From Novosphingobium sp. EMRT-2 (GTDB lineage Bacteria; Pseudomonadota; Alphaproteobacteria; Sphingomonadales; Sphingomonadaceae), in the NCBI RefSeq assembly GCF_005145025.1, contig NZ_CP039695.1:3209501-3273500 (forward strand): 64,000 bases of DNA, read 5' to 3'. Both the position numbers and the translations under genes were made by a program. The notes beneath the pieces were generated by a model. It was not told the origin of the DNA. It did no database searches and saw only the letters and a program-made list of their open reading frames with translations. Shown here in pieces: positions 1 through 64,000 of this stretch (its first letter is position 1; every line of letters begins with the position of its first letter).

Positions 1-2
1 CC

Positions 3-3000
3 ATCAACCTCAACGGTGCTAACGCCTCGTCCACTTTCCCCCCGGATTCGCTGGGCCTGGAGACGAAGGAGACCCGGTTCTACTTCCTCGATGTCGTCAG
101 GCACACGATCACCTTCGCCAACCCGAGCAGCACCACCGTGCTGTCCGATGTTACCACCACGGCGACGAAGACGTGTTTCAGCGTTGCCGACGATCCCGCC
201 TGCGGCCAGAATTTCGGTGAGATCAACACGCTCTTCTCCATCCGTGCGGCAGCCACCAATCCGGGCATTTTTGCAGTAACGCTCAACGGCAACAATTTCG
301 GGCTGACCAACGTCCGTTCGGTCCGAACCGTCAATGCCAACACGATGACCGCAACGGCCACCGCCCCCGGAGCATCGTCGGGCACGGCCACCGGCACCGC
401 CGCCCCGACCGCGGGCGGCGTGGGCACCACCGGCGCGACCGGCGCCACCGCCGCGACCGGAACAGGCGCGGGCAACGGCGCCGCGCTGGCGGCCGGCACC
501 GCCACGATGATCGCCGGGGTGAGCGGGGCGATGACGGGCGCGACCGCGGTAACCGGCACCGGCCCGACCGCGATTGCCAATCCGGTCAGCGTCACCACGG
601 TGGGCGGGAAACCCGCGGTTTCGTTCGGCGGCACCACGGTCACGCTGCCGACTAATCCCAATGGGCGCTTCGTGACGGTGCCGGGATCGTCGGGGCAGTT
701 CCTGGTCGAATCGAACCCGCTGTTCACCACGCCGCTCGCCAGCCTCAGTTCGGACCTGCTTGCGCAGAAGCTCGGGATCGGGCCAGATGCGCTGGGCAAG
801 CGGCTGGGCGATGCCGATTACGAAGCGTACCTGATCAGCCAGCAACTGCTCGGCGCCACCGGGCGCACGCTGCTGTCCAGCTATGCCAGCCTCGATGACC
901 AGCTTTCCGCGCTTTATGACAACGCCGCGAAGTACGCGCAGGCCAACGGCCTTACCATCGGCCAGCCGCTGACCGAGGCGCAGGCCGCCGCGCTGCCCGG
1001 TGACATCATCTGGCTGGTGCGCACAACCGTGGGTGGCGAAAGCGTGCTGGCGCCGGTCGTCTATCTCTCGCCCGCAACCAAGGCTGCGCTGGTGACCGGC
1101 AGCGGCATCATCGCAGACAACGTCAACCTCCAGCTGACCTCGCTCACCAACGACGGCGGCAACATCACCGGCACGAAGACCAACGTCATCCGCGTCACGG
1201 GCAACATCATCAACACCAACGGCGCGCAGATCACCGGCGGCCAGGTCTATCTCAAGTCCGCCACCGGGACCGTTTCTAACCTGGCGAGCACGATCCAGGG
1301 CACGCAATCGGTGGCGATCGTGGCGGCTGGCGACGTGACCAACACCGGAGGAACGATCTCGGCGGACAGGGTCGCGCTGCGGTCCGACAACACGGCGGTC
1401 GATCTCAAGGGCGGCACTATCACCGCGGGCACGGCGCTTTCGGTCGATCAGTACCAGGGTATCAAGATCGACGGGACCAACAACCTTTACGGCAAGAACC
1501 TGGCGTTGACGACGCGCGGCGGCAGCATCGAGGTCGCCACCCAGACGCAGACCGTGCAGAACGGAACGACTGTGGCCACCCAGGTCGGTCCACGCGCCGC
1601 GATCGTGGCGAGCGAGAGCCTGACACTGAACGCGGCGAAGGACATCAACGTCAAAGGCGGCACGGTCAGCGCCGGGAAGGACCTGGTGCTCAACGCGGGC
1701 AATGCCATCGACATCGGCACTATTACCACCACCGAAGCAAGCGCATCGAAATCCAAGCAGGGCCGCACCACCACCACAAGCGCATCCACAAGCACCACCA
1801 ACATCGGCTCCAACCTGAGCGCAGGCGGCAATCTGGTTCTCAAGAGCGGGGGATCGACGACGATCACCGGCAGCAACATCAACGCTGCGGGCGATGCCGC
1901 GATCGTGGCGGGCGGGGTGGTAACCATTGCCGCGGCCACCGACACGAGCAGTTCGAAGACGACCGAGAAATACAGTGGCGTCTTCCAGAAGCGGACCACC
2001 ACCACAACCGTCGACACCGCGACGAACGTGGGATCGAACGTCACCACCGGCGGTTCGCTCTACGTCAAGTCGGGCGGCGACACGAACATCACCGGGGGCA
2101 GCCAGATCAAGGCCGGCGGCGATGTCGTTGTCGATACCTCGGGCAACAACCTCAACATCCTGGCGGGCAACGACAAGACCACGACCGTGGTCGATTCGAA
2201 GAAATCGGGCTTCGGCGTGGGCGGCGGGCTTTACGGCTCCGAGTCCGTCCGCACGACCGACAAGGAGACGCGCAACGTTTCGTCGGGGATCGCCGCCGGC
2301 GGCCAGCTCGCTCTGGTCAACAACAAGAACGTGACGATCCAGGGTTCGAACGTCAGCGCGGACAAGGGCGGGCTGATCCAGGCCACCAACGATGTCAACA
2401 TCCTGGCCGGCGCCGACACGAGCGAGGTGACCAGCCACAAGGAAACCAGTTGCATCCTGTGCGTCACCAGCAGCAGCAGCGGCTCGACGTCAGCGGGCGC
2501 GAGCGCCTTCGCGAAGAAGACAGGCACTGGCGGCGAGGTTTCTGCCCAGGCCCAGGCATCGGCGGAGGGCAAGAATTCCTCCTCGCTCAACTTCTACAGC
2601 AAGACGGTGACCGACAGCCAGGCGAAGAAGTCCGACAGCGTCGCCTCCAACGTGACGTTCGGCGACAAGGGCGCAATCGTGGCGGGCAACACCCTGACCA
2701 TCCAGGGCTCGAACGTGGCGACCACCGTCGGTGATCTCGTGCTCAAGGGCAAGGACGTGAATATCCTGTCCGGCGAGAACACCGAGACGAGCACGACGAC
2801 GAGCAAGACCACATCGGTCGGCATCTTCGTCGATTCGCAAGGCAAGGCGAGCGCGGAGGCCAAGGCCGGCGCGATCGGCGCGGTCGCGGCCAAGGGCGGC
2901 AACGCCGCGTTGGCGGCGGGCGGTAATGCCAGCGCCAAGGCTTCGGCTGAAGGATCGAGCACGGTGACGATTGGCGCGCGCGTCACCAGCTCGAAGGACA

Positions 3001-6000
3001 CCACCGACAAGCTGACCAACGTGGGCAGCCAGATCAGTTCGGGCGGCAACCTGGTGATCGTGGCGGACAACGATATCACCACGCGCGGCGCGAACCTTTC
3101 GGCGGCGGGCAAGCTGGTCGAATCCGCCACCAACATCAACAACCTGGCGGCGACCGATCACGACATCACCACGTCGAGCAGCAGCCAGACGACTGCCGGA
3201 CTTTACCTCAAGGCCGGAGGCAAGGCCGAGGCCGAGGCGGGGGTCGAAGGTTCGGTGCAGCTTTCGCCAGACAAGATCGCCGCACAAGCCGGCGGCGCGG
3301 GCAGCCCGGCCAAGTTCGGGGCCACTGCCGGGGTCAAGGTCCAGGTCGATGCGAGCGCGGGGTTCCGCGTGGCGAACGAGGCCACCAATTCGGTCGAGGG
3401 CAGCACGCACGCGGTCACCACCACGCTGTCAGCCGGCACGGACGTCGTCCGCGTGGCGAAGAATGCGATTAACGATCAGGGCACGCAGATCGCGGCAGGC
3501 GGAGACATCCTGCAAAGCGCGACGACGCTGACCGATCGCGCCGCTGCGGACACGAAGTTCTCCTCTACCTCCAGCCGCAGCGATGTCTTCGAGATCGGGG
3601 TGACCGCCAATGCCGGCGTGTCGCAGGGGCTGACCACCGACGCGCAGCTTGGCGCGGGGGTGAAGCAGGGCTTTAGCCATAACCAGTCCGCAGAAAGCGA
3701 GAGCTCGAGCAAGGCCGTTACGTCCAGCTACAGCGCGGGTGGCCGCGTGGTTTCCGTCACCAGCGGCAAGACCTCGCTCGAAGGCACGCAGATCAAGGGC
3801 GATCAGGGCGTTGCGATCCAGGCTGGATCGTTCGATTACCAGGCCGCGCAGAACACCGAGAACAAGTCCGGCAAGGAGATCGGCGTCGACCAGAAACTGA
3901 GCGTCGACATCATCGGCAAGACCGTGGCCGGGGGCGTCGAGGCCGAATACGGCAAGAGTTCGAGCGCCAGCAGCGAAGCTGTGGTCGGCAAGATCGAATC
4001 CGGTTCGGGCAAGGTCAGCGTGAGCACTACGAATGGCGATCTGCGGCTCGTCGGCACCGAAATCAGCGGCGCGAAGGGCGTCGACGTCGGCGCCACTGGG
4101 GGCAACGTCTTGTTGGAGGCTGCGCGTTCCACCTCGACCAGCACGGCGGAAACCGCCAATGCCGGCGTGGACTTCACCGTAGGCAAGGAAAAGAAGGCAA
4201 GCAACGGCGGCACGCCGGGTGACGTCAATGGCAACAGCCTGGAAGTGAAGGGCGGTTACCAGGTGGACCGCACCAACACGGTGAAGAACGAGGTGGTCAA
4301 GCTATCCTCCAGCCAGGGCACCGTTAATGTCGTGGGCGACAGCGTCACGCTGCAGGGCACCCGGATCGACGCCGCTACCGGCGCCAACGTGGTTGCGACC
4401 AAGGGCACGGTAACCAACCAGGCGGTGGTCGATATCAACCAGAGCCAGGGCGGCGGGTTCAACGTGGCCATCGGCCTGGAACAGTCACCCAAGGACGCCA
4501 AGCCGGGGACCGGCGGCAAGGATCCGGCGGCATCCGCCAATGCGCCGTCCAACGCGAACACGGGCGGCATCTCCGGAAACCGTCCCCGTGCGAACGCCAA
4601 CGCCGCACAGAATACAGTCCTGCCGACGCCATCAGGGGGCCGAGCGCGGGCCGATGCGAACGCCGCGCAGAATCCGGTGATTCCGTCGCCGAACCCGGGC
4701 CTGGGGCAGACCGATGGGGGCACTCCTCCCGCAAAGCCCAAGCTTGAAACCGAGGGCAGCGGTTCGGGCGGATTCAATGTCTATAACCAGACCGACAAAA
4801 AGACGATCGACACCCGCATCACCACCCAATCGGGTCCGGCGTTTGTCGGCAGCGGCGTTTCGCCGATCGCGCAGCAGGCGATCACTGGCCCCGCTGCCCC
4901 GCAAGTGGCAATCGGTCCCGGTATCGCTGCGGGCGTGGTGACCACACGAAACCAGGCCGACAGTCTCTCGCCCGAAGCTCCGCAGACGGGCGGCGCTAGC
5001 GCCGTGTCTACCGGCGGCACCGCGCTTCGACAAGGGGCGGGTGTTCCAGGCGCGCAAACGGCCGTGGGTCGGGCCACCGGGATTTCGGGCGTGCCCTCCA
5101 GCGCTATCACGGTTGCGCCGATAACGGCCAATCCGGGCGTGCGGGAGCAGGCGGTGTCTCCGGCAGCCGGACTAAGCAACGCGGCGACACCCGCCGCCAT
5201 CGCGCCGGTCGGTGCGGCCATTCAAGCCGCAACCCCGCTTGCGGCCCCCGAGGCGCGCGCCGTTTCGCGCGCCGGCGGCCTGCCCGCGGTGAGTCAGGCG
5301 GTCGTTCCGGTTCCGGCCAGCCCCATCCAATCGGCCGCGCCCGTCGCGATCGTGGCAACGCCCAAGATCACCTACACTCCGCCCGTGCAGCCAGGCAGCA
5401 ACCAGACCGGCGGTATGACCACCGTCACGCAGCCGCCGCGCGAGCAGCAAGGCGGCAGCACCATCACGCCCGAACCGCAGCGCGACAAGCCGGGCGGTGG
5501 CACGCCCATCACGCCCGTGCCGCAGCGCGACAGGCCGGGCGGTGGCACGCCCATCACGCCCGAGCCGCAGCGCGACAAGCCGGGCGGCGGCACGCCCATC
5601 ACGCCCGAACCGCAGCGCGACAAGCCGGGCGGCGGCACGCCCATCACGCCCGAGCCGCAGCGCGACAAGCCTGGCGGCGGCACTATCCCCACCACGCCCG
5701 CGCCACAGCGCGAGAGGCAGGGCGGAGGCACCACCACGGCGCCCGAACCGCAGCGCGACAAGCAAGGCGGTGGCACCACCGTGACCGAAGTGCGGCAAGG
5801 CGATCGGACAGGAACGAACGATACTGAACGATCGACGGGGAGGTCGAGCGACACGACACCCTCCCGTCCCGTAAATCAGTTCGCGGAGCCTGCGTCACCG
5901 AGCGGGCATGACGCGAACGTCAAACCGACTCACGAAGATTCGGTCCCTGCACAAATGGACCCCAATCGCGAGGTTTTGCGCCCGCAGATCGCGCCCGCAC

Positions 6001-6290
6001 CGAAGGGCCAGATGATAACAGCCATGACCGAAAACGGCGGGGATTTGCCCTGCTGGATCACGATCGACCCGAGAACGGGGGCGATCAAGGGTAGTCCATC
6101 GAACGGAACTGCCGCTGCGAACGTCCCCGTCATCGTCGTCGAATTGGTGCCCCAAGCCGATGGCACAACGCGGCGCGTCTCCATCGAGGTCAAACCCAAT
6201 CAGTTCGGCGCCGGCGGCACCGAGTGCAACACGGTCCGCACCATTCCCACAGCGACGTCGGGGCAAGCGAAGCGAATGCAGGGACAATAG
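3..6290 (+). CDS. Filamentous haemagglutinin-type exoprotein, C-terminal part (5' truncated by window)
   Basis: The frame is open from the first bases of the window, so the N-terminus (normally a signal peptide and TPS secretion domain) lies outside. About 2,095 residues are visible. They consist mostly of degenerate beta-helix repeats rich in Gly, Ser, Thr and Asn, with recurring units such as GGNLVLKSGG and ITGSNI, typical of haemagglutinin repeats (Fil_haemagg_2 type). The last ~500 residues are Ala/Pro/Gly-rich with tandem PQRDKPGGGTPITPE repeats. A short C-terminal segment containing LPCWITIDPRTGAIKGSP looks like a putative Ig (He_PIG-like) domain. I see no VENN motif or toxin domain, so an adhesin is more likely than a contact-dependent inhibition toxin. 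By analogy it would be exported by a TpsB/ShlB partner, which is not in this window. Confidence 0.88.
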   Translation: MNLNGANASSTFPPDSLGLETKETRFYFLDVVRHTITFANPSSTTVLSDVTTTATKTCFSVADDPACGQNFGEINTLFSIRAAATNPGIFAVTLNGNNFGLTNVRSVRTVNANTMTATATAPGASSGTATGTAAPTAGGVGTTGATGATAATGTGAGNGAALAAGTATMIAGVSGAMTGATAVTGTGPTAIANPVSVTTVGGKPAVSFGGTTVTLPTNPNGRFVTVPGSSGQFLVESNPLFTTPLASLSSDLLAQKLGIGPDALGKRLGDADYEAYLISQQLLGATGRTLLSSYASLDDQLSALYDNAAKYAQANGLTIGQPLTEAQAAALPGDIIWLVRTTVGGESVLAPVVYLSPATKAALVTGSGIIADNVNLQLTSLTNDGGNITGTKTNVIRVTGNIINTNGAQITGGQVYLKSATGTVSNLASTIQGTQSVAIVAAGDVTNTGGTISADRVALRSDNTAVDLKGGTITAGTALSVDQYQGIKIDGTNNLYGKNLALTTRGGSIEVATQTQTVQNGTTVATQVGPRAAIVASESLTLNAAKDINVKGGTVSAGKDLVLNAGNAIDIGTITTTEASASKSKQGRTTTTSASTSTTNIGSNLSAGGNLVLKSGGSTTITGSNINAAGDAAIVAGGVVTIAAATDTSSSKTTEKYSGVFQKRTTTTTVDTATNVGSNVTTGGSLYVKSGGDTNITGGSQIKAGGDVVVDTSGNNLNILAGNDKTTTVVDSKKSGFGVGGGLYGSESVRTTDKETRNVSSGIAAGGQLALVNNKNVTIQGSNVSADKGGLIQATNDVNILAGADTSEVTSHKETSCILCVTSSSSGSTSAGASAFAKKTGTGGEVSAQAQASAEGKNSSSLNFYSKTVTDSQAKKSDSVASNVTFGDKGAIVAGNTLTIQGSNVATTVGDLVLKGKDVNILSGENTETSTTTSKTTSVGIFVDSQGKASAEAKAGAIGAVAAKGGNAALAAGGNASAKASAEGSSTVTIGARVTSSKDTTDKLTNVGSQISSGGNLVIVADNDITTRGANLSAAGKLVESATNINNLAATDHDITTSSSSQTTAGLYLKAGGKAEAEAGVEGSVQLSPDKIAAQAGGAGSPAKFGATAGVKVQVDASAGFRVANEATNSVEGSTHAVTTTLSAGTDVVRVAKNAINDQGTQIAAGGDILQSATTLTDRAAADTKFSSTSSRSDVFEIGVTANAGVSQGLTTDAQLGAGVKQGFSHNQSAESESSSKAVTSSYSAGGRVVSVTSGKTSLEGTQIKGDQGVAIQAGSFDYQAAQNTENKSGKEIGVDQKLSVDIIGKTVAGGVEAEYGKSSSASSEAVVGKIESGSGKVSVSTTNGDLRLVGTEISGAKGVDVGATGGNVLLEAARSTSTSTAETANAGVDFTVGKEKKASNGGTPGDVNGNSLEVKGGYQVDRTNTVKNEVVKLSSSQGTVNVVGDSVTLQGTRIDAATGANVVATKGTVTNQAVVDINQSQGGGFNVAIGLEQSPKDAKPGTGGKDPAASANAPSNANTGGISGNRPRANANAAQNTVLPTPSGGRARADANAAQNPVIPSPNPGLGQTDGGTPPAKPKLETEGSGSGGFNVYNQTDKKTIDTRITTQSGPAFVGSGVSPIAQQAITGPAAPQVAIGPGIAAGVVTTRNQADSLSPEAPQTGGASAVSTGGTALRQGAGVPGAQTAVGRATGISGVPSSAITVAPITANPGVREQAVSPAAGLSNAATPAAIAPVGAAIQAATPLAAPEARAVSRAGGLPAVSQAVVPVPASPIQSAAPVAIVATPKITYTPPVQPGSNQTGGMTTVTQPPREQQGGSTITPEPQRDKPGGGTPITPVPQRDRPGGGTPITPEPQRDKPGGGTPITPEPQRDKPGGGTPITPEPQRDKPGGGTIPTTPAPQRERQGGGTTTAPEPQRDKQGGGTTVTEVRQGDRTGTNDTERSTGRSSDTTPSRPVNQFAEPASPSGHDANVKPTHEDSVPAQMDPNREVLRPQIAPAPKGQMITAMTENGGDLPCWITIDPRTGAIKGSPSNGTAAANVPVIVVELVPQADGTTRRVSIEVKPNQFGAGGTECNTVRTIPTATSGQAKRMQGQ
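5463..5795 (+). repeat. 45-bp in-frame tandem repeat
   Basis: Five near-identical 45-bp units (5463-5507, 5508-5552, 5553-5597, 5598-5642, 5643-5687) are followed by about two degenerate units. Each encodes a 15-residue block of the type ITPEPQRDKPGGGTP inside the haemagglutinin-like gene. Differences between units are mainly synonymous or conservative (K/R, E/V), as expected for slippage- or recombination-prone coding repeats. The block probably forms an extended, charged Pro/Gly stalk. Confidence 0.9.
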
Positions 6291-6350
6291 CCAATATGGC
6301 TCCGCATAGGGGCGAGCGTCACCAACCCGGTGGTGGTGGGGGCGTGCGCA

Positions 6351-7658
6351 TCATTGCGGGTCATCAAGGCTGAACTGATCGTCGTCCTCGTGATAGGTGA
6401 AGATTTCTGCGTAACGCCCCCAGTTGGTCACGGTCTTGAGCGTCTCCCGGGCAAAATCCTCGCTCATGTGGTCTTCCAACTCGTCGCGGAAACGGCGCGC
6501 GGGAGCTTTGTGGCTGGCGCGCTCGTCAAGGATGCGGCGGATGTGCTGGGCCAGCGGGACATGGGCGAGCAGCGCTTCGCCAAACAGCGCCTTGCGATGG
6601 TCAACATCGGCGCCCGCGTAGCGACGGGCCACCGGCGTGAGCAGCAATTCGGCTCCCCGCAACTCGGCGAAGCGCAAGAGCTGGAGCGTTTCGGCCATCG
6701 GGAACAGGTCGTCGATCTCGAAATTGAGTGAATCCGCCAGTTCGGCCATGCTTGCACGGCCGTTGAAGGGCGTGCCATCCACTTCCTCGATCAAGCCGGC
6801 GAGGGTGTTGGTGGAAACACACGGCAGCACCATGGCGATGCCGGTGCCCGGGAACACGCCGTCGCGGGTGGGGTGGGATTGCGCTGGCCTTGCCGTCATG
6901 CGCGCGTAGATATCGTCCACTAGCGCACGGAAGGGCGGATCGAGCCGGTCGCGTGGGCGGGGGATGTCCACCTTTATCTCGGCGACCACGCGGCCGGGAT
7001 TGGATGAAAAGACCAGAATGCGGTCGCACATCTGCACTGCTTCCTCGATATTGTGCGTGACGATCAGGATCGATTTGATCGGCATCCGCCCTTCGGACCA
7101 CAAGTCGAGCAGATCGGTGCGCAAGGTTTCGGCGGTCAGGACATCGAGCGCCGAAAAGGGCTCGTCCATCAGCAACAACGAGGGATTGACCACCAGGGCA
7201 CGCGCCAGCCCCACGCGCTGGCGCATCCCGCCCGACAGTTCCTTGGGATAGGCATTTTCGAAGCCATCAAGGCCGATGAGGTCGATCGCCGCCAGCGCGC
7301 GGCTTCGGCGCTCGTCGGCGGGAACCTTTTGCGCTTCCAGCCCCAGTTCCACATTCTGCTGAACCGTCAGCCACGGAAACAGCGCAAAGGTCTGGAACAC
7401 CATCGCCACCGACGGATCGGGGCAATCGGCGGTGGCGATCCGCTCCACCCGGCCCTCGCGCGGATGGATCAACCCGGCGATAGAGCGCAGCAAGGTGGAT
7501 TTGCCCGACCCCGAACGCCCGAGCAGGCCGACCACTTCGTCCTGGTAGAGCGTGAGATCGACGTCTTGCAGAACCAGATGCCCACCGGGCGGCGGGCCGT
7601 AATAGTGGTTCAACCCCTTGACCTCGATCAGCGGATGAACAGGAGCGATGGTCACCAT
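6351..7658 (-). CDS. ABC transporter ATP-binding protein with C-terminal AAA-associated domain
   Basis: A 435-residue ATPase of the nitrate/sulfonate/taurine import type. Walker A GRSGSGKST lies at about residues 47-55, the signature LSGGM at 141-145 and Walker B LLLMDEP at 161-167. The ~140-residue C-terminal extension (from about residue 290) fits the AAA-associated C-terminal domain found on a subset of these ATPases. I chose the ATG at 7658 because it begins the conserved domain; the frame stays open upstream only as an antisense shadow of the permease gene. It lies 50 bp downstream of the permease gene, so the two probably form one operon with the porin. No periplasmic substrate-binding protein gene is adjacent. 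The substrate is unknown. Confidence 0.88.
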   Translation of the reverse strand: MVTIAPVHPLIEVKGLNHYYGPPPGGHLVLQDVDLTLYQDEVVGLLGRSGSGKSTLLRSIAGLIHPREGRVERIATADCPDPSVAMVFQTFALFPWLTVQQNVELGLEAQKVPADERRSRALAAIDLIGLDGFENAYPKELSGGMRQRVGLARALVVNPSLLLMDEPFSALDVLTAETLRTDLLDLWSEGRMPIKSILIVTHNIEEAVQMCDRILVFSSNPGRVVAEIKVDIPRPRDRLDPPFRALVDDIYARMTARPAQSHPTRDGVFPGTGIAMVLPCVSTNTLAGLIEEVDGTPFNGRASMAELADSLNFEIDDLFPMAETLQLLRFAELRGAELLLTPVARRYAGADVDHRKALFGEALLAHVPLAQHIRRILDERASHKAPARRFRDELEDHMSEDFARETLKTVTNWGRYAEIFTYHEDDDQFSLDDPQ

Positions 7659-7708
7659 GGGAGTTACTCCGGGTAAAGATGTCAGACTAAGGTGCCAGCG
7701 CGCTGCCG

Positions 7709-9454
7709 CTAGGACAGGCGCAGACGGCGTTCGCCAAATGCATAGAGCGGTCGCCAGACCATGCGGTTGAAGCTCAGCACGAAAAGGCTCATCACGCCGA
7801 TGCCCAGCGCTACGCGCGGGTAATCGCCTGCGGTGGTGGCGTCCGCGATGTAGGCGCCGAGGCCATGGGCCGCCAGGCGATGGTTGCCCCACGTCACCAC
7901 TTCGGCGACAATCGAGGCGTTCCACGATCCGCCCGAAGCGGTCAGCGCGCCGGTTATATAGTAGGGGAAGATGCCGGGGAGCGCGACCTGCCGCCACCAT
8001 TGCCAGCCCTTCACCCCGAACATGCCCGCCGCCTCGCGCAGATCGTTGGGGATCGAACTGGCTCCCGCGATGACATTGAACAGGATGTACCATTGCGTCC
8101 CCAGGATCATCAGCGGGGATAGCCAGACATCGGGTGTCAGGTCGAAGCGCACGATGGCGATCACCGCAAAGGGAAACAGGACGTTGGCCGGAAAGGCTGC
8201 GAGAAACTGGGCGATGGGCTGCACGCGCTCGGCAAGGGGCGGGCGCAGGCCGATCATCACGCCCAGCGGCACCCACACCAGGCTGGCCAGCACGATCAAC
8301 ACGATCACCCGGAGCATGGTGACGATCGCATCGGCGAAGGCCGTGCCGATGTCGGCAAGGCTGAGCGAGGTCAGCACATAATGCGCGATCCAGCCCAGCG
8401 CGCCTGCCACCCCCATCCATACCAGCGCCCGCCACAGCCGTTCGGCCCACGGACCGGCCGGTCCGGCCACAGCATCAGCCCGGGGGCGACGGCGCGGTTC
8501 CATCGCCAGCAACAGGCGCCCGATAGCCGCGAAAGGCGCAAAGATTTTCGGCAGCACCCGTGTGCTGCGCAGCAGGTCGTAGGCCCAGCTTCGGGGCACG
8601 TCGGCGCTTGCGGTCTGTTCGAACCGGAAGCGATCGGCCCAGGCGACGATGGGGCGGAAAAAGAGCTGGTCATAGGCGATGATCACCAGAGCCATCATGC
8701 CCACCGCCCAGCCGACGCTATGGAAATCCTGCCGCTGGATCGCGAGCGCCAGATAGGAGCCGATCCCCGGCAGCGTGACGGTGGTGTTGCCGACGGTGAT
8801 CGCTTCGGAAGCCACCACGAAGAACCAGCCACCGGACATCGACATCATCGCGTTCCACACCAGCGCCGGCGTGGCGAATGGCAGATCGAGCCGCAGAAAC
8901 CGCCGCAGCGGCGAAAGGGTGAAACCTTCGCAGACCTCTTCCAGATCGTCAGGCAAGCTGCGCAGCGACTGGTAGAAGCTGAACGCCATGTTCCATGCCT
9001 GCGAGGTGAAGATGGCAAAGATGCTGGCCAGTTCCACCCCCAGCACATTGCCGGGAAACAGGTTCATGAAGAAGGTGACGGTGAAGGTCAGGAAGCCGAG
9101 GATTGGCACCGACTGCAATATGTCGAGTGCCGGCACGATGATCCGCCCGGCATGCTTGCTGCGCGCCGCCAGCGTCGCCACGACAAGGGTGAAGAGCGTG
9201 GACGCGAACAGCGCCGCAAACATCCGCAGGATGGTCCGCAACGCGTAATAGGGCAGATGCGCCGGGTTGAGCGTAACCGGTTCAAGGTGCAGGCTCGACA
9301 GCGGCTCCACCGCGCCTTCGGCGCCGCGAAACACCAGCAGGGCAATGCCCGACAGGATCACAAAGGCAATCGCGTCCTCGCGATTGGGGCGCGTCAGGCG
9401 CAGCATCCGCGAGAAGGATGGCAGGATGGGGATCGGGTTCTTGTCCGGGCTCAT
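7709..9454 (-). CDS. ABC transporter permease, two fused permease domains
   Basis: A 581-residue inner-membrane protein with two tandem binding-protein-dependent permease halves. The first half carries an EAA-type loop around LPDDLEEVCEGFTLSPLRRF and the second around IPNDLREAAGMFGVKGW. Each half has about six hydrophobic segments, and a charged linker near residues 270-330 joins them. Fusion of both permease domains in one chain, paired with the AAA-associated ATPase, is a recognised variant of the nitrate/sulfonate importer group. The gene starts 23 bp after the porin gene stop, so co-transcription with both neighbours is likely. The substrate cannot be read from the sequence. Confidence 0.88.
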   Translation of the reverse strand: MSPDKNPIPILPSFSRMLRLTRPNREDAIAFVILSGIALLVFRGAEGAVEPLSSLHLEPVTLNPAHLPYYALRTILRMFAALFASTLFTLVVATLAARSKHAGRIIVPALDILQSVPILGFLTFTVTFFMNLFPGNVLGVELASIFAIFTSQAWNMAFSFYQSLRSLPDDLEEVCEGFTLSPLRRFLRLDLPFATPALVWNAMMSMSGGWFFVVASEAITVGNTTVTLPGIGSYLALAIQRQDFHSVGWAVGMMALVIIAYDQLFFRPIVAWADRFRFEQTASADVPRSWAYDLLRSTRVLPKIFAPFAAIGRLLLAMEPRRRPRADAVAGPAGPWAERLWRALVWMGVAGALGWIAHYVLTSLSLADIGTAFADAIVTMLRVIVLIVLASLVWVPLGVMIGLRPPLAERVQPIAQFLAAFPANVLFPFAVIAIVRFDLTPDVWLSPLMILGTQWYILFNVIAGASSIPNDLREAAGMFGVKGWQWWRQVALPGIFPYYITGALTASGGSWNASIVAEVVTWGNHRLAAHGLGAYIADATTAGDYPRVALGIGVMSLFVLSFNRMVWRPLYAFGERRLRLS

Positions 9455-9477
9455 GACTCAGCCCTCCACATGGGTTG

Positions 9478-10809
9478 TCAAAAGCCGGCGTGAATCCGCA
9501 GGGCAAAGATATTGGCCGGACCGCGATCCCGGTTGTATCCGGGGTTGGCGATGTGCTGATAGTCGAAGGTCAGCGCGCCCCAGTCGACCGGGCGGAAGGC
9601 ATAGTAGGCCTCGATGATCTGTTCATCGCCCGGATGGGGCAAAGCGCCATCACCCACCAGCACGCCAAGGCCACCAGCCGCCAGCCAGCGCTTGTGCGCA
9701 TCGGAAATGCCGTTGACCACGCCCGCGATGGCCAGTGTGTCCTGCGGCCGCCCCCACGCCTTGCCTTTCAGCGCCCCGCCAAGGGCAAAACTGCGGTCGA
9801 TATCAGTGAAGTCATACGTCTCGATCGCGCCATCGCTGGTTCCGGCGCGCAGAAACACGCCCAGAGCGTCGGTCACATCCTGCTCGGCATTGAGCGCGAT
9901 GCCAAAGCGATCCTGCTTGCGCCGGACCGGAGCCAGTTCCGGGGGCTGACCCGTGCCGCGCGCCTGCGCCAGCGCATCGTCGAAACGCGCAAACTTTCCG
10001 CGATTGCGAAAGCCGGTCACTCGCAAGGCGCCATTATGCCCGGCGATGCGGAAGCGGCGCTCACCCTCGACTATCACCGCGTTCTGGCTGAAGTTGCTCT
10101 CGAGTTCGATGCCATTGGGCACTTTGGACAGGTTATAGAGCCCCACGCGCAGGGTCCACGGCCCCTGGTACCACTCTGCCGCAATGCCATACGTGTAGCC
10201 CCAGGCATTGGCGGCATAGTCAAAGCTGCCGGTGTCGACCAGCGACCAGTTGAGGAAATCGCCCCGCGGATCATGGGCGAACGTGTTGGTGTCGAAAATG
10301 TCGCCCACGCCCATCTTGCCCGCGGTGATGACGAGGCGATTGGCCGTCGTGACGGCGCGCAACTGGTTGATCCCGGCGTCGAGCTTCCGCGCGTCGCCGC
10401 CCAGCGCGATGGTCTGCCGCACGAAGGCGCGTTGCAGTTTGGAATAGGGGTTCGTCTTGCCGACCTTGTAGGCCTCGGCACTGGGGAAGCCGCCCGCGCC
10501 CAGCGTGTTTGACAGGCCAAAGCCCTGATCGATCTCGGGATTCACCCAGATCTCCGCGCCCTTCCATGGCCGAACACCCAGATACAGCGTCACGTCATTA
10601 GTCATCCTGGTCTGACGCGGCTCCAGGCTGTTAACCCCGGTATAGGGCGAGGCAAAGCTACCCACGGCCTGCACCACGCCGGTGTACTGGCCGTGGACGG
10701 CATAGGCCTGATCCGGTGACGTGGCTTCCTGCGCCAGGGCGGCCATTCCCGGCAGGCCGAGAGCAACAGCCGCGCCGCGCAAGGCCGCGCGAAAGGTGAA
10801 GGACCGCAT
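9478..10809 (-). CDS. Outer-membrane porin, OprB-like (carbohydrate-selective porin family)
   Basis: A 443-residue beta-barrel protein beginning with a signal peptide (MRSFTFRAALRGAAVALG, cleavage near LAQ). The body alternates amphipathic strands with Gly/Asp/Asn turns and ends in a C-terminal Phe (FALRIHAGF), the usual outer-membrane insertion signal. The ATG at 10809 is preferred over an upstream start because it has an AGGGAG ribosome site and a clean signal sequence. OprB-family porins were first described for sugars, but related porins also sit next to metal or organic-acid importers. Its place at the head of the ABC operon suggests it admits the importer substrate into the periplasm. 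Confidence 0.82.
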   Translation of the reverse strand: MRSFTFRAALRGAAVALGLPGMAALAQEATSPDQAYAVHGQYTGVVQAVGSFASPYTGVNSLEPRQTRMTNDVTLYLGVRPWKGAEIWVNPEIDQGFGLSNTLGAGGFPSAEAYKVGKTNPYSKLQRAFVRQTIALGGDARKLDAGINQLRAVTTANRLVITAGKMGVGDIFDTNTFAHDPRGDFLNWSLVDTGSFDYAANAWGYTYGIAAEWYQGPWTLRVGLYNLSKVPNGIELESNFSQNAVIVEGERRFRIAGHNGALRVTGFRNRGKFARFDDALAQARGTGQPPELAPVRRKQDRFGIALNAEQDVTDALGVFLRAGTSDGAIETYDFTDIDRSFALGGALKGKAWGRPQDTLAIAGVVNGISDAHKRWLAAGGLGVLVGDGALPHPGDEQIIEAYYAFRPVDWGALTFDYQHIANPGYNRDRGPANIFALRIHAGF

Positions 10810-11155
10810 GCATGTCTCCCTGGCAGGAGACCTAGCGAGGAAATGTGACAGGCCAGTCGCGGGCAGGCAGTGGCAGCCAATGCGCCGCGCGCGGCGGTGC
10901 CGGAAAGCAATCGAGATGGTCATTGTTCGGTCCTTGATCGGGAAACCGCTTCCCGCCGGGACCGAAGGCGTGTCAGCGCACGCTCAAGGGGTTCCGGCCG
11001 CGGCAGCAGCAGTCCGCAACGCAAGCGGCAAGCAGGCAATCAGCCTACTGTCGCCCTCGTCGGCGGCATGGTTGCAACTTCGTGGCATCGGATGATTCCT
11101 TCGAAATGCCAGACGCGCCGTATTGGATACGGAGCGACTCGACGTGGTTGCCTAT

Positions 11156-11172
11156 ATACCCTAGGGGGGTAT
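11156..11172. promoter_or_regulatory. Probable RcnR/CsoR-family operator
   Basis: The site ATACCCTAGGGGGGTAT has perfect ATACCC/GGGTAT inverted arms around a G-tract, the design recognised by CsoR/RcnR-family repressors. It lies 24 bp upstream of the ATG of the RcnR-like gene, inside the ~390-bp divergent region shared with the porin-ABC operon. It could therefore control one or both directions. Confidence 0.7.
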
Positions 11173-11196
11173 GGTATCAAGAGTGGGGGGCGGGTC

Positions 11197-11475
11197 ATGA
11201 GTCATGTTGCCGAGGAAAAGCAGAAGCTCCTCAATCGACTTAAACGGTTGCGCGGACAGATCGATGCGCTCGAGCGCGCGGTCGATGGCGATGTGGAATG
11301 CGCCCGCGTGCTCCAACAGGCTACCGCCTGCCGCGGCGCGCTGGAAGGCTTCATCGCCGAGGTGATCGAGGATCACATCCGCGAACACATGATCGAACCC
11401 GATCTGCCCGTCAGCGATCCCAAGGTGCAGGCCGCCGAGGAACTGGTGGCAATTATCAGGGCTTATTTGCGGTAA
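11197..11475 (+). CDS. RcnR/CsoR-family metal-sensing repressor
   Basis: A 92-residue all-alpha repressor (DUF156 family). Aligned to RcnR/FrmR it carries His3, Cys35, His60 and His64, the four positions that make the Ni/Co site of RcnR; the formaldehyde sensor FrmR has Glu at 64, so metal sensing is favoured. These repressors bind G-tract palindromes and release DNA on ligand binding. The start at 11197 places His3 correctly (MSH) and lies just after a canonical operator. A second Cys (Cys45) is present. The divergent neighbours are a porin and an ABC importer, not an obvious metal exporter, so the regulated function may be import of a metal or metal complex (inference). Confidence 0.87.
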   Translation: MSHVAEEKQKLLNRLKRLRGQIDALERAVDGDVECARVLQQATACRGALEGFIAEVIEDHIREHMIEPDLPVSDPKVQAAEELVAIIRAYLR

Positions 11476-11574
11476 ACTTTCATGGGCGAGCGTGCGTTAG
11501 GCGGCGTGGTCTAACCCGGTTCTATGCTCGCTCCACCTGCCAGCGACGGGAAAACCGCCAATACGGACGGGGCG

Positions 11575-12093
11575 TTATCCGAGGACCAGCGTGAAAGACC
11601 AACAGATCGTCGCGCGGTCCATCTCCTCGCGCTGGCCCGCGCCGCACAGTGGAGGGTGTCCTGTCGCTATTTCCGCAAAAGCGGTTGGCCATTGATCCGC
11701 CGCGACGCGGCTCATCGCCGCGGCCATCTTCCCTGGCTGACCGCACGCGCTTGCGACCGGCTGATAGCCTGGATGGCGCAGGGCCAACTGCGCACGATAG
11801 CCGTGTTCGCGCATGATCCCGTTCGCGAGCAAGTGATCCGCATGGCGCGAGACGCCCCATAGCGAGCCCGGTTTGCCGGCCAGAATCCTCCGGAGCAGTC
11901 TGACCCGGTCCTGCTCGAGCGCGATCGCTTCCAGGCCCAGTTCGCGCGCGCGCCTGGCAAACTGGCTGCCGGCGGCAAGCGTCGGGTCGTAAAGCGCGAT
12001 CCTGGCGGCCGGCGCCGCGTGGACGCGGGTGGCGGCCAGAAGCGGGACCGAGGCCGCAGCCGCGATGAAGGTGCGCCGGCTAAGGTCGGTCAT
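11575..12093 (-). CDS. Tat-exported protein of unknown function
   Basis: A 172-residue protein. The N-terminus MTDLSRRTFIAAAASVPLLA contains the twin-arginine motif SRRTF, followed by a hydrophobic stretch and cleavage near VHA, so folded export to the periplasm is predicted. The mature part contains no motif I recognise. Its ATG overlaps the stop of the cytochrome c gene by 4 bp (ATGA), and it is the last gene of a translationally coupled trio with the flavoprotein and cytochrome. A periplasmic accessory or assembly role for the flavocytochrome is an inference from position only. Confidence 0.7.
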   Translation of the reverse strand: MTDLSRRTFIAAAASVPLLAATRVHAAPAARIALYDPTLAAGSQFARRARELGLEAIALEQDRVRLLRRILAGKPGSLWGVSRHADHLLANGIMREHGYRAQLALRHPGYQPVASACGQPGKMAAAMSRVAADQWPTAFAEIATGHPPLCGAGQREEMDRATICWSFTLVLG

Positions 12094-12515
12094 CGCGCAC
12101 CCCGTGCCTTTGGAGCGGTAAGGTAGGCCGCGATCTGCTTGATATCCGCGTCGCTGACTTCGCCTCGGGGGATGGGGGGCATGTTGCCGATGCCCGTCCG
12201 CGCCGCCTGGATCACGTAGTCGACCGTCAGGTCGTTCCGCTCTTCCAGCAACGGGTGATCGGTGCGGCGCGCAAGTAGGCCGGTGCCCATCCCGCCCTTG
12301 CCATGGCACATCCCGCAGTATTGCACATAGAGTCGCTCACCGCCTTTCGCGTTTGGCCGGGCGGAAAGCGTCAGTGGAGAAGGCGGGGATGGCGGCGAGG
12401 GCGGGCCTGCCGCCGGAGCTGGCTTGCCCTGATCTGCCGGCTGTGCGGAGGCGGCGGAAAGCGCGGCCAGCACAATCATAATGCTGCCGCAAAGTCCGAT
12501 CGCAAGGCTGTTCAT
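12090..12515 (-). CDS. Class I c-type cytochrome, electron acceptor for the adjacent flavoprotein
   Basis: A 141-residue protein with a signal peptide (residues 1-24), a Pro-rich linker (PPSPPSPPSP, residues 38-47) and one haem site C67-x-x-C70-H71 (CGMCH). Met112 in GNMPPIPR is the likely sixth ligand. Its start overlaps the flavoprotein stop (ATGA). In 4-cresol dehydrogenase and eugenol hydroxylase a small cytochrome c subunit takes electrons from the vanillyl-alcohol-oxidase-type flavoprotein; the same gene pairing suggests a periplasmic flavocytochrome here. The partner order (flavoprotein then cytochrome) is seen; the electron transfer role is inferred. Confidence 0.87.
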   Translation of the reverse strand: MNSLAIGLCGSIMIVLAALSAASAQPADQGKPAPAAGPPSPPSPPSPLTLSARPNAKGGERLYVQYCGMCHGKGGMGTGLLARRTDHPLLEERNDLTVDYVIQAARTGIGNMPPIPRGEVSDADIKQIAAYLTAPKARGAR

Positions 12516-14068
12516 GCGCGGTCCTTCGTCTTGCTGGAAACGGTGCCGATTCCACTTTTACCCGGTGCGATAATGCCGAAGGGGTCCAGAGCGGCCTTGA
12601 CCTTGGCGTTCAGCTTGCCGAGCGCGCCGCCGTTGAAATCATAGGTCGATGCGACAAGGTCCATGTAGTCGAGGTGCGTGCGGTATTCCCCGTAACCATG
12701 CGCCTTCGCGTCCGCCACCAGCGTGCGGATGAAAGGATCGACGCGGCGCATCATGTCCGGATCGTCCTTGTCCAGCAGGATGGCGTTGACGTTGATCAGG
12801 TGGCGTTCGCCGAACGCGAAGCTGGCCTGATAATCCATGCCGAATTCCTGGTAGCGCTGGTAGGTCCTGCGGAATTGCTCCATCGCCGCGCTGCCCGATT
12901 GCGGCAGTACCGGCGAGAAGCCGATATGCCCGCCCAGGCCTCCGTGCCAGTTCGCGTTCTGCATGGGGAAGGTCAGCGGCGTCCCGGTCCAGCCGGTCAT
13001 TTCCAGCGGTTCGCCACGTTTCCAACTCGTGCGCTTCATGCTGAGCGGCTTGAGCTTGTTCATCTCGCTTTCGAGGATGGCATAGGCTTCGCGGTTGATC
13101 GTCTCGCGTCCGTAGAGGCGCAGGCTGACGCCCCACCAGCCCATCTGGAATTTCTTGCGGATCGCGGCGATCACCGTGTCGGAGAGCGCGCCTTTCTGGT
13201 CCGTCCATTCCGCCCGCGTGGTCAGGATGGCGGCGGCCCGCAACCAGTTGCCGATCGTGGGTGATTGCTGCAGCACACCCTCCCGCCGGAGCGGCGCGAT
13301 GGCATCGATCAGCGGCCCCAGATCTTCCGGCCGGTCGAATTCGAGGTCCATGCCCATGAGCGATTCGGGTTCCGGCATGAGCCACAGGCCGGCCTTGGTG
13401 ACGATGCCCAGGTTGGACTGCACGAACATCTGATCCCACGCCGGACCGAAACCGAAGCGATAGAGCTGCCAGGTGGGCGAGCCGGTGAGCGCGCCCATGC
13501 CGGTGCGCACCAGCGTGCCGTCGGCAAGCACCACTTCCATCCCGCACAGCTTGGTCGTGTGTTCGCCATAGGGCGTGTAGCCGACCCCGCGATCCAGCGC
13601 GTTGCCGATGACTGAGCCCCAGCTGTTTCCGGGCGTCGAAAGCCAGTGCTTGAGCCCGCGCGCCTTCAGGAAATCATACAGATCGTAGAAGCCGACACCC
13701 GGCTCCAGCAGCACGGTGCCGTTCTCCTCGTCGTATTCGATCTTCTTCATGCGGGACAGGTCGAGGATCACCGAACCTTCCAGCACCGGTGCGGAGCCGC
13801 CGTAGCCGAGGTTCTTGCCCCGGCTGATCGGCCAGAGCGGAATCCTGTGCTCGGCCGCGACGCGGACGATCGCCTGGATCTGCTCCACAGTGTCCGGGGC
13901 GATCGCGCCTGCGGGGCGGTGCCGGCTGTCATCGACCGCGAACGCGTCGGAATAGGAATCCTGATCTTCGGCATCGAAGAACAGGTTTTGCGCGCCGACG
14001 ATGGCGGCGAAGCTGCGGCGCGCGGCGGCCAGTCGTTCCGGGGGAATGCTGTAGGACGAAAGTGGCAT
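12512..14068 (-). CDS. FAD-dependent oxidase/hydroxylase of the vanillyl-alcohol oxidase/4-cresol dehydrogenase family
   Basis: A 518-residue flavoprotein. The N-terminal PCMH-type FAD domain shows PLWPISRGKNLGYGGSAP (FAD pyrophosphate loop) and the segment STPGNSWGSVIGNALDRGVG; the C-terminal half matches the cap domain of 4-cresol dehydrogenase and eugenol hydroxylase. Such enzymes oxidise para-alkyl or allyl phenols via a quinone methide hydrated by water. No export signal is apparent, so export would need the partner or another route. The ATG at 14068 begins the family-typical region; in-frame starts up to 14119 exist but none has a convincing ribosome site. It is first in a three-gene coupled set with cytochrome c and a Tat protein. 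Confidence 0.87.
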   Translation of the reverse strand: MPLSSYSIPPERLAAARRSFAAIVGAQNLFFDAEDQDSYSDAFAVDDSRHRPAGAIAPDTVEQIQAIVRVAAEHRIPLWPISRGKNLGYGGSAPVLEGSVILDLSRMKKIEYDEENGTVLLEPGVGFYDLYDFLKARGLKHWLSTPGNSWGSVIGNALDRGVGYTPYGEHTTKLCGMEVVLADGTLVRTGMGALTGSPTWQLYRFGFGPAWDQMFVQSNLGIVTKAGLWLMPEPESLMGMDLEFDRPEDLGPLIDAIAPLRREGVLQQSPTIGNWLRAAAILTTRAEWTDQKGALSDTVIAAIRKKFQMGWWGVSLRLYGRETINREAYAILESEMNKLKPLSMKRTSWKRGEPLEMTGWTGTPLTFPMQNANWHGGLGGHIGFSPVLPQSGSAAMEQFRRTYQRYQEFGMDYQASFAFGERHLINVNAILLDKDDPDMMRRVDPFIRTLVADAKAHGYGEYRTHLDYMDLVASTYDFNGGALGKLNAKVKAALDPFGIIAPGKSGIGTVSSKTKDRA

Positions 14069-14233
14069 GGTTTGATCCGGTCTTTGCTCCGCTTTCCGAC
14101 GCATGGGCCGGGCGCCCATCCTTCATGGCGACGTGGTCGGGAAGAAGAGGGAAAGGTTCTGGCGGTTGTCTCTTTATGCTTTGCCTCGGGATAATGCTGC
14201 GCCAGGATTTGCGCAGCATCGCTAGCTTTGTCG

Positions 14234-14743
14234 CTACGTCGCGAGCCGGCGCTGATTGGGATCGAGCTTGAGCATCTCGGCGCTTTTCAATGCAGGATCC
14301 CAGTGCTCCACAATCTTGCCGTCCTCGATGCGGAAAAGATCGAACCAGCTGGTGTGGTAAGGAGCGTCGTCGGCATCCCGTTCCGGACGGACGAACGTGA
14401 ACTGGACCATGTCGCGTTCGGCCACGATCGCGATCAGCGGCAGACGGATCGCCGGCTCGATCTCGCGCTCCGGCCGGGACGAACGGATGAAGGCCGCGAG
14501 CGCGTCGCGGCCGCTGACGACGTTGGGATTATGCTGGATATAGTCCGGCCCGATAAAATCGCTGACGCGGTCCGCGCGGCCAGCCTGCAGCACGATGCGG
14601 TACATGTCATAGCACAGCCGCTTGTTGCGCTCGATATCGGGATCGGTGCTGCGCAGCATCGCTTCGTGGTCCGCCGCGATGACCGGCGTGGTCAGCCCCG
14701 CGACCGGCTCTGCCGCCGCGATCAGTTCCGTCCTGCCGCTCAA
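14234..14743 (-). CDS. SnoaL-like NTF2-fold protein
   Basis: A 169-residue cone-fold protein with the QHNPNVVSGRDAL and VEHWDPALK motifs of SnoaL-like cyclase/aldolase-type proteins. The central His and Asp of such motifs often form the active pocket. It is a clear paralogue of the product of the gene at 19933-20499, sharing most of the stretch from NK.L.YDMYR to the C-terminal DPN, but it lacks that protein's obvious signal peptide. I prefer a TTG start at 14743: it has GAGGAG ten bases upstream and overlaps the previous stop as TTGA. ATG starts at 14776 and 14794 are alternatives. Enzymatic role unknown. Confidence 0.75.
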   Translation of the reverse strand: MSGRTELIAAAEPVAGLTTPVIAADHEAMLRSTDPDIERNKRLCYDMYRIVLQAGRADRVSDFIGPDYIQHNPNVVSGRDALAAFIRSSRPEREIEPAIRLPLIAIVAERDMVQFTFVRPERDADDAPYHTSWFDLFRIEDGKIVEHWDPALKSAEMLKLDPNQRRLAT

Positions 14744-15156
14744 GATGGCTGCTCCTCGTTCCAGGGGCGCGGCCATTTGCGGGTATCGTCCCAATGTTCG
14801 ACGATAAGACCGTCCTCCAGACGGAACATGTCGAAGGCGTGGCCCAGATAGGTTTCGCCGGGGCGCGTCGGGTCGGGCTGCTCCTGCTCCCAGATGGCGA
14901 CCACGTAGTCGCCCTGCGCCACCGTCCGCAGCAGTTCCTTGCGCGCCGGCGGCGTGAACCCTTCCGGCAGATTCCGGATGATCTTGACCAGATGCAGAAT
15001 GTGCTCGCGGCCGGACGGCATGTTCACATTGTGCTGGATGTAGTCCGGGTGGATATATTTGAAGACGGCCTCGTCCTGGCCTTCATAGATCACGCCCTTC
15101 CACATCGCGATCACGATTTCGGCGTTGCGCTCTTCCAGCGTGCGTTGGTCGGTCAT
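14740..15156 (-). CDS. SnoaL-like NTF2-fold protein
   Basis: A 138-residue small protein with YIQHNVNMPSGREH and LIVEHWDDTRKW, the same two pocket motifs as its neighbours. The N-terminal helix region (EERNAEIVIAMWKGVIYEG) fits the NTF2-like fold. It starts 7 bp after the DUF3237 gene and its stop overlaps the next NTF2 gene, so the three are coupled. The composition predicts a soluble cytoplasmic protein. The family includes polyketide cyclases, dehydratases and isomerases; the reaction here is not known. Confidence 0.82.
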   Translation of the reverse strand: MTDQRTLEERNAEIVIAMWKGVIYEGQDEAVFKYIHPDYIQHNVNMPSGREHILHLVKIIRNLPEGFTPPARKELLRTVAQGDYVVAIWEQEQPDPTRPGETYLGHAFDMFRLEDGLIVEHWDDTRKWPRPWNEEQPS

Positions 15157-15163
15157 GCCAGCC

Positions 15164-15691
15164 TCACGTCAGCGCGTAGTAACGCAGGACGTTGCCCGAG
15201 ACGAGGCGTTCGCCCACGCCCACGAACACGTGCTTGGTCAGCCAGTCGTGCTTGCCGACCGGAGTCTCGAAACTCGGCTGCCCGCGCAGGTAGTATTCCT
15301 CGTGTTCCACGGGTTGGCCGCCGCGGAAGGCCCAGTCCCTGATGCGTTCCATCGTGTCGGGCTTGCGGCCCCACAGAAAGCCCTTGTTGTTGAGGAGAAT
15401 GAGCGTTCCGTCCTCTTCTTCGAGCATGTACCGCGCATCGAACACGGCGACATCGTCCGGCCGGAAATAGGCGTAGTCGCCTCCCGAACCCGGCACGGCC
15501 TTGCCGCGCAGCCGCGGTCCCTCGAACGTTCCGCTTTCCACGTAAACGGCCCCCCGGTTGCCACCCCAGGGCGTGTTGTTGATCATCTGCACGCGCGGAA
15601 AGGAAAGGCGCACTTCCATCACGAATTCCAGCCGGGGGTTGTCCAGCGCGGAGAAGGGCGGGGAGAAGGGCGGGGAGAAGGCGTCAGTCAT
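15164..15691 (-). CDS. DUF3237 family protein
   Basis: A 175-residue protein matching DUF3237: it has the core MEVRLSFPRVQMINNTPWGG, a central GGDYAYFRPDDVAVFDARYML block and the C-terminal FVGVGERLVSGNVLRYYAL. These small beta-barrel proteins recur in aromatic degradation clusters but have no settled activity. The ATG at 15691 has AGGAGGAAAGG just upstream. It is the first gene of a probable six-gene operon running to 11575, with one 165-bp gap before the flavoprotein. Its N-terminus repeats FSPPFSPPFS, encoded by a 12-bp direct repeat. Confidence 0.83.
   Translation of the reverse strand: MTDAFSPPFSPPFSALDNPRLEFVMEVRLSFPRVQMINNTPWGGNRGAVYVESGTFEGPRLRGKAVPGSGGDYAYFRPDDVAVFDARYMLEEEDGTLILLNNKGFLWGRKPDTMERIRDWAFRGGQPVEHEEYYLRGQPSFETPVGKHDWLTKHVFVGVGERLVSGNVLRYYALT
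15651..15681. repeat. 12-bp tandem repeat in the DUF3237 gene N-terminus
   Basis: The unit GAGAAGGGCGGG occurs twice in full (15651-15662, 15663-15674) plus seven further bases. It encodes the SPPF repeats near the start of the DUF3237 protein. A 12-bp unit keeps the frame if copies are gained or lost. Confidence 0.85.
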
Positions 15692-15847
15692 GAACCTTTC
15701 CTCCGGTCGGAACGGCGGGGCCGGCAGTCGCGATGCCTGCGCGGAATGTCGGTTTTGCATTTCCGAGCCGGTATTTACCCGGGCAAGGTGACGGGAAAAC
15801 CATGGGCAGCGCGCTCCTCTCTCCAATTGCTCGTGCAAAAGCAATCG

Positions 15848-15859
15848 TAACGATCGTTA
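15848..15859. promoter_or_regulatory. Operator 1: TAACGATCGTTA palindrome
   Basis: A perfect 12-bp palindrome within ATCGTAACGATCGTTAT, in the 352-bp divergent gap between the DUF3237 operon (start 15691) and the MarR gene (start 16044). Identical or one-base-different copies lie in the three other divergent gaps of the catabolic region. The rest of this gap shows no convincing gene. Confidence 0.8.
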
Positions 15860-16043
15860 TATATACTTGCAAGCGTGCATGTGGCGGCCCCGGACCGATA
15901 GTGTCCGTCGGTCAGGGCCGGGAATGCGCGCGACCGATAGCGCTCCGCCCTCTGGCTGCGGTATTCCTTGCATTGCGCCGTCGCGGCATTCCCTTCCATC
16001 ATGGGTCTTGACGAAGGCAGGCGCAGCGCCACAGTGAGGCGCT

Positions 16044-16583
16044 ATGTCAAATACATCCGATCCGTCTGAGCCGTCACAGGCGTTACAATCCGACTTGAGC
16101 CCCGAAGCGGAAATGCTGCACAGCATACTCAAGCTCGCGAACCGCCTGATGGCCCCGTTTTCGACGTTCCTTGCCCACGAGCATCGGATCAGCCTGAACG
16201 AGTTCCGGGTGCTGATGCAGATCGGCTTCTACCGATCCGCCGCGAGCCACGAGCTTGTCGAACTGACGGGCGTCAATCCCATGAGCATCTCGCGGGCTGT
16301 CGCCACGCTCGAAAAGAACGGTCGCGTCGTCACGGTGACCGATCCGGCGAATCGGCGGCGCAAGCGGCTGACCCTGACGGCGGAAGGGGAGCGGCTGTTC
16401 CGAGCGATGCGCCCCGCGACGAACCTTGTCGCGGAGTTCTTGCTGTCCCGGTTGAAACCCCATGAGCGCGCGACGCTCGACCATATTCTTCACACGCTGA
16501 TCGCCACGCTGGAGGCGAAGGACGAGCAGGGCCGGTCCCTGTTTCTGGAGCATACCCGTCCGGGCCATCAGCCCGAGGCGTAA
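16044..16583 (+). CDS. MarR-family transcriptional regulator, probable controller of the catabolic regulon
   Basis: A 179-residue winged-helix protein. The recognition region reads ASHELVELTGVNPMSISRAVATLEKNG, followed by the wing DPANRRRKRLTLTAEGERLF, both diagnostic for MarR. The N-terminal ~25 residues are a polar extension. MarR dimers typically bind 12-20-bp palindromes and are released by small aromatic ligands. It is the only transcription regulator between 11.6 and 31.2 kb, and a palindrome shared by all four divergent promoters lies in its own upstream region, so self- and cluster-wide control is inferred. Confidence 0.87.
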   Translation: MSNTSDPSEPSQALQSDLSPEAEMLHSILKLANRLMAPFSTFLAHEHRISLNEFRVLMQIGFYRSAASHELVELTGVNPMSISRAVATLEKNGRVVTVTDPANRRRKRLTLTAEGERLFRAMRPATNLVAEFLLSRLKPHERATLDHILHTLIATLEAKDEQGRSLFLEHTRPGHQPEA

Positions 16584-16590
16584 ACCCGAT

Positions 16591-16620
16591 CAATGGCGAT
16601 GGCTTGCCCCATCGCCATTG
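16591..16620. terminator. Hairpin between convergent genes
   Basis: A perfect 12-bp stem, CAATGGCGATGG (16591-16602) with CCATCGCCATTG (16609-16620) and a 6-nt loop, lies 8 bp after the MarR stop and before the convergent NTF2 gene end. There is no T-tract, so factor-independent termination is only probable. Confidence 0.6.
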
Positions 16621-16690
16621 AGGGAAGGCGGGTTTCCGGTGACGCTGGGTGGGTGCGATAGGGCGTGCGTTCGGCTTGAACGTCCGCCGC

Positions 16691-17119
16691 TTAACCCATG
16701 CCGCGACCGCTGGCCGTGGTTGCGGGAACGGGCTGCGCCACGTCCCAGTGCTCGACGATGAGCCCGTCGGCGAATCGGAAAATGTTCATCAGCGCGTGCC
16801 CGGGATCTTCCGGCCCCTGACGGCCAATCAGATGGACGAAACCATAATCGCCATCCACCAGGATGCGGCGGACGTCCATGCTGACCGTCGGCCGTGCGAG
16901 CAGCCCTTCCAGGTGCGCGATCGCGGCTTCCCGGCCATCGGTGACGGCCGGGTTGTGCTGCATATAGTCAGGATGAACGTAACGTTCGAAGGCTTCGCGC
17001 ACCTTCATTTCATCGTAGTAAAGCCGTACGAAATCCAGAAGGAGTGCGCGATTCCGCGCGGTGCGGGCGGCGTACTCCGGGCTTTGGGATTCAGTAATTC
17101 CGGCGGTTCTCGGCGGCAT
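16691..17119 (-). CDS. SnoaL-like NTF2-fold protein
   Basis: A 142-residue protein with YMQHNPAVTDGREAA and LIVEHWDVAQ, the SnoaL-like motif pair. An AGGGAGAG ribosome site precedes the ATG. It is a single gene on the minus strand, diverging from the TonB receptor gene across operator 2. It resembles the products at 14740-15156 and 14234-14743, suggesting duplications within one regulon. The catalytic role is unknown; a cofactor-free lyase, cyclase or isomerase step is possible by family. Confidence 0.82.
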   Translation of the reverse strand: MPPRTAGITESQSPEYAARTARNRALLLDFVRLYYDEMKVREAFERYVHPDYMQHNPAVTDGREAAIAHLEGLLARPTVSMDVRRILVDGDYGFVHLIGRQGPEDPGHALMNIFRFADGLIVEHWDVAQPVPATTASGRGMG

Positions 17120-17213
17120 GGTGTGTTCTCTCCCTAGAGTTCCGGTGCGCGGCGTGATTAACGCGTGCCGTTCATGCGATCAGAAATCTGGCATGTGCTC
17201 GATTGACCAATCG

Positions 17214-17225
17214 TAACGATCGTTA
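17214..17225. promoter_or_regulatory. Operator 2: TAACGATCGTTA palindrome
   Basis: A second perfect copy, again inside ATCGTAACGATCGTTAT, 94 bp upstream of the NTF2 gene start at 17119 and 271 bp upstream of the TonB receptor start at 17497. The remaining ~370-bp divergent gap shows no gene I can support. Confidence 0.8.
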
Positions 17226-17496
17226 TATCAATCTCGAACTGGCTTCAAACCACTTTCAAAGTGGAGGGCAAGGAGAGGGTGTGATGAGAGCGACACAGGT
17301 TCCTATCGGGCGCTTTTCTGAACGGTGCCGTTCGTTTCGCGCAAAATGCAGGGCGGCCGATGGCCGCGTGTCGCGTGATTTCGCAGGCACCGGGGTCGCC
17401 TGACGGCCAGCGCGTTTCGGATTGACCGGGGCTTGCGGCCGCACCGCCGCCAGCCATCCGGGGCAACAATCATCATGAGATACATGGGGAGGTAAC

Positions 17497-19860
17497 ATGA
17501 AAATTGAACTTTTGCGTGCGTGTGCCAGTGTCATGGTCATCGCCGCTGCTATTTCTGTTTCAAGTCAGGCATTTGCCGCAGCGGACGAAGCTTCTTCGCC
17601 GCAGGCTGACGAAGCAGAAGCAACGTCCGGCGACATCGTCGTCACCGCCCAGCGGCGCACGGAGCGCCTGCGGGACGTGCCGATTTCCGTCTCCGTGGTG
17701 GGTGGCGAGCAGCTGGCGCGGGATAACCTGACCAACCTGTCCGCGGTCGCCGATCGTCTGGCCAACGTCCGGATCACGCCCGGGCCGTTCGACCAGCTCA
17801 ACATTCGCGGTATCGGTTCGTCCAACAATACCGGCTTCGAACAATCGGTCGCAACCTTCGTCGACGGCGTTTACCGTTCGCGTCCGCGCGCCATTCGCGC
17901 CGCGCTGTTCGATGTCGAGCGGGTGGAAGTGCTCAAGGGGCCGCAGACGACCTTCTTCGGCAACAACGCGATCGCCGGCGCGCTCAACATCACGACCCGC
18001 AAGCCCGGAGACGAATTCGCCGCCAACGGATCGGCGCTGTACGGAAGCTATGGCGAATACAATGTCGAAGGCGGCGTGACGGTGCCGGTGGGCGACATGT
18101 TCAGCGTGCGTGCTGCCGGCCGCCTGTCCGGCATGGACGGTTATGTGAAGAACGCCTTCACGCGCAAAGACGCTCCGCACGAACGCAACCGTGTCGGCCG
18201 CATTTCGCTGGCCTTCACGCCTTCGTCCAACTTCCGGTCGGACTTGCGCTACGACACCGGCAAGACGACTTCGGACGATTTCCTGCCGTTCGAGCTGGAA
18301 AGCTGCCCGCCGCCCGCGCCGTTCCCCGTGGGCGGAAGCTGCGCGAACTACATCGCGGCGAACGGAACGGCCGTCGACGACAAGCTCAACTGGCGGAACT
18401 CCAGCCGTCCCGGCAAGCTTGACTACGCGTTCAACGAAGTGGGCTGGACCAACGCGTTGAGCATGGGTGACTACACGCTCACGTCGATCACCGGCTTCTT
18501 CAACCACAATACGGAATATCTGCAGCAGCTTATTCCGTCGCCCGTGCCCGGCATCGGTGGCGGCAGCCTGCTTCCGGTGTTCCAGCGCGAAACGTTCCGC
18601 CAGTGGTCGCAGGAAATCCGCCTTGCATCGCCGACGGGTGGCTTCTTCGAGTGGCAGCTCGGCGGCTACTATTCGAGCAGCAAGATGCGCAACAACGGCG
18701 TGACCGGCTTCTTCTTCGCGCCCTTCGGCGCTTCGGCTCCGCCATATACCGCGCAGACGCCGGTTGCCGGGCGCCTGACGGTGCATGAAGACGCGACCAC
18801 CAAGTCGGTGTTCGGCGCCGCCACGATCCGGCCGATCGATCGGGTCAAGCTGAACCTCGGCCTGCGCTATTCCGTGGTGGAGAAGGACGGCTTCCGCTTC
18901 CTGCGCAACGGCACGGCAGACCCGAACTATCCGACCCCGGAAAACTTCGTGCCGGCGAGCCAGCAGGTCAGCGATACGCTGAACACGATCCTGGGTTCGA
19001 ACAACCAGAACTTCGCCAACCCGCACCGCAAGGATGACAAGCTCATGCCGTCGGTGAGCTTGCAGTTCGAAGCGACGCCGGATGTCACCGCTTATGCAAG
19101 CTATACCAAGGGCTTCAAGGCCGGTGGCTATAGCGGCGGTTCGGCCGGTGGCGATTTCGGCCCGGAAACGGTCAACGCCTACGAAGTCGGTATCAAGGGC
19201 AATCTGTTCGATCGCCGCGTTACCTTCTCGCTGAGCGCGTTCCGGGGCGATTATTCCGGCTTGCAGGAATCGGTTTCGGAAACGCTGCCCAGCGGCACCG
19301 TGCGCGTCAGCGTCGCCAATGCCGCGTCCGCCCGCTCGCAGGGTGTCGAGCTTTCGGCCAGCTGGCGCATGACGAGCTGGCTGACCGCGAGCACCGATCT
19401 TGCCTATCTGGATGCGATCTACCGCAACTATAACGGTGCGCCGTGTTCGTCGATCCAGACGCTGCTGGGCGCCTCTTCGGGCTGTATTGGCCGGCGGCAG
19501 GACCTTTCGGGCAAGCGGCGCGGCTTTGCCCCGGAATGGACCGGCAATTTCCGCCTCGACGCGACGATCCCTGCGGGCGACATGAACGTGCGGGTATCGC
19601 CGCTGCTCTACTTCAGCTCGTGGTACTTCCAGTCGTCGACGGCTGACGATCTGATCCGGCAGAAGGGTTATGCGAAAGTCGACCTGCGCGTCAGCGTCGG
19701 ACCGAAAGACGATCGCTGGGGCCTGGCGGTTATCGGCCAGAACCTGACCAACAAGGCCACGGCCGGCTTCCGGCAGACGGTCAGCGGTGCCAACGGATCG
19801 GTTTCGGCCCTGGCTGAACGTCCTCGCACGGTCGCGGTTCAGCTCACCGCGCGATACTGA
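17497..19860 (+). CDS. TonB-dependent outer-membrane receptor
   Basis: A 787-residue receptor. The signal peptide (about residues 1-27, ending AFA) is followed by the TonB-box-like SGDIVVTAQRR, a plug domain (DVPISVSVVGGEQL, LNIRGIGSSNNTGFEQSV, VEVLKGPQTTFFGNNAIAG) and a C-terminal 22-strand-type barrel ending in LTARY. This is the sphingomonad FyuA-like class often found in aromatic clusters, where such receptors import phenolic dimers. GGGGAGG precedes the ATG. It is followed by a secreted NTF2 protein and an aldehyde dehydrogenase on the same strand. The substrate is inferred to be the regulon's inducer compound. Confidence 0.93.
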   Translation: MKIELLRACASVMVIAAAISVSSQAFAAADEASSPQADEAEATSGDIVVTAQRRTERLRDVPISVSVVGGEQLARDNLTNLSAVADRLANVRITPGPFDQLNIRGIGSSNNTGFEQSVATFVDGVYRSRPRAIRAALFDVERVEVLKGPQTTFFGNNAIAGALNITTRKPGDEFAANGSALYGSYGEYNVEGGVTVPVGDMFSVRAAGRLSGMDGYVKNAFTRKDAPHERNRVGRISLAFTPSSNFRSDLRYDTGKTTSDDFLPFELESCPPPAPFPVGGSCANYIAANGTAVDDKLNWRNSSRPGKLDYAFNEVGWTNALSMGDYTLTSITGFFNHNTEYLQQLIPSPVPGIGGGSLLPVFQRETFRQWSQEIRLASPTGGFFEWQLGGYYSSSKMRNNGVTGFFFAPFGASAPPYTAQTPVAGRLTVHEDATTKSVFGAATIRPIDRVKLNLGLRYSVVEKDGFRFLRNGTADPNYPTPENFVPASQQVSDTLNTILGSNNQNFANPHRKDDKLMPSVSLQFEATPDVTAYASYTKGFKAGGYSGGSAGGDFGPETVNAYEVGIKGNLFDRRVTFSLSAFRGDYSGLQESVSETLPSGTVRVSVANAASARSQGVELSASWRMTSWLTASTDLAYLDAIYRNYNGAPCSSIQTLLGASSGCIGRRQDLSGKRRGFAPEWTGNFRLDATIPAGDMNVRVSPLLYFSSWYFQSSTADDLIRQKGYAKVDLRVSVGPKDDRWGLAVIGQNLTNKATAGFRQTVSGANGSVSALAERPRTVAVQLTARY

Positions 19861-19880
19861 GGGGGCATTGCTGAAAAGTG

Positions 19881-19904
19881 GCGGCGGGGCTTTGGCCCCG
19901 CCGC
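19881..19904. terminator. GC-rich hairpin after the TonB receptor gene
   Basis: A perfect 10-bp stem GCGGCGGGGC/GCCCCGCCGC with a TTTG loop, 20 bp after the receptor stop and before the secreted NTF2 gene. It lacks a T-tract. It may attenuate transcription so that the receptor and downstream genes are made in different amounts. Confidence 0.5.
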
Positions 19905-19932
19905 GCTGCGTCGCGCGCATGAGGTGCTGCCC

Positions 19933-20499
19933 ATGAAGTTCTACCCGATCCTGGCGCTGCTCGCCTGTGCCGCAGCGCCGTCAAGCCAGGCGCAGTCCAT
20001 CCAGGCAGAGGATGCGCAAGCCGCATTGCTGGCCAGCCCCGATCCTGTGCTCGCGTCCAACAAGAAGCTTGTTTACGACATGTATCGCGAAGTCCTGCTT
20101 GGCGGGCGCGCGGATCTGGTCGACCGCTATTTCACCGTGGAATACCTGCAGCATAACCCGAACGTTGCATCCGGGCGCGATGCGCTGGCGCGGTTTATCC
20201 GGGGGTCACGGCCGGAGCGCCCGGTCAGGCCGACGATCACCCTGCCACTGATCACCCTGATCGCCGAGCGCGATTACGTTTTGGTCGTCACCCAGCGCCC
20301 GATGCGCGACGATCAGGGTGAAGGGTACGTGACAAGCTGGTTCGATCTCTTCCGGATTGCGAACGGAAAAATCGCAGAACATTGGGACCCGGCGCTAAAA
20401 TCCTCCGCCATGCTGAAATTTGATCCCAACAGCGTGCCTGACGCGCTATCAAGGATCGAATCCGAGAAGGCCGGAGCGAGGGAACCGGCACAGCCCTAA
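19933..20499 (+). CDS. Exported SnoaL-like NTF2-fold protein
   Basis: A 188-residue protein with a signal peptide (MKFYPILALLACAAAPSSQA, cleavage near AQS) and then the SnoaL-like domain with YLQHNPNVASGRDAL and AEHWDPALK. GAGGTG lies upstream of the ATG at 19933. It is a close paralogue of the 14234-14743 product, which has no clear signal, so one member of the pair is periplasmic. Lying directly after the TonB receptor, it may act on the substrate just after outer-membrane entry (inference). A GTG nine bases upstream is an alternative start. Confidence 0.82.
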   Translation: MKFYPILALLACAAAPSSQAQSIQAEDAQAALLASPDPVLASNKKLVYDMYREVLLGGRADLVDRYFTVEYLQHNPNVASGRDALARFIRGSRPERPVRPTITLPLITLIAERDYVLVVTQRPMRDDQGEGYVTSWFDLFRIANGKIAEHWDPALKSSAMLKFDPNSVPDALSRIESEKAGAREPAQP

Positions 20500-20580
20500 C
20501 GCCGTCGGGACCATGAAGCCTGCATGGGCATCGACCTGCCCACGCTTTGGTTCCGTTGCGGCACCAACTGGAGAGCGAAT

Positions 20581-21996
20581 ATGAAGCACGAATTCAAACT
20601 GCTGATCGACGGCCAATCCAGGGACGGGGTAACGACCTTCGACGTCGTCAACCCCGCGACCGGCGAGGCTTTCGCGCAATGCCCGAAGGCCGATGCGGCC
20701 CAGCTTGAGGAAGCGGTCGCGGCTGCCAGGCGCGCTTTCCCGGCCTGGGCCGCCACGCCGGTTGAAGCGCGCGCCGCGCTGGTCGTGGCGCTGGCCGACG
20801 CGCTCGAGGCGAGGGCGGCCGAGTTCGCCAGCCTGCTGACGAGCGAGCAGGGCAAGCCGCTTGATCAGGCGATGTACGAGATCATGGGCAGCGTGTTCAC
20901 GCTGCGCGCCTTCGCGGCCATGCGGGTCGAACCGAAAGTCCTGCGGGAAGAAGGCGGCAACAGTGTTGTCGAACACCGCACGCCGCTGGGCGTGGTGGGC
21001 GCGATCACGCCGTGGAATTTCCCGGTGATCCTGCTCATGAACAAGCTGGGGCCGGCGCTGGTGACGGGCAATTGCGTGGTGGCGAAGCCTGCGCCCACAA
21101 CGCCGCTGACCACGCTTCTGTTCGGTGAACTGGCCAGGGACATCCTGCCGGCGGGCGTGTTCAACGTGTTGTGCGACCAGAACGAACTGGGGCCACTGCT
21201 GACGGGCCATCCCGATATTGCCAAGATCGCTTTCACCGGCTCCACCGCGACCGGGAAGAAGGTGATGGCGTCCGCTGCGGACAGCGTGAAGCGCGTGACG
21301 CTGGAGCTCGGCGGCAACGACGCCGCGATCGTGCTTGATGACGTCAATCCGCAGGCCGTGGCGCGCAAGGTCTATCAGGGCGCGATGACGAACGCCGGGC
21401 AGATCTGCGTCGCGATCAAGCGCGCCTATGTGCCGTCGTCCATGTACGACGAGTTCTGCGACGAACTGGCGAAGCTGGCCAACGAGGCCGTGGTCGATGA
21501 CGGATCGAAGCAGGGCGCCACGATCGGTCCGGTCCAGAACAAGATGCAGTTCGAGAAGGTCGTATCGCTGCTGGACAGCGCCCGCGCCGAGGGCACCGTG
21601 CTTGCCGGCGGCGCGCCGCTGGATCGGCCGGGCTATTTCATCCCTCCCACGATCGTCCGCGATCTGCGCGACGATGCCCCGCTGGTGCGCGAGGAACAGT
21701 TCGGTCCGGTGCTGCCGGTGCTGCAATACGATGATATCGAAGACGTGATCGCCCGCGCCAACGACAGCGACTATGGCCTTGGCGGCACCGTATGGGGCAG
21801 GGACGTCGCCCGCGCGACCGAAGTGGCCAAGCGCATCGATACAGGCACCGTGTGGGTGAACCAGCACCTTGCGATCGATGCCAACATTCCGTTCCGTGGA
21901 TCGAAGCAATCGGGCATCGGCGGGGAACTCGGCGAAGCCGGGCTGCTCGAATACACCCAGGCACACATCATCAACGCGGTGCCGCTGGAAGATTGA
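20581..21996 (+). CDS. NAD(P)-dependent aldehyde dehydrogenase
   Basis: A 471-residue ALDH. The nucleotide site shows IAFTGSTATGKKV; the general base Glu lies in VTLELGGND (about residue 242) and the nucleophile Cys276 in NAGQICVAIK. The oxyanion Asn lies in GAITPWNFPV. GGAGAG precedes the ATG at 20581. It resembles the succinate-semialdehyde/aromatic-aldehyde group of the superfamily, oxidising an aldehyde to its acid in the cytoplasm. In this cluster a benzaldehyde such as vanillin, released by stilbene cleavage, is a plausible substrate, but specificity cannot be read here. Confidence 0.9.
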   Translation: MKHEFKLLIDGQSRDGVTTFDVVNPATGEAFAQCPKADAAQLEEAVAAARRAFPAWAATPVEARAALVVALADALEARAAEFASLLTSEQGKPLDQAMYEIMGSVFTLRAFAAMRVEPKVLREEGGNSVVEHRTPLGVVGAITPWNFPVILLMNKLGPALVTGNCVVAKPAPTTPLTTLLFGELARDILPAGVFNVLCDQNELGPLLTGHPDIAKIAFTGSTATGKKVMASAADSVKRVTLELGGNDAAIVLDDVNPQAVARKVYQGAMTNAGQICVAIKRAYVPSSMYDEFCDELAKLANEAVVDDGSKQGATIGPVQNKMQFEKVVSLLDSARAEGTVLAGGAPLDRPGYFIPPTIVRDLRDDAPLVREEQFGPVLPVLQYDDIEDVIARANDSDYGLGGTVWGRDVARATEVAKRIDTGTVWVNQHLAIDANIPFRGSKQSGIGGELGEAGLLEYTQAHIINAVPLED

Positions 21997-22052
21997 AGGT
22001 CCGGCCCGTCCTCTCCGTGATGCGGGGGCGGGCCATCCTTCCAGGAATGCAG

Positions 22053-22087
22053 GTGAGGGCGGGCGACTTCCGGTCGTCCGCCCTCAC
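22053..22087. terminator. Hairpin between convergent aldehyde dehydrogenase genes
   Basis: A 15-bp stem with one mismatch: GTGAGGGCGGGCGAC (22053-22067) against GTCGTCCGCCCTCAC (22073-22087), loop TTCCG. It lies between the stops of the two convergent ALDH genes and could serve both. Confidence 0.65.
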
Positions 22088-22096
22088 TGCGTTTGA

Positions 22097-23566
22097 TCAG
22101 AGGCCCGTGGGCGCGGCATCCAGCAGGATGGACTTGGTTTCCAGATAGGGCTGGAGACCTTCCACGCCGCCTTCGCGTCCGATCCCCGATTGCTTGAAGC
22201 CGCCGAACGGCATCCCGAATTCCAGGCGCATGCCGTTCTGGCCGATGCCCCCGGTCCGCATCTGCCGCGCGATGCGATAGGCCGCATCGGCATCATGGGT
22301 AAGGACCGAGCCGTTCAGGCCGTAGCTGCTTTCGTTGGCGATGCGGATCGCATCTTCCTCGTCTTCCGCCGGGATCAAGGCGAGGACCGGGCCGAAAATC
22401 TCTTCCTGCGCGATGCGGCTGCGGTTGTCGACATTCGCGAACAGCGTCGGTTCGATGAAGTAGCCCTTGTTGAAGCTGGAGGGGCGGCCGCCCCCCGTCA
22501 CGAGATCGGCGCTCTCGCGGCCCAGTGCGATGTATTCCTCCACCCGGTCGAGCTGGCGCTTCATGGCGAGCGGGCCAAGCTGCGTATCGGGCGCGTCGCT
22601 GTGCCCGATCTTGATGCCCTGCATCACGCGGGCGATGGCATCGGCCAGTTCGTCATGGCGCTTGCGGGGTACGATCGCACGGCTCAGCATGGCGCAGACC
22701 TGGCCCGACATCACGGTGATCGTGTTGCCAAGGATCGCGGCGGCAACCTCGATCGGAAAGTCGTCGCGCACGATGGCCGCGGACTTGCCGCCGAGTTCGA
22801 GCGTGCAGCGCGCGACGCGGCTGGCGCAAACCTGGCCGATGCGCTTGCCGGCGGCGGTGGAGCCGGTGAAGCTGACCTTGTCCACGTCCGGATTGTTGAC
22901 GAGGTGGTCGGATGCATCGCGATCGCCGCAGACCAGATTGAGGACGCCTGCCGGCAGACCGGCGGCTTCCGCCGCTTCTGCCATGATATACGCTTCGAGC
23001 GGCGTTTCCGGCGACGGTTTCATAACGACCGTGCAACCCGCGACAAGGGCGTAGGCCACCTTGCTCGACATCGTGCTGAACGGTGCGTTCCACGGCGCGA
23101 TGCACGCGGTGACGCCCACGGGCTCGCGCACGACGATCGCGGTGTCGACTTGCGAACTCGGCCGCCGTTCGACGAAGGGGAAGCTTTCGCCGAGCGAGGC
23201 GATGAAATCGAGCGTTGCCACGCCCCCGCCGTGCATGATCGGGGCGAAGCTGGCCAAGCCACCGACCTGTGCCGTCCACGCGGACGAGAGTTCGCCCACG
23301 CGCTCGCCCAGAATCGTGGCCCAGCGGCGGACAAACGCGCCGCGTTCGGCAGGAGTCAGGCCAGTCCACGCGCCGTTGTCGAACGCGCGCCGGGCGGCGG
23401 CGACGGCGGCGTCCATGTCTTCGCTGGAGGCTTCCGCCACGCGCGCGACAACCTCCTCGCTGTTGGGCGAGGTGATTTCGATCGTGCCGCCCCGGGCCGG
23501 ACGAACCCATTGTCCGTCGATGAAAAGCTTGTCGGGGTGCGTTATCCGGATGCCGTCGGGGGTCAT
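22097..23566 (-). CDS. NAD(P)-dependent aldehyde dehydrogenase
   Basis: A 489-residue ALDH with Asn160 (APWNAPF), VSFTGSTAAGKRIG cofactor loop, Glu257 (LELGGKS) and nucleophile Cys291 (SGQVCAML). It differs clearly from the other ALDH of the cluster and looks like the DhaS/coniferyl- or phenylacetaldehyde-type group. The ATG at 23566 has GGAGAG upstream. It diverges from an NTF2-dehydrogenase-transporter operon across operator 3. Two different ALDHs suggest two aldehydes are produced, as when a stilbene is cleaved into two different halves (inference). Confidence 0.9.
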   Translation of the reverse strand: MTPDGIRITHPDKLFIDGQWVRPARGGTIEITSPNSEEVVARVAEASSEDMDAAVAAARRAFDNGAWTGLTPAERGAFVRRWATILGERVGELSSAWTAQVGGLASFAPIMHGGGVATLDFIASLGESFPFVERRPSSQVDTAIVVREPVGVTACIAPWNAPFSTMSSKVAYALVAGCTVVMKPSPETPLEAYIMAEAAEAAGLPAGVLNLVCGDRDASDHLVNNPDVDKVSFTGSTAAGKRIGQVCASRVARCTLELGGKSAAIVRDDFPIEVAAAILGNTITVMSGQVCAMLSRAIVPRKRHDELADAIARVMQGIKIGHSDAPDTQLGPLAMKRQLDRVEEYIALGRESADLVTGGGRPSSFNKGYFIEPTLFANVDNRSRIAQEEIFGPVLALIPAEDEEDAIRIANESSYGLNGSVLTHDADAAYRIARQMRTGGIGQNGMRLEFGMPFGGFKQSGIGREGGVEGLQPYLETKSILLDAAPTGL

Positions 23567-23619
23567 TTCGCATTCTCTCCTGCGTCTCGATAAAGTCATC
23601 GAGGTTCTTGCAATAATCA

Positions 23620-23631
23620 TAACGAACGTTA
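23620..23631. promoter_or_regulatory. Operator 3: TAACGAACGTTA (one-base variant)
   Basis: Read on the minus strand the surroundings are ATCGTAACGTTCGTTAT, matching the other sites except at one central base. It lies 53 bp upstream of the ALDH start (23566) and 50 bp upstream of the NTF2 gene start (23682), near the middle of the divergent gap. Confidence 0.75.
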
Positions 23632-23681
23632 CGATGTGCTGCAACGAGATTGTCGCTCAAGCGACCAGCAGGAGAGTTCGG

Positions 23682-24320
23682 ATGTCTGATGAAATCGCAG
23701 CGCTGCGCGAGTCGGTCGATGCCTTGAGGGAGGAGGTCGGCGCGCTGAAGCGTAAGGCGTCCATCGCGGAATCCCATCTGGCGATCTGCAATCTGCAGGC
23801 GGCCTACGGCTATTATGTCGACAAGGGGCTGTGGGACGAGGCCGCCGACATGTTCGCGCCCGACGGTACGCTCGAAATCGCGGGGCGCGGCGTTTACATC
23901 GGGCAGGACCGGGTGCGGCAGTATCTTCACGCCCTGCCGCGTTACGAACGCGGCGTCCTGTTCAACCACATGCAGCTGCAGCCCGTCATCCACATCGACT
24001 CCGACGGCCAGCGGGCGCACGGCCGGTGGCGCGCGTTCATTCTCATCGCCTGGCTGGGCGGAGAGGCGCGCTGGGGCGAAGCGGTCTATGAGAACAGCTA
24101 TCGCCTGGTCGACGGCGTCTGGCGCATTCAGTCGTTGCACGCCTTCATCACGTTCTACTGCGAATTCGATCGCGGCCCCAACCACGGCGGCGTGCCCATG
24201 GTGCGCAACATCGATGGCCTTCAACCGGATCGCCCGGCGACGCACGATTACGAAGCGTTCCCGGAGGTTTTCGTCCCGCCCTTCCACTATGCCAATCCGG
24301 TGAGTGGCAAGGCATGGTGA
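23682..24320 (+). CDS. NTF2-fold protein with N-terminal coiled coil, candidate cofactor-free lyase
   Basis: A 212-residue protein. Residues 1-28 form a heptad-like coiled coil (MSDEIAALRESVDALREEV), followed by a SnoaL_4-type domain (NLQAAYGYYVDKGLWDEAAD, FAPDGTLEIAGRGVYIG, HMQLQPVIHID, GRWRAF). GGAGAG precedes the ATG. The architecture differs from the QHN/EHWD group in this cluster. Sphingomonad diarylpropane gamma-formaldehyde lyases (LdpA/LsdE) are NTF2-superfamily proteins; this one, in a regulon with a stilbene dioxygenase, is my best candidate for such a step, but this is inference. It overlaps the next gene by 7 bp. Confidence 0.82.
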   Translation: MSDEIAALRESVDALREEVGALKRKASIAESHLAICNLQAAYGYYVDKGLWDEAADMFAPDGTLEIAGRGVYIGQDRVRQYLHALPRYERGVLFNHMQLQPVIHIDSDGQRAHGRWRAFILIAWLGGEARWGEAVYENSYRLVDGVWRIQSLHAFITFYCEFDRGPNHGGVPMVRNIDGLQPDRPATHDYEAFPEVFVPPFHYANPVSGKAW

Positions 24321-25195
24321 GCGCGGTGCCTTTCGACCACGAGCGGGCGGCGCTCTATGCTGTCATGGACCAGTTCATGGAGGCGATCGTCGCGCGCGAT
24401 CCGGGCCGGCTGCGCTGGGCCGACGACGTGCGCTCCACCGAAAACAACGTCGCCCTGATGATCGGCGACGGGCTGTGGGGCACGGCCACGGGGCGGGGGG
24501 ACTACGACTTGCGGTTCGCCGACGTCCGTACCGGGCAGGTCGGCTTGTTCACGACCGTGATAGAAACGGTCGAGGAGTCGGCCGTCACCTTCCGGCTGGG
24601 GGTGGACCCGTCCGGCGCGATCCGCGAGGTGGAAGTGCTGGTCGTGCGCGACAGCGACGAAGCGCTGAAGTTTCCGAACCCCCGGTTCGAGCGCAAGCCC
24701 GTCATGGAAGCCTTTGTCCCGGAAGCGGAACGGATGAGCCGCGAGCGGTTGCTGACCATCGCCGATGGCTATTTCAACACGCTGGAACAGAACGACGGGC
24801 AGATTTTCACGCGCTTTCATCCCGATTGCAACCGCGTGGAAAACGGTGTGCAGACCACCAACAATCCCGATTTCATCCTGCCGATAGCCGGGCTGCCCTG
24901 CGAGGAGCAATTCAAGCTCGGCTGGTACCGCTATGATGATCGCCTGCGCGGGCGGCGCTATCCGCTGATCGATGAGGAGCGCGGGCTGGTGATGGCCTAT
25001 GGCTTTATCGACCATTGCGGCCGGCTGGCGGAATACACGCTGACCAATGGGGAGCATGTCTCGTCGCTGATCCGGCGGCCGCACACGTTCTATCTCGCCG
25101 AACTGTTCAAGATCGAGGACGGCGCGCTGCGCCAGATCGAGGCGAACTTCATCACGGTTCCCTATCACATGCCATCGCCCTGGGATCGACCGTGA
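24314..25195 (+). CDS. Uncharacterised protein, possibly two NTF2-like halves
   Basis: A 293-residue protein that I do not assign to a named family with certainty. The first ~130 residues (DHERAALYAVMDQFMEAIVA, DPGRLRWADDVRSTENNV, GLWGTA, TTVIETVEESAVTFRLGVD) and the second half (RLLTIADGYFNTLEQNDG, FHPDCNRVENGVQTTNN, LIDEERGLVMAYGFIDHCG) each read like a cone-fold unit, so an internal duplication is likely. It may be related to the DUF8021 group known from fungal gene clusters. Start and stop overlap both neighbours (ATGGTGA; GTGA), placing it in a tightly coupled operon with the NTF2 protein and the dehydrogenase. Confidence 0.75.
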   Translation: MVSAVPFDHERAALYAVMDQFMEAIVARDPGRLRWADDVRSTENNVALMIGDGLWGTATGRGDYDLRFADVRTGQVGLFTTVIETVEESAVTFRLGVDPSGAIREVEVLVVRDSDEALKFPNPRFERKPVMEAFVPEAERMSRERLLTIADGYFNTLEQNDGQIFTRFHPDCNRVENGVQTTNNPDFILPIAGLPCEEQFKLGWYRYDDRLRGRRYPLIDEERGLVMAYGFIDHCGRLAEYTLTNGEHVSSLIRRPHTFYLAELFKIEDGALRQIEANFITVPYHMPSPWDRP

Positions 25196-25986
25196 GCGCA
25201 CGGCTGGCGAACACTGTCGCCTTCGTGACCGGGGGCGGACGCGGGCTGGGTGCCGGCATCGCCACCGCGCTGGCGGAGGCGGGCGCGGCGGTGGCCGTGG
25301 CGGCGCGCACCATGGCGCAGGTCGAGGAGACGGTCGCGTCCATCGGCGCTGCCGGGGGACGGGCCTTGGCGGTGCGCTGCGACGTCACCGATCGCGAGAG
25401 CGTGGCCGCGGCCTATGCCGAAGCGAAGGCCGCTTTCGGCGCACCAACCCTACTGGTCAACAATGCCGGCGTGCAGGGGCCGCTTGGCCCCGCCGGGTTG
25501 GTCGATACGCAGGCCTGGTGGGATACGCAGACCGTTCACGTGCTCGGCGCGCTGTTGTGCATCTCGGCCGCCTTGCCTGACATGATCGCGAACGGGGGCG
25601 GGCGGATACTGAACATCGCTTCGCAGGCCGGCACGTTCGTAGCGCCGTTCGCTTCGGCCTATGCCGTGGCGAAGGCGAGCCTGATCCGCCTGACCGAGCA
25701 TATCGATGTCGAGCAGAAGGATGCTGGCGTCCGGGCGTTCGCGATCCAGCCGGGCACGATCATGACGGCGATGGCGGAAGAAACGCTGCGCTCCGAGCAG
25801 GCGCGCGCCTTCGCGAAGCCGCTGGTCTCGCTGCTGGAAGCGACGACCGAAGAGGAAAGCGCGGAAGGCATGGCGCGGCTGTGCCTGTTCGCCGTGGCAT
25901 TGGCCGCCGGCGAACACGATGCGCTGGCGGGGCGCTACGTGGATATCGAAAGGGATATCCCCGGCAACGTTACGGGGAACGGATGA
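25192..25986 (+). CDS. Short-chain dehydrogenase/reductase
   Basis: A 264-residue classical SDR. The cofactor motif TGGGRGLGAG lies near residue 15, NNAG in LLVNNAGVQG, and the catalytic Ser, Tyr and Lys in NIASQAGTFVAPFASAYAVAK. The PGTIMTAMAEE segment follows. The GTG start overlaps the preceding stop (GTGA), and its own stop overlaps the transporter start (ATGA). It probably oxidises an alcohol or reduces a ketone of the pathway in the cytoplasm using NAD(P); the substrate is unknown. Confidence 0.9.
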   Translation: MSARLANTVAFVTGGGRGLGAGIATALAEAGAAVAVAARTMAQVEETVASIGAAGGRALAVRCDVTDRESVAAAYAEAKAAFGAPTLLVNNAGVQGPLGPAGLVDTQAWWDTQTVHVLGALLCISAALPDMIANGGGRILNIASQAGTFVAPFASAYAVAKASLIRLTEHIDVEQKDAGVRAFAIQPGTIMTAMAEETLRSEQARAFAKPLVSLLEATTEEESAEGMARLCLFAVALAAGEHDALAGRYVDIERDIPGNVTGNG

Positions 25987-27233
25987 TCGTGAAATCGGAA
26001 ACACCTTCCGCCGGGGCGCGGGCATTCCTGCCGCTGCTGCTGTGCGCGCTCGTCATGTGCATCGATGGCTATGACCTCTATGCCCTGCCGCTGGTTGTGC
26101 CGCATTTGTCGGCCCAACTGGGCGTGCCGCCGCAGTCGTTCGGCGTAGCGCTGTCGGCGGTGTTGCTCGGGCTGGGGCTGGGCGCCGTGCTGATCGCGCC
26201 AATCGGCGATCGCGTGGGGCGCAGGCCTGTCATTCTTACCGCGTCCGCCCTGATGGCGTTCACATCGCTGGGTACGGCGGCCGGGGGGACGGTTACGGGA
26301 TTCGCGCTCTGGCGTCTGGCGACGGGATTGTCGCTGGGGGCATGCCTTCCCAACGTCACGGCGCTCGTGGCCGAACTGGCGCCGCCGGGCAAAAGCGCGC
26401 GGACGCTGACCGTCGTTTCGATGGGCATTTCGGCCGGCGGCATCGTGGCGGGATTGCTTGCCCCGCCGCTCATCGCCGCCGGGGGATGGCAGGCGCTGTT
26501 CATGGCCGGCGGCGCGGCGACACTCGTCCTGCTGGGCGTGCTGGCCTGGCAACTGCCGGAATCGCCCACGTTCAGAAACCGTGCGCAGCAACCGCGTGAG
26601 AAGAAGAACTCCATCGCGTTCGTTCAGCTGCTGAGCCCACCGCTGCTCTTTTCGACGGTCCTGTTCGCCGGTCTTTATGCGGTGAATGCGCTGGTGCTGT
26701 ATTACGTGACGAGCTGGGTGCCCACGATCCTGCCGCTTGCGGGATTCAGCATGGATACCGCATCGCGCTTCCTTTCCCTGATCCAGTTCGGCGGCCTGAC
26801 GATCGGGTTGGGGCTTTCCCTGCTGCTCGATCGCGGCTGGGCGGTTCCGGCGATCGTCGGGACCTACTCGAGCGCGGTCGTGGCGCTGCTGCTGCTGGGC
26901 GTGGTCGCGCCCGGGCTGTGGAGCTGGGGCGTCCTGCTGCTTGTCGCGGGAGGTGGCATCTCGGCCGCGCACCTTGTCGTCATGGCGGTGGCGGTCGGCT
27001 TCTTTCCGCCGCACTTGCGCTCCTCCGCTATCGGCATCGCGGTTGCCGTCGCGCGGCTTGGCGCGATCGGCGGGCCGATGCTGGGAGGCCTTGTTATCGG
27101 AGCTGGTGCAAGCACGTCGCTGTTTTTCGTGCTGGCCGTGGCGCCGGCCTGCCTGTGCATCGTCGGGGCACTGCTGATCTCCCGCGCCCTGCGCATCGCG
27201 AAAGCGATGACCGAAGCGGACGCCTTCGCTTAG
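25983..27233 (+). CDS. MFS transporter, aromatic acid:H+ symporter (AAHS) type
   Basis: A 416-residue, 12-helix inner-membrane protein. It has the first-loop motif GDRVGRRPVI, the AAHS-type DGYDLYALPLVVP in helix 1 (the conserved Asp of aromatic acid carriers) and WRLATGLSLGACLPN in helix 4. Related carriers import 4-hydroxybenzoate, vanillate or protocatechuate. Its ATG overlaps the SDR stop by 4 bp, so it is the last gene of the operon controlled from operator 3. A strong bidirectional terminator follows. The expected role is proton-driven import of an aromatic monomer or intermediate. Confidence 0.9.
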   Translation: MIVKSETPSAGARAFLPLLLCALVMCIDGYDLYALPLVVPHLSAQLGVPPQSFGVALSAVLLGLGLGAVLIAPIGDRVGRRPVILTASALMAFTSLGTAAGGTVTGFALWRLATGLSLGACLPNVTALVAELAPPGKSARTLTVVSMGISAGGIVAGLLAPPLIAAGGWQALFMAGGAATLVLLGVLAWQLPESPTFRNRAQQPREKKNSIAFVQLLSPPLLFSTVLFAGLYAVNALVLYYVTSWVPTILPLAGFSMDTASRFLSLIQFGGLTIGLGLSLLLDRGWAVPAIVGTYSSAVVALLLLGVVAPGLWSWGVLLLVAGGGISAAHLVVMAVAVGFFPPHLRSSAIGIAVAVARLGAIGGPMLGGLVIGAGASTSLFFVLAVAPACLCIVGALLISRALRIAKAMTEADAFA

Positions 27234-27254
27234 CGGAATCGCGCGCGCGCCCGG

Positions 27255-27301
27255 AAACAAGAAGCGCCCGGCGGGAACGTTCCGCCGGGCGCTTCTTGTT
27301 T
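27255..27301. terminator. Bidirectional intrinsic terminator
   Basis: A perfect 20-bp stem (AAACAAGAAGCGCCCGGCGG with its complement) and 7-nt loop, flanked by A-rich and T-rich ends on each strand. It lies between the convergent MFS gene and the dioxygenase gene and should terminate both. Confidence 0.85.
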
Positions 27302-27344
27302 CGTCCGGGCAAAGGGGAAACGCAACCGCGCTTCCCTCTTCGCT

Positions 27345-28823
27345 TCAGGCTGCCTGCGCGTGGGCCTGTGCCTCAGCGAGCCGCTCACTCGAAACCCAGG
27401 CGCCGTGGACCTGCGCGCGCAAGGGAACAGGAACCGTTACCCGAGCGACCGGTCCGGCTGCGATGTTGCCCCCGTCCACAATCCAAAGCTCGGATGTGAA
27501 GCGATTGGGTTCGACCTGGCGATCGACCACCGCAAGCAGCCAGCCTTCGTGATCGGCCTGTGACGAGGGGACGTGCACCGGCTCGCTGATGGCCATGCCG
27601 AACTCCAGCGGCATCATGTCCAGCCGGCCGTTGCCGGGCTCCACGCGAAGCATCGCGTTGAAGGCGGCGCCGACCGGGCCGCCGGGGAGCGGTGGTCCAC
27701 CTTGCGGATTGATGGTGAGGTACCAGGCCGAGCGATAGGCGCGGCCCTGGTCGGCATCGCGCAGCCGGGGCATATCGCCCGGCGGGCCGATAAGGCGCGA
27801 TTCGAAGCCTTCCCCCTCGCTGGCGAGATCGAAGGTCCAGCGGGTTAAGCCGCCACCCAGCTCGTTCTGTGCGCGGTGGACGCCTCCCGCCTCGCGCATG
27901 AAGGCGAAGGCGTTGGTGTCGGACAGACAGATGTCGAGGTGGACCTTGTCGCCATCGTCATAGGCATTCACGAAATGGAACGCGGAAACGCCCTTCGGTC
28001 CCTTGAACCAGCGCATTTCCTCGACCTTGCCATAGCGCGGCATGATGCCGACCCAGCTTTCCAGATCCTGCTGGTGCGCCCAGTGCGGGCCGCCGGCCTT
28101 CACGCGTTCGAGGTCCGTCGTGGTCGGAAAGATCGGGAAGACGGCGTATTTCTCGGTGATCGTGAAGTCATGGATCGTCGAGCAGTAGGGTTGCTGGAAC
28201 CACTGCTCAGACACCAGGTTGCCGTCCTTGTCCGCGATGCAATAGGCCACGTCCGCCGTGCACAGGCCGCCGGCCTCGTAGCCGAAGAAGAACATCTCGC
28301 CCGTTTCGGCATCGACGCGGGGATGCGCCGTGAAGGTCTTGGATTTTAGCGCGCCATGGTAATCCCAGCGCCCGATCGTTGCGAGCGTTTCGGGATCGAT
28401 TTCGTAGGCAAGGCCGTCCTCCTTGGTCATGAATAGCCGGCCGGCATGCCAGACGGGGGTGGTATTCGATACCGTGCCGTCGATTCCCTGGGCCTCCGCA
28501 TCATCGGTAAACGGGTTGCGATATTTGCCGAACACGGCCCGCCCCGCTGCCTTTTCGGCCTTGTAGCGCGCGGTTTCGACGTAGCGGATCGCGAAATTGA
28601 CCTTGCCGTCGCGGATGCCGAATTTCGAGACCATCCCGTCGCCCGAAAGAACGATCTCGTCCTCGAACTTCGGCGGATAGGCCGGATCGGGCACGGCGCG
28701 GAAAAACGCCCCGTCGATTTCCCGCGGGATATCGCCGACCACGTCCAGATCGTGCGCCGACCATTCCAGGCGGACGGGGGCGTTCAGGCCAGTGAAGTGA
28801 ATGGTTTCGGGGAAATTCGCCAT
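27345..28823 (-). CDS. Carotenoid-cleavage-type dioxygenase, lignostilbene/isoeugenol oxygenase-like
   Basis: A 492-residue seven-bladed propeller enzyme with the four Fe(II) ligands His167 (TAHPRVD), His218 (TIHDFT), His283 (FHFVNAYDDGD) and His473 (VHGAWV). Tyr101 (GKYRNPF) and Lys134 (FMTKEDG) match, in number and context, the residues that bind the 4-hydroxyl of the phenolic ring in NOV1/LsdA-type stilbene dioxygenases (from memory of that family); the third such residue, Phe59, is Leu59 here. It should cleave a C=C bond next to a 4-hydroxyphenyl ring to give two aldehydes in the cytoplasm. AGAGGA precedes the ATG, 33 bp after the GMC gene. Confidence 0.9.
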   Translation of the reverse strand: MANFPETIHFTGLNAPVRLEWSAHDLDVVGDIPREIDGAFFRAVPDPAYPPKFEDEIVLSGDGMVSKFGIRDGKVNFAIRYVETARYKAEKAAGRAVFGKYRNPFTDDAEAQGIDGTVSNTTPVWHAGRLFMTKEDGLAYEIDPETLATIGRWDYHGALKSKTFTAHPRVDAETGEMFFFGYEAGGLCTADVAYCIADKDGNLVSEQWFQQPYCSTIHDFTITEKYAVFPIFPTTTDLERVKAGGPHWAHQQDLESWVGIMPRYGKVEEMRWFKGPKGVSAFHFVNAYDDGDKVHLDICLSDTNAFAFMREAGGVHRAQNELGGGLTRWTFDLASEGEGFESRLIGPPGDMPRLRDADQGRAYRSAWYLTINPQGGPPLPGGPVGAAFNAMLRVEPGNGRLDMMPLEFGMAISEPVHVPSSQADHEGWLLAVVDRQVEPNRFTSELWIVDGGNIAAGPVARVTVPVPLRAQVHGAWVSSERLAEAQAHAQAA

Positions 28824-28856
28824 GGGCTTGATCCTCTCATGCAGGGGTATGCCGTT

Positions 28857-30464
28857 TCAGGTGTTGCGCCGCAGGGTCTTGAGGACGTGGTCGGCGCCCT
28901 TGTCGCCCACCATGATGGCAGTGGCGTTGGTGTTTCCGGCGGGCAGGGACGGAAATATCGACGCGTCCGCGACCCAAAGCCCGTTAACGCCGATCACTTG
29001 CAGGTCGGGGTCCACCACGGCCATCGGGTCCGTGGCGGCGCCGATCTTGGCGGTCCCCACCGGATGGAACATCGGGATGGCCGCGGCCCTGACATAGCTG
29101 CGCAACTCGTCCCGGCCGGTCAGAGCCGGGCCAGGCCGCAGCTCCTCGGTGATGAACGGCGCGATCGGGGTTTGCGCCAGGATGTTCCGTGCCATCGCGA
29201 TACCTTCGACGATCTGGTCGACGTCGTCGTCGGTCGAAAGCTGCTGATGATGGATCACCGGCGGGGCCATGGGATCGGTGGACTTCAGCGTGATCCGGCC
29301 GCGATAGCTGGGGCGCATCAGCCCGACCAGGGTCGAGACCGAGGCGTTTTTTCGCAGCATCAGCCTGCCCTGGTCGTCGAAGTCGAACGCGAAGGCGGCG
29401 AAGGAAAGCTGAAGATTGGGGGCAGGCAGGTCCGGGCGGCTCTTCACGAACGCCTGGGCGTGGCCGATGGACGTGCTCAGCGCGCCCTGCCGCGATAGCG
29501 CGTATCGGAATACCGACAATGCGCCGCGAAGCCCCTGCGCATCATCGTTCAGGGTATGTGCGTTCACCGCATTGACGATATGCGTGCCCACATGATCCTG
29601 CAGGTTGCGCCCCACGCCTTCGCGATGGCAGACCACGGGCACGCCGACGTCGGCAAGATGGTCCGCCGGGCCGACGCCGGACAGCATCAGCAACCGTGGC
29701 GTGTTCATCGCGCCTGCACTCACGACGACGCCGTGCCGGGCGAGCAGGGTCTTCTCCGTCCCGTCCTGAAGATAGGCGATGCCAACGGCTCGCCCGTGCT
29801 CGATCAGGATGCGAAGCACCTGCGCGCCCAGCAATGTGCGCGGCGGGGTCGATCCCTTGAAGTCGTGGAGATAGCCGCGCGCCGACGAACAGCGCGTGCC
29901 GTCCCGTTGCGAGACTTGCACGTAGTCGACACCTTCGGCCTTTTCGCCGTTCAGGTCGCGCCGTTCGATGCCGGTCTGCTCTGCGGCGGCGATCCACGCA
30001 TCGGTAATGGGATAGCGCGCGCGCCCTTCGGAGACGGAAATGGGGCCACCGGTCCCGCGCCAGGCATCCGCGCCGCGCTCGTTGTCCTCCATCCGCCGGA
30101 AGTAGGGCAGGACGGACTCGTAGTCCCAGCCGGCGGCGCCCAGCGCGCGCCAGTTATCGTAGTCCCACCGGTGGCCGCGGATGAACATCATCCCGTTCAA
30201 TGCGCTGCCGCCGCCCAGCAGCTTGCCCGCCGGCCAGATGTCCGCGCGGCCGCCCAGGGATTCGTCGGGTTCGACCTGGTAGCACCAGTCGAAAGCCGGG
30301 TTCTGGACAATCGAGCTGGTCAGGGCCGGGATACGGGAGCGAAAATGTTGATCGGACACACCCGCTTCCACGAGCGTTACATTCAACCCGGCCGATGCAA
30401 GGCGGCCGGTCATTGCCGCGCCGGCCGATCCGCCGCCAATCACGATTATATCGGTTTCGCTCAC
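28857..30464 (-). CDS. GMC-family FAD-dependent alcohol oxidoreductase
   Basis: A 535-residue protein with the N-terminal FAD motif IIVIGGGSAGAAMTGRLA, GMC signature 1 near PAGKLLGGGSALNGMM, and signature 2 around SAGAMNTPRLLMLSGVG. The catalytic His lies in FHPVGTAKIG and the partner Asn in AGNTNATAIMVG. GMC enzymes PhcC/PhcD oxidise the gamma-alcohol of phenylcoumaran lignin dimers in Sphingobium, which makes this a plausible side-chain alcohol oxidase beside a stilbene dioxygenase. I chose the GTG at 30464 because it directly precedes the FAD motif; ATGs at 30542 and 30572 are possible but add an atypical N-terminus. It probably forms an operon with the dioxygenase. Confidence 0.88.
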   Translation of the reverse strand: MSETDIIVIGGGSAGAAMTGRLASAGLNVTLVEAGVSDQHFRSRIPALTSSIVQNPAFDWCYQVEPDESLGGRADIWPAGKLLGGGSALNGMMFIRGHRWDYDNWRALGAAGWDYESVLPYFRRMEDNERGADAWRGTGGPISVSEGRARYPITDAWIAAAEQTGIERRDLNGEKAEGVDYVQVSQRDGTRCSSARGYLHDFKGSTPPRTLLGAQVLRILIEHGRAVGIAYLQDGTEKTLLARHGVVVSAGAMNTPRLLMLSGVGPADHLADVGVPVVCHREGVGRNLQDHVGTHIVNAVNAHTLNDDAQGLRGALSVFRYALSRQGALSTSIGHAQAFVKSRPDLPAPNLQLSFAAFAFDFDDQGRLMLRKNASVSTLVGLMRPSYRGRITLKSTDPMAPPVIHHQQLSTDDDVDQIVEGIAMARNILAQTPIAPFITEELRPGPALTGRDELRSYVRAAAIPMFHPVGTAKIGAATDPMAVVDPDLQVIGVNGLWVADASIFPSLPAGNTNATAIMVGDKGADHVLKTLRRNT

Positions 30465-30634
30465 GCGCTGCGTCTTTCTGTATCGGTTTGCTGGAATTTC
30501 TCGATTAGAGGCGTAGCGCGTAGCAACTTTTTCACGCCACATACGGCTGCTTTCGCCGACGATGCCGTGCATCCCGTGCGGCTTCGCACCTTGGAACTCC
30601 TTTGCGATTTCAGGCTACCTCTTGCATTTAAAAA

Positions 30635-30646
30635 TAACGATCGTTA
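30635..30646. promoter_or_regulatory. Operator 4: TAACGATCGTTA palindrome
   Basis: A perfect copy in the gap between the GMC gene (start 30464) and the NTF2 gene at 30678, where it sits only 31 bp before the ATG. It is the last copy and marks the right end of the inferred regulon. Confidence 0.8.
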
Positions 30647-30677
30647 CGGTTGTGTCAACAGAATGGAGAGGAATACG

Positions 30678-31172
30678 ATGGCTCTTTCGGTTGAGGATCG
30701 CTTTGCGCTGGAGGATCTGCTGGCTGCCTATGCCTGGGCGCTCGATACCGGGGACGTGGAAGGCCTGGTTGCCTGCTTCACGCCCGACGCCCGCATGGTC
30801 GAAGAGGTTTTCGAGGAGCCCGACATCTGGGAAGGCCATGACGGCATTCGCGGAATCGCCGAGCACTACCGCAACGCCGAAGGCTTTCCCGGCCGCCAGC
30901 ACCATGTGTCGCAAGTGCAGTACATGCCGCAGGAAGACGGCACGGTGAAAATGCGATCGTTCGCGTTCGTGACCGAGTGCGCCGGCGATACGCCGTTCGA
31001 CCTGCGCTTTGCCGGCTATTACGAGGATCACGCGATGAAGGGCGAAGACGGCCGCTGGCGTTTGCACCGCCGCGTGGCCCGGTTGTGGGACGGCGAAATC
31101 CTCAAGAATTTCCCGGGCCGTGGGCAGTGGACGCCACGCAAGCGTCCCGCTTCGCTGATTATCAAGCGGTAA
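30678..31172 (+). CDS. SnoaL_4-type NTF2-fold protein
   Basis: A 164-residue protein: RFALEDLLAAYAWALDTGDVEGLVACFTPDARMVEE is the typical N-terminal helix pair and first strand of the NTF2-like fold, followed by the GHDGIRGIAEHY motif and FPGRQHHVSQVQY. The pair of His in the central strand often lies in the active pocket. GGAGAGG lies upstream of the ATG at 30678. It diverges from the GMC-dioxygenase operon across operator 4. It resembles the 23682 protein more than the QHN/EHWD group and is a second candidate for a deformylating lyase or isomerase. Confidence 0.82.
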   Translation: MALSVEDRFALEDLLAAYAWALDTGDVEGLVACFTPDARMVEEVFEEPDIWEGHDGIRGIAEHYRNAEGFPGRQHHVSQVQYMPQEDGTVKMRSFAFVTECAGDTPFDLRFAGYYEDHAMKGEDGRWRLHRRVARLWDGEILKNFPGRGQWTPRKRPASLIIKR

Positions 31173-31221
31173 GGCGGAGTTTGGCGCCTCGCGCCTTTTC
31201 CGCGTTGCACGCACGGACGCG

Positions 31222-31248
31222 CCGATCACGCCGCATCGCCGTGATCGG
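31222..31248. terminator. Hairpin downstream of the NTF2 gene
   Basis: A 9-bp perfect stem CCGATCACG/CGTGATCGG with a 9-nt loop, 50 bp after the NTF2 stop. No T-tract follows, so terminator function is tentative. It marks the end of the catabolic region. Confidence 0.4.
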
Positions 31249-31256
31249 GTATCGCC

Positions 31257-31499
31257 TTACTTTACGATCCCGATAACGGCATTGGCCACTGCGGAACGCG
31301 TGTACTGGCGCCGCTCGCCCTTGGCAGCGGTCCACCACCGGGTCACGAGTTCCACGTCCGGTCCTGCCACGCGCTCGTCCGCCGGGGCGGTGACGGAAAT
31401 CCGGTCGCAACGCGGTTCGTGGACTGGATCGATTGCTGCCGAGCCGATGCCCAGCGTGGACCGGATGCCGGAGAGGGAGACGCTGCGCGATGGGGGCAA
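31257..31499 (-). CDS. Possible small protein downstream of topoisomerase IB
   Basis: An 80-codon frame from a TTG at 31499. Its C-terminal part (DRISVTAPADERVAGPDVEL, then TRWWTAAKG) has an ordinary, low-Arg composition and about 80% G/C at third positions, close to genuine genes here, whereas the other frames give Arg/Ala-rich nonsense. There is no clear ribosome site or family match. It would be the last gene after the topoisomerase. Otherwise the 31173-31530 gap holds only the hairpin. Confidence 0.3.
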   Translation of the reverse strand: MPPSRSVSLSGIRSTLGIGSAAIDPVHEPRCDRISVTAPADERVAGPDVELVTRWWTAAKGERRQYTRSAVANAVIGIVK

Positions 31500-31530
31500 G
31501 GCCCACAGCGCCTGCCCCAAGTCTGGACCT

Positions 31531-32589
31531 TCAACGGCGAAGCAGGCGCAGGACGGACCGCTCCAGCGTGCTGAGCCCGGGCTTCCGCTGCGGCTCCCGT
31601 CCTGTCGGAACGTCGTGCTGCCGTGCGCCGCGCAACGGCGTGAGGCTCTGGTCCATCCAGGCATCGATTACCGCCGGGTGAATATAGCATTTCCGGCAAA
31701 CAGCCGGCGTGTTCCCAAGCGCCGATGCCACCGCCGTCACGGCATCGCGGACGGCGCGAGTGGCCGCCGCCGTGCTTTCGCACGGTTCGGCCTGCGCCAG
31801 GATGCGGGCGGCCATCATAGTTCCCGCCCATGTGCGGAAATCCTTCGCGGTGGCATCGATGCCGGCGATTTCCCGCAGGTAGAGATTGACGTCCTCCGAC
31901 GTTACCGCGCGGATTTGCCGTTCTCCATCCTCGTATTCGAACAGATGCTGCCCCGGCAGGTCCTGACACTGCCGGACGATGCGCGCGACGTTCCGGTCTT
32001 GCAGGCGCAGGTTCCACTGCCTGCCGCTCTTGCCCCGGAAGCGGAACCGCAGTTCCCCGCCGTCGATCCGGACATGACGCCGCCCCAGCGTGGTCAGCCC
32101 GAAACTGCGGTTGGCGCGGGCGTATTCGGCATTGCCGACCCGGATCATGGTCTTTTCAAGCAGGTAAACCACGGTGGCGAGAACCTTCTCGCGCGGGAGG
32201 CCGGCGAGGCGCATATGCGCATCGACAGCGCCGCGGATTCGGGGAAGCCGCCGCGCGAAGTCCAGCATGTGCGCGTACTTCGCCGCATCGCGCAATGCCC
32301 GGAAATCCTGGTGATAGATGTATTGCTTGCGACCGCGCGCATCCCGTCCGGTGGCCTGGATGTGACCGTTGCTCCGGGGACATATCCATACTTCGGTCCA
32401 CGCCGGCGGTACGGCGAGCGCCCGGACCCGCCGGAGCGTTGCACCGTCCGCGATGGTACGGCCTTGCGGGTCGCGATAGCTCCAGCCCTTGCCCCGCCGA
32501 CGGCGCGTGATGCCGGCCTCGCTGTCGGCACTGTAGACCAAGCCCGCTTCGTCAATGCTCCCGGCCACCACCGGTTCCGTGTTCTCCAT
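31531..32589 (-). CDS. Type IB DNA topoisomerase (poxvirus/bacterial type)
   Basis: A 352-residue enzyme. The N-terminal domain reads GKGWSYRDPQGRTI and PAWTEVWICP. The catalytic domain has RVGNAEYARANRSFGLTTL (catalytic Arg region), RFRFRGKSG (Lys) and the nucleophile Tyr302 in KCYIHPAVIDAW. It relaxes supercoils through a 3'-phosphotyrosyl link. Many alphaproteobacteria carry such an accessory topoisomerase of uncertain role. The ATG at 32589 fits the usual domain start, but no good ribosome site is visible at any candidate start, so the N-terminus is uncertain. Confidence 0.87.
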   Translation of the reverse strand: MENTEPVVAGSIDEAGLVYSADSEAGITRRRRGKGWSYRDPQGRTIADGATLRRVRALAVPPAWTEVWICPRSNGHIQATGRDARGRKQYIYHQDFRALRDAAKYAHMLDFARRLPRIRGAVDAHMRLAGLPREKVLATVVYLLEKTMIRVGNAEYARANRSFGLTTLGRRHVRIDGGELRFRFRGKSGRQWNLRLQDRNVARIVRQCQDLPGQHLFEYEDGERQIRAVTSEDVNLYLREIAGIDATAKDFRTWAGTMMAARILAQAEPCESTAAATRAVRDAVTAVASALGNTPAVCRKCYIHPAVIDAWMDQSLTPLRGARQHDVPTGREPQRKPGLSTLERSVLRLLRR

Positions 32590-32922
32590 ACGGGAAAAGC
32601 GAAGAACGCACGATCCGGTTCCGCCCATGCCACGGAAAAGGAACACGCACACATGCGTTAGCAATGGCTGGCCGGATGGATCGCGGATCGTTCCTCCCTG
32701 AGGATGGCTTGCGCAAGCGGGCTATCCCCGGCGACGATATCCGTTGCCGTTGGAGACCACCAATGGCGGAAGAAGCCGAACGTGTCGGACAGCATCAGGA
32801 GCGGCGGCTGCGCGCTGCAGCCGGGAAGGGCAGGCGCGTCGCTTCCTGGCAGCGATCAGCATAGCGATGGAAGGATGGATCACCGTCCTTGATGCTGGCG
32901 AGCCGAAATGGGCGTTCGCCAT

Positions 32923-33294
32923 CTAAGCCTCGATCAGGTTGCCAATCCCTTGCAGCAATGCCGCCATACGTATCGGCTTCTGGAAGTTCCCTATCCCGTC
33001 GAAACGATCGGGGATTGCCGCTGGGGCGTATCCGGTTGTGAAAAGGTAGGGGATGGAGTGCTCGTCGAGGTATTCGGCGACGGCATACGTCATTCCGCCT
33101 TCCAGCCCGATATCAACCAGGGCGCAGGCAATGTCCTGTTCCGAACCGGCAAGGTGCAGCGCGTCCTCCAGCACACCGACCGGGCCGACCACATCGGCCC
33201 CCGCTTCAAGCAGGCAGACCCGCAACTCCTCCGCGATCAAACATTCATCTTCGACGACCAGAATTTTCGGTCGATTCGATAAGAGCGTGGACAT
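32923..33294 (-). CDS. Single-domain response regulator
   Basis: A 123-residue receiver domain with the acidic pair in VVEDE (residues 14-16), phospho-acceptor Asp61 (ALVDIGLEGG), Thr87 and Lys106 (FQKPIR). There is no output domain. The sequence is like receivers found with HWE/HisKA2 kinases in alphaproteobacteria. No kinase gene is adjacent. The ATG at 33294 was chosen over upstream in-frame ATGs because it gives the standard receiver N-terminus. The partner and output are unknown. Confidence 0.83.
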   Translation of the reverse strand: MSTLLSNRPKILVVEDECLIAEELRVCLLEAGADVVGPVGVLEDALHLAGSEQDIACALVDIGLEGGMTYAVAEYLDEHSIPYLFTTGYAPAAIPDRFDGIGNFQKPIRMAALLQGIGNLIEA

Positions 33295-33648
33295 GCATTT
33301 ATTCCACATCGCCGTGGAATAGAAATCCGGCGGATGCACAAGGCGACACCATGCAACGGGGATTGGCGGAGCGCGCCATCACGCGAAGCTCCCGGCAACC
33401 GGTATCGGCTTTGCGCCCTATTCCGTCAATCGCCGAAGTGCTGATCCATGTTGGTCCGCCGGAACCGGCCCACTGTTTCGACGGGGCACTCGCGACAGGT
33501 GCGCAGTCGGCGTGAAGCCAGGCGACCGGCAGGGTGGTGCGCCATGTTCGCAAGCGGCTTGCCGTTCGGTCGCCGCTTGCATACCAAGCCTTCGCGGCTC
33601 GCCATCATCGCATATGACCGGCCCTTGCGAAGCCGCGTTCAAGCTCGC

Positions 33649-34812
33649 GTGACCGACTTTCGCAGGAAGGATGACCAAGCCTTGCGCTATCTGGACTGGG
33701 TCTATCACGTTGCGGCCAAGGGCAGGCTGTCGCTGTATGACAGTTCCGTCAGCGCGCCCGATGCGCTGCTGGCGGAGGCTGCGCGCAAGACGTTCGGTGA
33801 TGCCGGGCAGGCCTCCCTCGCACCGGTATTTGGTGGCGGCAGCATGGCGATGCGGCGGCACCTGGCGGATGCCTTTGGCATCAGCGATGATCGCGTGGTG
33901 GCGACCTCGGGCGTGTCGTCGGGACTGGCGCTGGTGTTCGCCGCGTTGGCGCGCAGGGTAGAGCACGTGCTGATCGAGCGGCCGGGTTACCAGCCGTTCG
34001 AGGACATCGCCCGGGCCGCCGGACTGCAGGCCGAAGGCTTCCGGCGCAGCGGCGCGCAAATGCGCCCGGATCTCGCCGATCTGGGCAAGCGCCTGCGCCC
34101 GGAAACGCGGATGATCGTGCTGTCGCACCTGCATAATCCCACCGGCCTGCCATTGCTCGATGATGACCTGGCGGCGCTGGTCGCGCTATGTGAGGCGGCC
34201 GGAATCTGGCTGGTGCTGGACGAGATCTACGGCGCTTTTGCCGATGATCGAAGCCTGGCCGCGCTGCGATCGCCGGCGGTCATCAGCCTTTCGGGCCTGT
34301 CCAAGATTTTCGGCCTGGGGGCGCTGCGCTGCGGTTGGATCGTGGCTTCCGCTGCCGTGGCGAAAAGGCTGCGCCATGCCAGCGTGCATCATGATACCGG
34401 TCTTTCGGCGGTCTCCCAAGCGATTGGCCTGGCGGTGTTGCAGGACTGGTGCCGGTTTCGGGCGCGCACGCAGGCCATCCTTGATGCCAACCGTCCGATC
34501 ATGGTGGACTGGCTGATCCGGATGGCGGGGGAAGGCCTGGTATCAGGCGGTCTTTCGCCCTGGGGATGCCTTGCCTTTCCCGGCCTTGAGGGCATGGCGC
34601 GCACCGATGGGTTTGCCGCCTGGCTGCTGGCGACGCGCGGCGTGATCGTAGCGCCTGGGCACTATTGGGGAGCGCCCGCACACATTCGCTTGGGTTGCGG
34701 CATGGCGCAGGACACGCTGGTGCAGGGGTTGGCGGAACTGGAGCAGGCCTTGCGCGCCTATGCCACCATGGACGAACCGCAGCGGCGCGAGGTTGATGCC
34801 TTCAGCCCGTGA
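33649..34812 (+). CDS. PLP-dependent aminotransferase class I/II-like protein
   Basis: A ~387-residue fold-type I PLP enzyme: the cofactor Lys lies in SLSGLSKIFGLGALRCGW, preceded by HLHNPTGLPL and VLDEIYGAF, and the C-terminal HIRLGCG contains the carboxylate Arg. The start is uncertain: GTG at 33649 or TTG at 33682 (AGGAAGG 11 bases upstream). It ends tail-to-tail with the MFS gene, overlapping by 11 bp. Because it adjoins egtB/egtD, a C-S lyase role in ergothioneine formation (the EgtE step) is possible, but EgtE proper belongs to a different class, so this is speculative. Confidence 0.82.
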   Translation: MTDFRRKDDQALRYLDWVYHVAAKGRLSLYDSSVSAPDALLAEAARKTFGDAGQASLAPVFGGGSMAMRRHLADAFGISDDRVVATSGVSSGLALVFAALARRVEHVLIERPGYQPFEDIARAAGLQAEGFRRSGAQMRPDLADLGKRLRPETRMIVLSHLHNPTGLPLLDDDLAALVALCEAAGIWLVLDEIYGAFADDRSLAALRSPAVISLSGLSKIFGLGALRCGWIVASAAVAKRLRHASVHHDTGLSAVSQAIGLAVLQDWCRFRARTQAILDANRPIMVDWLIRMAGEGLVSGGLSPWGCLAFPGLEGMARTDGFAAWLLATRGVIVAPGHYWGAPAHIRLGCGMAQDTLVQGLAELEQALRAYATMDEPQRREVDAFSP

Positions 34813-36049
34813 CCTTGCGCCTGGGCAACAGTACCATCAGCGCAAGCCCTGAACCCAGGGCGACAACCGCGATCATGATCCCGGGCACTTCCGTAAGGCC
34901 GGTCGCCTGCTGTAGGCGATGCGCCAGATAGGGCGTCAGCCCGCCGAACAGGGCGGTGGCGCTGGTCGCGCCGAGCGCGAGGCCGCTCAGCCGCGCGCGC
35001 GCCGAAAATTGCTCCGCGGTGGCCACGGTGCCCACCGCGCTGACGCCGCCTGCGAGCGCTGCCAGCGTGGCGATGGCCCCGAGCGCGGCCGGGGCCGATC
35101 CACTGGCGATGAGCCGGAACAGCGCCATGGGCAGCAAGGCACAGCCCGCGCACAGGCCCAGCAGCACCCAGCGGCGCCCCGCCACGTCCGACAGCCAGCC
35201 GACCAGCGGGGTCACCGCGATCACCACCAGCGCGGCGAGGGTGGAATACTCCAGCGCCACCTCTTCGTTGTGCCAGCCGACCGAGGCCATGTAGGATGGG
35301 ACATAGGTGATGCCGACGTAATAGGAGATCGAGCCCAGCGCGGAAATCGCGAAGCCCGTGGCGATCCCTTTGCGTTCGTGGCGCAGGGCATAGGCCAGCG
35401 GCGAAGGCTGGCCCGCCGCCGGCCGATGAAAGGCCGGCGTTTCCGCGATCATCCCTCGCGCCAGCCAGATCGCGCCCGCCAGCACCGCGCCGAACAGGAA
35501 CGGCACCCGCCAGCCCCAGCCATCGAGGCTGGCCGCGTCCAGCGTGCTTGTCAGCACGGCGCACAGGCCCACCGCCAGCAAGCCACCGATCTCGCTGGCG
35601 GCGGCCGCCAGTGAGGTGATCAGACCGCGACGGTGGGCGGGCGCGGTTTCGTAAAGGTATGTTACGACCGAGGTATATTCGCCCCCCACGCTGAACCCCA
35701 TCAGGCAGCGCATCGCGATCAGGCCCCAGCCCGCCCATGCGCCCGCCTGCCGGTAAGTCGGCAGCAGGGCGATGCACAGCATGGCCAGTGTCATCGCTGC
35801 CATCGAGAGCAGCAGCGCGGGCTTGCGCCCCTTGCGATCGCCCAGCACCCCCAGCAGGACCGCGCCGAACGGCCGCATCAGATAGGCGATGGCAAAGCCG
35901 GCCAAGGTGTCGCCCAGCGCTTCCTTGCCCGGCCCGAAGAACACCCGCGACAAGGTGGGCGCGAAATAGAGGCACAGGGTGAAATCATACCATTCCACCA
36001 CGGTGGAGCCGCCCACCGCCAGCATGGCCAGCTTGCGTTTGGGTGTCAT
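34802..36049 (-). CDS. MFS transporter, metabolite:H+ symporter (MHS) type
   Basis: A 415-residue, 12-helix transporter. It has the MHS start motif STVVEWYDFTLCLYFAP, the loop 2-3 motif GDRKGRKPALL, and the helix 4-5 segment RCLMGFSVGGEYTSVVTYLYE, as in ProP/KgtP/ShiA. Its ATG overlaps the egtB stop (ATGA), so it belongs to the egtD-egtB operon. MHS carriers take up betaines, dicarboxylates or similar solutes. A link to ergothioneine, itself a betaine, or its precursor hercynine is an inference from operon membership. Confidence 0.9.
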   Translation of the reverse strand: MTPKRKLAMLAVGGSTVVEWYDFTLCLYFAPTLSRVFFGPGKEALGDTLAGFAIAYLMRPFGAVLLGVLGDRKGRKPALLLSMAAMTLAMLCIALLPTYRQAGAWAGWGLIAMRCLMGFSVGGEYTSVVTYLYETAPAHRRGLITSLAAAASEIGGLLAVGLCAVLTSTLDAASLDGWGWRVPFLFGAVLAGAIWLARGMIAETPAFHRPAAGQPSPLAYALRHERKGIATGFAISALGSISYYVGITYVPSYMASVGWHNEEVALEYSTLAALVVIAVTPLVGWLSDVAGRRWVLLGLCAGCALLPMALFRLIASGSAPAALGAIATLAALAGGVSAVGTVATAEQFSARARLSGLALGATSATALFGGLTPYLAHRLQQATGLTEVPGIMIAVVALGSGLALMVLLPRRKVTG

Positions 36050-37323
36050 GCCCGATCCGTGGCCCCGGCCTTGGTCCCGTCTTTGGCAAGGCGCAGCCCC
36101 ATGAATTGCCAGCGCTGGTGGGGGTAGAAGAAGTTGCGATAGGTAGCGCGGGCGTGGCCGCGCGGCGTGGCACAACTGCTGCCGCGCAGCACGAACTGGC
36201 TGCTCATGAACTTGCCGTTGTATTCGCCGATCGCGCCGTCGGCGATCCGAAAACCGGGATAGGGGCGATAGGCGCTGCCGGTCCATTCCCACACGTCGCC
36301 AAAGAAGGAGGCGCCACCCGCGCGGGGGCGAATGTCGCCGCCCTGATCCAGCTGGTTGCCGCCGCATGGATCGTGCGCCGCTGCGGCGCTTTCCCATTCC
36401 GCCTCGGTGGGCAATCGCGCGCCGGCCCAGGTGGCGAAGGCATCGGCTTCGTACAGGCTGATGTGGCAGACGGGGGCGGACGGGTCGACGGCGTGCCGCC
36501 CGCTCAGGCCAAAGCTGGAAAAGGCGCCATCGTCCTCGCGCCAGTAGAGCGGCGCGGTGACCGCCTGCGCCTGCACCCATGCCCATCCATCGGCCAGCCA
36601 CAGGCGCGGATCGCGATAGCCGCCATCGCGGATGAACTCGATCCATTCGCCGTTGGTGACGCGCCTGTCCGCCAGCGTATGCGGCGCCAGCATGGTCTGG
36701 TGGCGGGGGCCTTCGCAATCAAACGCGAAGCCCTGGCCATCATGGCCGATCTCCACGATGCCGCCGTCTTTCGTGATCCAGCCGATGGGGGCGCGTGTGG
36801 GCAGAGGTGGGGCGCCCGGCGTTTCCGCGTGCGGCCAGATCGCGCATTCCAGCGGGTTCTGAGCGAAGGCGTGGAGAATGTCGGTCAGCAGCAGTTCCTG
36901 ATGCTGTTGCTCGTGGTGGCAACCCAGTTCGACCAGCGCCAGCACATCGGGCGGCAGATCGCCGATTGCAGCAAGCAACGCCTCGTCCACCGCACGGCGA
37001 TAGGCGAGTATCTCCGGCAACGAAGGGCGCGAGAGCATGCCGCGCGCCGCGCGCGCCATGCGCTGGCCTTCGGCCTCGTAATAGCTGTTGAACAGAAACG
37101 GCCACTCCGCACGATAGGGGCGATAGCCCGCCACATGATCGCGCAGGACGAAGGTTTCAAAGAACCAGGTGGTATGCGCCAGATGCCATTTGGCGGGCGA
37201 TGCATCGGGCATGGACTGAATGGTGGCATCGGCATCCGACAGCGGCGCGGCCAGTTGTTCGGTCAGGGCGCGCACCGCGCGGTAGTGCCGCGCCAGAGCG
37301 CCCGGGTCCTGCGAAACATTCAT
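36046..37323 (-). CDS. egtB: Ergothioneine biosynthesis sulfoxide synthase EgtB
   Basis: A 425-residue protein: the N-terminal DinB-like domain has WHLAHTTWFFE (His50) and the iron-binding HHEQQHQE (His137, His141); the C-terminal FGE-sulfatase domain contains RRVTNGEWIEF, RLPTEAEWE, FGDVWEWTGS and LRGSSCATP. EgtB is a non-haem iron enzyme that joins hercynine to cysteine or gamma-glutamylcysteine with O2 to form the sulfoxide. It lies 43 bp after egtD and overlaps the transporter gene. No egtC is nearby, so use of free cysteine or an unlinked step is possible. Confidence 0.93.
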   Translation of the reverse strand: MNVSQDPGALARHYRAVRALTEQLAAPLSDADATIQSMPDASPAKWHLAHTTWFFETFVLRDHVAGYRPYRAEWPFLFNSYYEAEGQRMARAARGMLSRPSLPEILAYRRAVDEALLAAIGDLPPDVLALVELGCHHEQQHQELLLTDILHAFAQNPLECAIWPHAETPGAPPLPTRAPIGWITKDGGIVEIGHDGQGFAFDCEGPRHQTMLAPHTLADRRVTNGEWIEFIRDGGYRDPRLWLADGWAWVQAQAVTAPLYWREDDGAFSSFGLSGRHAVDPSAPVCHISLYEADAFATWAGARLPTEAEWESAAAAHDPCGGNQLDQGGDIRPRAGGASFFGDVWEWTGSAYRPYPGFRIADGAIGEYNGKFMSSQFVLRGSSCATPRGHARATYRNFFYPHQRWQFMGLRLAKDGTKAGATDRA

Positions 37324-37366
37324 GTCAACACCACATCCTGAACTTAAGCGGCGTGGGCATGGTGGC

Positions 37367-38383
37367 CTAACGCCCCTCCAGAAGATAGGTGCAGAACGTG
37401 CCCGCGTGACCCGCCAAAAACGGCGCGGGATCGCTTTCCTGCCATATCTGCCGGACCGTCCAGCCGGCGCGGGCGGCCAAGGCCCCGAGGAAGGCGGGCT
37501 GGTATTTGTAGCTGTTTTCGGTGTGGATCGTCTCGTGCGGCGCAAACTGTACGCGCGCGCCCGCGATTCGCACCTCTTGCTGGGCAAGGCTGACGAGGTG
37601 CATCTCGACGCGGCTTTCCTGCGCGTTCCACACCGCCCGATGCTCGAACATTTCCAGGTCGAAATCGGCGCCGCATTCGCGGTTGAGGCGGGTCAGCAGG
37701 TTCAGGTTGAAAGCCGCAGTAACGCCGCTCCTGTCATCATAGGCTGGACCTAGCACCGCCGGATCGTTGGTGGAATCCGCGCCCAGCAGCAGGCAGGCGC
37801 CAGCGCCCAGCAAGTGGCGGACATTGGCAAGGAAGGTTTCCGCTTCGTCTGGCGTGAAGTTTCCGATCGTCGATCCGGGAAAGAAGCCGACGAGCGGTTT
37901 TGCCCCGAACCGTTCGGGCAGGGCGATATCGGCGGTGAAGTCCGCCCGGATGGGCGCTACTTCCAGCGCGGGATACATGGCGCGGATGCGGGCGGCGGCC
38001 TGTGCAAGCGCGGCTTCGCTGATGTCGAGCGGCAGGTAGGCGGACAATTGCGGGCTTGCATCCAGGATGCGGCGCGTCTTGACGCTGGCGCCACTGCCGA
38101 ATTCAACCAGCGCCGAGCCCGGCGGGATGGCGCGGGACAGGGTGGGCGCGATCTTGCGCAACTGGGCCTCTTCGGTGCGCGTGACGTAATATTCGTCCAG
38201 CAGGCAGATTTCCTCGAAGAGGTCGGATCCGCGCGCGTCGTAAAAGTGCTTGCTTGGCAATGCCTTTGGGGTGCGTGTCAGCCCGGACAAGGCGTCGCGG
38301 CAGAGTAGATCGAGACAGACTGAAGCACCAAGGGGCAACGCGTCGTTCGCCATGATGGCCGTGCACGGAATCAGGTCTGTCAC
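37367..38383 (-). CDS. egtD: L-histidine N-alpha-methyltransferase EgtD
   Basis: A 338-residue SAM-dependent methyltransferase making hercynine from histidine, the first step to ergothioneine. Motifs: LPSKHFYDARGSDLFEEIC, TRTEEAQLR, the SAM loop LVEFGSGASVKTRRIL, and the histidine-binding region GFFPGSTIGNFTPDEA; the C-terminus has HTENSYKY. I chose GTG at 38383 because AAGGAG lies 7 bases upstream; an ATG at 38428 would add 15 residues. It heads the egtD-egtB-MFS operon. Confidence 0.93.
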   Translation of the reverse strand: MTDLIPCTAIMANDALPLGASVCLDLLCRDALSGLTRTPKALPSKHFYDARGSDLFEEICLLDEYYVTRTEEAQLRKIAPTLSRAIPPGSALVEFGSGASVKTRRILDASPQLSAYLPLDISEAALAQAAARIRAMYPALEVAPIRADFTADIALPERFGAKPLVGFFPGSTIGNFTPDEAETFLANVRHLLGAGACLLLGADSTNDPAVLGPAYDDRSGVTAAFNLNLLTRLNRECGADFDLEMFEHRAVWNAQESRVEMHLVSLAQQEVRIAGARVQFAPHETIHTENSYKYQPAFLGALAARAGWTVRQIWQESDPAPFLAGHAGTFCTYLLEGR

Positions 38384-38540
38384 GCGGTTCTCCTTGATCG
38401 TTCGCGGGTCGTCGTCGGCTGACGCCATTGTCGATAAAGTGGCATCAAGACGGGGCGTTGAAAATCGGCCTCAGGTATGGGGCATACGCGATTCCGCTGC
38501 TCCCCGCCGCCCATGGTCGCACGTTTCGAAATTTTATCCA

Positions 38541-38732
38541 TCAAACGCCAAGCCGGCGGTCGCCGGTGACGCCGGTCCGTAAGTTCGGCGTTTCGTGCGC
38601 CCAGGTCTGGCCAACCGGCACGTAGTAGAACGATCCGCTGCGATGGAAGACTTGGGCGCCATCTTCAATGCTGACCATCTCCACCAAGCCGGCTGCAGCG
38701 CGCCGAACAAGGACTGGCCAAGCGCCCCTCAT
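38541..38732 (-). CDS. Small hypothetical protein
   Basis: A 63-residue frame with GAGG nine bases before its ATG and ordinary composition (VEMVSIEDGAQVFHRSGSFY, then YVPVGQTWAHETPNL), which differs from the Arg-rich shadow frames. No family is recognised. A 5-bp stem (CCTCG/CGAGG, 38741-38756) overlaps the ribosome site and could mask it. It is the only gene candidate in the ~850-bp gap between egtD and the response regulator; the rest of that gap shows nothing I can support. Confidence 0.5.
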   Translation of the reverse strand: MRGAWPVLVRRAAAGLVEMVSIEDGAQVFHRSGSFYYVPVGQTWAHETPNLRTGVTGDRRLGV

Positions 38733-39233
38733 GCCATTTTCCTCGTTTTGCCGAGGGGACCACTCGGACTTCAGCCCGTCAACGGCACGGCGGCCTTGCC
38801 GTTCCTCGAACGCATCACAGGTTAACCTGGGCGGATGGGAGCGGCCTTCGCGTGGCGCGTGAAATAGTCCAATCTGGATCATCTTGCGGGAAATCCTCAC
38901 CCGACTTTGGAGAAGATACCGGCACAGTGCACCCGCCCCTCTGGCAAGGTTCTGTTTTTCAGCGTACTTTTGCCATCCGCCTGGAGTCACGGCGGCAATC
39001 GCATGTGACTCCAGGCTTCAGGCGACCAGACAAGGCTCCCGTTGAGGGTTGGTCCAGAAGCAGATACGTAATGACACCGTGATCGTTGCGTATGCGCTTA
39101 GTCGGTTATCCAGACATCCGCGTTATACGCGTTCTGTAAACGTGATCGGTGTAAAAGGTTGTAACACCTGCTTCCCGGGAACGACGTGTTGCCCGATGGG
39201 GCGAGGCATGCGCGATGACGGTAAAGGACTTGC

Positions 39234-39935
39234 ATGATGCATATCGCCATCGTCGATGATGACGAAACAGTGCAGGCTTTCGTTGCGGAGACCTTGCGGG
39301 GGGAAGGGCATTCGTGCTCGTGCTATCGCAGTGGTCTGGATCTGCTTGCCGCCGCGCAACGCGAAACTTTCGATCTGCTGATCGTTGACTGGAACATGCC
39401 GGGGATGAGCGGCATTCATCTGGTGGAACTGGCCAAGTCGCGGATCGCGGCGTGCCCGCCGGTCATCATGCTGACCAACCGCTCGGACAAAGACGATATC
39501 GCGCTGGCGCTCAACACCGGGGCGGACGATTTCATCATCAAGCCGGAAAGCCCGGTGGTGATTCTGGCCCGCGTGAATGCCCTGTTGCGGCGCACCGCCG
39601 TCGGCGGAACGGCGGGGCAGGGACCGTTGCAGTTTGGCGCCTATCTGTTCGATACGCACCGCAACGTCGTGAAGTTCGGTGGAAACGACATCGCGCTGAC
39701 GGCGAAGGAATTTGCGCTCGCCATGCTCTTTTTCGCGAACCAGAACAGGCCACTTTCGCGCGCCTATATCATGGAAGCGGTGTGGAAGAGCGTGGCCGAA
39801 CTTTCCACGCGCACGCTCGACATGCATGTTTCGCGCATTCGCACGAAGCTTTCGTTACGGCTGGAAAACGGCTTTTCGCTGCGAACGGTGTTCGGCTACG
39901 GCTACAGACTGGAGACCGACCATGCGCAAGACTAA
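39234..39935 (+). CDS. OmpR-family response regulator
   Basis: A 233-residue regulator. The receiver domain has the acidic pocket IVDDDE, phospho-acceptor Asp52 (LIVDWNMPG), Thr (MLTNRS) and Lys near 103 (FIIKPES). The C-terminal winged helix (from about residue 130) shows LTAKEFALAMLFFANQNRPLSR and RTVFGYGYRLE, including the recognition helix LSTRTLDMHVSRIRTKL. Adjacent ATGs at 39234 and 39237 are both possible. Its stop overlaps the FecR gene by 14 bp. It is probably phosphorylated by the CHASE2 kinase two genes downstream. Confidence 0.92.
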   Translation: MMHIAIVDDDETVQAFVAETLRGEGHSCSCYRSGLDLLAAAQRETFDLLIVDWNMPGMSGIHLVELAKSRIAACPPVIMLTNRSDKDDIALALNTGADDFIIKPESPVVILARVNALLRRTAVGGTAGQGPLQFGAYLFDTHRNVVKFGGNDIALTAKEFALAMLFFANQNRPLSRAYIMEAVWKSVAELSTRTLDMHVSRIRTKLSLRLENGFSLRTVFGYGYRLETDHAQD

Positions 39936-41274
39936 CCGGATCGCTCGCCCGTTTGCGGCTCTCGCCTTTGTCCTGCCCGCGATAGTGGGCCAGCAAGGCC
40001 ACGCCGCATCCCCGCCAGTGGCGGCGGCGGCGCAGGATCAGATCGAATACACCGTGCGTGCGGGCGACAATCTCTATCGGATCGCGGCGCGCTACTTTGT
40101 CCGGCAGGCCGATTATCGCGAGGTTCAGCGTATCAACCGCGTGGCCGACCCCTTGCGGCTGCCGGTGGGATCGCGGCTGCGCGTGCCGGTGCGCCTGCTG
40201 AGGACAGAGCCGTTGCAGGCCCGCATCCTGGCGGCGCGTGGCACGGTGACAATGGAGAGCGGCGGTGCGGCGGTCCGCCCCGCACCCGGGATCGCGGTAA
40301 TGCCCGGGGCGGTTCTGGAGACCGGGGTCGATGGTTTCATCGGGCTTGCCCTGTCCAATGGCTCGCAAGTGTCATTGCCCACCCGCACGCGCGTGCGGCT
40401 GGTCGCGATGCGGCGTATCCTGCTGACGGGAAGCGTCGATTTCGATGTCGCGGTGGAACGCGGCAAGATCGAGACGCAGGCCACCCCGCTGCAAGCGGAT
40501 GGCAGCCGTTTCCGCCTGCGCACCCCGCGCGCGGTTTCCGCCATTCGCGGCACCGTCCTGCGTATCGCTTATGATGATGCCGGCGCATCGATAACCGAAG
40601 TGGTCGAAGGCAAGGTCGCGGTACAGGGCGATCCGTCGGCGGCCGAAACCATGCTGGCGCAGGGGTTCGGCGCGCAAGTCTCTCCCGGTGGCGCTGTCGC
40701 CGTGGAAGCGCTGTTGCCGGCACCCGATCTGGTCGATGCGGGGAAGGTGCTGGTCGATCCCGTGGTCGCCCTGCGAGCGCGGTCGCAGAGCGGGGCGAAG
40801 GGGTATCACGTCCAGGTCGCGGCCGATTCCAGTTTTGCCGATCTGGTTACCGAGGCCAGCGCCGATGGCGATACGGTGACGCTGCCGGCTCTGGCGGACG
40901 GGCGGTGGTTCGTGCGTCTGACCGCCTTTTCCGCCACCGGCATCGAGGGCTTGCCGCAGGTCTATTCCCTGCGCCGTTCGCTGACCGGGCTGAGTGCCAG
41001 CGCCGCGCAGGACGGGGACCGGATCACGATCAAGTGGCTGGGGCAGGGGGCAAGCGACGCGCGCCGGCTCTATCGCTTCCAGCTGGCGCGCGGTGACGCC
41101 AAGGCGGCGCCGATGATCGACGAGCCTGGCCTCCAGGATGCGCAGATGGGCGTGTCGGGGCTGGCCGACGGAGTCTATTTCTGGCGCGTGGGCGTGCAGC
41201 AATATGCCGATGGCGATGTCACGGAAAACTGGACGCCTTTCCAGAAGTTCACGGTCACGGGCGCGGGCCGATAG
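39922..41274 (+). CDS. Periplasmic LysM-FecR domain protein
   Basis: A 450-residue exported protein. Signal peptide residues 1-28 (ending GHA), then a LysM motif (IEYTVRAGDNLYRIAARYF, about 41-90), then a FecR domain (about 100-240: GTVTMESGG, GSQVSLPTRTRVRL, TPRAVSAIRGTVLRI, VVEGKVAV). The last 200 residues form two Ig/FN3-like repeats (YHVQVAADSSFADLV and YFWRVGVQQYADGDV). LysM would anchor it to peptidoglycan. GGAGA precedes the ATG. Between a response regulator and a CHASE2 kinase, it may pass an envelope signal to the kinase (inference). Confidence 0.88.
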   Translation: MRKTNRIARPFAALAFVLPAIVGQQGHAASPPVAAAAQDQIEYTVRAGDNLYRIAARYFVRQADYREVQRINRVADPLRLPVGSRLRVPVRLLRTEPLQARILAARGTVTMESGGAAVRPAPGIAVMPGAVLETGVDGFIGLALSNGSQVSLPTRTRVRLVAMRRILLTGSVDFDVAVERGKIETQATPLQADGSRFRLRTPRAVSAIRGTVLRIAYDDAGASITEVVEGKVAVQGDPSAAETMLAQGFGAQVSPGGAVAVEALLPAPDLVDAGKVLVDPVVALRARSQSGAKGYHVQVAADSSFADLVTEASADGDTVTLPALADGRWFVRLTAFSATGIEGLPQVYSLRRSLTGLSASAAQDGDRITIKWLGQGASDARRLYRFQLARGDAKAAPMIDEPGLQDAQMGVSGLADGVYFWRVGVQQYADGDVTENWTPFQKFTVTGAGR

Positions 41275-41286
41275 GCGCCGCGCGCG

Positions 41287-43458
41287 ATGCTCTATCGCCG
41301 GCTGCTGATCGAATGGCTGGTCGTGGTGATCGCGGCCAGCTTGCTGGTCATAGGATCGGTGCGAGGGCGGTGGACCGCGCCGCTCGATAATATCCTGCTG
41401 GATTCGATGACGCTGATCCGTCCCGCCAACGCGGACGACCGGATCATGCTGGTCGAAATCGACGAGAGCAGCCTAGCGCGGATCGGCACTTGGCCGTGGC
41501 CCCGCTCCGTCCACGCGAGCGCGCTCGAAATGGCGGCGAAGGCGCGGCCTGCTGCGATCGGTTACGACGTCCTGTTCATCGAGCCCACGGCCGAGGACGC
41601 GCGTTTCGCCGAAGGATTGCGCGCGGCGGCGCCGGTCTATCTTCCCATGCTGCCAGGCTTGCCGGATGCCGATGGCCGCGCGGCGACCACGGCGGATCAG
41701 AAGCCGCCCCCGCCGATCAGCGCGGCGGCGGCGGGGCTGGGGTCGGTGGACGTCAACTTCGATGACGATGGCGTCGTGCGCCGCTTCGAACCCCGGCTTA
41801 ACGGGGCGGTCCCGCATCTGACGGAACTGCTTGTCCGGCGCATCGATCCGCAAGCTTACCAGGCCCATCCGCCCGCGATGACGCAGATCATCCCGTTTCA
41901 GCGACCGGGCGCGTTCCGGCGCGTGTCGTTCGATGATCTGCAGGCAGGGCGAGTTCCGGATGCGTTGATCCGTGGCAAGGTTCTGCTGTTCGGCGGGATC
42001 GCGTCGGGCTTTGGCGATCGCTTCCTCGTGCCGTTTTCAGCCGGCACCCTGATGTCGGGCGTGGAATTGCAGGCCAACATGCTCAACGCCCTGCTGCACG
42101 GCGATTTCTACCATGCCGTCGGCACGCCGTGGGTCACCGCGTTCAGCCTCCTGCCGGTGCTGCTGCTGTTGCTGGCTTTCCTGCATTTCGGGCCGATGAC
42201 CAACTTGCGCCTTTCGCTGGCGGGGTTGGGCGTGGTGTCGGCCGCTTCGGTGGGCTTGCTGCTGACAACCGGCTGGTGGGTTCCACCGGGCTCGGCTTTG
42301 CTGGGGCTGGTGGTGGTCTATTCGCTGTGGGGCTGGCGGCGGCTGGCGGCCGTGAGCGAGTTCCTGACCGCCGAAGTGGTCCAGCTCCAGAAGGAGCCCG
42401 ACCTTGTCCCGGCGGTCGTGCCCGCATCCGGGCGCGGCGATCTCGTCAACGTGGAGACCAACCGCCTGCATGACGTGATCGCCCAGTTGCGGGCCTTGCG
42501 CGCCTTCATCGCGGAAATCCTGGCCCGGCTGCCCGATGCGGTCTGCGTGGTCGATCACGATGGCACGGTGGTGATGGGAAACATCGCGGCCGACCGCCTG
42601 TTCGGGCGCGCGGTGCGTGACCAGCCGTTGCTGCCTCTGCTGGCCGGGATCGGTCTGGGCGGGGCCGTGCGCGAAGGCGAGGTGACGTTGCCCGATGGGC
42701 GGACGCTGGTGCTATCCCGCGCGGTGATCGACGGGATCGGCACGATCATGCGCTTTGCCGACATTACCGAGTTGAAAGCGGCATCCCGCGCACGGGAAGA
42801 GGCGCTGCAGTTTCTCAGCCACGATATGCGCGCGCCGTTCTCCGCCGTGATCGCGCTGCTGCAGGATCGGACATCGGGCGATAGCGGCGCGGTAACGGCC
42901 GAAACGGCCCTGCGCATACGCCAGCACGCCGGGCGCGGGCTGCAACTGGCGGACGATTTCGTGCAGCTTGCCCGCCTTGAGAACGCCAGCGTCGTGGCGG
43001 AACCGGTCGATCTGGCGGGCGCGCTCGCGGAAGCCATCGACCTGGTCTGGCAGCGTGCGCGCCAGCGCAACGTGGCGATCCGCGAGCGTATCGACGATGA
43101 CGATCTGTGGGTGATGGGGGACCCGGCCCTGGTCCAGCGCGCGCTGCTCAACCTGCTGGGCAATGCGGTGAAGTTCGCGCCCGAAGGTGGAACCGTCGAA
43201 TGCCACATCGTGCGCGAGGGCGCGCTGGCCGCCTGCTCGATCACGGGACAGGGGCCGCCGATGCCGCCGGAGCGCGCGCGCGATCCGTTCATTCCCTTCG
43301 CGCCGGGCACCGATGCGGCGGGCGAGGCCAGCCGGGGGCTTGGGCTGGCGTTCGTGAGAATGGCGGCGGAACGGCAGAACGGCAGCGTCGGTTATCGCGA
43401 GATGCCGGATGGCATGAAGGAGTTCACCATCCGCCTGCCTCTCGCCACCGACGATTGA
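41287..43458 (+). CDS. CHASE2-domain sensor histidine kinase
   Basis: A 723-residue membrane kinase. An N-terminal TM helix (residues 8-24) is followed by a periplasmic CHASE2 domain (to about 270; DDRIMLVEIDESSLARIGTWPWPR, GSVDVNFDDDGVVRRFEP, GKVLLFGGIA), three TM helices (about 280-350), a PAS-like segment (about 405-500), the HisKA H-box with His512 (FLSHDMRAPF) and a HATPase domain with N-box LLNLLGNAVKFAPEGG. In the usual G1 position GQGPP is atypical, and G2 is GLGLAFVRMAAE. It starts 12 bp after the FecR gene, completing a three-gene signalling module. Confidence 0.9.
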   Translation: MLYRRLLIEWLVVVIAASLLVIGSVRGRWTAPLDNILLDSMTLIRPANADDRIMLVEIDESSLARIGTWPWPRSVHASALEMAAKARPAAIGYDVLFIEPTAEDARFAEGLRAAAPVYLPMLPGLPDADGRAATTADQKPPPPISAAAAGLGSVDVNFDDDGVVRRFEPRLNGAVPHLTELLVRRIDPQAYQAHPPAMTQIIPFQRPGAFRRVSFDDLQAGRVPDALIRGKVLLFGGIASGFGDRFLVPFSAGTLMSGVELQANMLNALLHGDFYHAVGTPWVTAFSLLPVLLLLLAFLHFGPMTNLRLSLAGLGVVSAASVGLLLTTGWWVPPGSALLGLVVVYSLWGWRRLAAVSEFLTAEVVQLQKEPDLVPAVVPASGRGDLVNVETNRLHDVIAQLRALRAFIAEILARLPDAVCVVDHDGTVVMGNIAADRLFGRAVRDQPLLPLLAGIGLGGAVREGEVTLPDGRTLVLSRAVIDGIGTIMRFADITELKAASRAREEALQFLSHDMRAPFSAVIALLQDRTSGDSGAVTAETALRIRQHAGRGLQLADDFVQLARLENASVVAEPVDLAGALAEAIDLVWQRARQRNVAIRERIDDDDLWVMGDPALVQRALLNLLGNAVKFAPEGGTVECHIVREGALAACSITGQGPPMPPERARDPFIPFAPGTDAAGEASRGLGLAFVRMAAERQNGSVGYREMPDGMKEFTIRLPLATDD

Positions 43459-43465
43459 GCGGGCT

Positions 43466-44023
43466 TCAGTCGCGCGTCCAGGAAAGCTCCGATCCTTCGG
43501 GCACCGGATGGACCAGCATGTCCGCGGCGCGGGCGGCGAGCGAGGCCAGCACGGGTTTGCCCGTGCCGTGGCAATGATCTTCCTCGGCCCAGCCGCGCCC
43601 GATCAGCGTGCCCGTGGTGTGGTCCACGACGGTCAGGACAAGGCGATACCGAGTGTCGTGGCACGATTGCAGGAAGCGCTGCTTCTTGGCCCCTGAAAGC
43701 GGCGGGGCCGCGTTGTCGACCAGCACGGCCACGTTCGACGGGCGCTGGGTATAGGCAGCCGTCAATTCGTTCCGGCTGTCATCGGCGATGCCGATGCCGG
43801 TGGTGCGCAGCGCATCGACGATGACCGACCGGTCGCCGTTGTCGTCCGGCATGGCGGTCGGCTTCACGGTATAGGGCATGGCCGGCTTCTCCGGCGCGGC
43901 CATTCCACCGAAGCGGGTTCGCACAGGGCCGGCGCAGCCCGAGGCAAGGCAGGTCAAAACGACCAGTGTGGTCAGGCGACGCGGCAGGTGATGAAAGGCG
44001 TTGGCGCGCGGCGCTTCGGGCAT
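43466..44023 (-). CDS. Putative lipoprotein of unknown function
   Basis: A 185-residue protein with a basic N-terminus (HHLPRRLTTLVVLTCLASGC); LASGC is a lipobox, giving lipidation at the Cys near residue 30. The mature part has a region like YTQRPSNVAVLVDNAAPPLSG and ends HPVPEGSELSWTRD; no family is recognised. It is convergent with the CHASE2 kinase gene (8-bp gap). The ATG at 44023 is preferred for the lipobox distance. An envelope location is predicted. Confidence 0.7.
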   Translation of the reverse strand: MPEAPRANAFHHLPRRLTTLVVLTCLASGCAGPVRTRFGGMAAPEKPAMPYTVKPTAMPDDNGDRSVIVDALRTTGIGIADDSRNELTAAYTQRPSNVAVLVDNAAPPLSGAKKQRFLQSCHDTRYRLVLTVVDHTTGTLIGRGWAEEDHCHGTGKPVLASLAARAADMLVHPVPEGSELSWTRD

Positions 44024-44339
44024 GATGGAAATTCTCGTCTCGGCAAGTCGGGCGGTGCGATAGCTACCCATCGCCAATATCGATCGCCCGCGCAATCGGG
44101 AAGATTGCGGACTGCTCGGCAGCAGGTTGTGGGGATGCGCGGTCGGGGTGCCCTCGCGGTGGCTGGCAAATTTACATCATTTTACACCGAAATGCCGGAA
44201 GTTCTGGCACTTATCATCGCATGTGCGTGGTCTTTCACGCGCTTTCCGCAAGCCGCTCGTGGCCCGCCGCATCATGCCGGGGGCATGGCGCGAATTGCGC
44301 GAGGCGCGTCCGGAACCACGGGGTCAGGATGGGTTGGAC

Positions 44340-44840
44340 ATGAAGGCTTTCGAAATCGGAGGAATTGCCCTCGAACCTGCCAGGATGGGCATCCCGCTGC
44401 TGGCATGCGAAGGGGACATCATCGTTTCGCCCCCGCTGCCCGAACGCGCGGCTCGGGCGCACCTGGCTTTGGCGCGCGAGCTCTATTCGGCGCGCCGGCG
44501 GCGCGAGCGGTTCTTTCCCGCCGACCTGTTCGGCGAAGCGGCGTGGGATATCCTGCTGGATCTCTATATCGCCCGCCACGAAAAGCGTGAAGTCGCCACC
44601 ACCAGCGCCTGCATTGGTGCCTATGTTCCGCCGACCACGGCGCTGCGCTGGCTGCGCCATCTGATGGAGCATGACTACGTGCACCGCGAAGACGACGGCA
44701 AGGATCGGCGCAGGACGTTCGTGCGCCTTTCGGCCAAGGGCAACGCGGCGATGGACGCCTTCCTGGCGAACATGCTGAAGACGATGGCGCGCAACTTGGG
44801 CGCGGTGCTGATGGCCGAAATGGAAGGGGATTGTCAGTAG
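44340..44840 (+). CDS. MarR-like winged-helix regulator
   Basis: A 166-residue protein. Residues 60-135 form the winged helix: FGEAAWDILLDLYIARHEKR, ATTSACIGAYVPPTTALRWLRHLMEHDYVHREDD and the wing KDRRRTFVRLSAKG. The N-terminal ~40 residues differ from typical MarR. CAGGAT lies about 10 bases upstream of the ATG. No target operon is evident; it precedes the c-di-GMP gene on the same strand with a 121-bp gap. Confidence 0.8.
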   Translation: MKAFEIGGIALEPARMGIPLLACEGDIIVSPPLPERAARAHLALARELYSARRRRERFFPADLFGEAAWDILLDLYIARHEKREVATTSACIGAYVPPTTALRWLRHLMEHDYVHREDDGKDRRRTFVRLSAKGNAAMDAFLANMLKTMARNLGAVLMAEMEGDCQ

Positions 44841-44961
44841 GTCCCGCGCGCCGGACAGGTGAAGACTGGCCGATTGCCCCTTAGGTCATTAGCATTTATT
44901 GGCACGATCTTAACGTTTGATACCTCAAAGAAGCACGATCTCATCGGAAAGTGCTTCCCTG

Positions 44962-47742
44962 ATGTTCGATATCCTTTTCTGCATTCGCGATCAGCATGAT
45001 TTCACCCTCGTGCTGCTGGCGGCGGGCGTGTGCCTCCTGTCGACCGTGACAGCCGTCCTCCTGCTTCGCCAATCGAGCGTGGCAAAGGGAAGCAGCGCCC
45101 GGAACTGGGCAGTGATCGGCGGAGGGGTAACCGGGTTCGGCATCTGGTCCACGCACTTCATCGCGATGCTCGGCTACGATCCGGGCGTGGTGATGGGGTA
45201 CAAGGCGGGGCTGACGATCGGTTCGCTCGCCATCGTCGTCGTCAGCATGGTAATCGCGTTCCTGCTCGCGATCAGGGCCAAAACGCGCACCGGCCGCCTT
45301 GGAGCCGGCGTGCTTGCGGGCTCCGGTTTCGCGACCATGCATTATGTCGGCATGGCGGCCGTTGAGATGCCCGCCACGATCCAATGGCGATCGTCCTACG
45401 TCGCGCTTTCGCTGCTGCTTGCGATCCTGCCCTTCTATGCCGGGCTGGAAAAGGCGGTGCAACGCAATGGGCGCGCGCACGGTTTCGCCGCGGCGCTGAT
45501 GATGACGGGCGCGGTGGTTGGACTGCACTTTTCCGGGATGGCCGCAATCCGGCTGATCCCCGCCCGTCTGCATACCGAAGCGATGCTGCTTTCGCCCAGC
45601 ACAATGGCCGTCCTGGTCGGCAGCGTGTCGGTGCTGCTGCTGGCGCTTTGCATCGGCAGCTGGGCGATCACGCGCCGGGCTAACGCCGCGATCGAGGTCA
45701 GCGAGCGGCAGTTCAGCATCCTGGTCAAGGGCATCTCCGACTGCGCGCTCTACATGCTCGATCTCGAAGGGCGCGTGGCCAGCTGGAACGCCGGTGCGCA
45801 GCGCCTGAAGGGCTATCAGGCGAGCGAGGTTCTCGGCCTTCCGCTCGGGCGATTTTATACGCCGGAAGACCGCGCCGCCGGTGCGCCGCAGCGGGCGCTG
45901 GCCCAGGCACTGGCCGACGGCAAGTTCACCGGCGAAGGCTGGCGCATGCGCCGCGATGGCTCGCGCTTCTGGGCGCATGTCACCATCGAGCGGATCGTCG
46001 ATGTCGCGGGCGAACACATCGGTTTCGCCAAGATCACGCGCGATATGACGCGCTTCAAGGAAGACCAGGACCGGATCAGGGAGGCGCACCATCGTCTTGA
46101 TGCCGCGCTGGAGCACATGCACCAGGGCCTGTGCCTGTTCGATGCCAGCCAGCGGCTGGTGCTGCGCAATCATCGGTTCGCCGACCTCTGGCAGCTGCCC
46201 GAAGATAGCTGCCCGCCGGGCTGGACGCTGATGGACGTGGCGCGGGCCGCGCTGGAGGCGCGGACGGGTGGCCGGGTTTCCGACGAGCGGCTGGAAAACA
46301 TGAACCTTCTGCTTCAGCGCTCGCTTGCGTCGCCGGAACTGCCGCCCGTGATTGCCGAATTCGGCGAGGATTTCGTGGTCTCGATTTCCAGCAGGCCCAT
46401 GCCGAACGGTGGATGGGTGATGACTTTCGAGGATATTACCGAACGCAGCCGTTCGGAGGCCCGCATCGCCCACATGGCCATGCACGATGATCTCACCGGC
46501 CTTCCCAACCGCGCCAGCTTCAACCACTGGCTTGATCGGGAACTGGAACTGGCGGAACTGCGCGACGATCAGGTCGCCCTGGCGATCATCGACCTCGATC
46601 GCTTCAAGGAAATCAACGATACGCAAGGGCATGTCGCCGGCGACATGCTCCTGCAGCGGATCGCGAACGCGATGTCGGCCGTGCTGGGGGACGGGGAGAC
46701 GGTCGCGCGGATCGGGGGCGATGAATTCGCGGCCGCCAAGCACTTTTCCTCGCCCGCCGAACTGTCGGATTTCGTGGCCCGGCTGAGCCGTTGCTTCGAT
46801 ATTCCGTTCGGCGCGCAGGACGGCATTGCCGTGGGCGCCAGCCTTGGCATCGCGATATACCCCACCGATGCCACGGGCCGCGAGGCGCTGCTCAACAACG
46901 CCGATCTCGCGATGTACCGGGCCAAGGGCAACCTGGGCGAGCGCATCTGCTATTACGAACAGGGCATGGACGAAAGCGCGCGCCATCGCCGACAACTGGC
47001 GAACGACCTGCGACACGCTGTGGCGCGGGGAGAGCTTGCTGTCCTGTATCAGCCGCAACACTCGCTCAAGAACGGGGAAATCAGCGGCTATGAAGCGCTG
47101 TTGCGCTGGCACCATCCCCGCTTCGGCATTGTGTCGCCCGTGGAGTTCATCCCGATCGCCGAGGAAAACGGCGAGATCATGAAGCTGGGCGAATGGGTCT
47201 TGCGCATGGCCTGTGCGGAAGCGGTCTTCTGGCCGCAGAAGCACAAGATCGCCGTAAATCTCTCGCCCGTTCAATTGCTGCAGGCCGACTTGCCGGAAAT
47301 CGTCACGCGCGTACTGGTGGAGACCGGCCTTTCGCCCCACCGGCTCGAACTGGAAATCACGGAGACCGCGCTGATCGCCGACAAGGTGAGGTCGCTGCAC
47401 ACGCTCCGCCGCATCAAGGCGCTTGGCGTCAGCGTTGCCATGGACGATTTCGGCACGGGCTATTCGTCGCTGGATACGCTGCATTCGTTCCCGTTCGACA
47501 AGATCAAGATCGACAAGTCGTTCCTGCTTGAATCCGAACACAACGAACAGGCCCGCGCGATCATCCGCGCCGTGCTGGCACTGGGCAAGAGCCTGCAGAT
47601 CCCGGTGCTGGCGGAAGGCGTGGAAACGATCGGCCAGCTCGAACTGCTCGTCTCCGCAGGCTGCGAGGAAGCCCAGGGGTATTACTTCGGCAAGCCTGCC
47701 GTGGCTCCCAGCGCGCCCTTGAAAGATGCGAAGGCGGGATAG
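44962..47742 (+). CDS. MHYT-PAS-GGDEF-EAL cyclic-di-GMP protein
   Basis: A 926-residue membrane protein. The MHYT sensor (residues 1-230) shows three repeats, STHFIAMLGYDPG, TMHYVGMAAVEMP and GLHFSGMAAIRL, thought to bind copper for O2/CO/NO sensing. Two PAS segments follow (about 235-365 and 370-490), then GGDEF (RIGGDEFAAAK, residue 585, active-site intact; no RxxD inhibitory site visible) and EAL (GYEALLRWHH, residue 711; DDFGTGYSSL present). Both catalytic sets look complete, so it may make and degrade c-di-GMP. I chose ATG 44962; a TTG at 44917 is less likely. Confidence 0.92.
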   Translation: MFDILFCIRDQHDFTLVLLAAGVCLLSTVTAVLLLRQSSVAKGSSARNWAVIGGGVTGFGIWSTHFIAMLGYDPGVVMGYKAGLTIGSLAIVVVSMVIAFLLAIRAKTRTGRLGAGVLAGSGFATMHYVGMAAVEMPATIQWRSSYVALSLLLAILPFYAGLEKAVQRNGRAHGFAAALMMTGAVVGLHFSGMAAIRLIPARLHTEAMLLSPSTMAVLVGSVSVLLLALCIGSWAITRRANAAIEVSERQFSILVKGISDCALYMLDLEGRVASWNAGAQRLKGYQASEVLGLPLGRFYTPEDRAAGAPQRALAQALADGKFTGEGWRMRRDGSRFWAHVTIERIVDVAGEHIGFAKITRDMTRFKEDQDRIREAHHRLDAALEHMHQGLCLFDASQRLVLRNHRFADLWQLPEDSCPPGWTLMDVARAALEARTGGRVSDERLENMNLLLQRSLASPELPPVIAEFGEDFVVSISSRPMPNGGWVMTFEDITERSRSEARIAHMAMHDDLTGLPNRASFNHWLDRELELAELRDDQVALAIIDLDRFKEINDTQGHVAGDMLLQRIANAMSAVLGDGETVARIGGDEFAAAKHFSSPAELSDFVARLSRCFDIPFGAQDGIAVGASLGIAIYPTDATGREALLNNADLAMYRAKGNLGERICYYEQGMDESARHRRQLANDLRHAVARGELAVLYQPQHSLKNGEISGYEALLRWHHPRFGIVSPVEFIPIAEENGEIMKLGEWVLRMACAEAVFWPQKHKIAVNLSPVQLLQADLPEIVTRVLVETGLSPHRLELEITETALIADKVRSLHTLRRIKALGVSVAMDDFGTGYSSLDTLHSFPFDKIKIDKSFLLESEHNEQARAIIRAVLALGKSLQIPVLAEGVETIGQLELLVSAGCEEAQGYYFGKPAVAPSAPLKDAKAG

Positions 47743-47922
47743 CCCCGGTCGGGCGCGGGAGCACGATCGCGGCGACAGGAGCGGGAAGGTCAAGGCCGGG
47801 CTTGCGCGGCACCGCACTTCCGCCTAAGGCCGGGTCGGTCGTTCCATGCTGGAATTCCTACTTGGAACGATGTTGGAATGGTTTCAGTGTAACCTGAAAT
47901 TCTTTCAAAAATTAATGCCTTA

Positions 47923-47996
47923 GCGGGTGTAGCTCAATGGTAGAGCAGAAGCTTCCCAAGCTTACGACGAGGGTTCGATTCCCTTCACCCGCTCCA
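47923..47996 (+). tRNA. tRNA-Gly (anticodon CCC)
   Basis: A full cloverleaf: acceptor GCGGGTG/CACCCGC, D-stem GCTC/GAGC, anticodon loop TTCCCAA (anticodon CCC), T-stem GAGGG with TTCGATT loop, and encoded CCA. It closely resembles the Escherichia coli tRNA-Gly(CCC). The lowest anticodon-stem pair is a G-A mismatch. Confidence 0.95.
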
Positions 47997-48006
47997 AGTA
48001 TGCAAA

Positions 48007-48375
48007 TCAGGCGGCGGCGCGGGTCGCGATGACGTCCTCGTAGCGCGCATCCGCCAGGTCGAGTTCCGGCCATGGCGGCGCCGTTTCGGTGGTCAGCACC
48101 AGCTGGCCCAGGCCGGACAGGCGGAAACTGCCGAGTTTCGGTTCCTGCACGGCCGCGCCGTCCTGCTCCATGGCGACGGCGTCGCAGTAGAACTTGCCAT
48201 TGCGACGATAGAGCAACTGGGGTGCCACCTGTGTTGCGGTCCGATTGTAGGTCCAGCGCAGGCACAGGCCAAGGTGCAGCGCCTGCAGGATCATGTGCAG
48301 CGCCTCGGCTTCCCTTTCATCGGCGACGGGGAGATCCTGTGGTCGAAGCGGGGGCGTCTGGGTCGGTTTGGTCAT
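48007..48375 (-). CDS. Hypothetical protein
   Basis: A 122-residue soluble protein. The start MTKPTQTPPLRPQDLPVADE leads to EAEALHMILQALHLGLCLRWTYNRTATQVAPQLLYRRNGKFYCDAV, somewhat like a WYL-type small beta fold, with a C-terminal FRLSGLGQLVLTTE. The resemblance to WYL ligand-binding domains is weak and there is no DNA-binding part. It lies 10 bp downstream of tRNA-Gly on the opposite strand. The 48376-48599 gap shows nothing further. Confidence 0.7.
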   Translation of the reverse strand: MTKPTQTPPLRPQDLPVADEREAEALHMILQALHLGLCLRWTYNRTATQVAPQLLYRRNGKFYCDAVAMEQDGAAVQEPKLGSFRLSGLGQLVLTTETAPPWPELDLADARYEDVIATRAAA

Positions 48376-48599
48376 GCCGGTCGCTCTTGCCGCTCTGCGC
48401 GCGATCCGCAACACCTTCTTTGGTGACGAATGTTTCCATTTCCGTCTGTAGCTGGCGGTTCGTGCTTCGGTATCCCGCCCCACCGCCCCAAATCCGGCAC
48501 GCGGCGTTGCCATTGTCCGGCCCGGGACGTACAGCGTGAGCAGTTCCCCTGACTGCTGCTAAGGTTGCCTGGCTTGGGGACGAGAAAGAGAGCACTGAC

Positions 48600-49064
48600 G
48601 TGACGGGTTCTTCGTTGGATCATCTTGCCCCGGACGGCGATCGTGCGCCGGGGATGGTCCGTCCGTCGCTGGCGCAGGCGATCAAGCGCGGATTTGTCGG
48701 GCGCTGCCCCCGCTGCGCGCGCGCGAAGCTGTTTCGGGCTTTCCTCAAGCCCGTGGACCGTTGCCCCGATTGCCAGCAGGACTGGTCATGCCAGCGCGCG
48801 GACGATTTTCCCGCCTATCTCGCGATCCTGTTGACGGGCCATCTCGTCGCGCCACTGATCATTGCGGTGGAGCTCGATTTCTCGCCTCCGGCCTGGGTGC
48901 AGATGACATTGTGGCCCGCGATCGTGGCGGCGATGGTGCTCGCGCTGATCCAGCCGGCCAAGGGCGCGGTGATCGCGGCGCAATGGCGGCTGGGCCTGCA
49001 CGGTTTCGCGGCATCCGATATGCAGGCCGCGGATGCCGACGCTAACGGTGGCGCCAGAAGCTGA
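48600..49064 (+). CDS. DUF983 family membrane protein
   Basis: A 154-residue protein with two CxxC pairs (C36/C39 in GRCPRCARAKLF and C55/C58 in DRCPDCQQD), likely a zinc ribbon, followed by two TM helices (about 75-92 and 103-120). This pattern is DUF983, common in alphaproteobacteria and sometimes linked to cytochrome oxidase genes, with unknown function. The GTG at 48600 has a purine-rich AAAGAGAG upstream; an ATG at codon 19 is an alternative. Confidence 0.82.
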   Translation: MTGSSLDHLAPDGDRAPGMVRPSLAQAIKRGFVGRCPRCARAKLFRAFLKPVDRCPDCQQDWSCQRADDFPAYLAILLTGHLVAPLIIAVELDFSPPAWVQMTLWPAIVAAMVLALIQPAKGAVIAAQWRLGLHGFAASDMQAADADANGGARS

Positions 49065-49144
49065 GGTGTTGCGTCATCTCCCATCGATCCGATCGGATGC
49101 AGTGAGGATAACGATGACAGCGGCGGCCGGCGCCAGCCGATCCT

Positions 49145-49801
49145 TCAAACAGCGAGGCGCTGCGAATTGGGCGTGATCGCCAGCCGGCGCAGCCCTTCGA
49201 TATTGAGAAGAGTCAGCCGCTTGCCATGCAATTCGATAAGTTTTTCTGCCCGCAGCATTTGTAGCACGCGATTGACGTGAACGGCCGACAAGCCAACGAT
49301 ATCCGCCAGATCGTATTGCGTCAGGGGCATGACGCAGCGGTTTTCGATGACGTGGCAGGCGCGTTTCAGCCGTTCGAACAGTTCGCACAGCAGGCTGCAC
49401 AGGCGCTCGGTCGCCGAGAGCCGGCCAAGATTGAATATCCACTGTTCGCGCCGGTTAAGAATGGTGAGCAGGGATTCCAGTATGCTGGTCATTCCATCCG
49501 CCTCTTGCGCTGGCCTGCGATGGATACCCGCCATGGACAGCGATCGAGCGCGCAGGCGCGTCAGCGCAACCACGGGCAGTGTCGGGGTTCCCTGGAAAAG
49601 CCATTGCGGTTCGCAGTATTCACCGGGAAGAAACAGCGTAATGATTTGCCGTCGTCCGTCGACCAGCAATCTGTATTGGCAAGCCCAACCTTCCTCGATC
49701 TTGAAGATATGGTCCGTTTTCTGTGCATGACGCGCGAGGTATTCGTGCCTGTGAAAGACACGCATGCCGTCGCGCGCGGATACCGCTTCTTCTATCATCA
49801 A
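49145..49801 (-). CDS. Crp/Fnr-family transcription regulator
   Basis: A 218-residue protein with a cyclic-nucleotide-binding-like barrel (DHIFKIEEGWACQYRLLVDG, LFLPGEYCEP) and a C-terminal HTH (LTQYDLADIVGLSAVHVNRVLQMLRAEKLIE). The FNR cysteine cluster and the CRP phosphate-binding loop are absent, so the signal is unknown. It is paralogous to the regulator at 49935-50648, with which it lies in tandem. Such HTH_Crp genes occur in multiple copies in sphingomonads, often near stress genes. Confidence 0.87.
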   Translation of the reverse strand: MMIEEAVSARDGMRVFHRHEYLARHAQKTDHIFKIEEGWACQYRLLVDGRRQIITLFLPGEYCEPQWLFQGTPTLPVVALTRLRARSLSMAGIHRRPAQEADGMTSILESLLTILNRREQWIFNLGRLSATERLCSLLCELFERLKRACHVIENRCVMPLTQYDLADIVGLSAVHVNRVLQMLRAEKLIELHGKRLTLLNIEGLRRLAITPNSQRLAV

Positions 49802-49934
49802 TACTATCCCGGATTTTTCTGATGGGTACAGTGCGCCACCGGGGGGCGGGAGGATTCACATAGGTTTATGAGCGCAACAAAGTCCGACCAAGCGTTCCGG
49901 GAAGCCGACGGATGCCCTGTGGTCTGCTTGCCAG

Positions 49935-50648
49935 TCAGCGCCCAAATTGCAGATACGTCGGGCGGAAGTGGCAATAGGCCTCCAGCGCGGCCGGGTCCGG
50001 CATGGTGATGCGCCCTCCCTGCCAATGGATGAGGTCGCGCGCGCGCAGATCCTGGATCACCCGATTCACGTGCACCGTGGAAAGCCCGGTGGCTTCGGCG
50101 AGGTGAATCTGTGTGAGCGGCGAGTCAAACCCGTCGGGCGTGGCGGCTCCTATTGCCCGCAGGCGGTGTGCAAGCTCGCAAAACAGATGGCCGATGCGCT
50201 GGCGTGCGCTGCGCGCTGCAACATTGCGTGTCCATTCGCGCTGAATGGCGAGCGTGGCAGTTCCTTCGACGCCAAGGGCCAGGCGGATTCGGGGTGACTG
50301 GGTCCGGACCAGTTCGACGGCATCGGACAGAACCAATGCGCAGTGCATCTTGTCGATAGCGCCAATGGAATGATCGATCGTTCCAGCCACCGGGAAAACC
50401 GGATTGCACAGATCGCCCGGCAGGAGAAAGGCCACAATCTGACGGCTTCCGTTTTCCAACAGTTTGTAGCGGCATCCCCAACCATCCAGCACGATCTTGA
50501 GGAAATGGATGTGATCGCCTTCGCGCACGAGATCGCCGCCGGCTTTCACCGTGCGGATTTCGGTGTCCACGAGATCATCCACCAGCGCCATGTCCGTCGA
50601 GGACAGGTCGACATATTGCAGGAGTTTCATGGCAAGTGGGCCTGACAT
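49935..50648 (-). CDS. Crp/Fnr-family transcription regulator
   Basis: A 237-residue regulator with the effector barrel (DLVREGDHIHFLKIVLDGWGCRYKLLENG, AFLLPGDLCNP) and an HTH (LTQIHLAEATGLSTVHVNRVIQDLRARDLIHW). As in its downstream paralogue, CRP- or FNR-type ligand residues are not evident. It diverges from the GT4 gene across 398 bp (50649-51046), which is comparatively AT-rich and holds no gene I can support; a shared regulatory region for the GT4-GH130 operon is plausible. Confidence 0.87.
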   Translation of the reverse strand: MSGPLAMKLLQYVDLSSTDMALVDDLVDTEIRTVKAGGDLVREGDHIHFLKIVLDGWGCRYKLLENGSRQIVAFLLPGDLCNPVFPVAGTIDHSIGAIDKMHCALVLSDAVELVRTQSPRIRLALGVEGTATLAIQREWTRNVAARSARQRIGHLFCELAHRLRAIGAATPDGFDSPLTQIHLAEATGLSTVHVNRVIQDLRARDLIHWQGGRITMPDPAALEAYCHFRPTYLQFGR

Positions 50649-51046
50649 GCTGGCTGGTCCCTTCAGCTGTTCCTTGAGCGTCGCGCCGATGCAACGCCGG
50701 TGGTCCCGGCTGGTTTCCGGTTGCGATCATGCGAGGCGTTACGGATCATCCGTTGACTGTCGTTCCTCCGTTCGGGGGAAGGACTTGCCCGGTCATGCAG
50801 CTGCAACCCTTGAAGGACAGGATCGACCGTCAATCGCAGCGGAACGGCGAAATTTCCCATTTGCTTACATATGTATTTGAAATGCCCATTGACTTGTAAA
50901 AACAAGAACGAGTGATCGTGCCGCCGGCGAGGTCAATAATTCCAAGTGCGCCGGAGCGTTGTTTTAGTGCCATGAGCCGTTTCATTTGCCGGAAACGCCA
51001 GAGGGGAAATCCGCTTTCATAAAGAGCTGCAATGAAAGGCGGATAG

Positions 51047-53377
51047 ATGCTGAAATATGCCAAAATCGAAGAACTTCGGACTGCCGGCGATATTTCGGTG
51101 GAAAGCTTCTGCCAGGGCTATCCCGACAAGCACCGGTATCGCGTGGCTGCCATTGGAACATATCCGCCCCGCCGGTGTGGTATCGCGACCTTTACCAGCG
51201 ATCTCGTGGATAGCCTGAAAGCGGCTCATCCCGGCATGTCCATCGACATATTCGCCATGGATCATCCACAGGCTCCGCAGCGTTATGGCAGCGAGGTCTG
51301 CATGGCGATCGGGGAGGGCACCCGCGAAGACTTCGAGGCGGCGGCGAACAGGATCAACGCCAGCGGCACGGATGCGGTGTGGATACAGCACGAATACGGC
51401 ATCTTTGGCGGCGAGGATGGCAACTATATCTGCAATCTCGTCGATCGCGTCGCCGCGCCCGTGATCCTGACGCTGCATACCGTTCTGCGCGATCCCACCC
51501 CCGGCCAGCGCGCGGTGTTGCAGCACCTTATCGATCGTGCCCGCGCGGTCATCGTGATGTCGCGCGAAGCGCGTGACTTGCTCGCCAGCCTTTATGATGC
51601 CCGCAACGTCACCGTGATTCCGCATGGCGTTCCCGATCGTCCGTTCGGCCGCGAACTGGCGGCCAAGGCGTGTCTGGGGCTCGCTGACCGGCACGTTCTG
51701 ATGACGTTCGGGTTGCTGGGGAGCGGTAAGGGGATCGAGCAGGTGATCGAGGCGATGCCCGCGATCCTGGCGCGGCATCCGAACACCGTGTACCGCATCG
51801 TCGGCGCCACCCACCCCGCGCTTGTGGCGCGGGAGGGGGAGGCCTATCGCCATGCCTTGCAGGCACTCGCGCAGCGGTTGGGAGTGGCCGATCATATTCA
51901 GTGGGATGACCGGTTTCTGGACACGGACGAGCTTCTCGACCAGCTGGAAGCCTGCGATATTTTCCTGACGCCCTATCCCAATCTGCAGCAATCGACGTCG
52001 GGAACGCTGAGTTATGCCGTGGCGCTCGGCAAGGCGGTTGTGAGCACCCCCTTTTCCCATGCGCGCGAGTTGCTCGCGGACGGTGTGGGCACGCTGGTCG
52101 AACCGGGCTCGGCGAACGCCATCGCGCAGGCCGTGATCGATCTGCTGGCCGATGCGACGGCGCTGGAAGCGATCAAGCGGCGGGCCTATGCCAAGGGGCG
52201 GGACGCGATCTGGCCCCGCGTGGCGGAAATGGCCCAGGCTGTTCTGCGCATTGCCGCGCCACTGGCCAAGCCACTTCAGGTCGCGCCAGGCAAAATGCCG
52301 GCCCTTTCCGGCGTGTTCGCCATGTCGGACAGCACCGGCATCTATCAGCATTCGCTCGGCATCGTGCCCGACCGCCGCCATGGCTATTGCCTGGACGACA
52401 ACGCCCGCGCGCTGATGCTGATGAACGTGGCGCGCGATCTGCCCGCCGGCGAACGCCTGCGCTGGTCGATGACCTACGCCAGCTTCATCGCCCACGCCTG
52501 GAACGAGGAAGAGCGCTGCTTCCGCAATTTCATGGGTTTCGATCGCCGCTGGCTCGAAGAGCGCGGGTCGGCGGACTCGAACGGCCGGACGCTGTGGGCG
52601 CTGGGGCATACGGCGGAATGCGCGCCCGATGCGGATATCCGCGAATGGGCTGTCGAGACGTTCATGCGATCAAGGCGTTGCGTCTCTTCCGAAAGCCCTT
52701 TGCGGACCCTTTGCTTCGCGATGTTGGGAGAAGCCGCGCTGCTGCGCGCGGGCGTACCACCCCACCAGGTCGGCGATTTCCTGGCCAAGGGCGGCCCGGT
52801 GCTGATGGCGATGCTGGAACGCACGCGGCGTCCCGAATGGGTGTGGTTCGAGCCGGCCCTGGCCTATGACAATCCACGGATTTGCGAGGCGCTGATCGAG
52901 GCCGGTCTTGTCCACGACCGCGCGGATTGGGTGCAGGCGGCACTGGAAGCGCTCGACTGGCTCATGCGATCCCAGACGAGCAGCCGGGGCCATTTCCGCC
53001 CCGTCGGTTCGGAAACCTTCGGCAAGCCGGCAACGGTCTTGCCGTTCGACCAGCAGCCCCTGGAAGCATGGGCGGCCGTCGACGCGGCCCGGACGGCCTA
53101 TTTCATCGGCGAGGACGTGAAGTGGATCCGGTCGGCGCGCACCGCTTTCGCGTGGTTCGAGGGCGCCAACGACCGCAACGTGGCATTGGGCGACGCGGCT
53201 TCGGGCCGGTGCCGCGATGGCGTGACTCCGCGCGGCGTGAACCGCAACTGCGGCGCGGAGTCGGTTCTCGCCTACCATCTGGCCAGCCGCGCGCTCTCTG
53301 ATCTCATCGCCACAGTGGAAGGACGCAATCTTGCAGCCAGGACCAGTACCGAACCGGCTTCGTATCAGCGACACTAG
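51047..53377 (+). CDS. Two-domain GT4 glycosyltransferase with C-terminal alpha/alpha-toroid-like domain
   Basis: A 776-residue protein. Residues about 30-405 form a GT-B glycosyltransferase of family GT4: YPPRRCGIATFTSDL, WIQHEYGIFGGEDGNY, TLHTVLRDPT, VIPHGVPD, LLGSGKGIEQVIEAMP, and the donor-binding TPYPNLQQSTSGTLSYAVALGK. Residues about 410-760 are helical, with repeated hairpins (CLDDNARALMLMNVARDL, DSNGRTLWALGHTAE) like a six-hairpin glycosidase. The last 47 bp overlap the GH130 gene. This pairing suggests cytoplasmic build-up and turnover of a mannose-type oligosaccharide, but donor and acceptor cannot be read. Confidence 0.85.
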   Translation: MLKYAKIEELRTAGDISVESFCQGYPDKHRYRVAAIGTYPPRRCGIATFTSDLVDSLKAAHPGMSIDIFAMDHPQAPQRYGSEVCMAIGEGTREDFEAAANRINASGTDAVWIQHEYGIFGGEDGNYICNLVDRVAAPVILTLHTVLRDPTPGQRAVLQHLIDRARAVIVMSREARDLLASLYDARNVTVIPHGVPDRPFGRELAAKACLGLADRHVLMTFGLLGSGKGIEQVIEAMPAILARHPNTVYRIVGATHPALVAREGEAYRHALQALAQRLGVADHIQWDDRFLDTDELLDQLEACDIFLTPYPNLQQSTSGTLSYAVALGKAVVSTPFSHARELLADGVGTLVEPGSANAIAQAVIDLLADATALEAIKRRAYAKGRDAIWPRVAEMAQAVLRIAAPLAKPLQVAPGKMPALSGVFAMSDSTGIYQHSLGIVPDRRHGYCLDDNARALMLMNVARDLPAGERLRWSMTYASFIAHAWNEEERCFRNFMGFDRRWLEERGSADSNGRTLWALGHTAECAPDADIREWAVETFMRSRRCVSSESPLRTLCFAMLGEAALLRAGVPPHQVGDFLAKGGPVLMAMLERTRRPEWVWFEPALAYDNPRICEALIEAGLVHDRADWVQAALEALDWLMRSQTSSRGHFRPVGSETFGKPATVLPFDQQPLEAWAAVDAARTAYFIGEDVKWIRSARTAFAWFEGANDRNVALGDAASGRCRDGVTPRGVNRNCGAESVLAYHLASRALSDLIATVEGRNLAARTSTEPASYQRH

Positions 53378-54647
53378 ACTTCATCCCGATCCTGCGCGCG
53401 TCGTTTTGCGGCCGTTCCATCTGGGATGGCAGGCCAGCAACGCGCCGCAGGACCGGGCCATCCGGCTGGTAGCCAACGTCCTGGCGCTTCCCGGCGACAG
53501 GGCGAAAGCCGAATACGAGCGGGTTCTGGCGGATTTCTCGGCGCGCCACTGGCACATCGAGAACGTCCTTGATGAACGGTACGCCCAGCTCGAAACGTCG
53601 CTGGCGCTGCCCGCCATTGCCGAAGGCTATCGCCAGCGGCTGATCGCGGCGTATTTCTGCCACGAATACACCTACGCCGCGGCTGCGCTGATGAATCCGT
53701 CGATCGTCCCGCATCCCGATCAATCGGGGTTGGAGGCTGGCGCCGTCCGTTTCGTGCTCAGCCTGCGGGCCGTGGGCGAGGGGCATATCAGCACGATCGC
53801 GTTTCGCGAGGGGATCGCGAGGCCCGATGGCTCGTTCGCCCTGTGGCCCCAGGGCGATATCGCGACGGCGATGCGGCAGATCACCGGAGAGGGCAATCCG
53901 CCCCCTCCCGACACCCCGGGCGCGCGCGCGTGGATCAGTCGCGATACGGACAGCACGCTGACAAATTCGGTTATCTTCCCGGTGACCGAGCAGCAACGCA
54001 ACGGGCTGGAGGATTTGCGCCTGGTGCGGTTCGAGGATGAGGACGGGAAAGCCGAATGGATCGGCACCTACACCGCCTATTCCGGACAATCGATCCGGTC
54101 CGAATTGCTGAGGACCAGCGACTTCAAGACCTTCTCGCTGGAACCGGTGGAAGGGCGCGCGGGGCGCAACAAGGGCATGGCCCTGTTTCCGCGGCGGATC
54201 GACGGGCAATATATGATGATCGGCCGCCAGGACGGCAAGAATCTCTACCTGCTGCGTTCACCCCAACTGGACCAGTGGGACGATGACGGCGTGCTGCTGA
54301 TGGAACCGCGCTTCGCGTGGGAATTTATCCAGATCGGCAACTGTGGGAGCCCGGTGCTAACCAAAACGGGTTGGTTGGTGCTGACTCACGGGGTCGGCCC
54401 GATGCGCAAATATGCACTGGGCGCTGTGCTGCTGGACCGCGCTGATCCATCGAAAGTGCTTGCGCGAACGCCCGAGCCGGTTCTGACCGCCGAAAATTCG
54501 GACCGGGCAGGCTATGTTCCCAATGTGGTCTATACGTGCGGCATGATGCCAGTGGGAGATCATCTTCTCATCCCTTATGGGATATCGGACAGCGTGGTTG
54601 GTTTCGCGACAATCACCATCGACGACATTCTGGCTACGATGGCCTGA
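53331..54647 (+). CDS. GH130-family glycoside phosphorylase/hydrolase-like protein
   Basis: A 438-residue five-bladed propeller enzyme. The motifs GLEDLRLVRFEDEDG (equivalent of EDPR), GRNKGMALFPRRIDGQYMMIGRQDG and WEFIQIGNCGSPV, then GWLVLTHGVGPMRKYALGAVLLD, fit GH130, which acts on beta-mannosides by phosphorolysis or hydrolysis. The TTG at 53331 has GGAAGG eight bases upstream and starts inside the GT4 gene, so translation is probably coupled; without it the domain would lose its N-terminus. No signal peptide, so cytoplasmic. Confidence 0.88.
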   Translation: MQPGPVPNRLRISDTRLHPDPARVVLRPFHLGWQASNAPQDRAIRLVANVLALPGDRAKAEYERVLADFSARHWHIENVLDERYAQLETSLALPAIAEGYRQRLIAAYFCHEYTYAAAALMNPSIVPHPDQSGLEAGAVRFVLSLRAVGEGHISTIAFREGIARPDGSFALWPQGDIATAMRQITGEGNPPPPDTPGARAWISRDTDSTLTNSVIFPVTEQQRNGLEDLRLVRFEDEDGKAEWIGTYTAYSGQSIRSELLRTSDFKTFSLEPVEGRAGRNKGMALFPRRIDGQYMMIGRQDGKNLYLLRSPQLDQWDDDGVLLMEPRFAWEFIQIGNCGSPVLTKTGWLVLTHGVGPMRKYALGAVLLDRADPSKVLARTPEPVLTAENSDRAGYVPNVVYTCGMMPVGDHLLIPYGISDSVVGFATITIDDILATMA

Positions 54648-54689
54648 CCTTGCGGGTCAGGCCATCGCCCTCCTCAAACAGCGCCTTCC

Positions 54690-54986
<297 letters not shown>

Positions 54987-54987
54987 T

Positions 54988-55013
54988 CAAACCAATTCGT
55001 GGCGACGGGTTCC
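54988..55013 (-). promoter_or_regulatory. EcfG-like promoter for the small membrane protein gene
   Basis: On the minus strand GGAAC (55009-55013), a 16-base spacer and GTTTG (54988-54992). The general stress sigma EcfG recognises GGAAC-N16/17-CGTT-type sites; the -10 match is imperfect here. It lies ~30-55 bp before the start at 54959. Confidence 0.45.
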
Positions 55014-55070
55014 CGATCGTAACGCATGCAAGTCTTTCCGGGGCGAGTCCGCTGTCTTTGGGATTAGCGC

Positions 55071-55095
55071 GGAACCGGCGGCAGCAGTGGCCGTT
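55071..55095 (+). promoter_or_regulatory. EcfG-type promoter
   Basis: GGAAC (55071-55075), exactly 16 bases, then CGTT (55092-55095): the consensus for the alphaproteobacterial general stress sigma factor EcfG. It lies 38 bp upstream of the PRC-barrel gene at 55134. Confidence 0.72.
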
Positions 55096-55133
55096 GCATC
55101 TGTCCGAACTTCATTTCGACACAGGATGCCGCC

Positions 55134-55766
55134 ATGGTGGAGCTTGCTAGCTGGATAGCGCCCATCGCGACGATGGTTGCCGCGGTGATGACCGCCGCCA
55201 ACCTGGGGCCGCGTATGACCGGTGCGGGCTTCGCCGTGTTTGCCGTCGGTGCCTGCGCGTGGTGCATCGTTGCCCTGCAGGGCGATCAGACGGGACTGTT
55301 GCTCACCAACGTATTTCTGCTCGTGGTCGATGTGGTTGGCGTGTGGCGATGGCTGGGGCGGGCGAGGTATGCGGATGCTGCACGACGAGCGGCAAGGGCC
55401 AGCGCGTCGCGCACCGATACGAGCCTGTTTTCCTTTCAGGATCTGCTGAGCGCTTCCGTTGTGGACAAGGGCGGGACGGCGCTTGGTCCGGTGATCGATG
55501 CCATGGGCAGCGTCGAGGATGGCAGCATTGCCTACCTGGTGGTTTCCGATGGCGGTGTCGCCGGCGTGGGGGAAGTGCTGCGCCGCTTCCCGGCCGACCG
55601 GCTCGCCTATGCGGACGGGAAGGTGATCGCTTCCATCCCGCGTCCTGCCTTCGAAGCGTTACCCGTCATCGAGGCCGATCGCTGGCCGTTGGATGCCCGT
55701 CGCACACGGTCCGGCATTCCCGAGATGGAAGGCGGTCCACGTCCAGCTGCGAAAGGGGAACGATGA
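55134..55766 (+). CDS. Membrane protein with C-terminal PRC-barrel domain
   Basis: A 210-residue protein with three N-terminal TM helices (about 5-23, 30-48 and 52-72) and a PRC-barrel-like domain (about 95-175: FQDLLSASVVDKGGTALGPVIDAM, YLVVSDGG, IASIPRPAFEALP). PRC-barrels are small adaptor folds. The consensus EcfG promoter just upstream indicates general stress control. The stop overlaps the next gene (ATGA). Confidence 0.8.
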   Translation: MVELASWIAPIATMVAAVMTAANLGPRMTGAGFAVFAVGACAWCIVALQGDQTGLLLTNVFLLVVDVVGVWRWLGRARYADAARRAARASASRTDTSLFSFQDLLSASVVDKGGTALGPVIDAMGSVEDGSIAYLVVSDGGVAGVGEVLRRFPADRLAYADGKVIASIPRPAFEALPVIEADRWPLDARRTRSGIPEMEGGPRPAAKGER

Positions 55767-56173
55767 GCAAGTTCTTCACCCTATGGTCGTCCGCCATCTC
55801 CGCCGCCATGGGGCGCCCCGTGGCCTTTGCCATAGCGCTGGGCACCATCATCGTATGGGGTGTTTCGGGGCCGGTGTTTGGCTGGTCCGACACATGGCAG
55901 CTCATCATCAACACGGGCACCACAATCGTGACGTTCCTGATGGTGTTCCTGATCCAGAACAGCCAGAATCGCGATGCAAGCGCCATGCAGGCCAAGCTGG
56001 ACGAATTGCTGCGCGCGCTGGACAAGGCGCGCGAGGGATTCGTGGGCATCGAACACCTGACGGACGAGGAAATCACCGCCCTGCGCGATGCACTGGAACG
56101 CGAGTGCGGATTGCGCGATGGGAAACAGGCGACGACCGAAGATACCGTGGATCACCTGCTTCAGCGGACTTAG
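55763..56173 (+). CDS. Low-affinity iron permease family protein
   Basis: A 136-residue protein with two TM helices (PVAFAIALGTIIVWGVSGPVFG and NTGTTIVTFLMVFLIQN), followed by NSQNRDASAMQAKLDELLRAL, characteristic of the low-affinity iron permease (Fet4-like) domain in bacteria. The bacterial proteins are short and iron transport is unproven. Its ATG overlaps the PRC-barrel gene stop, so it shares the EcfG promoter. The ~280-bp gap 56174-56453 before the next gene shows no gene. Confidence 0.85.
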   Translation: MSKFFTLWSSAISAAMGRPVAFAIALGTIIVWGVSGPVFGWSDTWQLIINTGTTIVTFLMVFLIQNSQNRDASAMQAKLDELLRALDKAREGFVGIEHLTDEEITALRDALERECGLRDGKQATTEDTVDHLLQRT

Positions 56174-56453
56174 CGGCGGACGCCACGAATGGTCCCGACG
56201 TCCGTCGCGAAGGACCGGCAGCCGGTTCGCTTACCTGTGACAGGTTTGGGGACATAACGGGCCTTCGCATCCATTCCTTCCCCCGAGATGCCCGCCGCAC
56301 GGAGCGTAAACACCAGGGGGCAATCCGACGGAATGGAACAGACATGACTGATCGCTGCGATACGTCCGGTCCGACCATTCCCCCTCTCTGCCTTGTCTGG
56401 GTTCGCCCACGTTGCGCTGGAACGCTCACCTTTTCCGGAAACAGGAGTTTTCC

Positions 56454-57023
56454 ATGACCCGACTTATCCTTGCCCTTCTTCCCGCGCTTGCGCTGGCTGC
56501 ATGCGACAAACCCGCCGTCATTACGACCGAACCCGCCGATGACATCGCTGTGACCACCACACCCGCCGAAAGCGGCGTCCCAGCCGCGGCGGCGGTGGTC
56601 GACACCGCCGATTATCTGGCAAGGGCTGTGGCGGCCGATCGGTTCGAGATCGACAGTTCGAAAGCGATTCTGGCGAAAACCGGCAATGCTGACGTCAAGG
56701 CGTTCGCAAACATGATGATCGCGGACCACCAGAAGTCCTCGGATGAACTGAAGGCGGCGGCCACGAAAGCCGGTCTGAGCGTGCTGCCGGTATCGCTCGA
56801 TCCCGATCAGCAAGGGCAGATCGATGCGATCCGCAAGACCTCCGGCGCCGACGCGGCCCGGGTCTATCTGAACGCGCAGCGCACGGCGCATGCGATGGCT
56901 CTCAGTCTCCACACCGATTACGCCGCTAATGGCACGGTTCCGGACGTCAAGGCCACCGCCGGCCGCATCGCCGCCGTTGTGCAGCAGCATAGCGACAAGC
57001 TCAGCGCAATCAGCATCAAATAG
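56454..57023 (+). CDS. DUF4142 lipoprotein
   Basis: A 189-residue protein: signal and lipobox MTRLILALLPALALAAC (Cys17), a low-complexity Thr/Ala/Pro linker to about residue 48, then DUF4142 with DYLARAVAADRFEIDSSKAI, VKAFANMMIADHQKSSDEL and QRTAHAMALSLHTDYA. DUF4142 is a ferritin-like helical domain with conserved His residues, common in envelope and stress regions. CAGGAG precedes the ATG. The small gene at 57063 follows after 39 bp. Confidence 0.87.
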   Translation: MTRLILALLPALALAACDKPAVITTEPADDIAVTTTPAESGVPAAAAVVDTADYLARAVAADRFEIDSSKAILAKTGNADVKAFANMMIADHQKSSDELKAAATKAGLSVLPVSLDPDQQGQIDAIRKTSGADAARVYLNAQRTAHAMALSLHTDYAANGTVPDVKATAGRIAAVVQQHSDKLSAISIK

Positions 57024-57062
57024 GCATCGCGCCGGCACTTCCGGCGTCGGAGGAGATGGATC

Positions 57063-57245
57063 ATGCCTCAGGGCGACAAATCGAGCTATACCGACAAGCA
57101 GAAGCGCCAGGCCCGCCATATCGAGGAGGCGTACGAAGAGCGCGGAACGGATCACGAGGAGGCCGAACGGCGCGCCTGGGCCACGGTGAACAAGCAGACC
57201 GGGGGTGGGCAGAAGACTCGTTCGAAACAAAGTAAGTCGGATTGA
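57063..57245 (+). CDS. Small hydrophilic protein, plasmid-stabilisation-like annotation
   Basis: A 60-residue basic protein with the conserved pattern YTDKQKRQARHIEEAYEERG, then EEAERRAWATVNKQTGGG. Close relatives occur widely in proteobacteria, often labelled plasmid stabilisation protein without evidence; no toxin-antitoxin partner is here. Lys/Arg/Glu content suggests a disordered stress protein. GGAGGAG lies just upstream of the ATG. Confidence 0.85.
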   Translation: MPQGDKSSYTDKQKRQARHIEEAYEERGTDHEEAERRAWATVNKQTGGGQKTRSKQSKSD

Positions 57246-57421
57246 GCGGTCCACGATGACGGTGGACCGAGCATTCCAGGGCACCGTGCGCTTGGCCCTG
57301 CACGCGAGGGCTGCTCCAACTCCGCATCGTCAACGCGTGCTTCTCCGTTCAAGCCGGCGGGTTCACGAGGTCGAGCATCTCGTGAACCCGCCGGATGATC
57401 GCGTTGGTGGCGGAATGCCCT

Positions 57422-57580
57422 TCATGCCTGAGCTGGCGGAGGGGCCTCTGGCGGCTGGACGCCTGGGTCTATCCGGTCCGGTTGTTCGTTGGGTACTTCG
57501 CCCGGAACCTGCTCGGGGGGCGTTTCCGGGGGAGATTCCGGGATATCGGTGTCGGGTGGGGATTCCGGGACTGTCGCCAT
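57422..57580 (-). CDS. Small Pro/Glu-rich protein
   Basis: A 52-residue protein with repeats of the PESPPDTDIPESPPETPPEQ type. A strong AGGAGG lies 6 bases before the ATG at 57580, and an EcfG-like element is further upstream. No membrane segment or family is seen; probably disordered. Similar Pro-rich short genes occur in sphingomonad stress islands. Confidence 0.7.
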   Translation of the reverse strand: MATVPESPPDTDIPESPPETPPEQVPGEVPNEQPDRIDPGVQPPEAPPPAQA

Positions 57581-57616
57581 TCTGGCCTCCTGCGCTCGGC
57601 GTGCTTGTTGCAATTT

Positions 57617-57642
57617 CAAACCCGGCACTGCGCTAAGGTTCC
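57617..57642 (-). promoter_or_regulatory. EcfG-like promoter for the Pro-rich gene
   Basis: Minus strand GGAAC (57638-57642), 16-base spacer, GTTTG (57617-57621). It has the same layout as the element at 54988-55013 and lies ~37 bp before the start at 57580. Confidence 0.5.
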
Positions 57643-57718
57643 TCCAATTCCTGCTTATGTTTGCATCGCGCGGCGAAACGAAACGGGAGCGCGCCGTGAT
57701 GCGGAAAAGCAAAAAGGG

Positions 57719-57744
57719 GGAACTTAACTTTTATCCATACGTAT
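57719..57744 (+). promoter_or_regulatory. EcfG-like promoter for the IS-interrupted gene
   Basis: GGAAC (57719-57723), 16-base spacer, CGTAT (57740-57744); one base differs from CGTT. It lies ~47 bp upstream of the ATG at 57791 of the split small membrane-protein gene. Confidence 0.55.
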
Positions 57745-57884
57745 CGATTTCACATCCTTCCAAAGGAAATGCGATATCGAGGAGAGTGTCATGCGAAAGC
57801 GCGGTGATGAGGTTCATATGAATACAGAAGAGGTTCGCAGCGGATCGACGCCAAACATAGTGCGTTGGGTGCTGGGGGTCAGTT

Positions 57885-59180
57885 GGACACCTCGAAGAAC
57901 CGTCTGATTTTGGCGTAATTGCGATGTGATGGCACAGGAGCGGGTGGCGAGCTCCAGGCTTGGGTTGCTGATCTGCTTATTTTCTTGGCGGAGCCGGCTG
58001 CGTGGGCCGGTTTTTGGGTCACGCGGGCGCAGTACGCCCCTCAAGCCATGCGAGGCGCTGGAAGTTATAGGCAAGGTTGGCCATGCCGATCTTGATGCGG
58101 GCGCGGGCAATGCCGATGGTGCGCACGATCAGGCCCATGCGGTGCTTTTGCCCGGCAAAGACGTGTTCGACTGCCGAGCGGATGGCCGATCGCTTCGCAT
58201 TGGCTCTGGCGACACGCTCGGGCATGGCACGGCGGTTCGGTTTGCGCTGGTGGATGTGGCTCTTGAACATGCCCCTCTCGAGAAAGGTTTCGTTTTTCTT
58301 CGACCGGTAGGCGGTATCAGCCCAGACGCCCGAACCGGTGTTGTTCGTGCTGATCAGGTCAGGCAACCGGGCGCCGTCATGGGCATTGGCGGCACTGGCA
58401 TCCCAGGTCCGGATCAACCCGTGAGCCCGGTCGATGCCGATGTGGTTCTTGTAGCCGAACATCGGGATGGCGAGATCGACCGGCTTGAAGGCCTTGGGAT
58501 CGGCACCCTCCTTCACCTTGGCCTTGGTGTACTTCACGCTCCAGCGGGCATCGCGATCCTTCTGACGGAGCCGGGCTGGCTTTGCCTTCCATGCCTCCGG
58601 GATCCGGCCGTCCTTGATCGCTGCCTTCTCCTCGTCGGTGTTCCGCTGCTTGGGGGCAGGCACAACGGTAGCATCGATGATCTGGCCGCCCATGGCGAGA
58701 TAGCCCCGGTCGGTCAGTGCGGCATCGAAGCGGGCGAAGAGCTTGTCGATTGCCTTGGCTTGCACCAAGCGCTCGCGGAACAGCCACACCGTCGTTGCAT
58801 CCGGCACCGTGCCATCGAGCCCAAGGCCCAGGAAGCGCTGGAACGACAAGCGATCCTTGATCTGGAATTCCGTCGCTTCGTCCGAAAGCGAATAGAGCGC
58901 CTGCAGCACCAGAATTTTGAACATCATCACCGGGTCAAACGGCGGCCGCCCGCCTTTGCCACGAACACTGCGGCGCAGAGCGGCGATCAATGGCCCCCGG
59001 AAAACCTCAAAGTCGACCACCCCGGACAGACGCTCCAACGGATCACCCGCTGCGCTCAAGGCCTCGTACCGGTTCGAAAGATCAAAGAAACCGGGCTGTC
59101 CCGCCATCATCGCCTCCGCTCATCCGCAAGGGCAGTGAATCAGGTCAGGCCGACAAGCGCCAGAGTTTTTCGAACCCTCC
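57885..59180. mobile_element. IS5-family insertion sequence, 1,296 bp
   Basis: Flanked by direct repeats AGTT (57881-57884 and 59181-59184), a 4-bp target duplication. The termini GGACACCTCGAAGAAC (57885-57900) and the inverse of 59165-59180 (GGAGGGTTCGAAAAAC) match at 11 of 16 bases, a plausible imperfect terminal inverted repeat. It contains one transposase gene. Restoration of an open frame across the junction independently confirms the boundaries. Confidence 0.88.
58019..59110 (-). CDS. IS5-family transposase
   Basis: A 363-residue DDE transposase with the N-terminal GGRPPFDPVMMFKILVLQAL (DUF772-type domain) and catalytic residues Asp146 (IIDATVV), Asp265 (VWADTAY) and Glu315 (AVEHVFAGQKHRMGL), giving the full DDE set with the Tnp IS4/IS5-type Y-(2)-R-(3)-E-(6)-K spacing roughly kept. 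It appears intact and is the only gene within the element, so the element may be active. Confidence 0.93.
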   Translation of the reverse strand: MMAGQPGFFDLSNRYEALSAAGDPLERLSGVVDFEVFRGPLIAALRRSVRGKGGRPPFDPVMMFKILVLQALYSLSDEATEFQIKDRLSFQRFLGLGLDGTVPDATTVWLFRERLVQAKAIDKLFARFDAALTDRGYLAMGGQIIDATVVPAPKQRNTDEEKAAIKDGRIPEAWKAKPARLRQKDRDARWSVKYTKAKVKEGADPKAFKPVDLAIPMFGYKNHIGIDRAHGLIRTWDASAANAHDGARLPDLISTNNTGSGVWADTAYRSKKNETFLERGMFKSHIHQRKPNRRAMPERVARANAKRSAIRSAVEHVFAGQKHRMGLIVRTIGIARARIKIGMANLAYNFQRLAWLEGRTAPA

Positions 59181-59349
59181 AGTTTTTTTCTGGCGATCGC
59201 CGCTCTTTCAGCGATATGGATTACCGGTGCAATTTCAGTATAGAAAGAGGAACTGCAGCTGGTCCGATGCAGGCAACGGCATGGCGATAGAAGGGGATAA
59301 ATACCCCGTCCGAAGAGTTTAAATATTTGGCTCTTATGGAGAAATTGCC

Positions 59350-59718
59350 ATGGAAAACCATATTGAACTCGACGAGACCAGCGACATCATTTCCTCGAAC
59401 AAGGTCGAGGGAACTTCGGTTTACGATAGCGAGGGCAATAACCTCGGATCGATCTACAACTTCATGGTCAACAAGCGGTCCGGCCAGGTCGAATACGCCG
59501 CGTTGCGGTTCGGCGGCTTTCTGGGCATCGGAAGCGACTACTACCCGATCCCGTGGGACATGCTGACCTACGATACGGACAAGGGCGGCTATCAGGTCGA
59601 TATATCGAAGGATTTGCTCGAGAACGCGCCCCGCTACGACGAAAACAGCGAGCCGGTGTTTGACCAGTCCTACGGCCGTGATCTCTATGGGTACTACGGC
59701 GTGCCGTACTCGTTCTGA
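59350..59718 (+). CDS. PRC-barrel domain protein
   Basis: A 122-residue soluble protein made mainly of a PRC-barrel: SNKVEGTSVYDSEGNNLGSIYNFMVNKRSGQVEYAALRFGGFLGIGSDYYPIPWDML is the diagnostic stretch, with an acidic C-terminus rich in Tyr (YGRDLYGYYGVPYSF). GGAGAA precedes the ATG. It lies 106 bp after the 3' end of the split gene and could once have been read with it. Stress-related by context. Confidence 0.88.
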   Translation: MENHIELDETSDIISSNKVEGTSVYDSEGNNLGSIYNFMVNKRSGQVEYAALRFGGFLGIGSDYYPIPWDMLTYDTDKGGYQVDISKDLLENAPRYDENSEPVFDQSYGRDLYGYYGVPYSF

Positions 59719-59892
59719 CCTGCTCCGGCGCGGCGTCTGCAAGATGCCGCGCCGGCTTGCGGCTGCATGCCTTACAGCAAGGACATCACGCTGGTTGGCG
59801 TGAACGTCGCCATGCGTGCGTGATAAGTCCGTGTAAGTGCCAACGGGTTCAGTCGGTGGAAATCCGGGACCGTCGTTGGTTTGCGGAATGGA

Positions 59893-59986
59893 ATGGCGGA
59901 GACGGAGGGATTCGAACCCTCGGTACCGGATTTACCAGTACGACGGTTTAGCAAACCGTTGGTTTCAGCCACTCACCCACGTCTCC
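59893..59986 (-). tRNA. tRNA-Ser (anticodon GCU)
   Basis: On the minus strand: 5' GGAGACG pairs with 3' CGTCTCC, D-arm GAGTGGCTGAAAC, anticodon arm ACGGTTTGCTAAACCGT (anticodon GCT), a long variable arm as in class II tRNAs, T-arm GAGGGTTCGAATCCCTC and encoded CCA. Discriminator G as in tRNA-Ser. Confidence 0.95.
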
Positions 59987-60237
59987 GGATCGCAGCGGCG
60001 AGGGCGGCCTATAGCGGCGGTTGAACAACGCGGCAAGGGGGGACCGGCCACCGCCTGCAATTCCTGATCCGGAAGGTGGAAAAGCGGCGACTGCCGTCTG
60101 TTTTCGTCGGTCTAACGTATTTCCGACTCGACTCATCGCCTGTTCATTGTCGCGGAGCGACGACTGGATTCTGTGCTTGAAGGTTGACCGTGGCGGCTGC
60201 GGCCGGGGCCGGGCATGAACAGGATCGGGATGGACGT

Positions 60238-61050
60238 ATGAATATCTACCGTCGCATTGTGCAGGTCGCCGCCGGGCTGGCGCTTGTCGCGAGCCAGGGC
60301 GCGCTGGCGCAGGTGCAGACGATCGATCCCAATTCGGCGATCGACGGCGATTTGTCGCAGGGAACTGCCACGGCGCCCGCGAACTCGTCGAGCGCGTCAT
60401 CGGGAACCTACGCCACGCCGGTCGGGCAGGAGGTGGGTACCACACCGGCCTTGCCGGCTCCATCGCAGAGCCAAGCGCTGCCCCCGTCGACGGTGGGTCA
60501 GTCCTTGCCCGCAACCACGACGGCGGCTCCCGTGCCGCCGCCGGCCAGCGCGCAGGCCGCGCCGGGGAACACCTATCACGAAGACGATCTCATCGGCGCG
60601 GCGGAAGGTGTGTTCGGCAAGGGCGCCAAGGGGCTGGCGCTGATGATCCGCGATATCCTGGGCAAGCAGGGCGAACCCAACGGGTACATTACCGGACGCG
60701 AGGCGGGCGGCGCGCTGGTGGTCGGCCTGCGGTACGGTTCGGGCACGCTGCACCACAAGGTCGAGGGCGAGCGGCCGGTCTATTGGACGGGGCCGTCGAT
60801 CGGCTTCGATGCCGGCGCCAACGCTGGCAATACCTTCGTGCTCGTATATAACCTGTACGACAGCGAGGATCTCTATCACCGCTTCGGCGCGGGCGAGGGG
60901 CAGGCTTACCTCGTTGGCGGGTTCAACGTCAGCTATCTGCGCCGGGGCGATGTGGTGCTGATTCCGGTGCGCATGGGTGTCGGCCTGCGGCTGGGGGTGA
61001 ACGCCGGTTACATGAAGTTCTCGCACAAGCAGAACTGGCTGCCGTTCTGA
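60238..61050 (+). CDS. DUF1134/EipA-like envelope protein
   Basis: A 270-residue exported protein. Signal peptide residues 1-24 (MNIYRRIVQVAAGLALVASQ, cleavage after LAQ), a Pro/Ala/Ser/Thr-rich linker (about 28-115), then the DUF1134 domain: YHEDDLIGAAEGVFGKGAKG, REAGGALVVGLRYGSGTLHHK, VYWTGPSIGFDAGANAGN, YLVGGFNVSYLRRGDV. EipA of Brucella, a DUF1134 protein, is a periplasmic small beta-barrel required for envelope integrity. It is followed by an aminotransferase gene after 158 bp. Confidence 0.9.
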   Translation: MNIYRRIVQVAAGLALVASQGALAQVQTIDPNSAIDGDLSQGTATAPANSSSASSGTYATPVGQEVGTTPALPAPSQSQALPPSTVGQSLPATTTAAPVPPPASAQAAPGNTYHEDDLIGAAEGVFGKGAKGLALMIRDILGKQGEPNGYITGREAGGALVVGLRYGSGTLHHKVEGERPVYWTGPSIGFDAGANAGNTFVLVYNLYDSEDLYHRFGAGEGQAYLVGGFNVSYLRRGDVVLIPVRMGVGLRLGVNAGYMKFSHKQNWLPF

Positions 61051-61208
61051 CGCGGGTCCGGCGGGGCGCCTGACCGGAAACGGCCTGCGAGCCGCGCAGG
61101 CTCCCCTTTGGTCGACAAATCAGGCCAAAGGCCAAATCAGGGGTTGCCCCGAAGGCATAGCAGCGGCATGGAGCCGCCGCGTTTTCCGCAGCTTTCAGGA
61201 CACATCCC

Positions 61209-62381
61209 ATGCTCGAAAATCTTGCTCCCCAGCCCGCCGATGCGTTGCTTGCGCTGATCAAGCTGCACAATGCCGATCCGCGCGCCGACAAGATTGACCT
61301 GGGTGTGGGCGTCTATCGCACGTCCGATGGCGCGACCCCGGTTTTCGCCGCGATCAAGGCGGCGGAGAAGCGCCTGCTCGAAACGCAGGATTCCAAGGCC
61401 TATCTCGGCCCCGAAGGCGACATGGGCTTCGTCCATGCGCTGATCCCCTACGTGTTCGGTGCGGACTTTGATCGTTCGCGGGTGGAAGGCATGCAGGCCC
61501 CCGGTGGCACCGGCGCGGTGCGGCTGGCGGTGGAAGTGGCCAAACGCGCCGGCATCAAGCGGTTGTGGATGGGCACGCCTTCGTGGCCCAACCACGCGCA
61601 GATCGTGAACGCGATCGGTCTTGAACTGAAGACGTTCCCGCACATGACCGCCGATGGCGCGGCCGACCTCGACGCGCTCAAGGCGGCGCTGGCCCAGGCG
61701 GAGGCGGGCGACGCGGTGCTGCTGCACGGTTGCTGCCACAACCCCACCGGCGTCGACTATACCGATGCGCAGTGGGACGAGATCGCGCCGCTGCTCAAGG
61801 CGCAAGGCGTGCTGCCGATCCTCGACCTTGCCTACCAGGGCCTGGGCTCGGGCATGGAGGCCGATGCCTATGGCCTGCGCAAGGTGCTGGCGACCGTTCC
61901 AGAAGCGCTGGTGGCCTACAGCTGCGACAAGAACTTCGGCCTTTACCGCGATCGCGTCGGCGCGTTCTACGCGGTGACGTCGGATGCCGAGGCGCTGGCC
62001 AAGGCGATGTCGAACGGCGCGACGATCGCTCGGGCGAGCTGGTCGATGCCGCCGGATCATGGCGCGGCCGCCGTGCGGCTGGTGCTGGAGGATGCGGAGC
62101 TGACGAAGCTCTGGCTCGCCGAACTCGACGAGATGCGCGACCGAATGCGCTGGGTGCGCGATCGCCTTGCCGCCGCGCAGCAGGTCGGCACGGTCAACAT
62201 GGCGCCGCTTGGCACACAGAATGGGCTGTTCTCGATGCTGCCGCTCAATGGCGAGCAGATCCTTGCCATCCGCGAGAAGCACGGTGTTTACATGGCCGGG
62301 TCCGGGCGCATCAACATTGCCGGGCTGACCAATGGCAATATCGAGAAGTTCATCGAAGCGCTCGGTGATGTCGCGGCCTGA
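61209..62381 (+). CDS. Aromatic amino acid/aspartate aminotransferase (TyrB/AspC type)
   Basis: A 390-residue PLP enzyme of fold type I, subgroup I-alpha. Motifs: KIDLGVGVYRTSDGATPVF (N-terminal substrate loop), APGGTGAVRLAVE, WMGTPSWPNHAQI, HGCCHNPTGVDYT, and the cofactor Lys in YSCDKNFGLYRDRVGAF, followed by MAGSGRINIAGL with the substrate Arg. It interconverts amino acids such as Tyr, Phe or Asp with their 2-oxo acids. The stop overlaps the GNAT gene by 14 bp. Confidence 0.92.
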   Translation: MLENLAPQPADALLALIKLHNADPRADKIDLGVGVYRTSDGATPVFAAIKAAEKRLLETQDSKAYLGPEGDMGFVHALIPYVFGADFDRSRVEGMQAPGGTGAVRLAVEVAKRAGIKRLWMGTPSWPNHAQIVNAIGLELKTFPHMTADGAADLDALKAALAQAEAGDAVLLHGCCHNPTGVDYTDAQWDEIAPLLKAQGVLPILDLAYQGLGSGMEADAYGLRKVLATVPEALVAYSCDKNFGLYRDRVGAFYAVTSDAEALAKAMSNGATIARASWSMPPDHGAAAVRLVLEDAELTKLWLAELDEMRDRMRWVRDRLAAAQQVGTVNMAPLGTQNGLFSMLPLNGEQILAIREKHGVYMAGSGRINIAGLTNGNIEKFIEALGDVAA

Positions 62382-62937
62382 CCCGGCCGCTTCCGAACCT
62401 TTCGACCGGCAGGCGGTGCTGGCGGGGGAGCGCCTCCTCCTGCGCCCCTACCGGTCCGAGGACTACGCGGCGCTTTTCGCCGTCGCATCCGATCCGCTGA
62501 TCTGGGAAGTGCACCCGGCGCATGACCGGTGGCAGGAGCCGGTGTTTCGCGCCTTCATGGCCGATGCGGTGGAGAAGGGCGGGGCGCTGGTCGCCATCGA
62601 CCGCGCGAGCGGCGAGATCATCGGTTCGTCCCGCTTCCAGGGGCTGGATGCGGCGCGTTCGCAAGTCGAGATCGGCTGGACGTTTCTGGCGCGCAAGTGC
62701 TGGGGCGGGGCGTACAACCGCGAGATGAAGCGGCTGATGCTGGCGCAGGCCTTCACTGGCGTGGACCGCGTGGTGTTCCATATCGGCGCGGATAACATCC
62801 GCTCGCGCAAGGCGTGCGAGGCGATCGGCGGCCGCCTGACGGACGAGACCGACGTGGTCGAGCGCGGCGGCGCGATGGTGCTGCATGTGATCTACGAGAT
62901 CACCCGCGATAGCTTCGCCACCGGTCCGCGGGCCTGA
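62368..62937 (+). CDS. GNAT-family N-acetyltransferase
   Basis: A 189-residue RimJ/RimL-like acetyltransferase: LAGERLLLRPYRSEDYAALFA at the N-terminus, EIIGSSRFQGLD, VEIGWTFLARKCWGGAYNREM (acetyl-CoA binding) and NIRSRKACEAIGGRL. The target may be a protein N-terminus or a small molecule. The start at 62368 is inside the end of the aminotransferase gene, and the GH76 gene follows immediately (stop and ATG adjacent), implying one operon. Confidence 0.87.
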   Translation: MSRPDPAASEPFDRQAVLAGERLLLRPYRSEDYAALFAVASDPLIWEVHPAHDRWQEPVFRAFMADAVEKGGALVAIDRASGEIIGSSRFQGLDAARSQVEIGWTFLARKCWGGAYNREMKRLMLAQAFTGVDRVVFHIGADNIRSRKACEAIGGRLTDETDVVERGGAMVLHVIYEITRDSFATGPRA

Positions 62938-64000
62938 ATGCCGGGCGGTTCCGTGCAAGGTAGGCGCCGAGTGCTGCCGCTCGCGATCCGCCTGGGCATC
63001 GTGGCCCTTGGCGCGGCCTGTGCCGCGCCGCTTCACGCGGAAGACGCACCGTGGTCGGCACGCGCCACAACGGTGGCGGCCTATCTGGATCGGCAATGGG
63101 GCCAACCCACGGGCTGGGGTGCGAGCGAACCGTGGCAGCGGTTCGTGATCGTGGACGCGCTGATCGATTACGAACGGCGAACGGGCGATCACGCGTGGCG
63201 CGGCCGGGTGGATGCCGCCGTGCGCAACAGGTCCGGCCTTGCGCTCAACGATGATGCGCTCTGGGCGGTGATCGCCAGCGTTCACGCGTGGAACGGCGAT
63301 CACGATCCGGAGTTGCTCGACTATGCCAGCGAAACCTATCGCCGGCTCGTCACGACCTACTGGGACGATCACTGCCAGGGCGGGCTATGGTGGGATCCCG
63401 CGCGATCGTACAAGAACGCCATCACCAACGAACTGCTGCTCTATGCTTCCACGCAATTGTATGTGGCGACGGGGCAACAGGCGTATCGCGACTGGGCCTT
63501 GCGTGTCTGGTCGTGGATCAGCCAGTCATCGATGATCGGACGCGATGGGCTGGTCAACGATGGCCTGGACGCCTCCTGTCGCAACAACGGGCAACCCTAT
63601 TTCACCTATAACCAGGGCGTGCTGATCGGCGGGCTGACCGATCTGGCGACGATCACCGGCGATCCGGCCTATCGCAATCTCGCGGTGCGGACGGCCCTTG
63701 CGGCGACGCGCCAGCTGTCCACGCCCGGCGGTATTCTGCGGGAGCCGGTTCCTTCGATCGGTTCGGACGGCTTCATGTTCAAGGGCGTGTTCGCCTATCA
63801 CCTGGGTCGTCTGCTCGATGCCATGCCGGCCGGTCCGGACCGCGCGGAACTGCTGCGCTGGAGCCAGACCAATGCCGAAGCCGTATGGCAAGCCAGTGAT
63901 GCCGGCACGCGCGCGATCGGAAGCGACTGGTCCGATCCCGCGTCGGCAGCCGGGGCGGCGTCGCAGGTATCCGGCCTCAACATCCTGCTGGCGGCGGGCG
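62938..64000 (+). CDS. GH76-family glycosidase, 3' truncated by window
   Basis: The frame is open from ATG 62938 to the window end (about 354 codons). A signal peptide (LPLAIRLGIVALGAACAAPLHA) precedes a helical toroid typical of GH76 alpha-1,6-mannanases: LALNDDALWAVIASVHAW carries the paired Asp of the active site, with GGLWWDPARSYKNAITNELLLYAS, NDGLDASCRN and YFTYNQGVLIGGL. It would act in the periplasm or outside the cell on alpha-mannan or a related glycan. Its stop is beyond the window. It is tightly linked to the GNAT gene. Confidence 0.87.
   Translation, partial: MPGGSVQGRRRVLPLAIRLGIVALGAACAAPLHAEDAPWSARATTVAAYLDRQWGQPTGWGASEPWQRFVIVDALIDYERRTGDHAWRGRVDAAVRNRSGLALNDDALWAVIASVHAWNGDHDPELLDYASETYRRLVTTYWDDHCQGGLWWDPARSYKNAITNELLLYASTQLYVATGQQAYRDWALRVWSWISQSSMIGRDGLVNDGLDASCRNNGQPYFTYNQGVLIGGLTDLATITGDPAYRNLAVRTALAATRQLSTPGGILREPVPSIGSDGFMFKGVFAYHLGRLLDAMPAGPDRAELLRWSQTNAEAVWQASDAGTRAIGSDWSDPASAAGAASQVSGLNILLAAG

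Follow-up and report, generated by a model that had tools for sequence, protein, structure and literature searches.

A MarR-controlled gene cluster of Novosphingobium sp. EMRT-2 that probably serves the breakdown of a phenolic dimer related to pinoresinol

A set of 19 co-regulated genes in Novosphingobium sp. EMRT-2 is probably a catabolic regulon under MarR control that serves a phenolic dimer with a beta-beta (8-8') link, and a diverged relative of the pin pathway that lacks its PinZ-type first step. The genes occupy positions 11575 to 31172 of the 64,000-nucleotide stretch that was analysed (the window; Table 1). Our reading draws on which genes are present, the operators they share, their kinship in sequence, their inheritance together and the absence of PinZ, and the dimer digested is probably a plant product related to pinoresinol. 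In the literature found, no substrate is assigned to this cluster.

An initial annotation of this DNA had proposed a regulon for phenolic dimers, and profile searches recovered all protein classes that it named. The region looks like such a regulon. However, where that annotation drew its comparison with beta-1 and beta-5 routes, the combination of GMC oxidase, DUF3237 protein, flavocytochrome and lignostilbene-type dioxygenase (LSD) instead matches the set PinY, PinX, PinWV and PinU from the breakdown pathway of pinoresinol, a beta-beta lignan (PinZYXWVU, published in 2025 for Novosphingobium rhizosphaerae LY). The flavocytochrome, regarded as an addition, has its counterpart in PinWV, which the available text of that report places within the set (PMC12607616). 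An isoeugenol route with an added flavocytochrome was also considered and fits poorly, the cluster resembling the pinoresinol pathway.

Table 1. Genes and predicted operators of the cluster, by position in the window. Coordinates of the NTF2 genes come from this analysis; the initial annotation gave none.
Feature	Position	Strand	Basis	Remarks
Small protein, twin-arginine-like signal (by eye)	11575..12093	-		last gene of flavocytochrome operon
Cytochrome c, PinV-like	12090..12515	-	PF13442	
VAO/PCMH-type flavoprotein, PinW-like	12512..14068	-	PF01565	start could be 14119
NTF2/SnoaL_2 protein A	14234..14776	-	PF12680	84% in SYK-6
NTF2/SnoaL_2 protein B	14740..15156	-	PF12680	93% in SYK-6
DUF3237 decarboxylase candidate	15164..15691	-	PF11578	PinX-like by identity
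Predicted operator 1	15847..15860			between DUF3237 operon and MarR
MarR-family regulator	16113..16583	+	PF01047	start could be 16044; 57-86% in related clusters
NTF2/SnoaL_2 protein F	16691..17119	-	PF12680	
Predicted operator 2	17213..17226			between protein F and TonB operon
TonB-dependent receptor	17533..19860	+	PF00593, PF07715	start could be 17497
NTF2/SnoaL_2 protein C	19933..20499	+	PF12680	apparent signal peptide (by eye)
Aldehyde dehydrogenase 1, BzaA-like	20524..21996	+	PF00171	89% to SYK-6 gene
Aldehyde dehydrogenase 2	22097..23566	-	PF00171	71% to F199 pinUZ-locus enzyme; counterpart of pin-cluster enzyme
Predicted operator 3	23619..23632			one mismatch; between aldehyde dehydrogenase 2 and protein D operon
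NTF2 protein D, LdpA/PcfL (gamma-formaldehyde lyase) family	23682..24320	+	PF13577	
Tandem NTF2-fold protein	24314..25195	+	predicted structure	293 aa
SDR	25192..25986	+	PF00106	
MFS transporter, aromatic-acid symporter-like	25983..27233	+	PF07690	TIGR00895 below cut-off
Lignostilbene-type dioxygenase (RPE65/LSD)	27345..28823	-		LSD5/PinU-like
GMC oxidoreductase, PinY-like	28857..30572	-	PF00732, PF05199	
Predicted operator 4	30634..30647			between GMC-LSD operon and protein E
NTF2 protein E (SnoaL_4)	30663..31172	+	PF13577; structure model	

A shared operator

All four divergent promoters of the cluster contain the palindrome TAACGATCGTTA, to which the MarR regulator is presumed to bind; the earlier guess that the genes form one regulon therefore holds. 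A 16-mer common to these promoters scored 46 of 48, compared with at most 35 in 20 shuffles, and the 14-mer matched seven times in the window (at four places, on both strands, with up to two mismatches) when 0.07 matches were expected. The genome's three exact copies of TAACGATCGTTA all lie within the cluster, and a scan of 21 related stretches found the operator in 18. The operators of pin clusters are palindromes of a related form, but there the sequence is TAACAATTGTTA, which is absent between the window genes at up to one mismatch, with TAACGATCGTTA in its stead.

Relatives of the individual proteins

The gene content of strain LY was taken from an LY-like genome (G052), whose 18-gene order agrees with the published LY tags, which run from 00370 to 00455 between pinV and pinU. 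Apart from PinZ, all pin enzymes have counterparts in the window, with identities to G052 of 68% (PinX), 53% (PinU), 51% (PinY), 44% (PinW), 42.5% (PinV) and 68.5% (cluster aldehyde dehydrogenase). Both systems also share tandem and LdpA-family NTF2 proteins and MarR and TonB proteins. They differ in that the window copy lacks PinZ and a PQQ dehydrogenase, holds its GMC gene inside the cluster (by its tag, that of LY lies elsewhere), has the extra protein E, and encodes pathway proteins that are only 42-68% identical.

The DUF3237 protein is 68-69% identical to PinX-type proteins (69% to the homologue in genome F199) and 38-44% to SYK-6 genes taken as PhcG (43.6%) and PhcF (37.7%). Its tree places PinX and the window type in one clade with support of 45/51, which leaves the branching order open; neither grouping of the window type with PhcG (p-AU 0.25) nor of PinX with PhcG (0.31) was rejected. 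The flavoprotein forms a separate clade, at 43-44% identity to the PinW homologues of F199 and G052, and is no nearer to PinW (43%, 453 bits) than to the solved VAO-type oxidoreductase 8s7t (460.7 bits, from a different program). The cytochrome is 37% identical to the PinV homologue of F199. Behind it, the small protein has no Pfam or NCBIfam match and is 56% identical to a SYK-6 gene in the same place; a similar small gene follows PinV in pin clusters (seen in F199). Flavoproteins of the VAO/PCMH family also occur in PinAB of Pseudomonas SG-MS2, p-cresol methylhydroxylase and eugenol oxidase, the first two likewise with a cytochrome c partner. As far as the available text of PMC12997858 describes it, however, the rest of the PinAB pathway is unlike the cluster, and pinoresinol hydroxylation is not indicated for the window flavoprotein.

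The dioxygenase passes the NOV2 equivalog model NF053780 (885.7 bits; cut-off, 650), NOV2 being LsdA of N. aromaticivorans. It is 88% identical to SYK-6 LSD5 and 53-55% to PinU-type proteins, and it forms one clade with PinU, NOV2 and LSD6 (SH-aLRT 100), apart from LSD1-4. Alignment to SYK-6 LSD4 bears out the residues listed previously, namely four iron ligands (His167, His218, His283 and His473), Tyr101 and Lys134; position 59 is Leu (Phe59 in LSD4) and position 282 is Phe. The GMC protein is 86% identical to its SYK-6 match (SLG_27980, a tag assigned by place), 50.9% to the presumed PinY of G052, and 38.6% and 35.1% to the SYK-6 proteins taken as PhcC and PhcD. For the transporter, the aromatic-acid/H+ symport model does score best, in line with the proposed AAHS assignment, but below its cut-off (201.5 versus 418.55 bits).

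Six of the seven NTF2-like genes have a SnoaL-type Pfam match. The exception, the tandem protein, was modelled with AlphaFold2 (pLDDT 85.9), and its first Foldseek match is the tandem NTF2 protein Lsd19; it is 61% identical to a pin-cluster gene of F199 and 57% to G052. Protein D is by sequence a homologue, if only a distant one, of the gamma-formaldehyde lyases LdpA (31% identity; from the LdpA/LsdA route for beta-1 dimers) and PcfL (29%; N. aromaticivorans), and matches the LdpA structures 8abv and 8abt at 8e-17 and 1.1e-16. The excess of NTF2 proteins had been read as a sign of a different substrate or extra steps; at least three of the seven (the tandem protein, protein D and a small SnoaL_2 protein) have pin-cluster relatives as well. 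Protein E, the core partner of the flavoprotein in the module, is 66-91% identical in 18 relatives aligned, whereas the pin-cluster stretches of F199, G018, G067, G052 and G009 contain nothing that matches it.

Absence of PinZ and the cluster of strain SYK-6

Within the EMRT-2 genome, no match to PinZ exceeds 36% identity (best E value, 1.3e-11); the usual pinZ locus, elsewhere in the genome, lacks pinZ and shows a PinZ-sized gap relative to genome G067. Among 195 Novosphingobium genomes searched, 12 carry the module, all with LSD (at least 72%), GMC (at least 69%), flavoprotein (at least 76%) and DUF3237 (at least 80%) proteins, and 11 with protein E (at least 73%). A PinZ-like reductase (48-51%) adjoins protein E in nine of the 12. 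Canonical PinZ occurs in 60 of the 195 genomes and in none of those nine (P = 0.034, relatedness ignored). Canonical PinZ lies outside the cluster in two genomes (G067 and G074), whose sole DUF3237 match at E of 1e-50 or below is in this cluster. Because a resinol requires one reductive ring opening as well as opening by the DUF3237 enzyme, both together point to furofuran lignans; since EMRT-2 lacks PinZ, the entry substrate of its cluster is most likely a tetrahydrofuran lignan that has already been reduced.

Strain SYK-6 has the same cluster, including SLG_27910 (bzaA, matched to aldehyde dehydrogenase 1 by place and counting), SLG_27970 (LSD5/lsdF), SLG_27980 and SLG_27990 (protein E), with operators at slightly different places. 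Identities are 75-93% for 17 of 18 proteins compared, protein F not being set against its own counterpart. Among the literature found, and in the text available, tags from this cluster are printed only in PMC8191317 and PMC12997858, and Table 1 of the latter sets SLG_27980 beside pinY, and SLG_27970 beside pinU. All that was shown for LSD5 is a preference for lignostilbene over DCA-S, and PMC8191317 counts it among eight enzymes whose roles it calls undetermined.

SYK-6 holds PinZ, PinX and the whole cluster, yet, according to the available text of PMC12607616, it does not grow on pinoresinol or further convert lariciresinol in vivo, which counts against our reading. Also counted against it were the DUF3237 tree, the distance of the flavoprotein from PinW, the LSD5 preference, the absence of PinZ and the differing operator. 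The earlier suggestion of a different substrate is retained only in part, on the grounds that PinZ is missing from the window copy and that the SYK-6 cluster is not accompanied by lariciresinol consumption.

Proposed pathway and alternatives

Reactions, their order and the substrate are extrapolated from the counterparts. The TonB receptor would take up an aryl-tetrahydrofuran lignan, whose CH2OH group the GMC oxidase would convert to an acid together with an aldehyde dehydrogenase. The DUF3237 enzyme would decarboxylate this acid and open the furan ring to yield an imperanene-like alkene, and oxidation at the benzylic carbon by the flavoprotein/cytochrome c pair would give a quinone methide. 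Formaldehyde would then be lost, perhaps aided by protein D or E. The dioxygenase would split the resulting diarylbutadiene into two aldehydes, both of which the two aldehyde dehydrogenases could oxidize.

A route for a beta-5 (phenylcoumaran) dimer is unlikely, but would use the same enzyme classes as the phc pathway of SYK-6 (PhcC/D, PhcF/G and LSD4), in which GMC oxidation and DUF3237 decarboxylation likewise precede LSD cleavage (PMC12997858, in the text available). GMC and DUF3237 enzymes would then form a stilbene that the LSD cuts, and the flavocytochrome would dehydrogenate a saturated propanol side chain, as in dihydrodehydrodiconiferyl alcohol. This would account for the failure of SYK-6 to use lariciresinol, and the GMC identities to PhcC and PhcD and the surviving PhcG grouping are in its favor. 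However, the window DUF3237 protein is much closer to PinX in sequence identity, the GMC is only 35-39% identical to the phc enzymes, the LSD falls in another clade, and the phc pathway as described has no flavocytochrome. Moreover, the genome has separate DUF3237 genes on C3 (42-43% identical to that of the window) and an LSD of the LSD4 clade, the PinZ-like reductase of related clusters has no use in described beta-5 routes, and SYK-6 LSD5 favors lignostilbene over DCA-S (PMC8191317).

Still less probably, the cluster would act on stilbenoids, on beta-1 dimers or on phenylpropenes such as isoeugenol and eugenol, the substrates listed for testing in the initial annotation. The NOV2 match, lignostilbene cleavage by the SYK-6 orthologue (PMC8191317), the eugenol-oxidase/VAO family of the flavoprotein and the LdpA family of protein D agree with this, but an LdpA (66%) and NOV2-type LSD (82%) locus already exists at 1530 kb of C1, and no role would be left for the DUF3237 and GMC proteins and the relatives' PinZ-like gene, all co-inherited with the LSD. 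We give equally little credence to a second pin copy for pinoresinol itself, or a leftover defunct here since the loss of PinZ, despite near one-to-one counterparts, the PinZ-sized gap and the arrangement in G067 and G074. All reading frames are open and four operators are present; gene-by-gene divergence of 42-68% and the separate operator suggest a role of its own; and SYK-6, with both PinZ and the cluster, still does not use pinoresinol (PMC12607616, in the text available).

A more specific version of the 8-8' dimer reading can be offered tentatively, as somewhat less than an even prospect. The cluster could represent a second, so far unassigned 8-8' lignan pathway, distributed across Novosphingobium, Sphingobium, Erythrobacteraceae and a single MAG that carries the label Hyphomonas. 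A MarR operator code of its own would govern it, and protein E (the SLG_27990 family) would be an NTF2 protein dedicated to resolving the quinone methide that the flavocytochrome leaves. In SYK-6 and in the window, the reductase and the PQQ dehydrogenase would have been lost from the cluster, and the substrate would be some tetrahydrofuran lignan distinct from plain lariciresinol, for instance a syringyl, epi or otherwise stereoisomeric form.

C-C linked dimers are among the harder lignin products to use, and the pinoresinol papers, in the text available, name no separate enzyme for the formaldehyde-losing step (PMC12607616, PMC12997858). Proteins D and E are candidates for this step. The analysis also provides a candidate job for a gene cluster, including LSD5, of the much-studied lignin bacterium SYK-6, and predicts that lignan breakdown in sphingomonads would be organized as two parallel regulons with two operators.

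Gene content and kinship to the pin genes

The cluster at 11575-31172 lies in a genome of 4.77 Mb (five contigs) and comprises 19 genes. Pfam and NCBIfam scans of the window bore out all of the protein classes named in the initial annotation, including the several NTF2-fold proteins, which number seven. We consider it fairly likely that the region is a catabolic regulon for a beta-beta (8-8') phenolic dimer, and that it is a diverged relative of the pinoresinol (pin) pathway without the PinZ step. As described in PMC12607616, the (+)-pinoresinol route of Novosphingobium rhizosphaerae LY consists of PinZ (a reductase), PinY (a GMC enzyme), PinX (DUF3237), PinW and PinV (flavoprotein and cytochrome), and PinU (a lignostilbene-type dioxygenase, LSD). 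A pinU mutant of LY accumulates a pink diarylbutadiene.

Selected features of the window
Feature	Position	Strand	Remarks
Repressor-family gene	11197-11475		Metal-sensitive-repressor family (PF02583), to which FrmR formaldehyde sensors belong; borders the cluster, whose pathway is predicted to liberate formaldehyde
Flavoprotein	12512-14068	-
DUF3237	15164-15691	-
Operator site	15847-15860		TAACGATCGTTA
MarR	16113-16583	+	Presumed binder of TAACGATCGTTA, from its place
Operator site	17213-17226		TAACGATCGTTA
ALDH1	20524-21996	+	Aldehyde dehydrogenase
ALDH2	22097-23566	-	Aldehyde dehydrogenase
Operator site	23619-23632		TAACGATCGTTA, one mismatch
Protein D	23682-24320	+	NTF2-like
Tandem NTF2	24314-25195	+	293 aa
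LSD	27345-28823	-
GMC	28857-30572	-
Operator site	30634-30647		TAACGATCGTTA
Protein E	30663-31172	+	NTF2-like
Overlapping pair	36046-38428		DinB_2 and FGE-sulfatase protein with histidine-specific methyltransferase (Methyltransf_33); taken to be EgtB/EgtD of ergothioneine-type biosynthesis

Compared with their homologues in the sphingomonad F199, the window proteins are 69% (DUF3237), 55% (LSD), 43% (flavoprotein), 37% (cytochrome), 71% (ALDH2), and 61% (tandem NTF2) identical, and protein D is 31% identical to LdpA. The F199 pin genes, the SYK-6 phc and ldp genes, NOV1, NOV2, LdpA, PcfL, and several SYK-6 tags were assigned by position, neighbours, and counting.

As a stand-in for LY we used G052, a genome that is LY-like by gene order and identities. 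Its 18-gene order (PinV, PinW, x, PinX, PQQ, tandem NTF2, x, x, x, ALDH, x, TonB, MarR, LdpA, x, x, PinZ, PinU, with x for other genes) matches LY tags 00370-00455 in steps of five. Its PinZ is 79.0% and 74.4% identical to those of F199 and SYK-6 (79.3% and 73.7% are printed for NrPinZ). Between its GMC and the presumed PhcC the identity is 40.3%, where 39% is printed for PinY. Against G052, the window proteins show 68% (PinX), 53% (PinU), 44% (PinW), and 42.5% (PinV) identity, and the two GMC proteins, of which that of G052 stands in a separate place, are 51% identical.

In quick tree searches with SH-aLRT supports only and long-branch warnings, type-1 (canonical pin) and type-2 (window-like) proteins form separate clades in both the flavoprotein and the reductase family, and the LSD tree (46 of 51 rows, five duplicates having been dropped) unites type-2 enzymes with PinU/NOV2/LSD6 at a support of 100, apart from LSD1-4. 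The window flavoprotein resembles PinW about as much as it does the VAO-type enzymes of the PDB, and therefore could have been swapped in.

Aligned to SYK-6 LSD4, the window LSD retains the four iron ligands (His167, 218, 283, and 473), Tyr101, and Lys134, just as had been proposed. Leu59 and Phe282 are the same in SYK-6 LSD5; the F199 PinU-type enzyme has Leu59 and Tyr282. A six-frame search located a further dioxygenase-family gene elsewhere in the genome (C1:187500-188900), in two pieces in different frames, the longer of which lacks counterparts of Tyr101 and Lys134.

Distribution among related genomes

The type-2 flavoprotein (at least 76% identity), LSD (at least 72%), GMC (at least 69%), and DUF3237 (at least 80%) occur in the same 12 of 195 genomes of the genus; the LSD of one (G062) is a fragment, and in another (G057) GMC and LSD lie on a different contig from the flavoprotein. 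Protein E (at least 73%) is found in 11 of the 12, the twelfth (G067) being cut at a contig end. Outside these genomes, GMC reaches 66% (G068) and protein E 69% (G156) and 53% (G090). Among the named relatives are S. jiangsuense, N. organovorum, N. profundi, Croceibacterium, and Altererythrobacter.

In nine of the 12, protein E adjoins a PinZ-like reductase (48-51% identical to F199 PinZ). None of these nine carries canonical PinZ (at least 63% identity), versus 60 of 195 genomes overall (P = 0.034, with relatedness ignored). Within fully mapped clusters, the PinZ-like gene is mostly followed by a PQQ dehydrogenase, 54-64% identical to that neighbouring PinX in F199. Because four Erythrobacteraceae stretches of about 21 kb each (L050, L053, L059, and L065) have the PQQ dehydrogenase and no close GMC, the two enzymes may carry out one and the same oxidation.

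The type-2 flavoprotein also resides on replicons of very large size that are recorded as plasmids (L153 and H2). A large replicon of Novosphingobium sp. RL4 (G063, rhubarb rhizosphere) carries the whole module, and one of Sphingobium sp. V4 the type-2 flavoprotein. A third arrangement (G068 C1:567000-584000) places relatives of the window GMC (66%), MarR (55%), ALDH1 (73%), ALDH2 (73%), and NTF2 (61%) genes beside PhcD-like (45%) and PhcG-like (40%) genes.

A shared palindrome

The proposal that the genes form one regulon gained support from the palindrome TAACGATCGTTA, which is common to all four divergent intergenic regions. The common 16-mer scores 46 of 48 (best among 20 shuffles, 35), and the 14-mer has seven matches in the window (four places, both strands) versus 0.07 expected. 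Judging from gene orientation, the four sites could serve all 19 genes. Exact copies of the 12-mer number three genome-wide, all inside the cluster; a further eight sites differ at one position, and just one of them belongs to this locus. Since the other seven, inspected by eye, lie within or near genes with no evident link, the regulon looks confined to this locus.

An intergenic copy of the palindrome with no more than one mismatch occurs in 18 of 21 related-cluster stretches scanned, a subset of those fetched in which two genomes count twice (as named and as unnamed copies) and to which G057, in addition, contributed two stretches; the other three (G057b, L047, and L065) each have a two-mismatch copy. 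It occurs in none of 10 canonical pin/ldp stretches. Eight of these 10 instead contain TAACAATTGTTA within one mismatch, the exceptions being the two stretches from SYK-6 (pinZ-pinX and ldp); all four type-2 stretches examined for TAACAATTGTTA lack it. In the canonical clusters L147/L148, L084, L085, and L123, TAACAATTGTTA (at most one mismatch) precedes pinW- and pinU-type genes; the accessible text of PMC12607616 makes no mention of it.

Candidate substrate and proposed pathway

The best match to PinZ in the EMRT-2 genome has an E value of 1.3e-11 at 30% identity, and nothing reaches 1e-60. Where the pin locus of G067 aligns with C1:1522000-1538000 of EMRT-2 (two blocks, 87% and 91%), 860 bases at the pinZ position of G067 correspond to 12 in EMRT-2. 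This locus retains LdpA (66%) and a NOV2/PinU-type LSD (82%), the beta-1 pair of F199 according to the accessible text of PMC11323797. No PinW-type flavoprotein (42-45%) is among the matches listed for the genome, and the only DUF3237 above 43% is that of the window. Two possible reductases within the cluster were rejected: the 293-aa protein has no Pfam match, and its predicted model (pLDDT 85.9) best resembles the tandem NTF2 epoxide hydrolase Lsd19; the SDR belongs to PF00106, and PinZ to NAD_binding_10/NmrA.

SYK-6 has the whole cluster, with 17 of 18 compared proteins 75-93% identical and the TAT-signal protein at 56%. Protein E corresponds to SLG_27990, a tag taken directly from the record, unlike the position-assigned ones, and ALDH1 corresponds, by place and tag, to BzaA, an aldehyde dehydrogenase that accepts a broad range of aromatics (PMC5353671). 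In Table 1 of PMC12997858, SLG_27980 appears as the pinY counterpart of SYK-6, and SLG_27970 is matched to pinU. That paper and PMC8191317, the only two that a search of openly accessible main texts turned up for the cluster's SYK-6 tags, assign the cluster no role in their accessible text. SYK-6 also holds PinZ and a PinX 77% identical to that of F199. A partial pin locus (C1:755000-774900) unites PinX (77%), PQQ dehydrogenase (70%), ALDH (72%), and PinZ (79%), and has neither TAACGATCGTTA nor TAACAATTGTTA at up to one mismatch. Against the lignan reading, PMC12607616 states that SYK-6 reduces pinoresinol to lariciresinol with no further conversion seen in vivo, and that pinoresinol supports growth of neither SYK-6 nor F199. 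This would mean that the cluster was not induced in SYK-6, that it acts on a different lignan or stereoisomer, or that the lignan reading is mistaken. Also against it, in PMC8191317 LSD5 lysates prefer lignostilbene over DCA-S, and the accessible text does not mention a lignan-derived diene.

A beta-5 dimer as the substrate seems unlikely, although it gained a little weight from DUF3237. The careful tree (25 of 28 rows) joins PinX and type-2 at 45/51 support, with PhcF and PhcG on long branches, and AU tests on the same rows reject neither type-2 with PhcG (p-AU 0.25) nor PinX with PhcG (p-AU 0.31). The PinX assignment thus rests on identity (68-69% to the PinX type versus 38-44% to PhcF/PhcG), and our confidence in an 8-8' lignan is slightly lowered accordingly.

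Resinols have two benzylic ether rings, of which PinZ opens one reductively and the DUF3237 step the other by way of decarboxylation. Because clusters of relatives hold both PinZ-like and DUF3237 enzymes, furofuran lignans fit better than beta-1 or beta-5 dimers.

For an 8-8' lignan, formaldehyde would be lost after a quinone methide stage. Protein D is a member of the LdpA/PcfL family of formaldehyde lyases and matches LdpA structures at 8e-17 and 1.1e-16. For protein E, the compared stretches of pin clusters contain no counterpart; its model has an NTF2 fold, with nearest solved structures of unknown or presumed function and LdpA at ranks 44 and 47. Either protein could help in deformylation. 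As the first (PinZ) step is gone from EMRT-2, its likeliest starting substrate is an aryl-tetrahydrofuran lignan, which GMC would oxidize to an acid, DUF3237 would convert to an imperanene-like alkene, and the flavocytochrome to the quinone methide; after formaldehyde loss, the product would be cleaved by LSD and passed to the aldehyde dehydrogenases.
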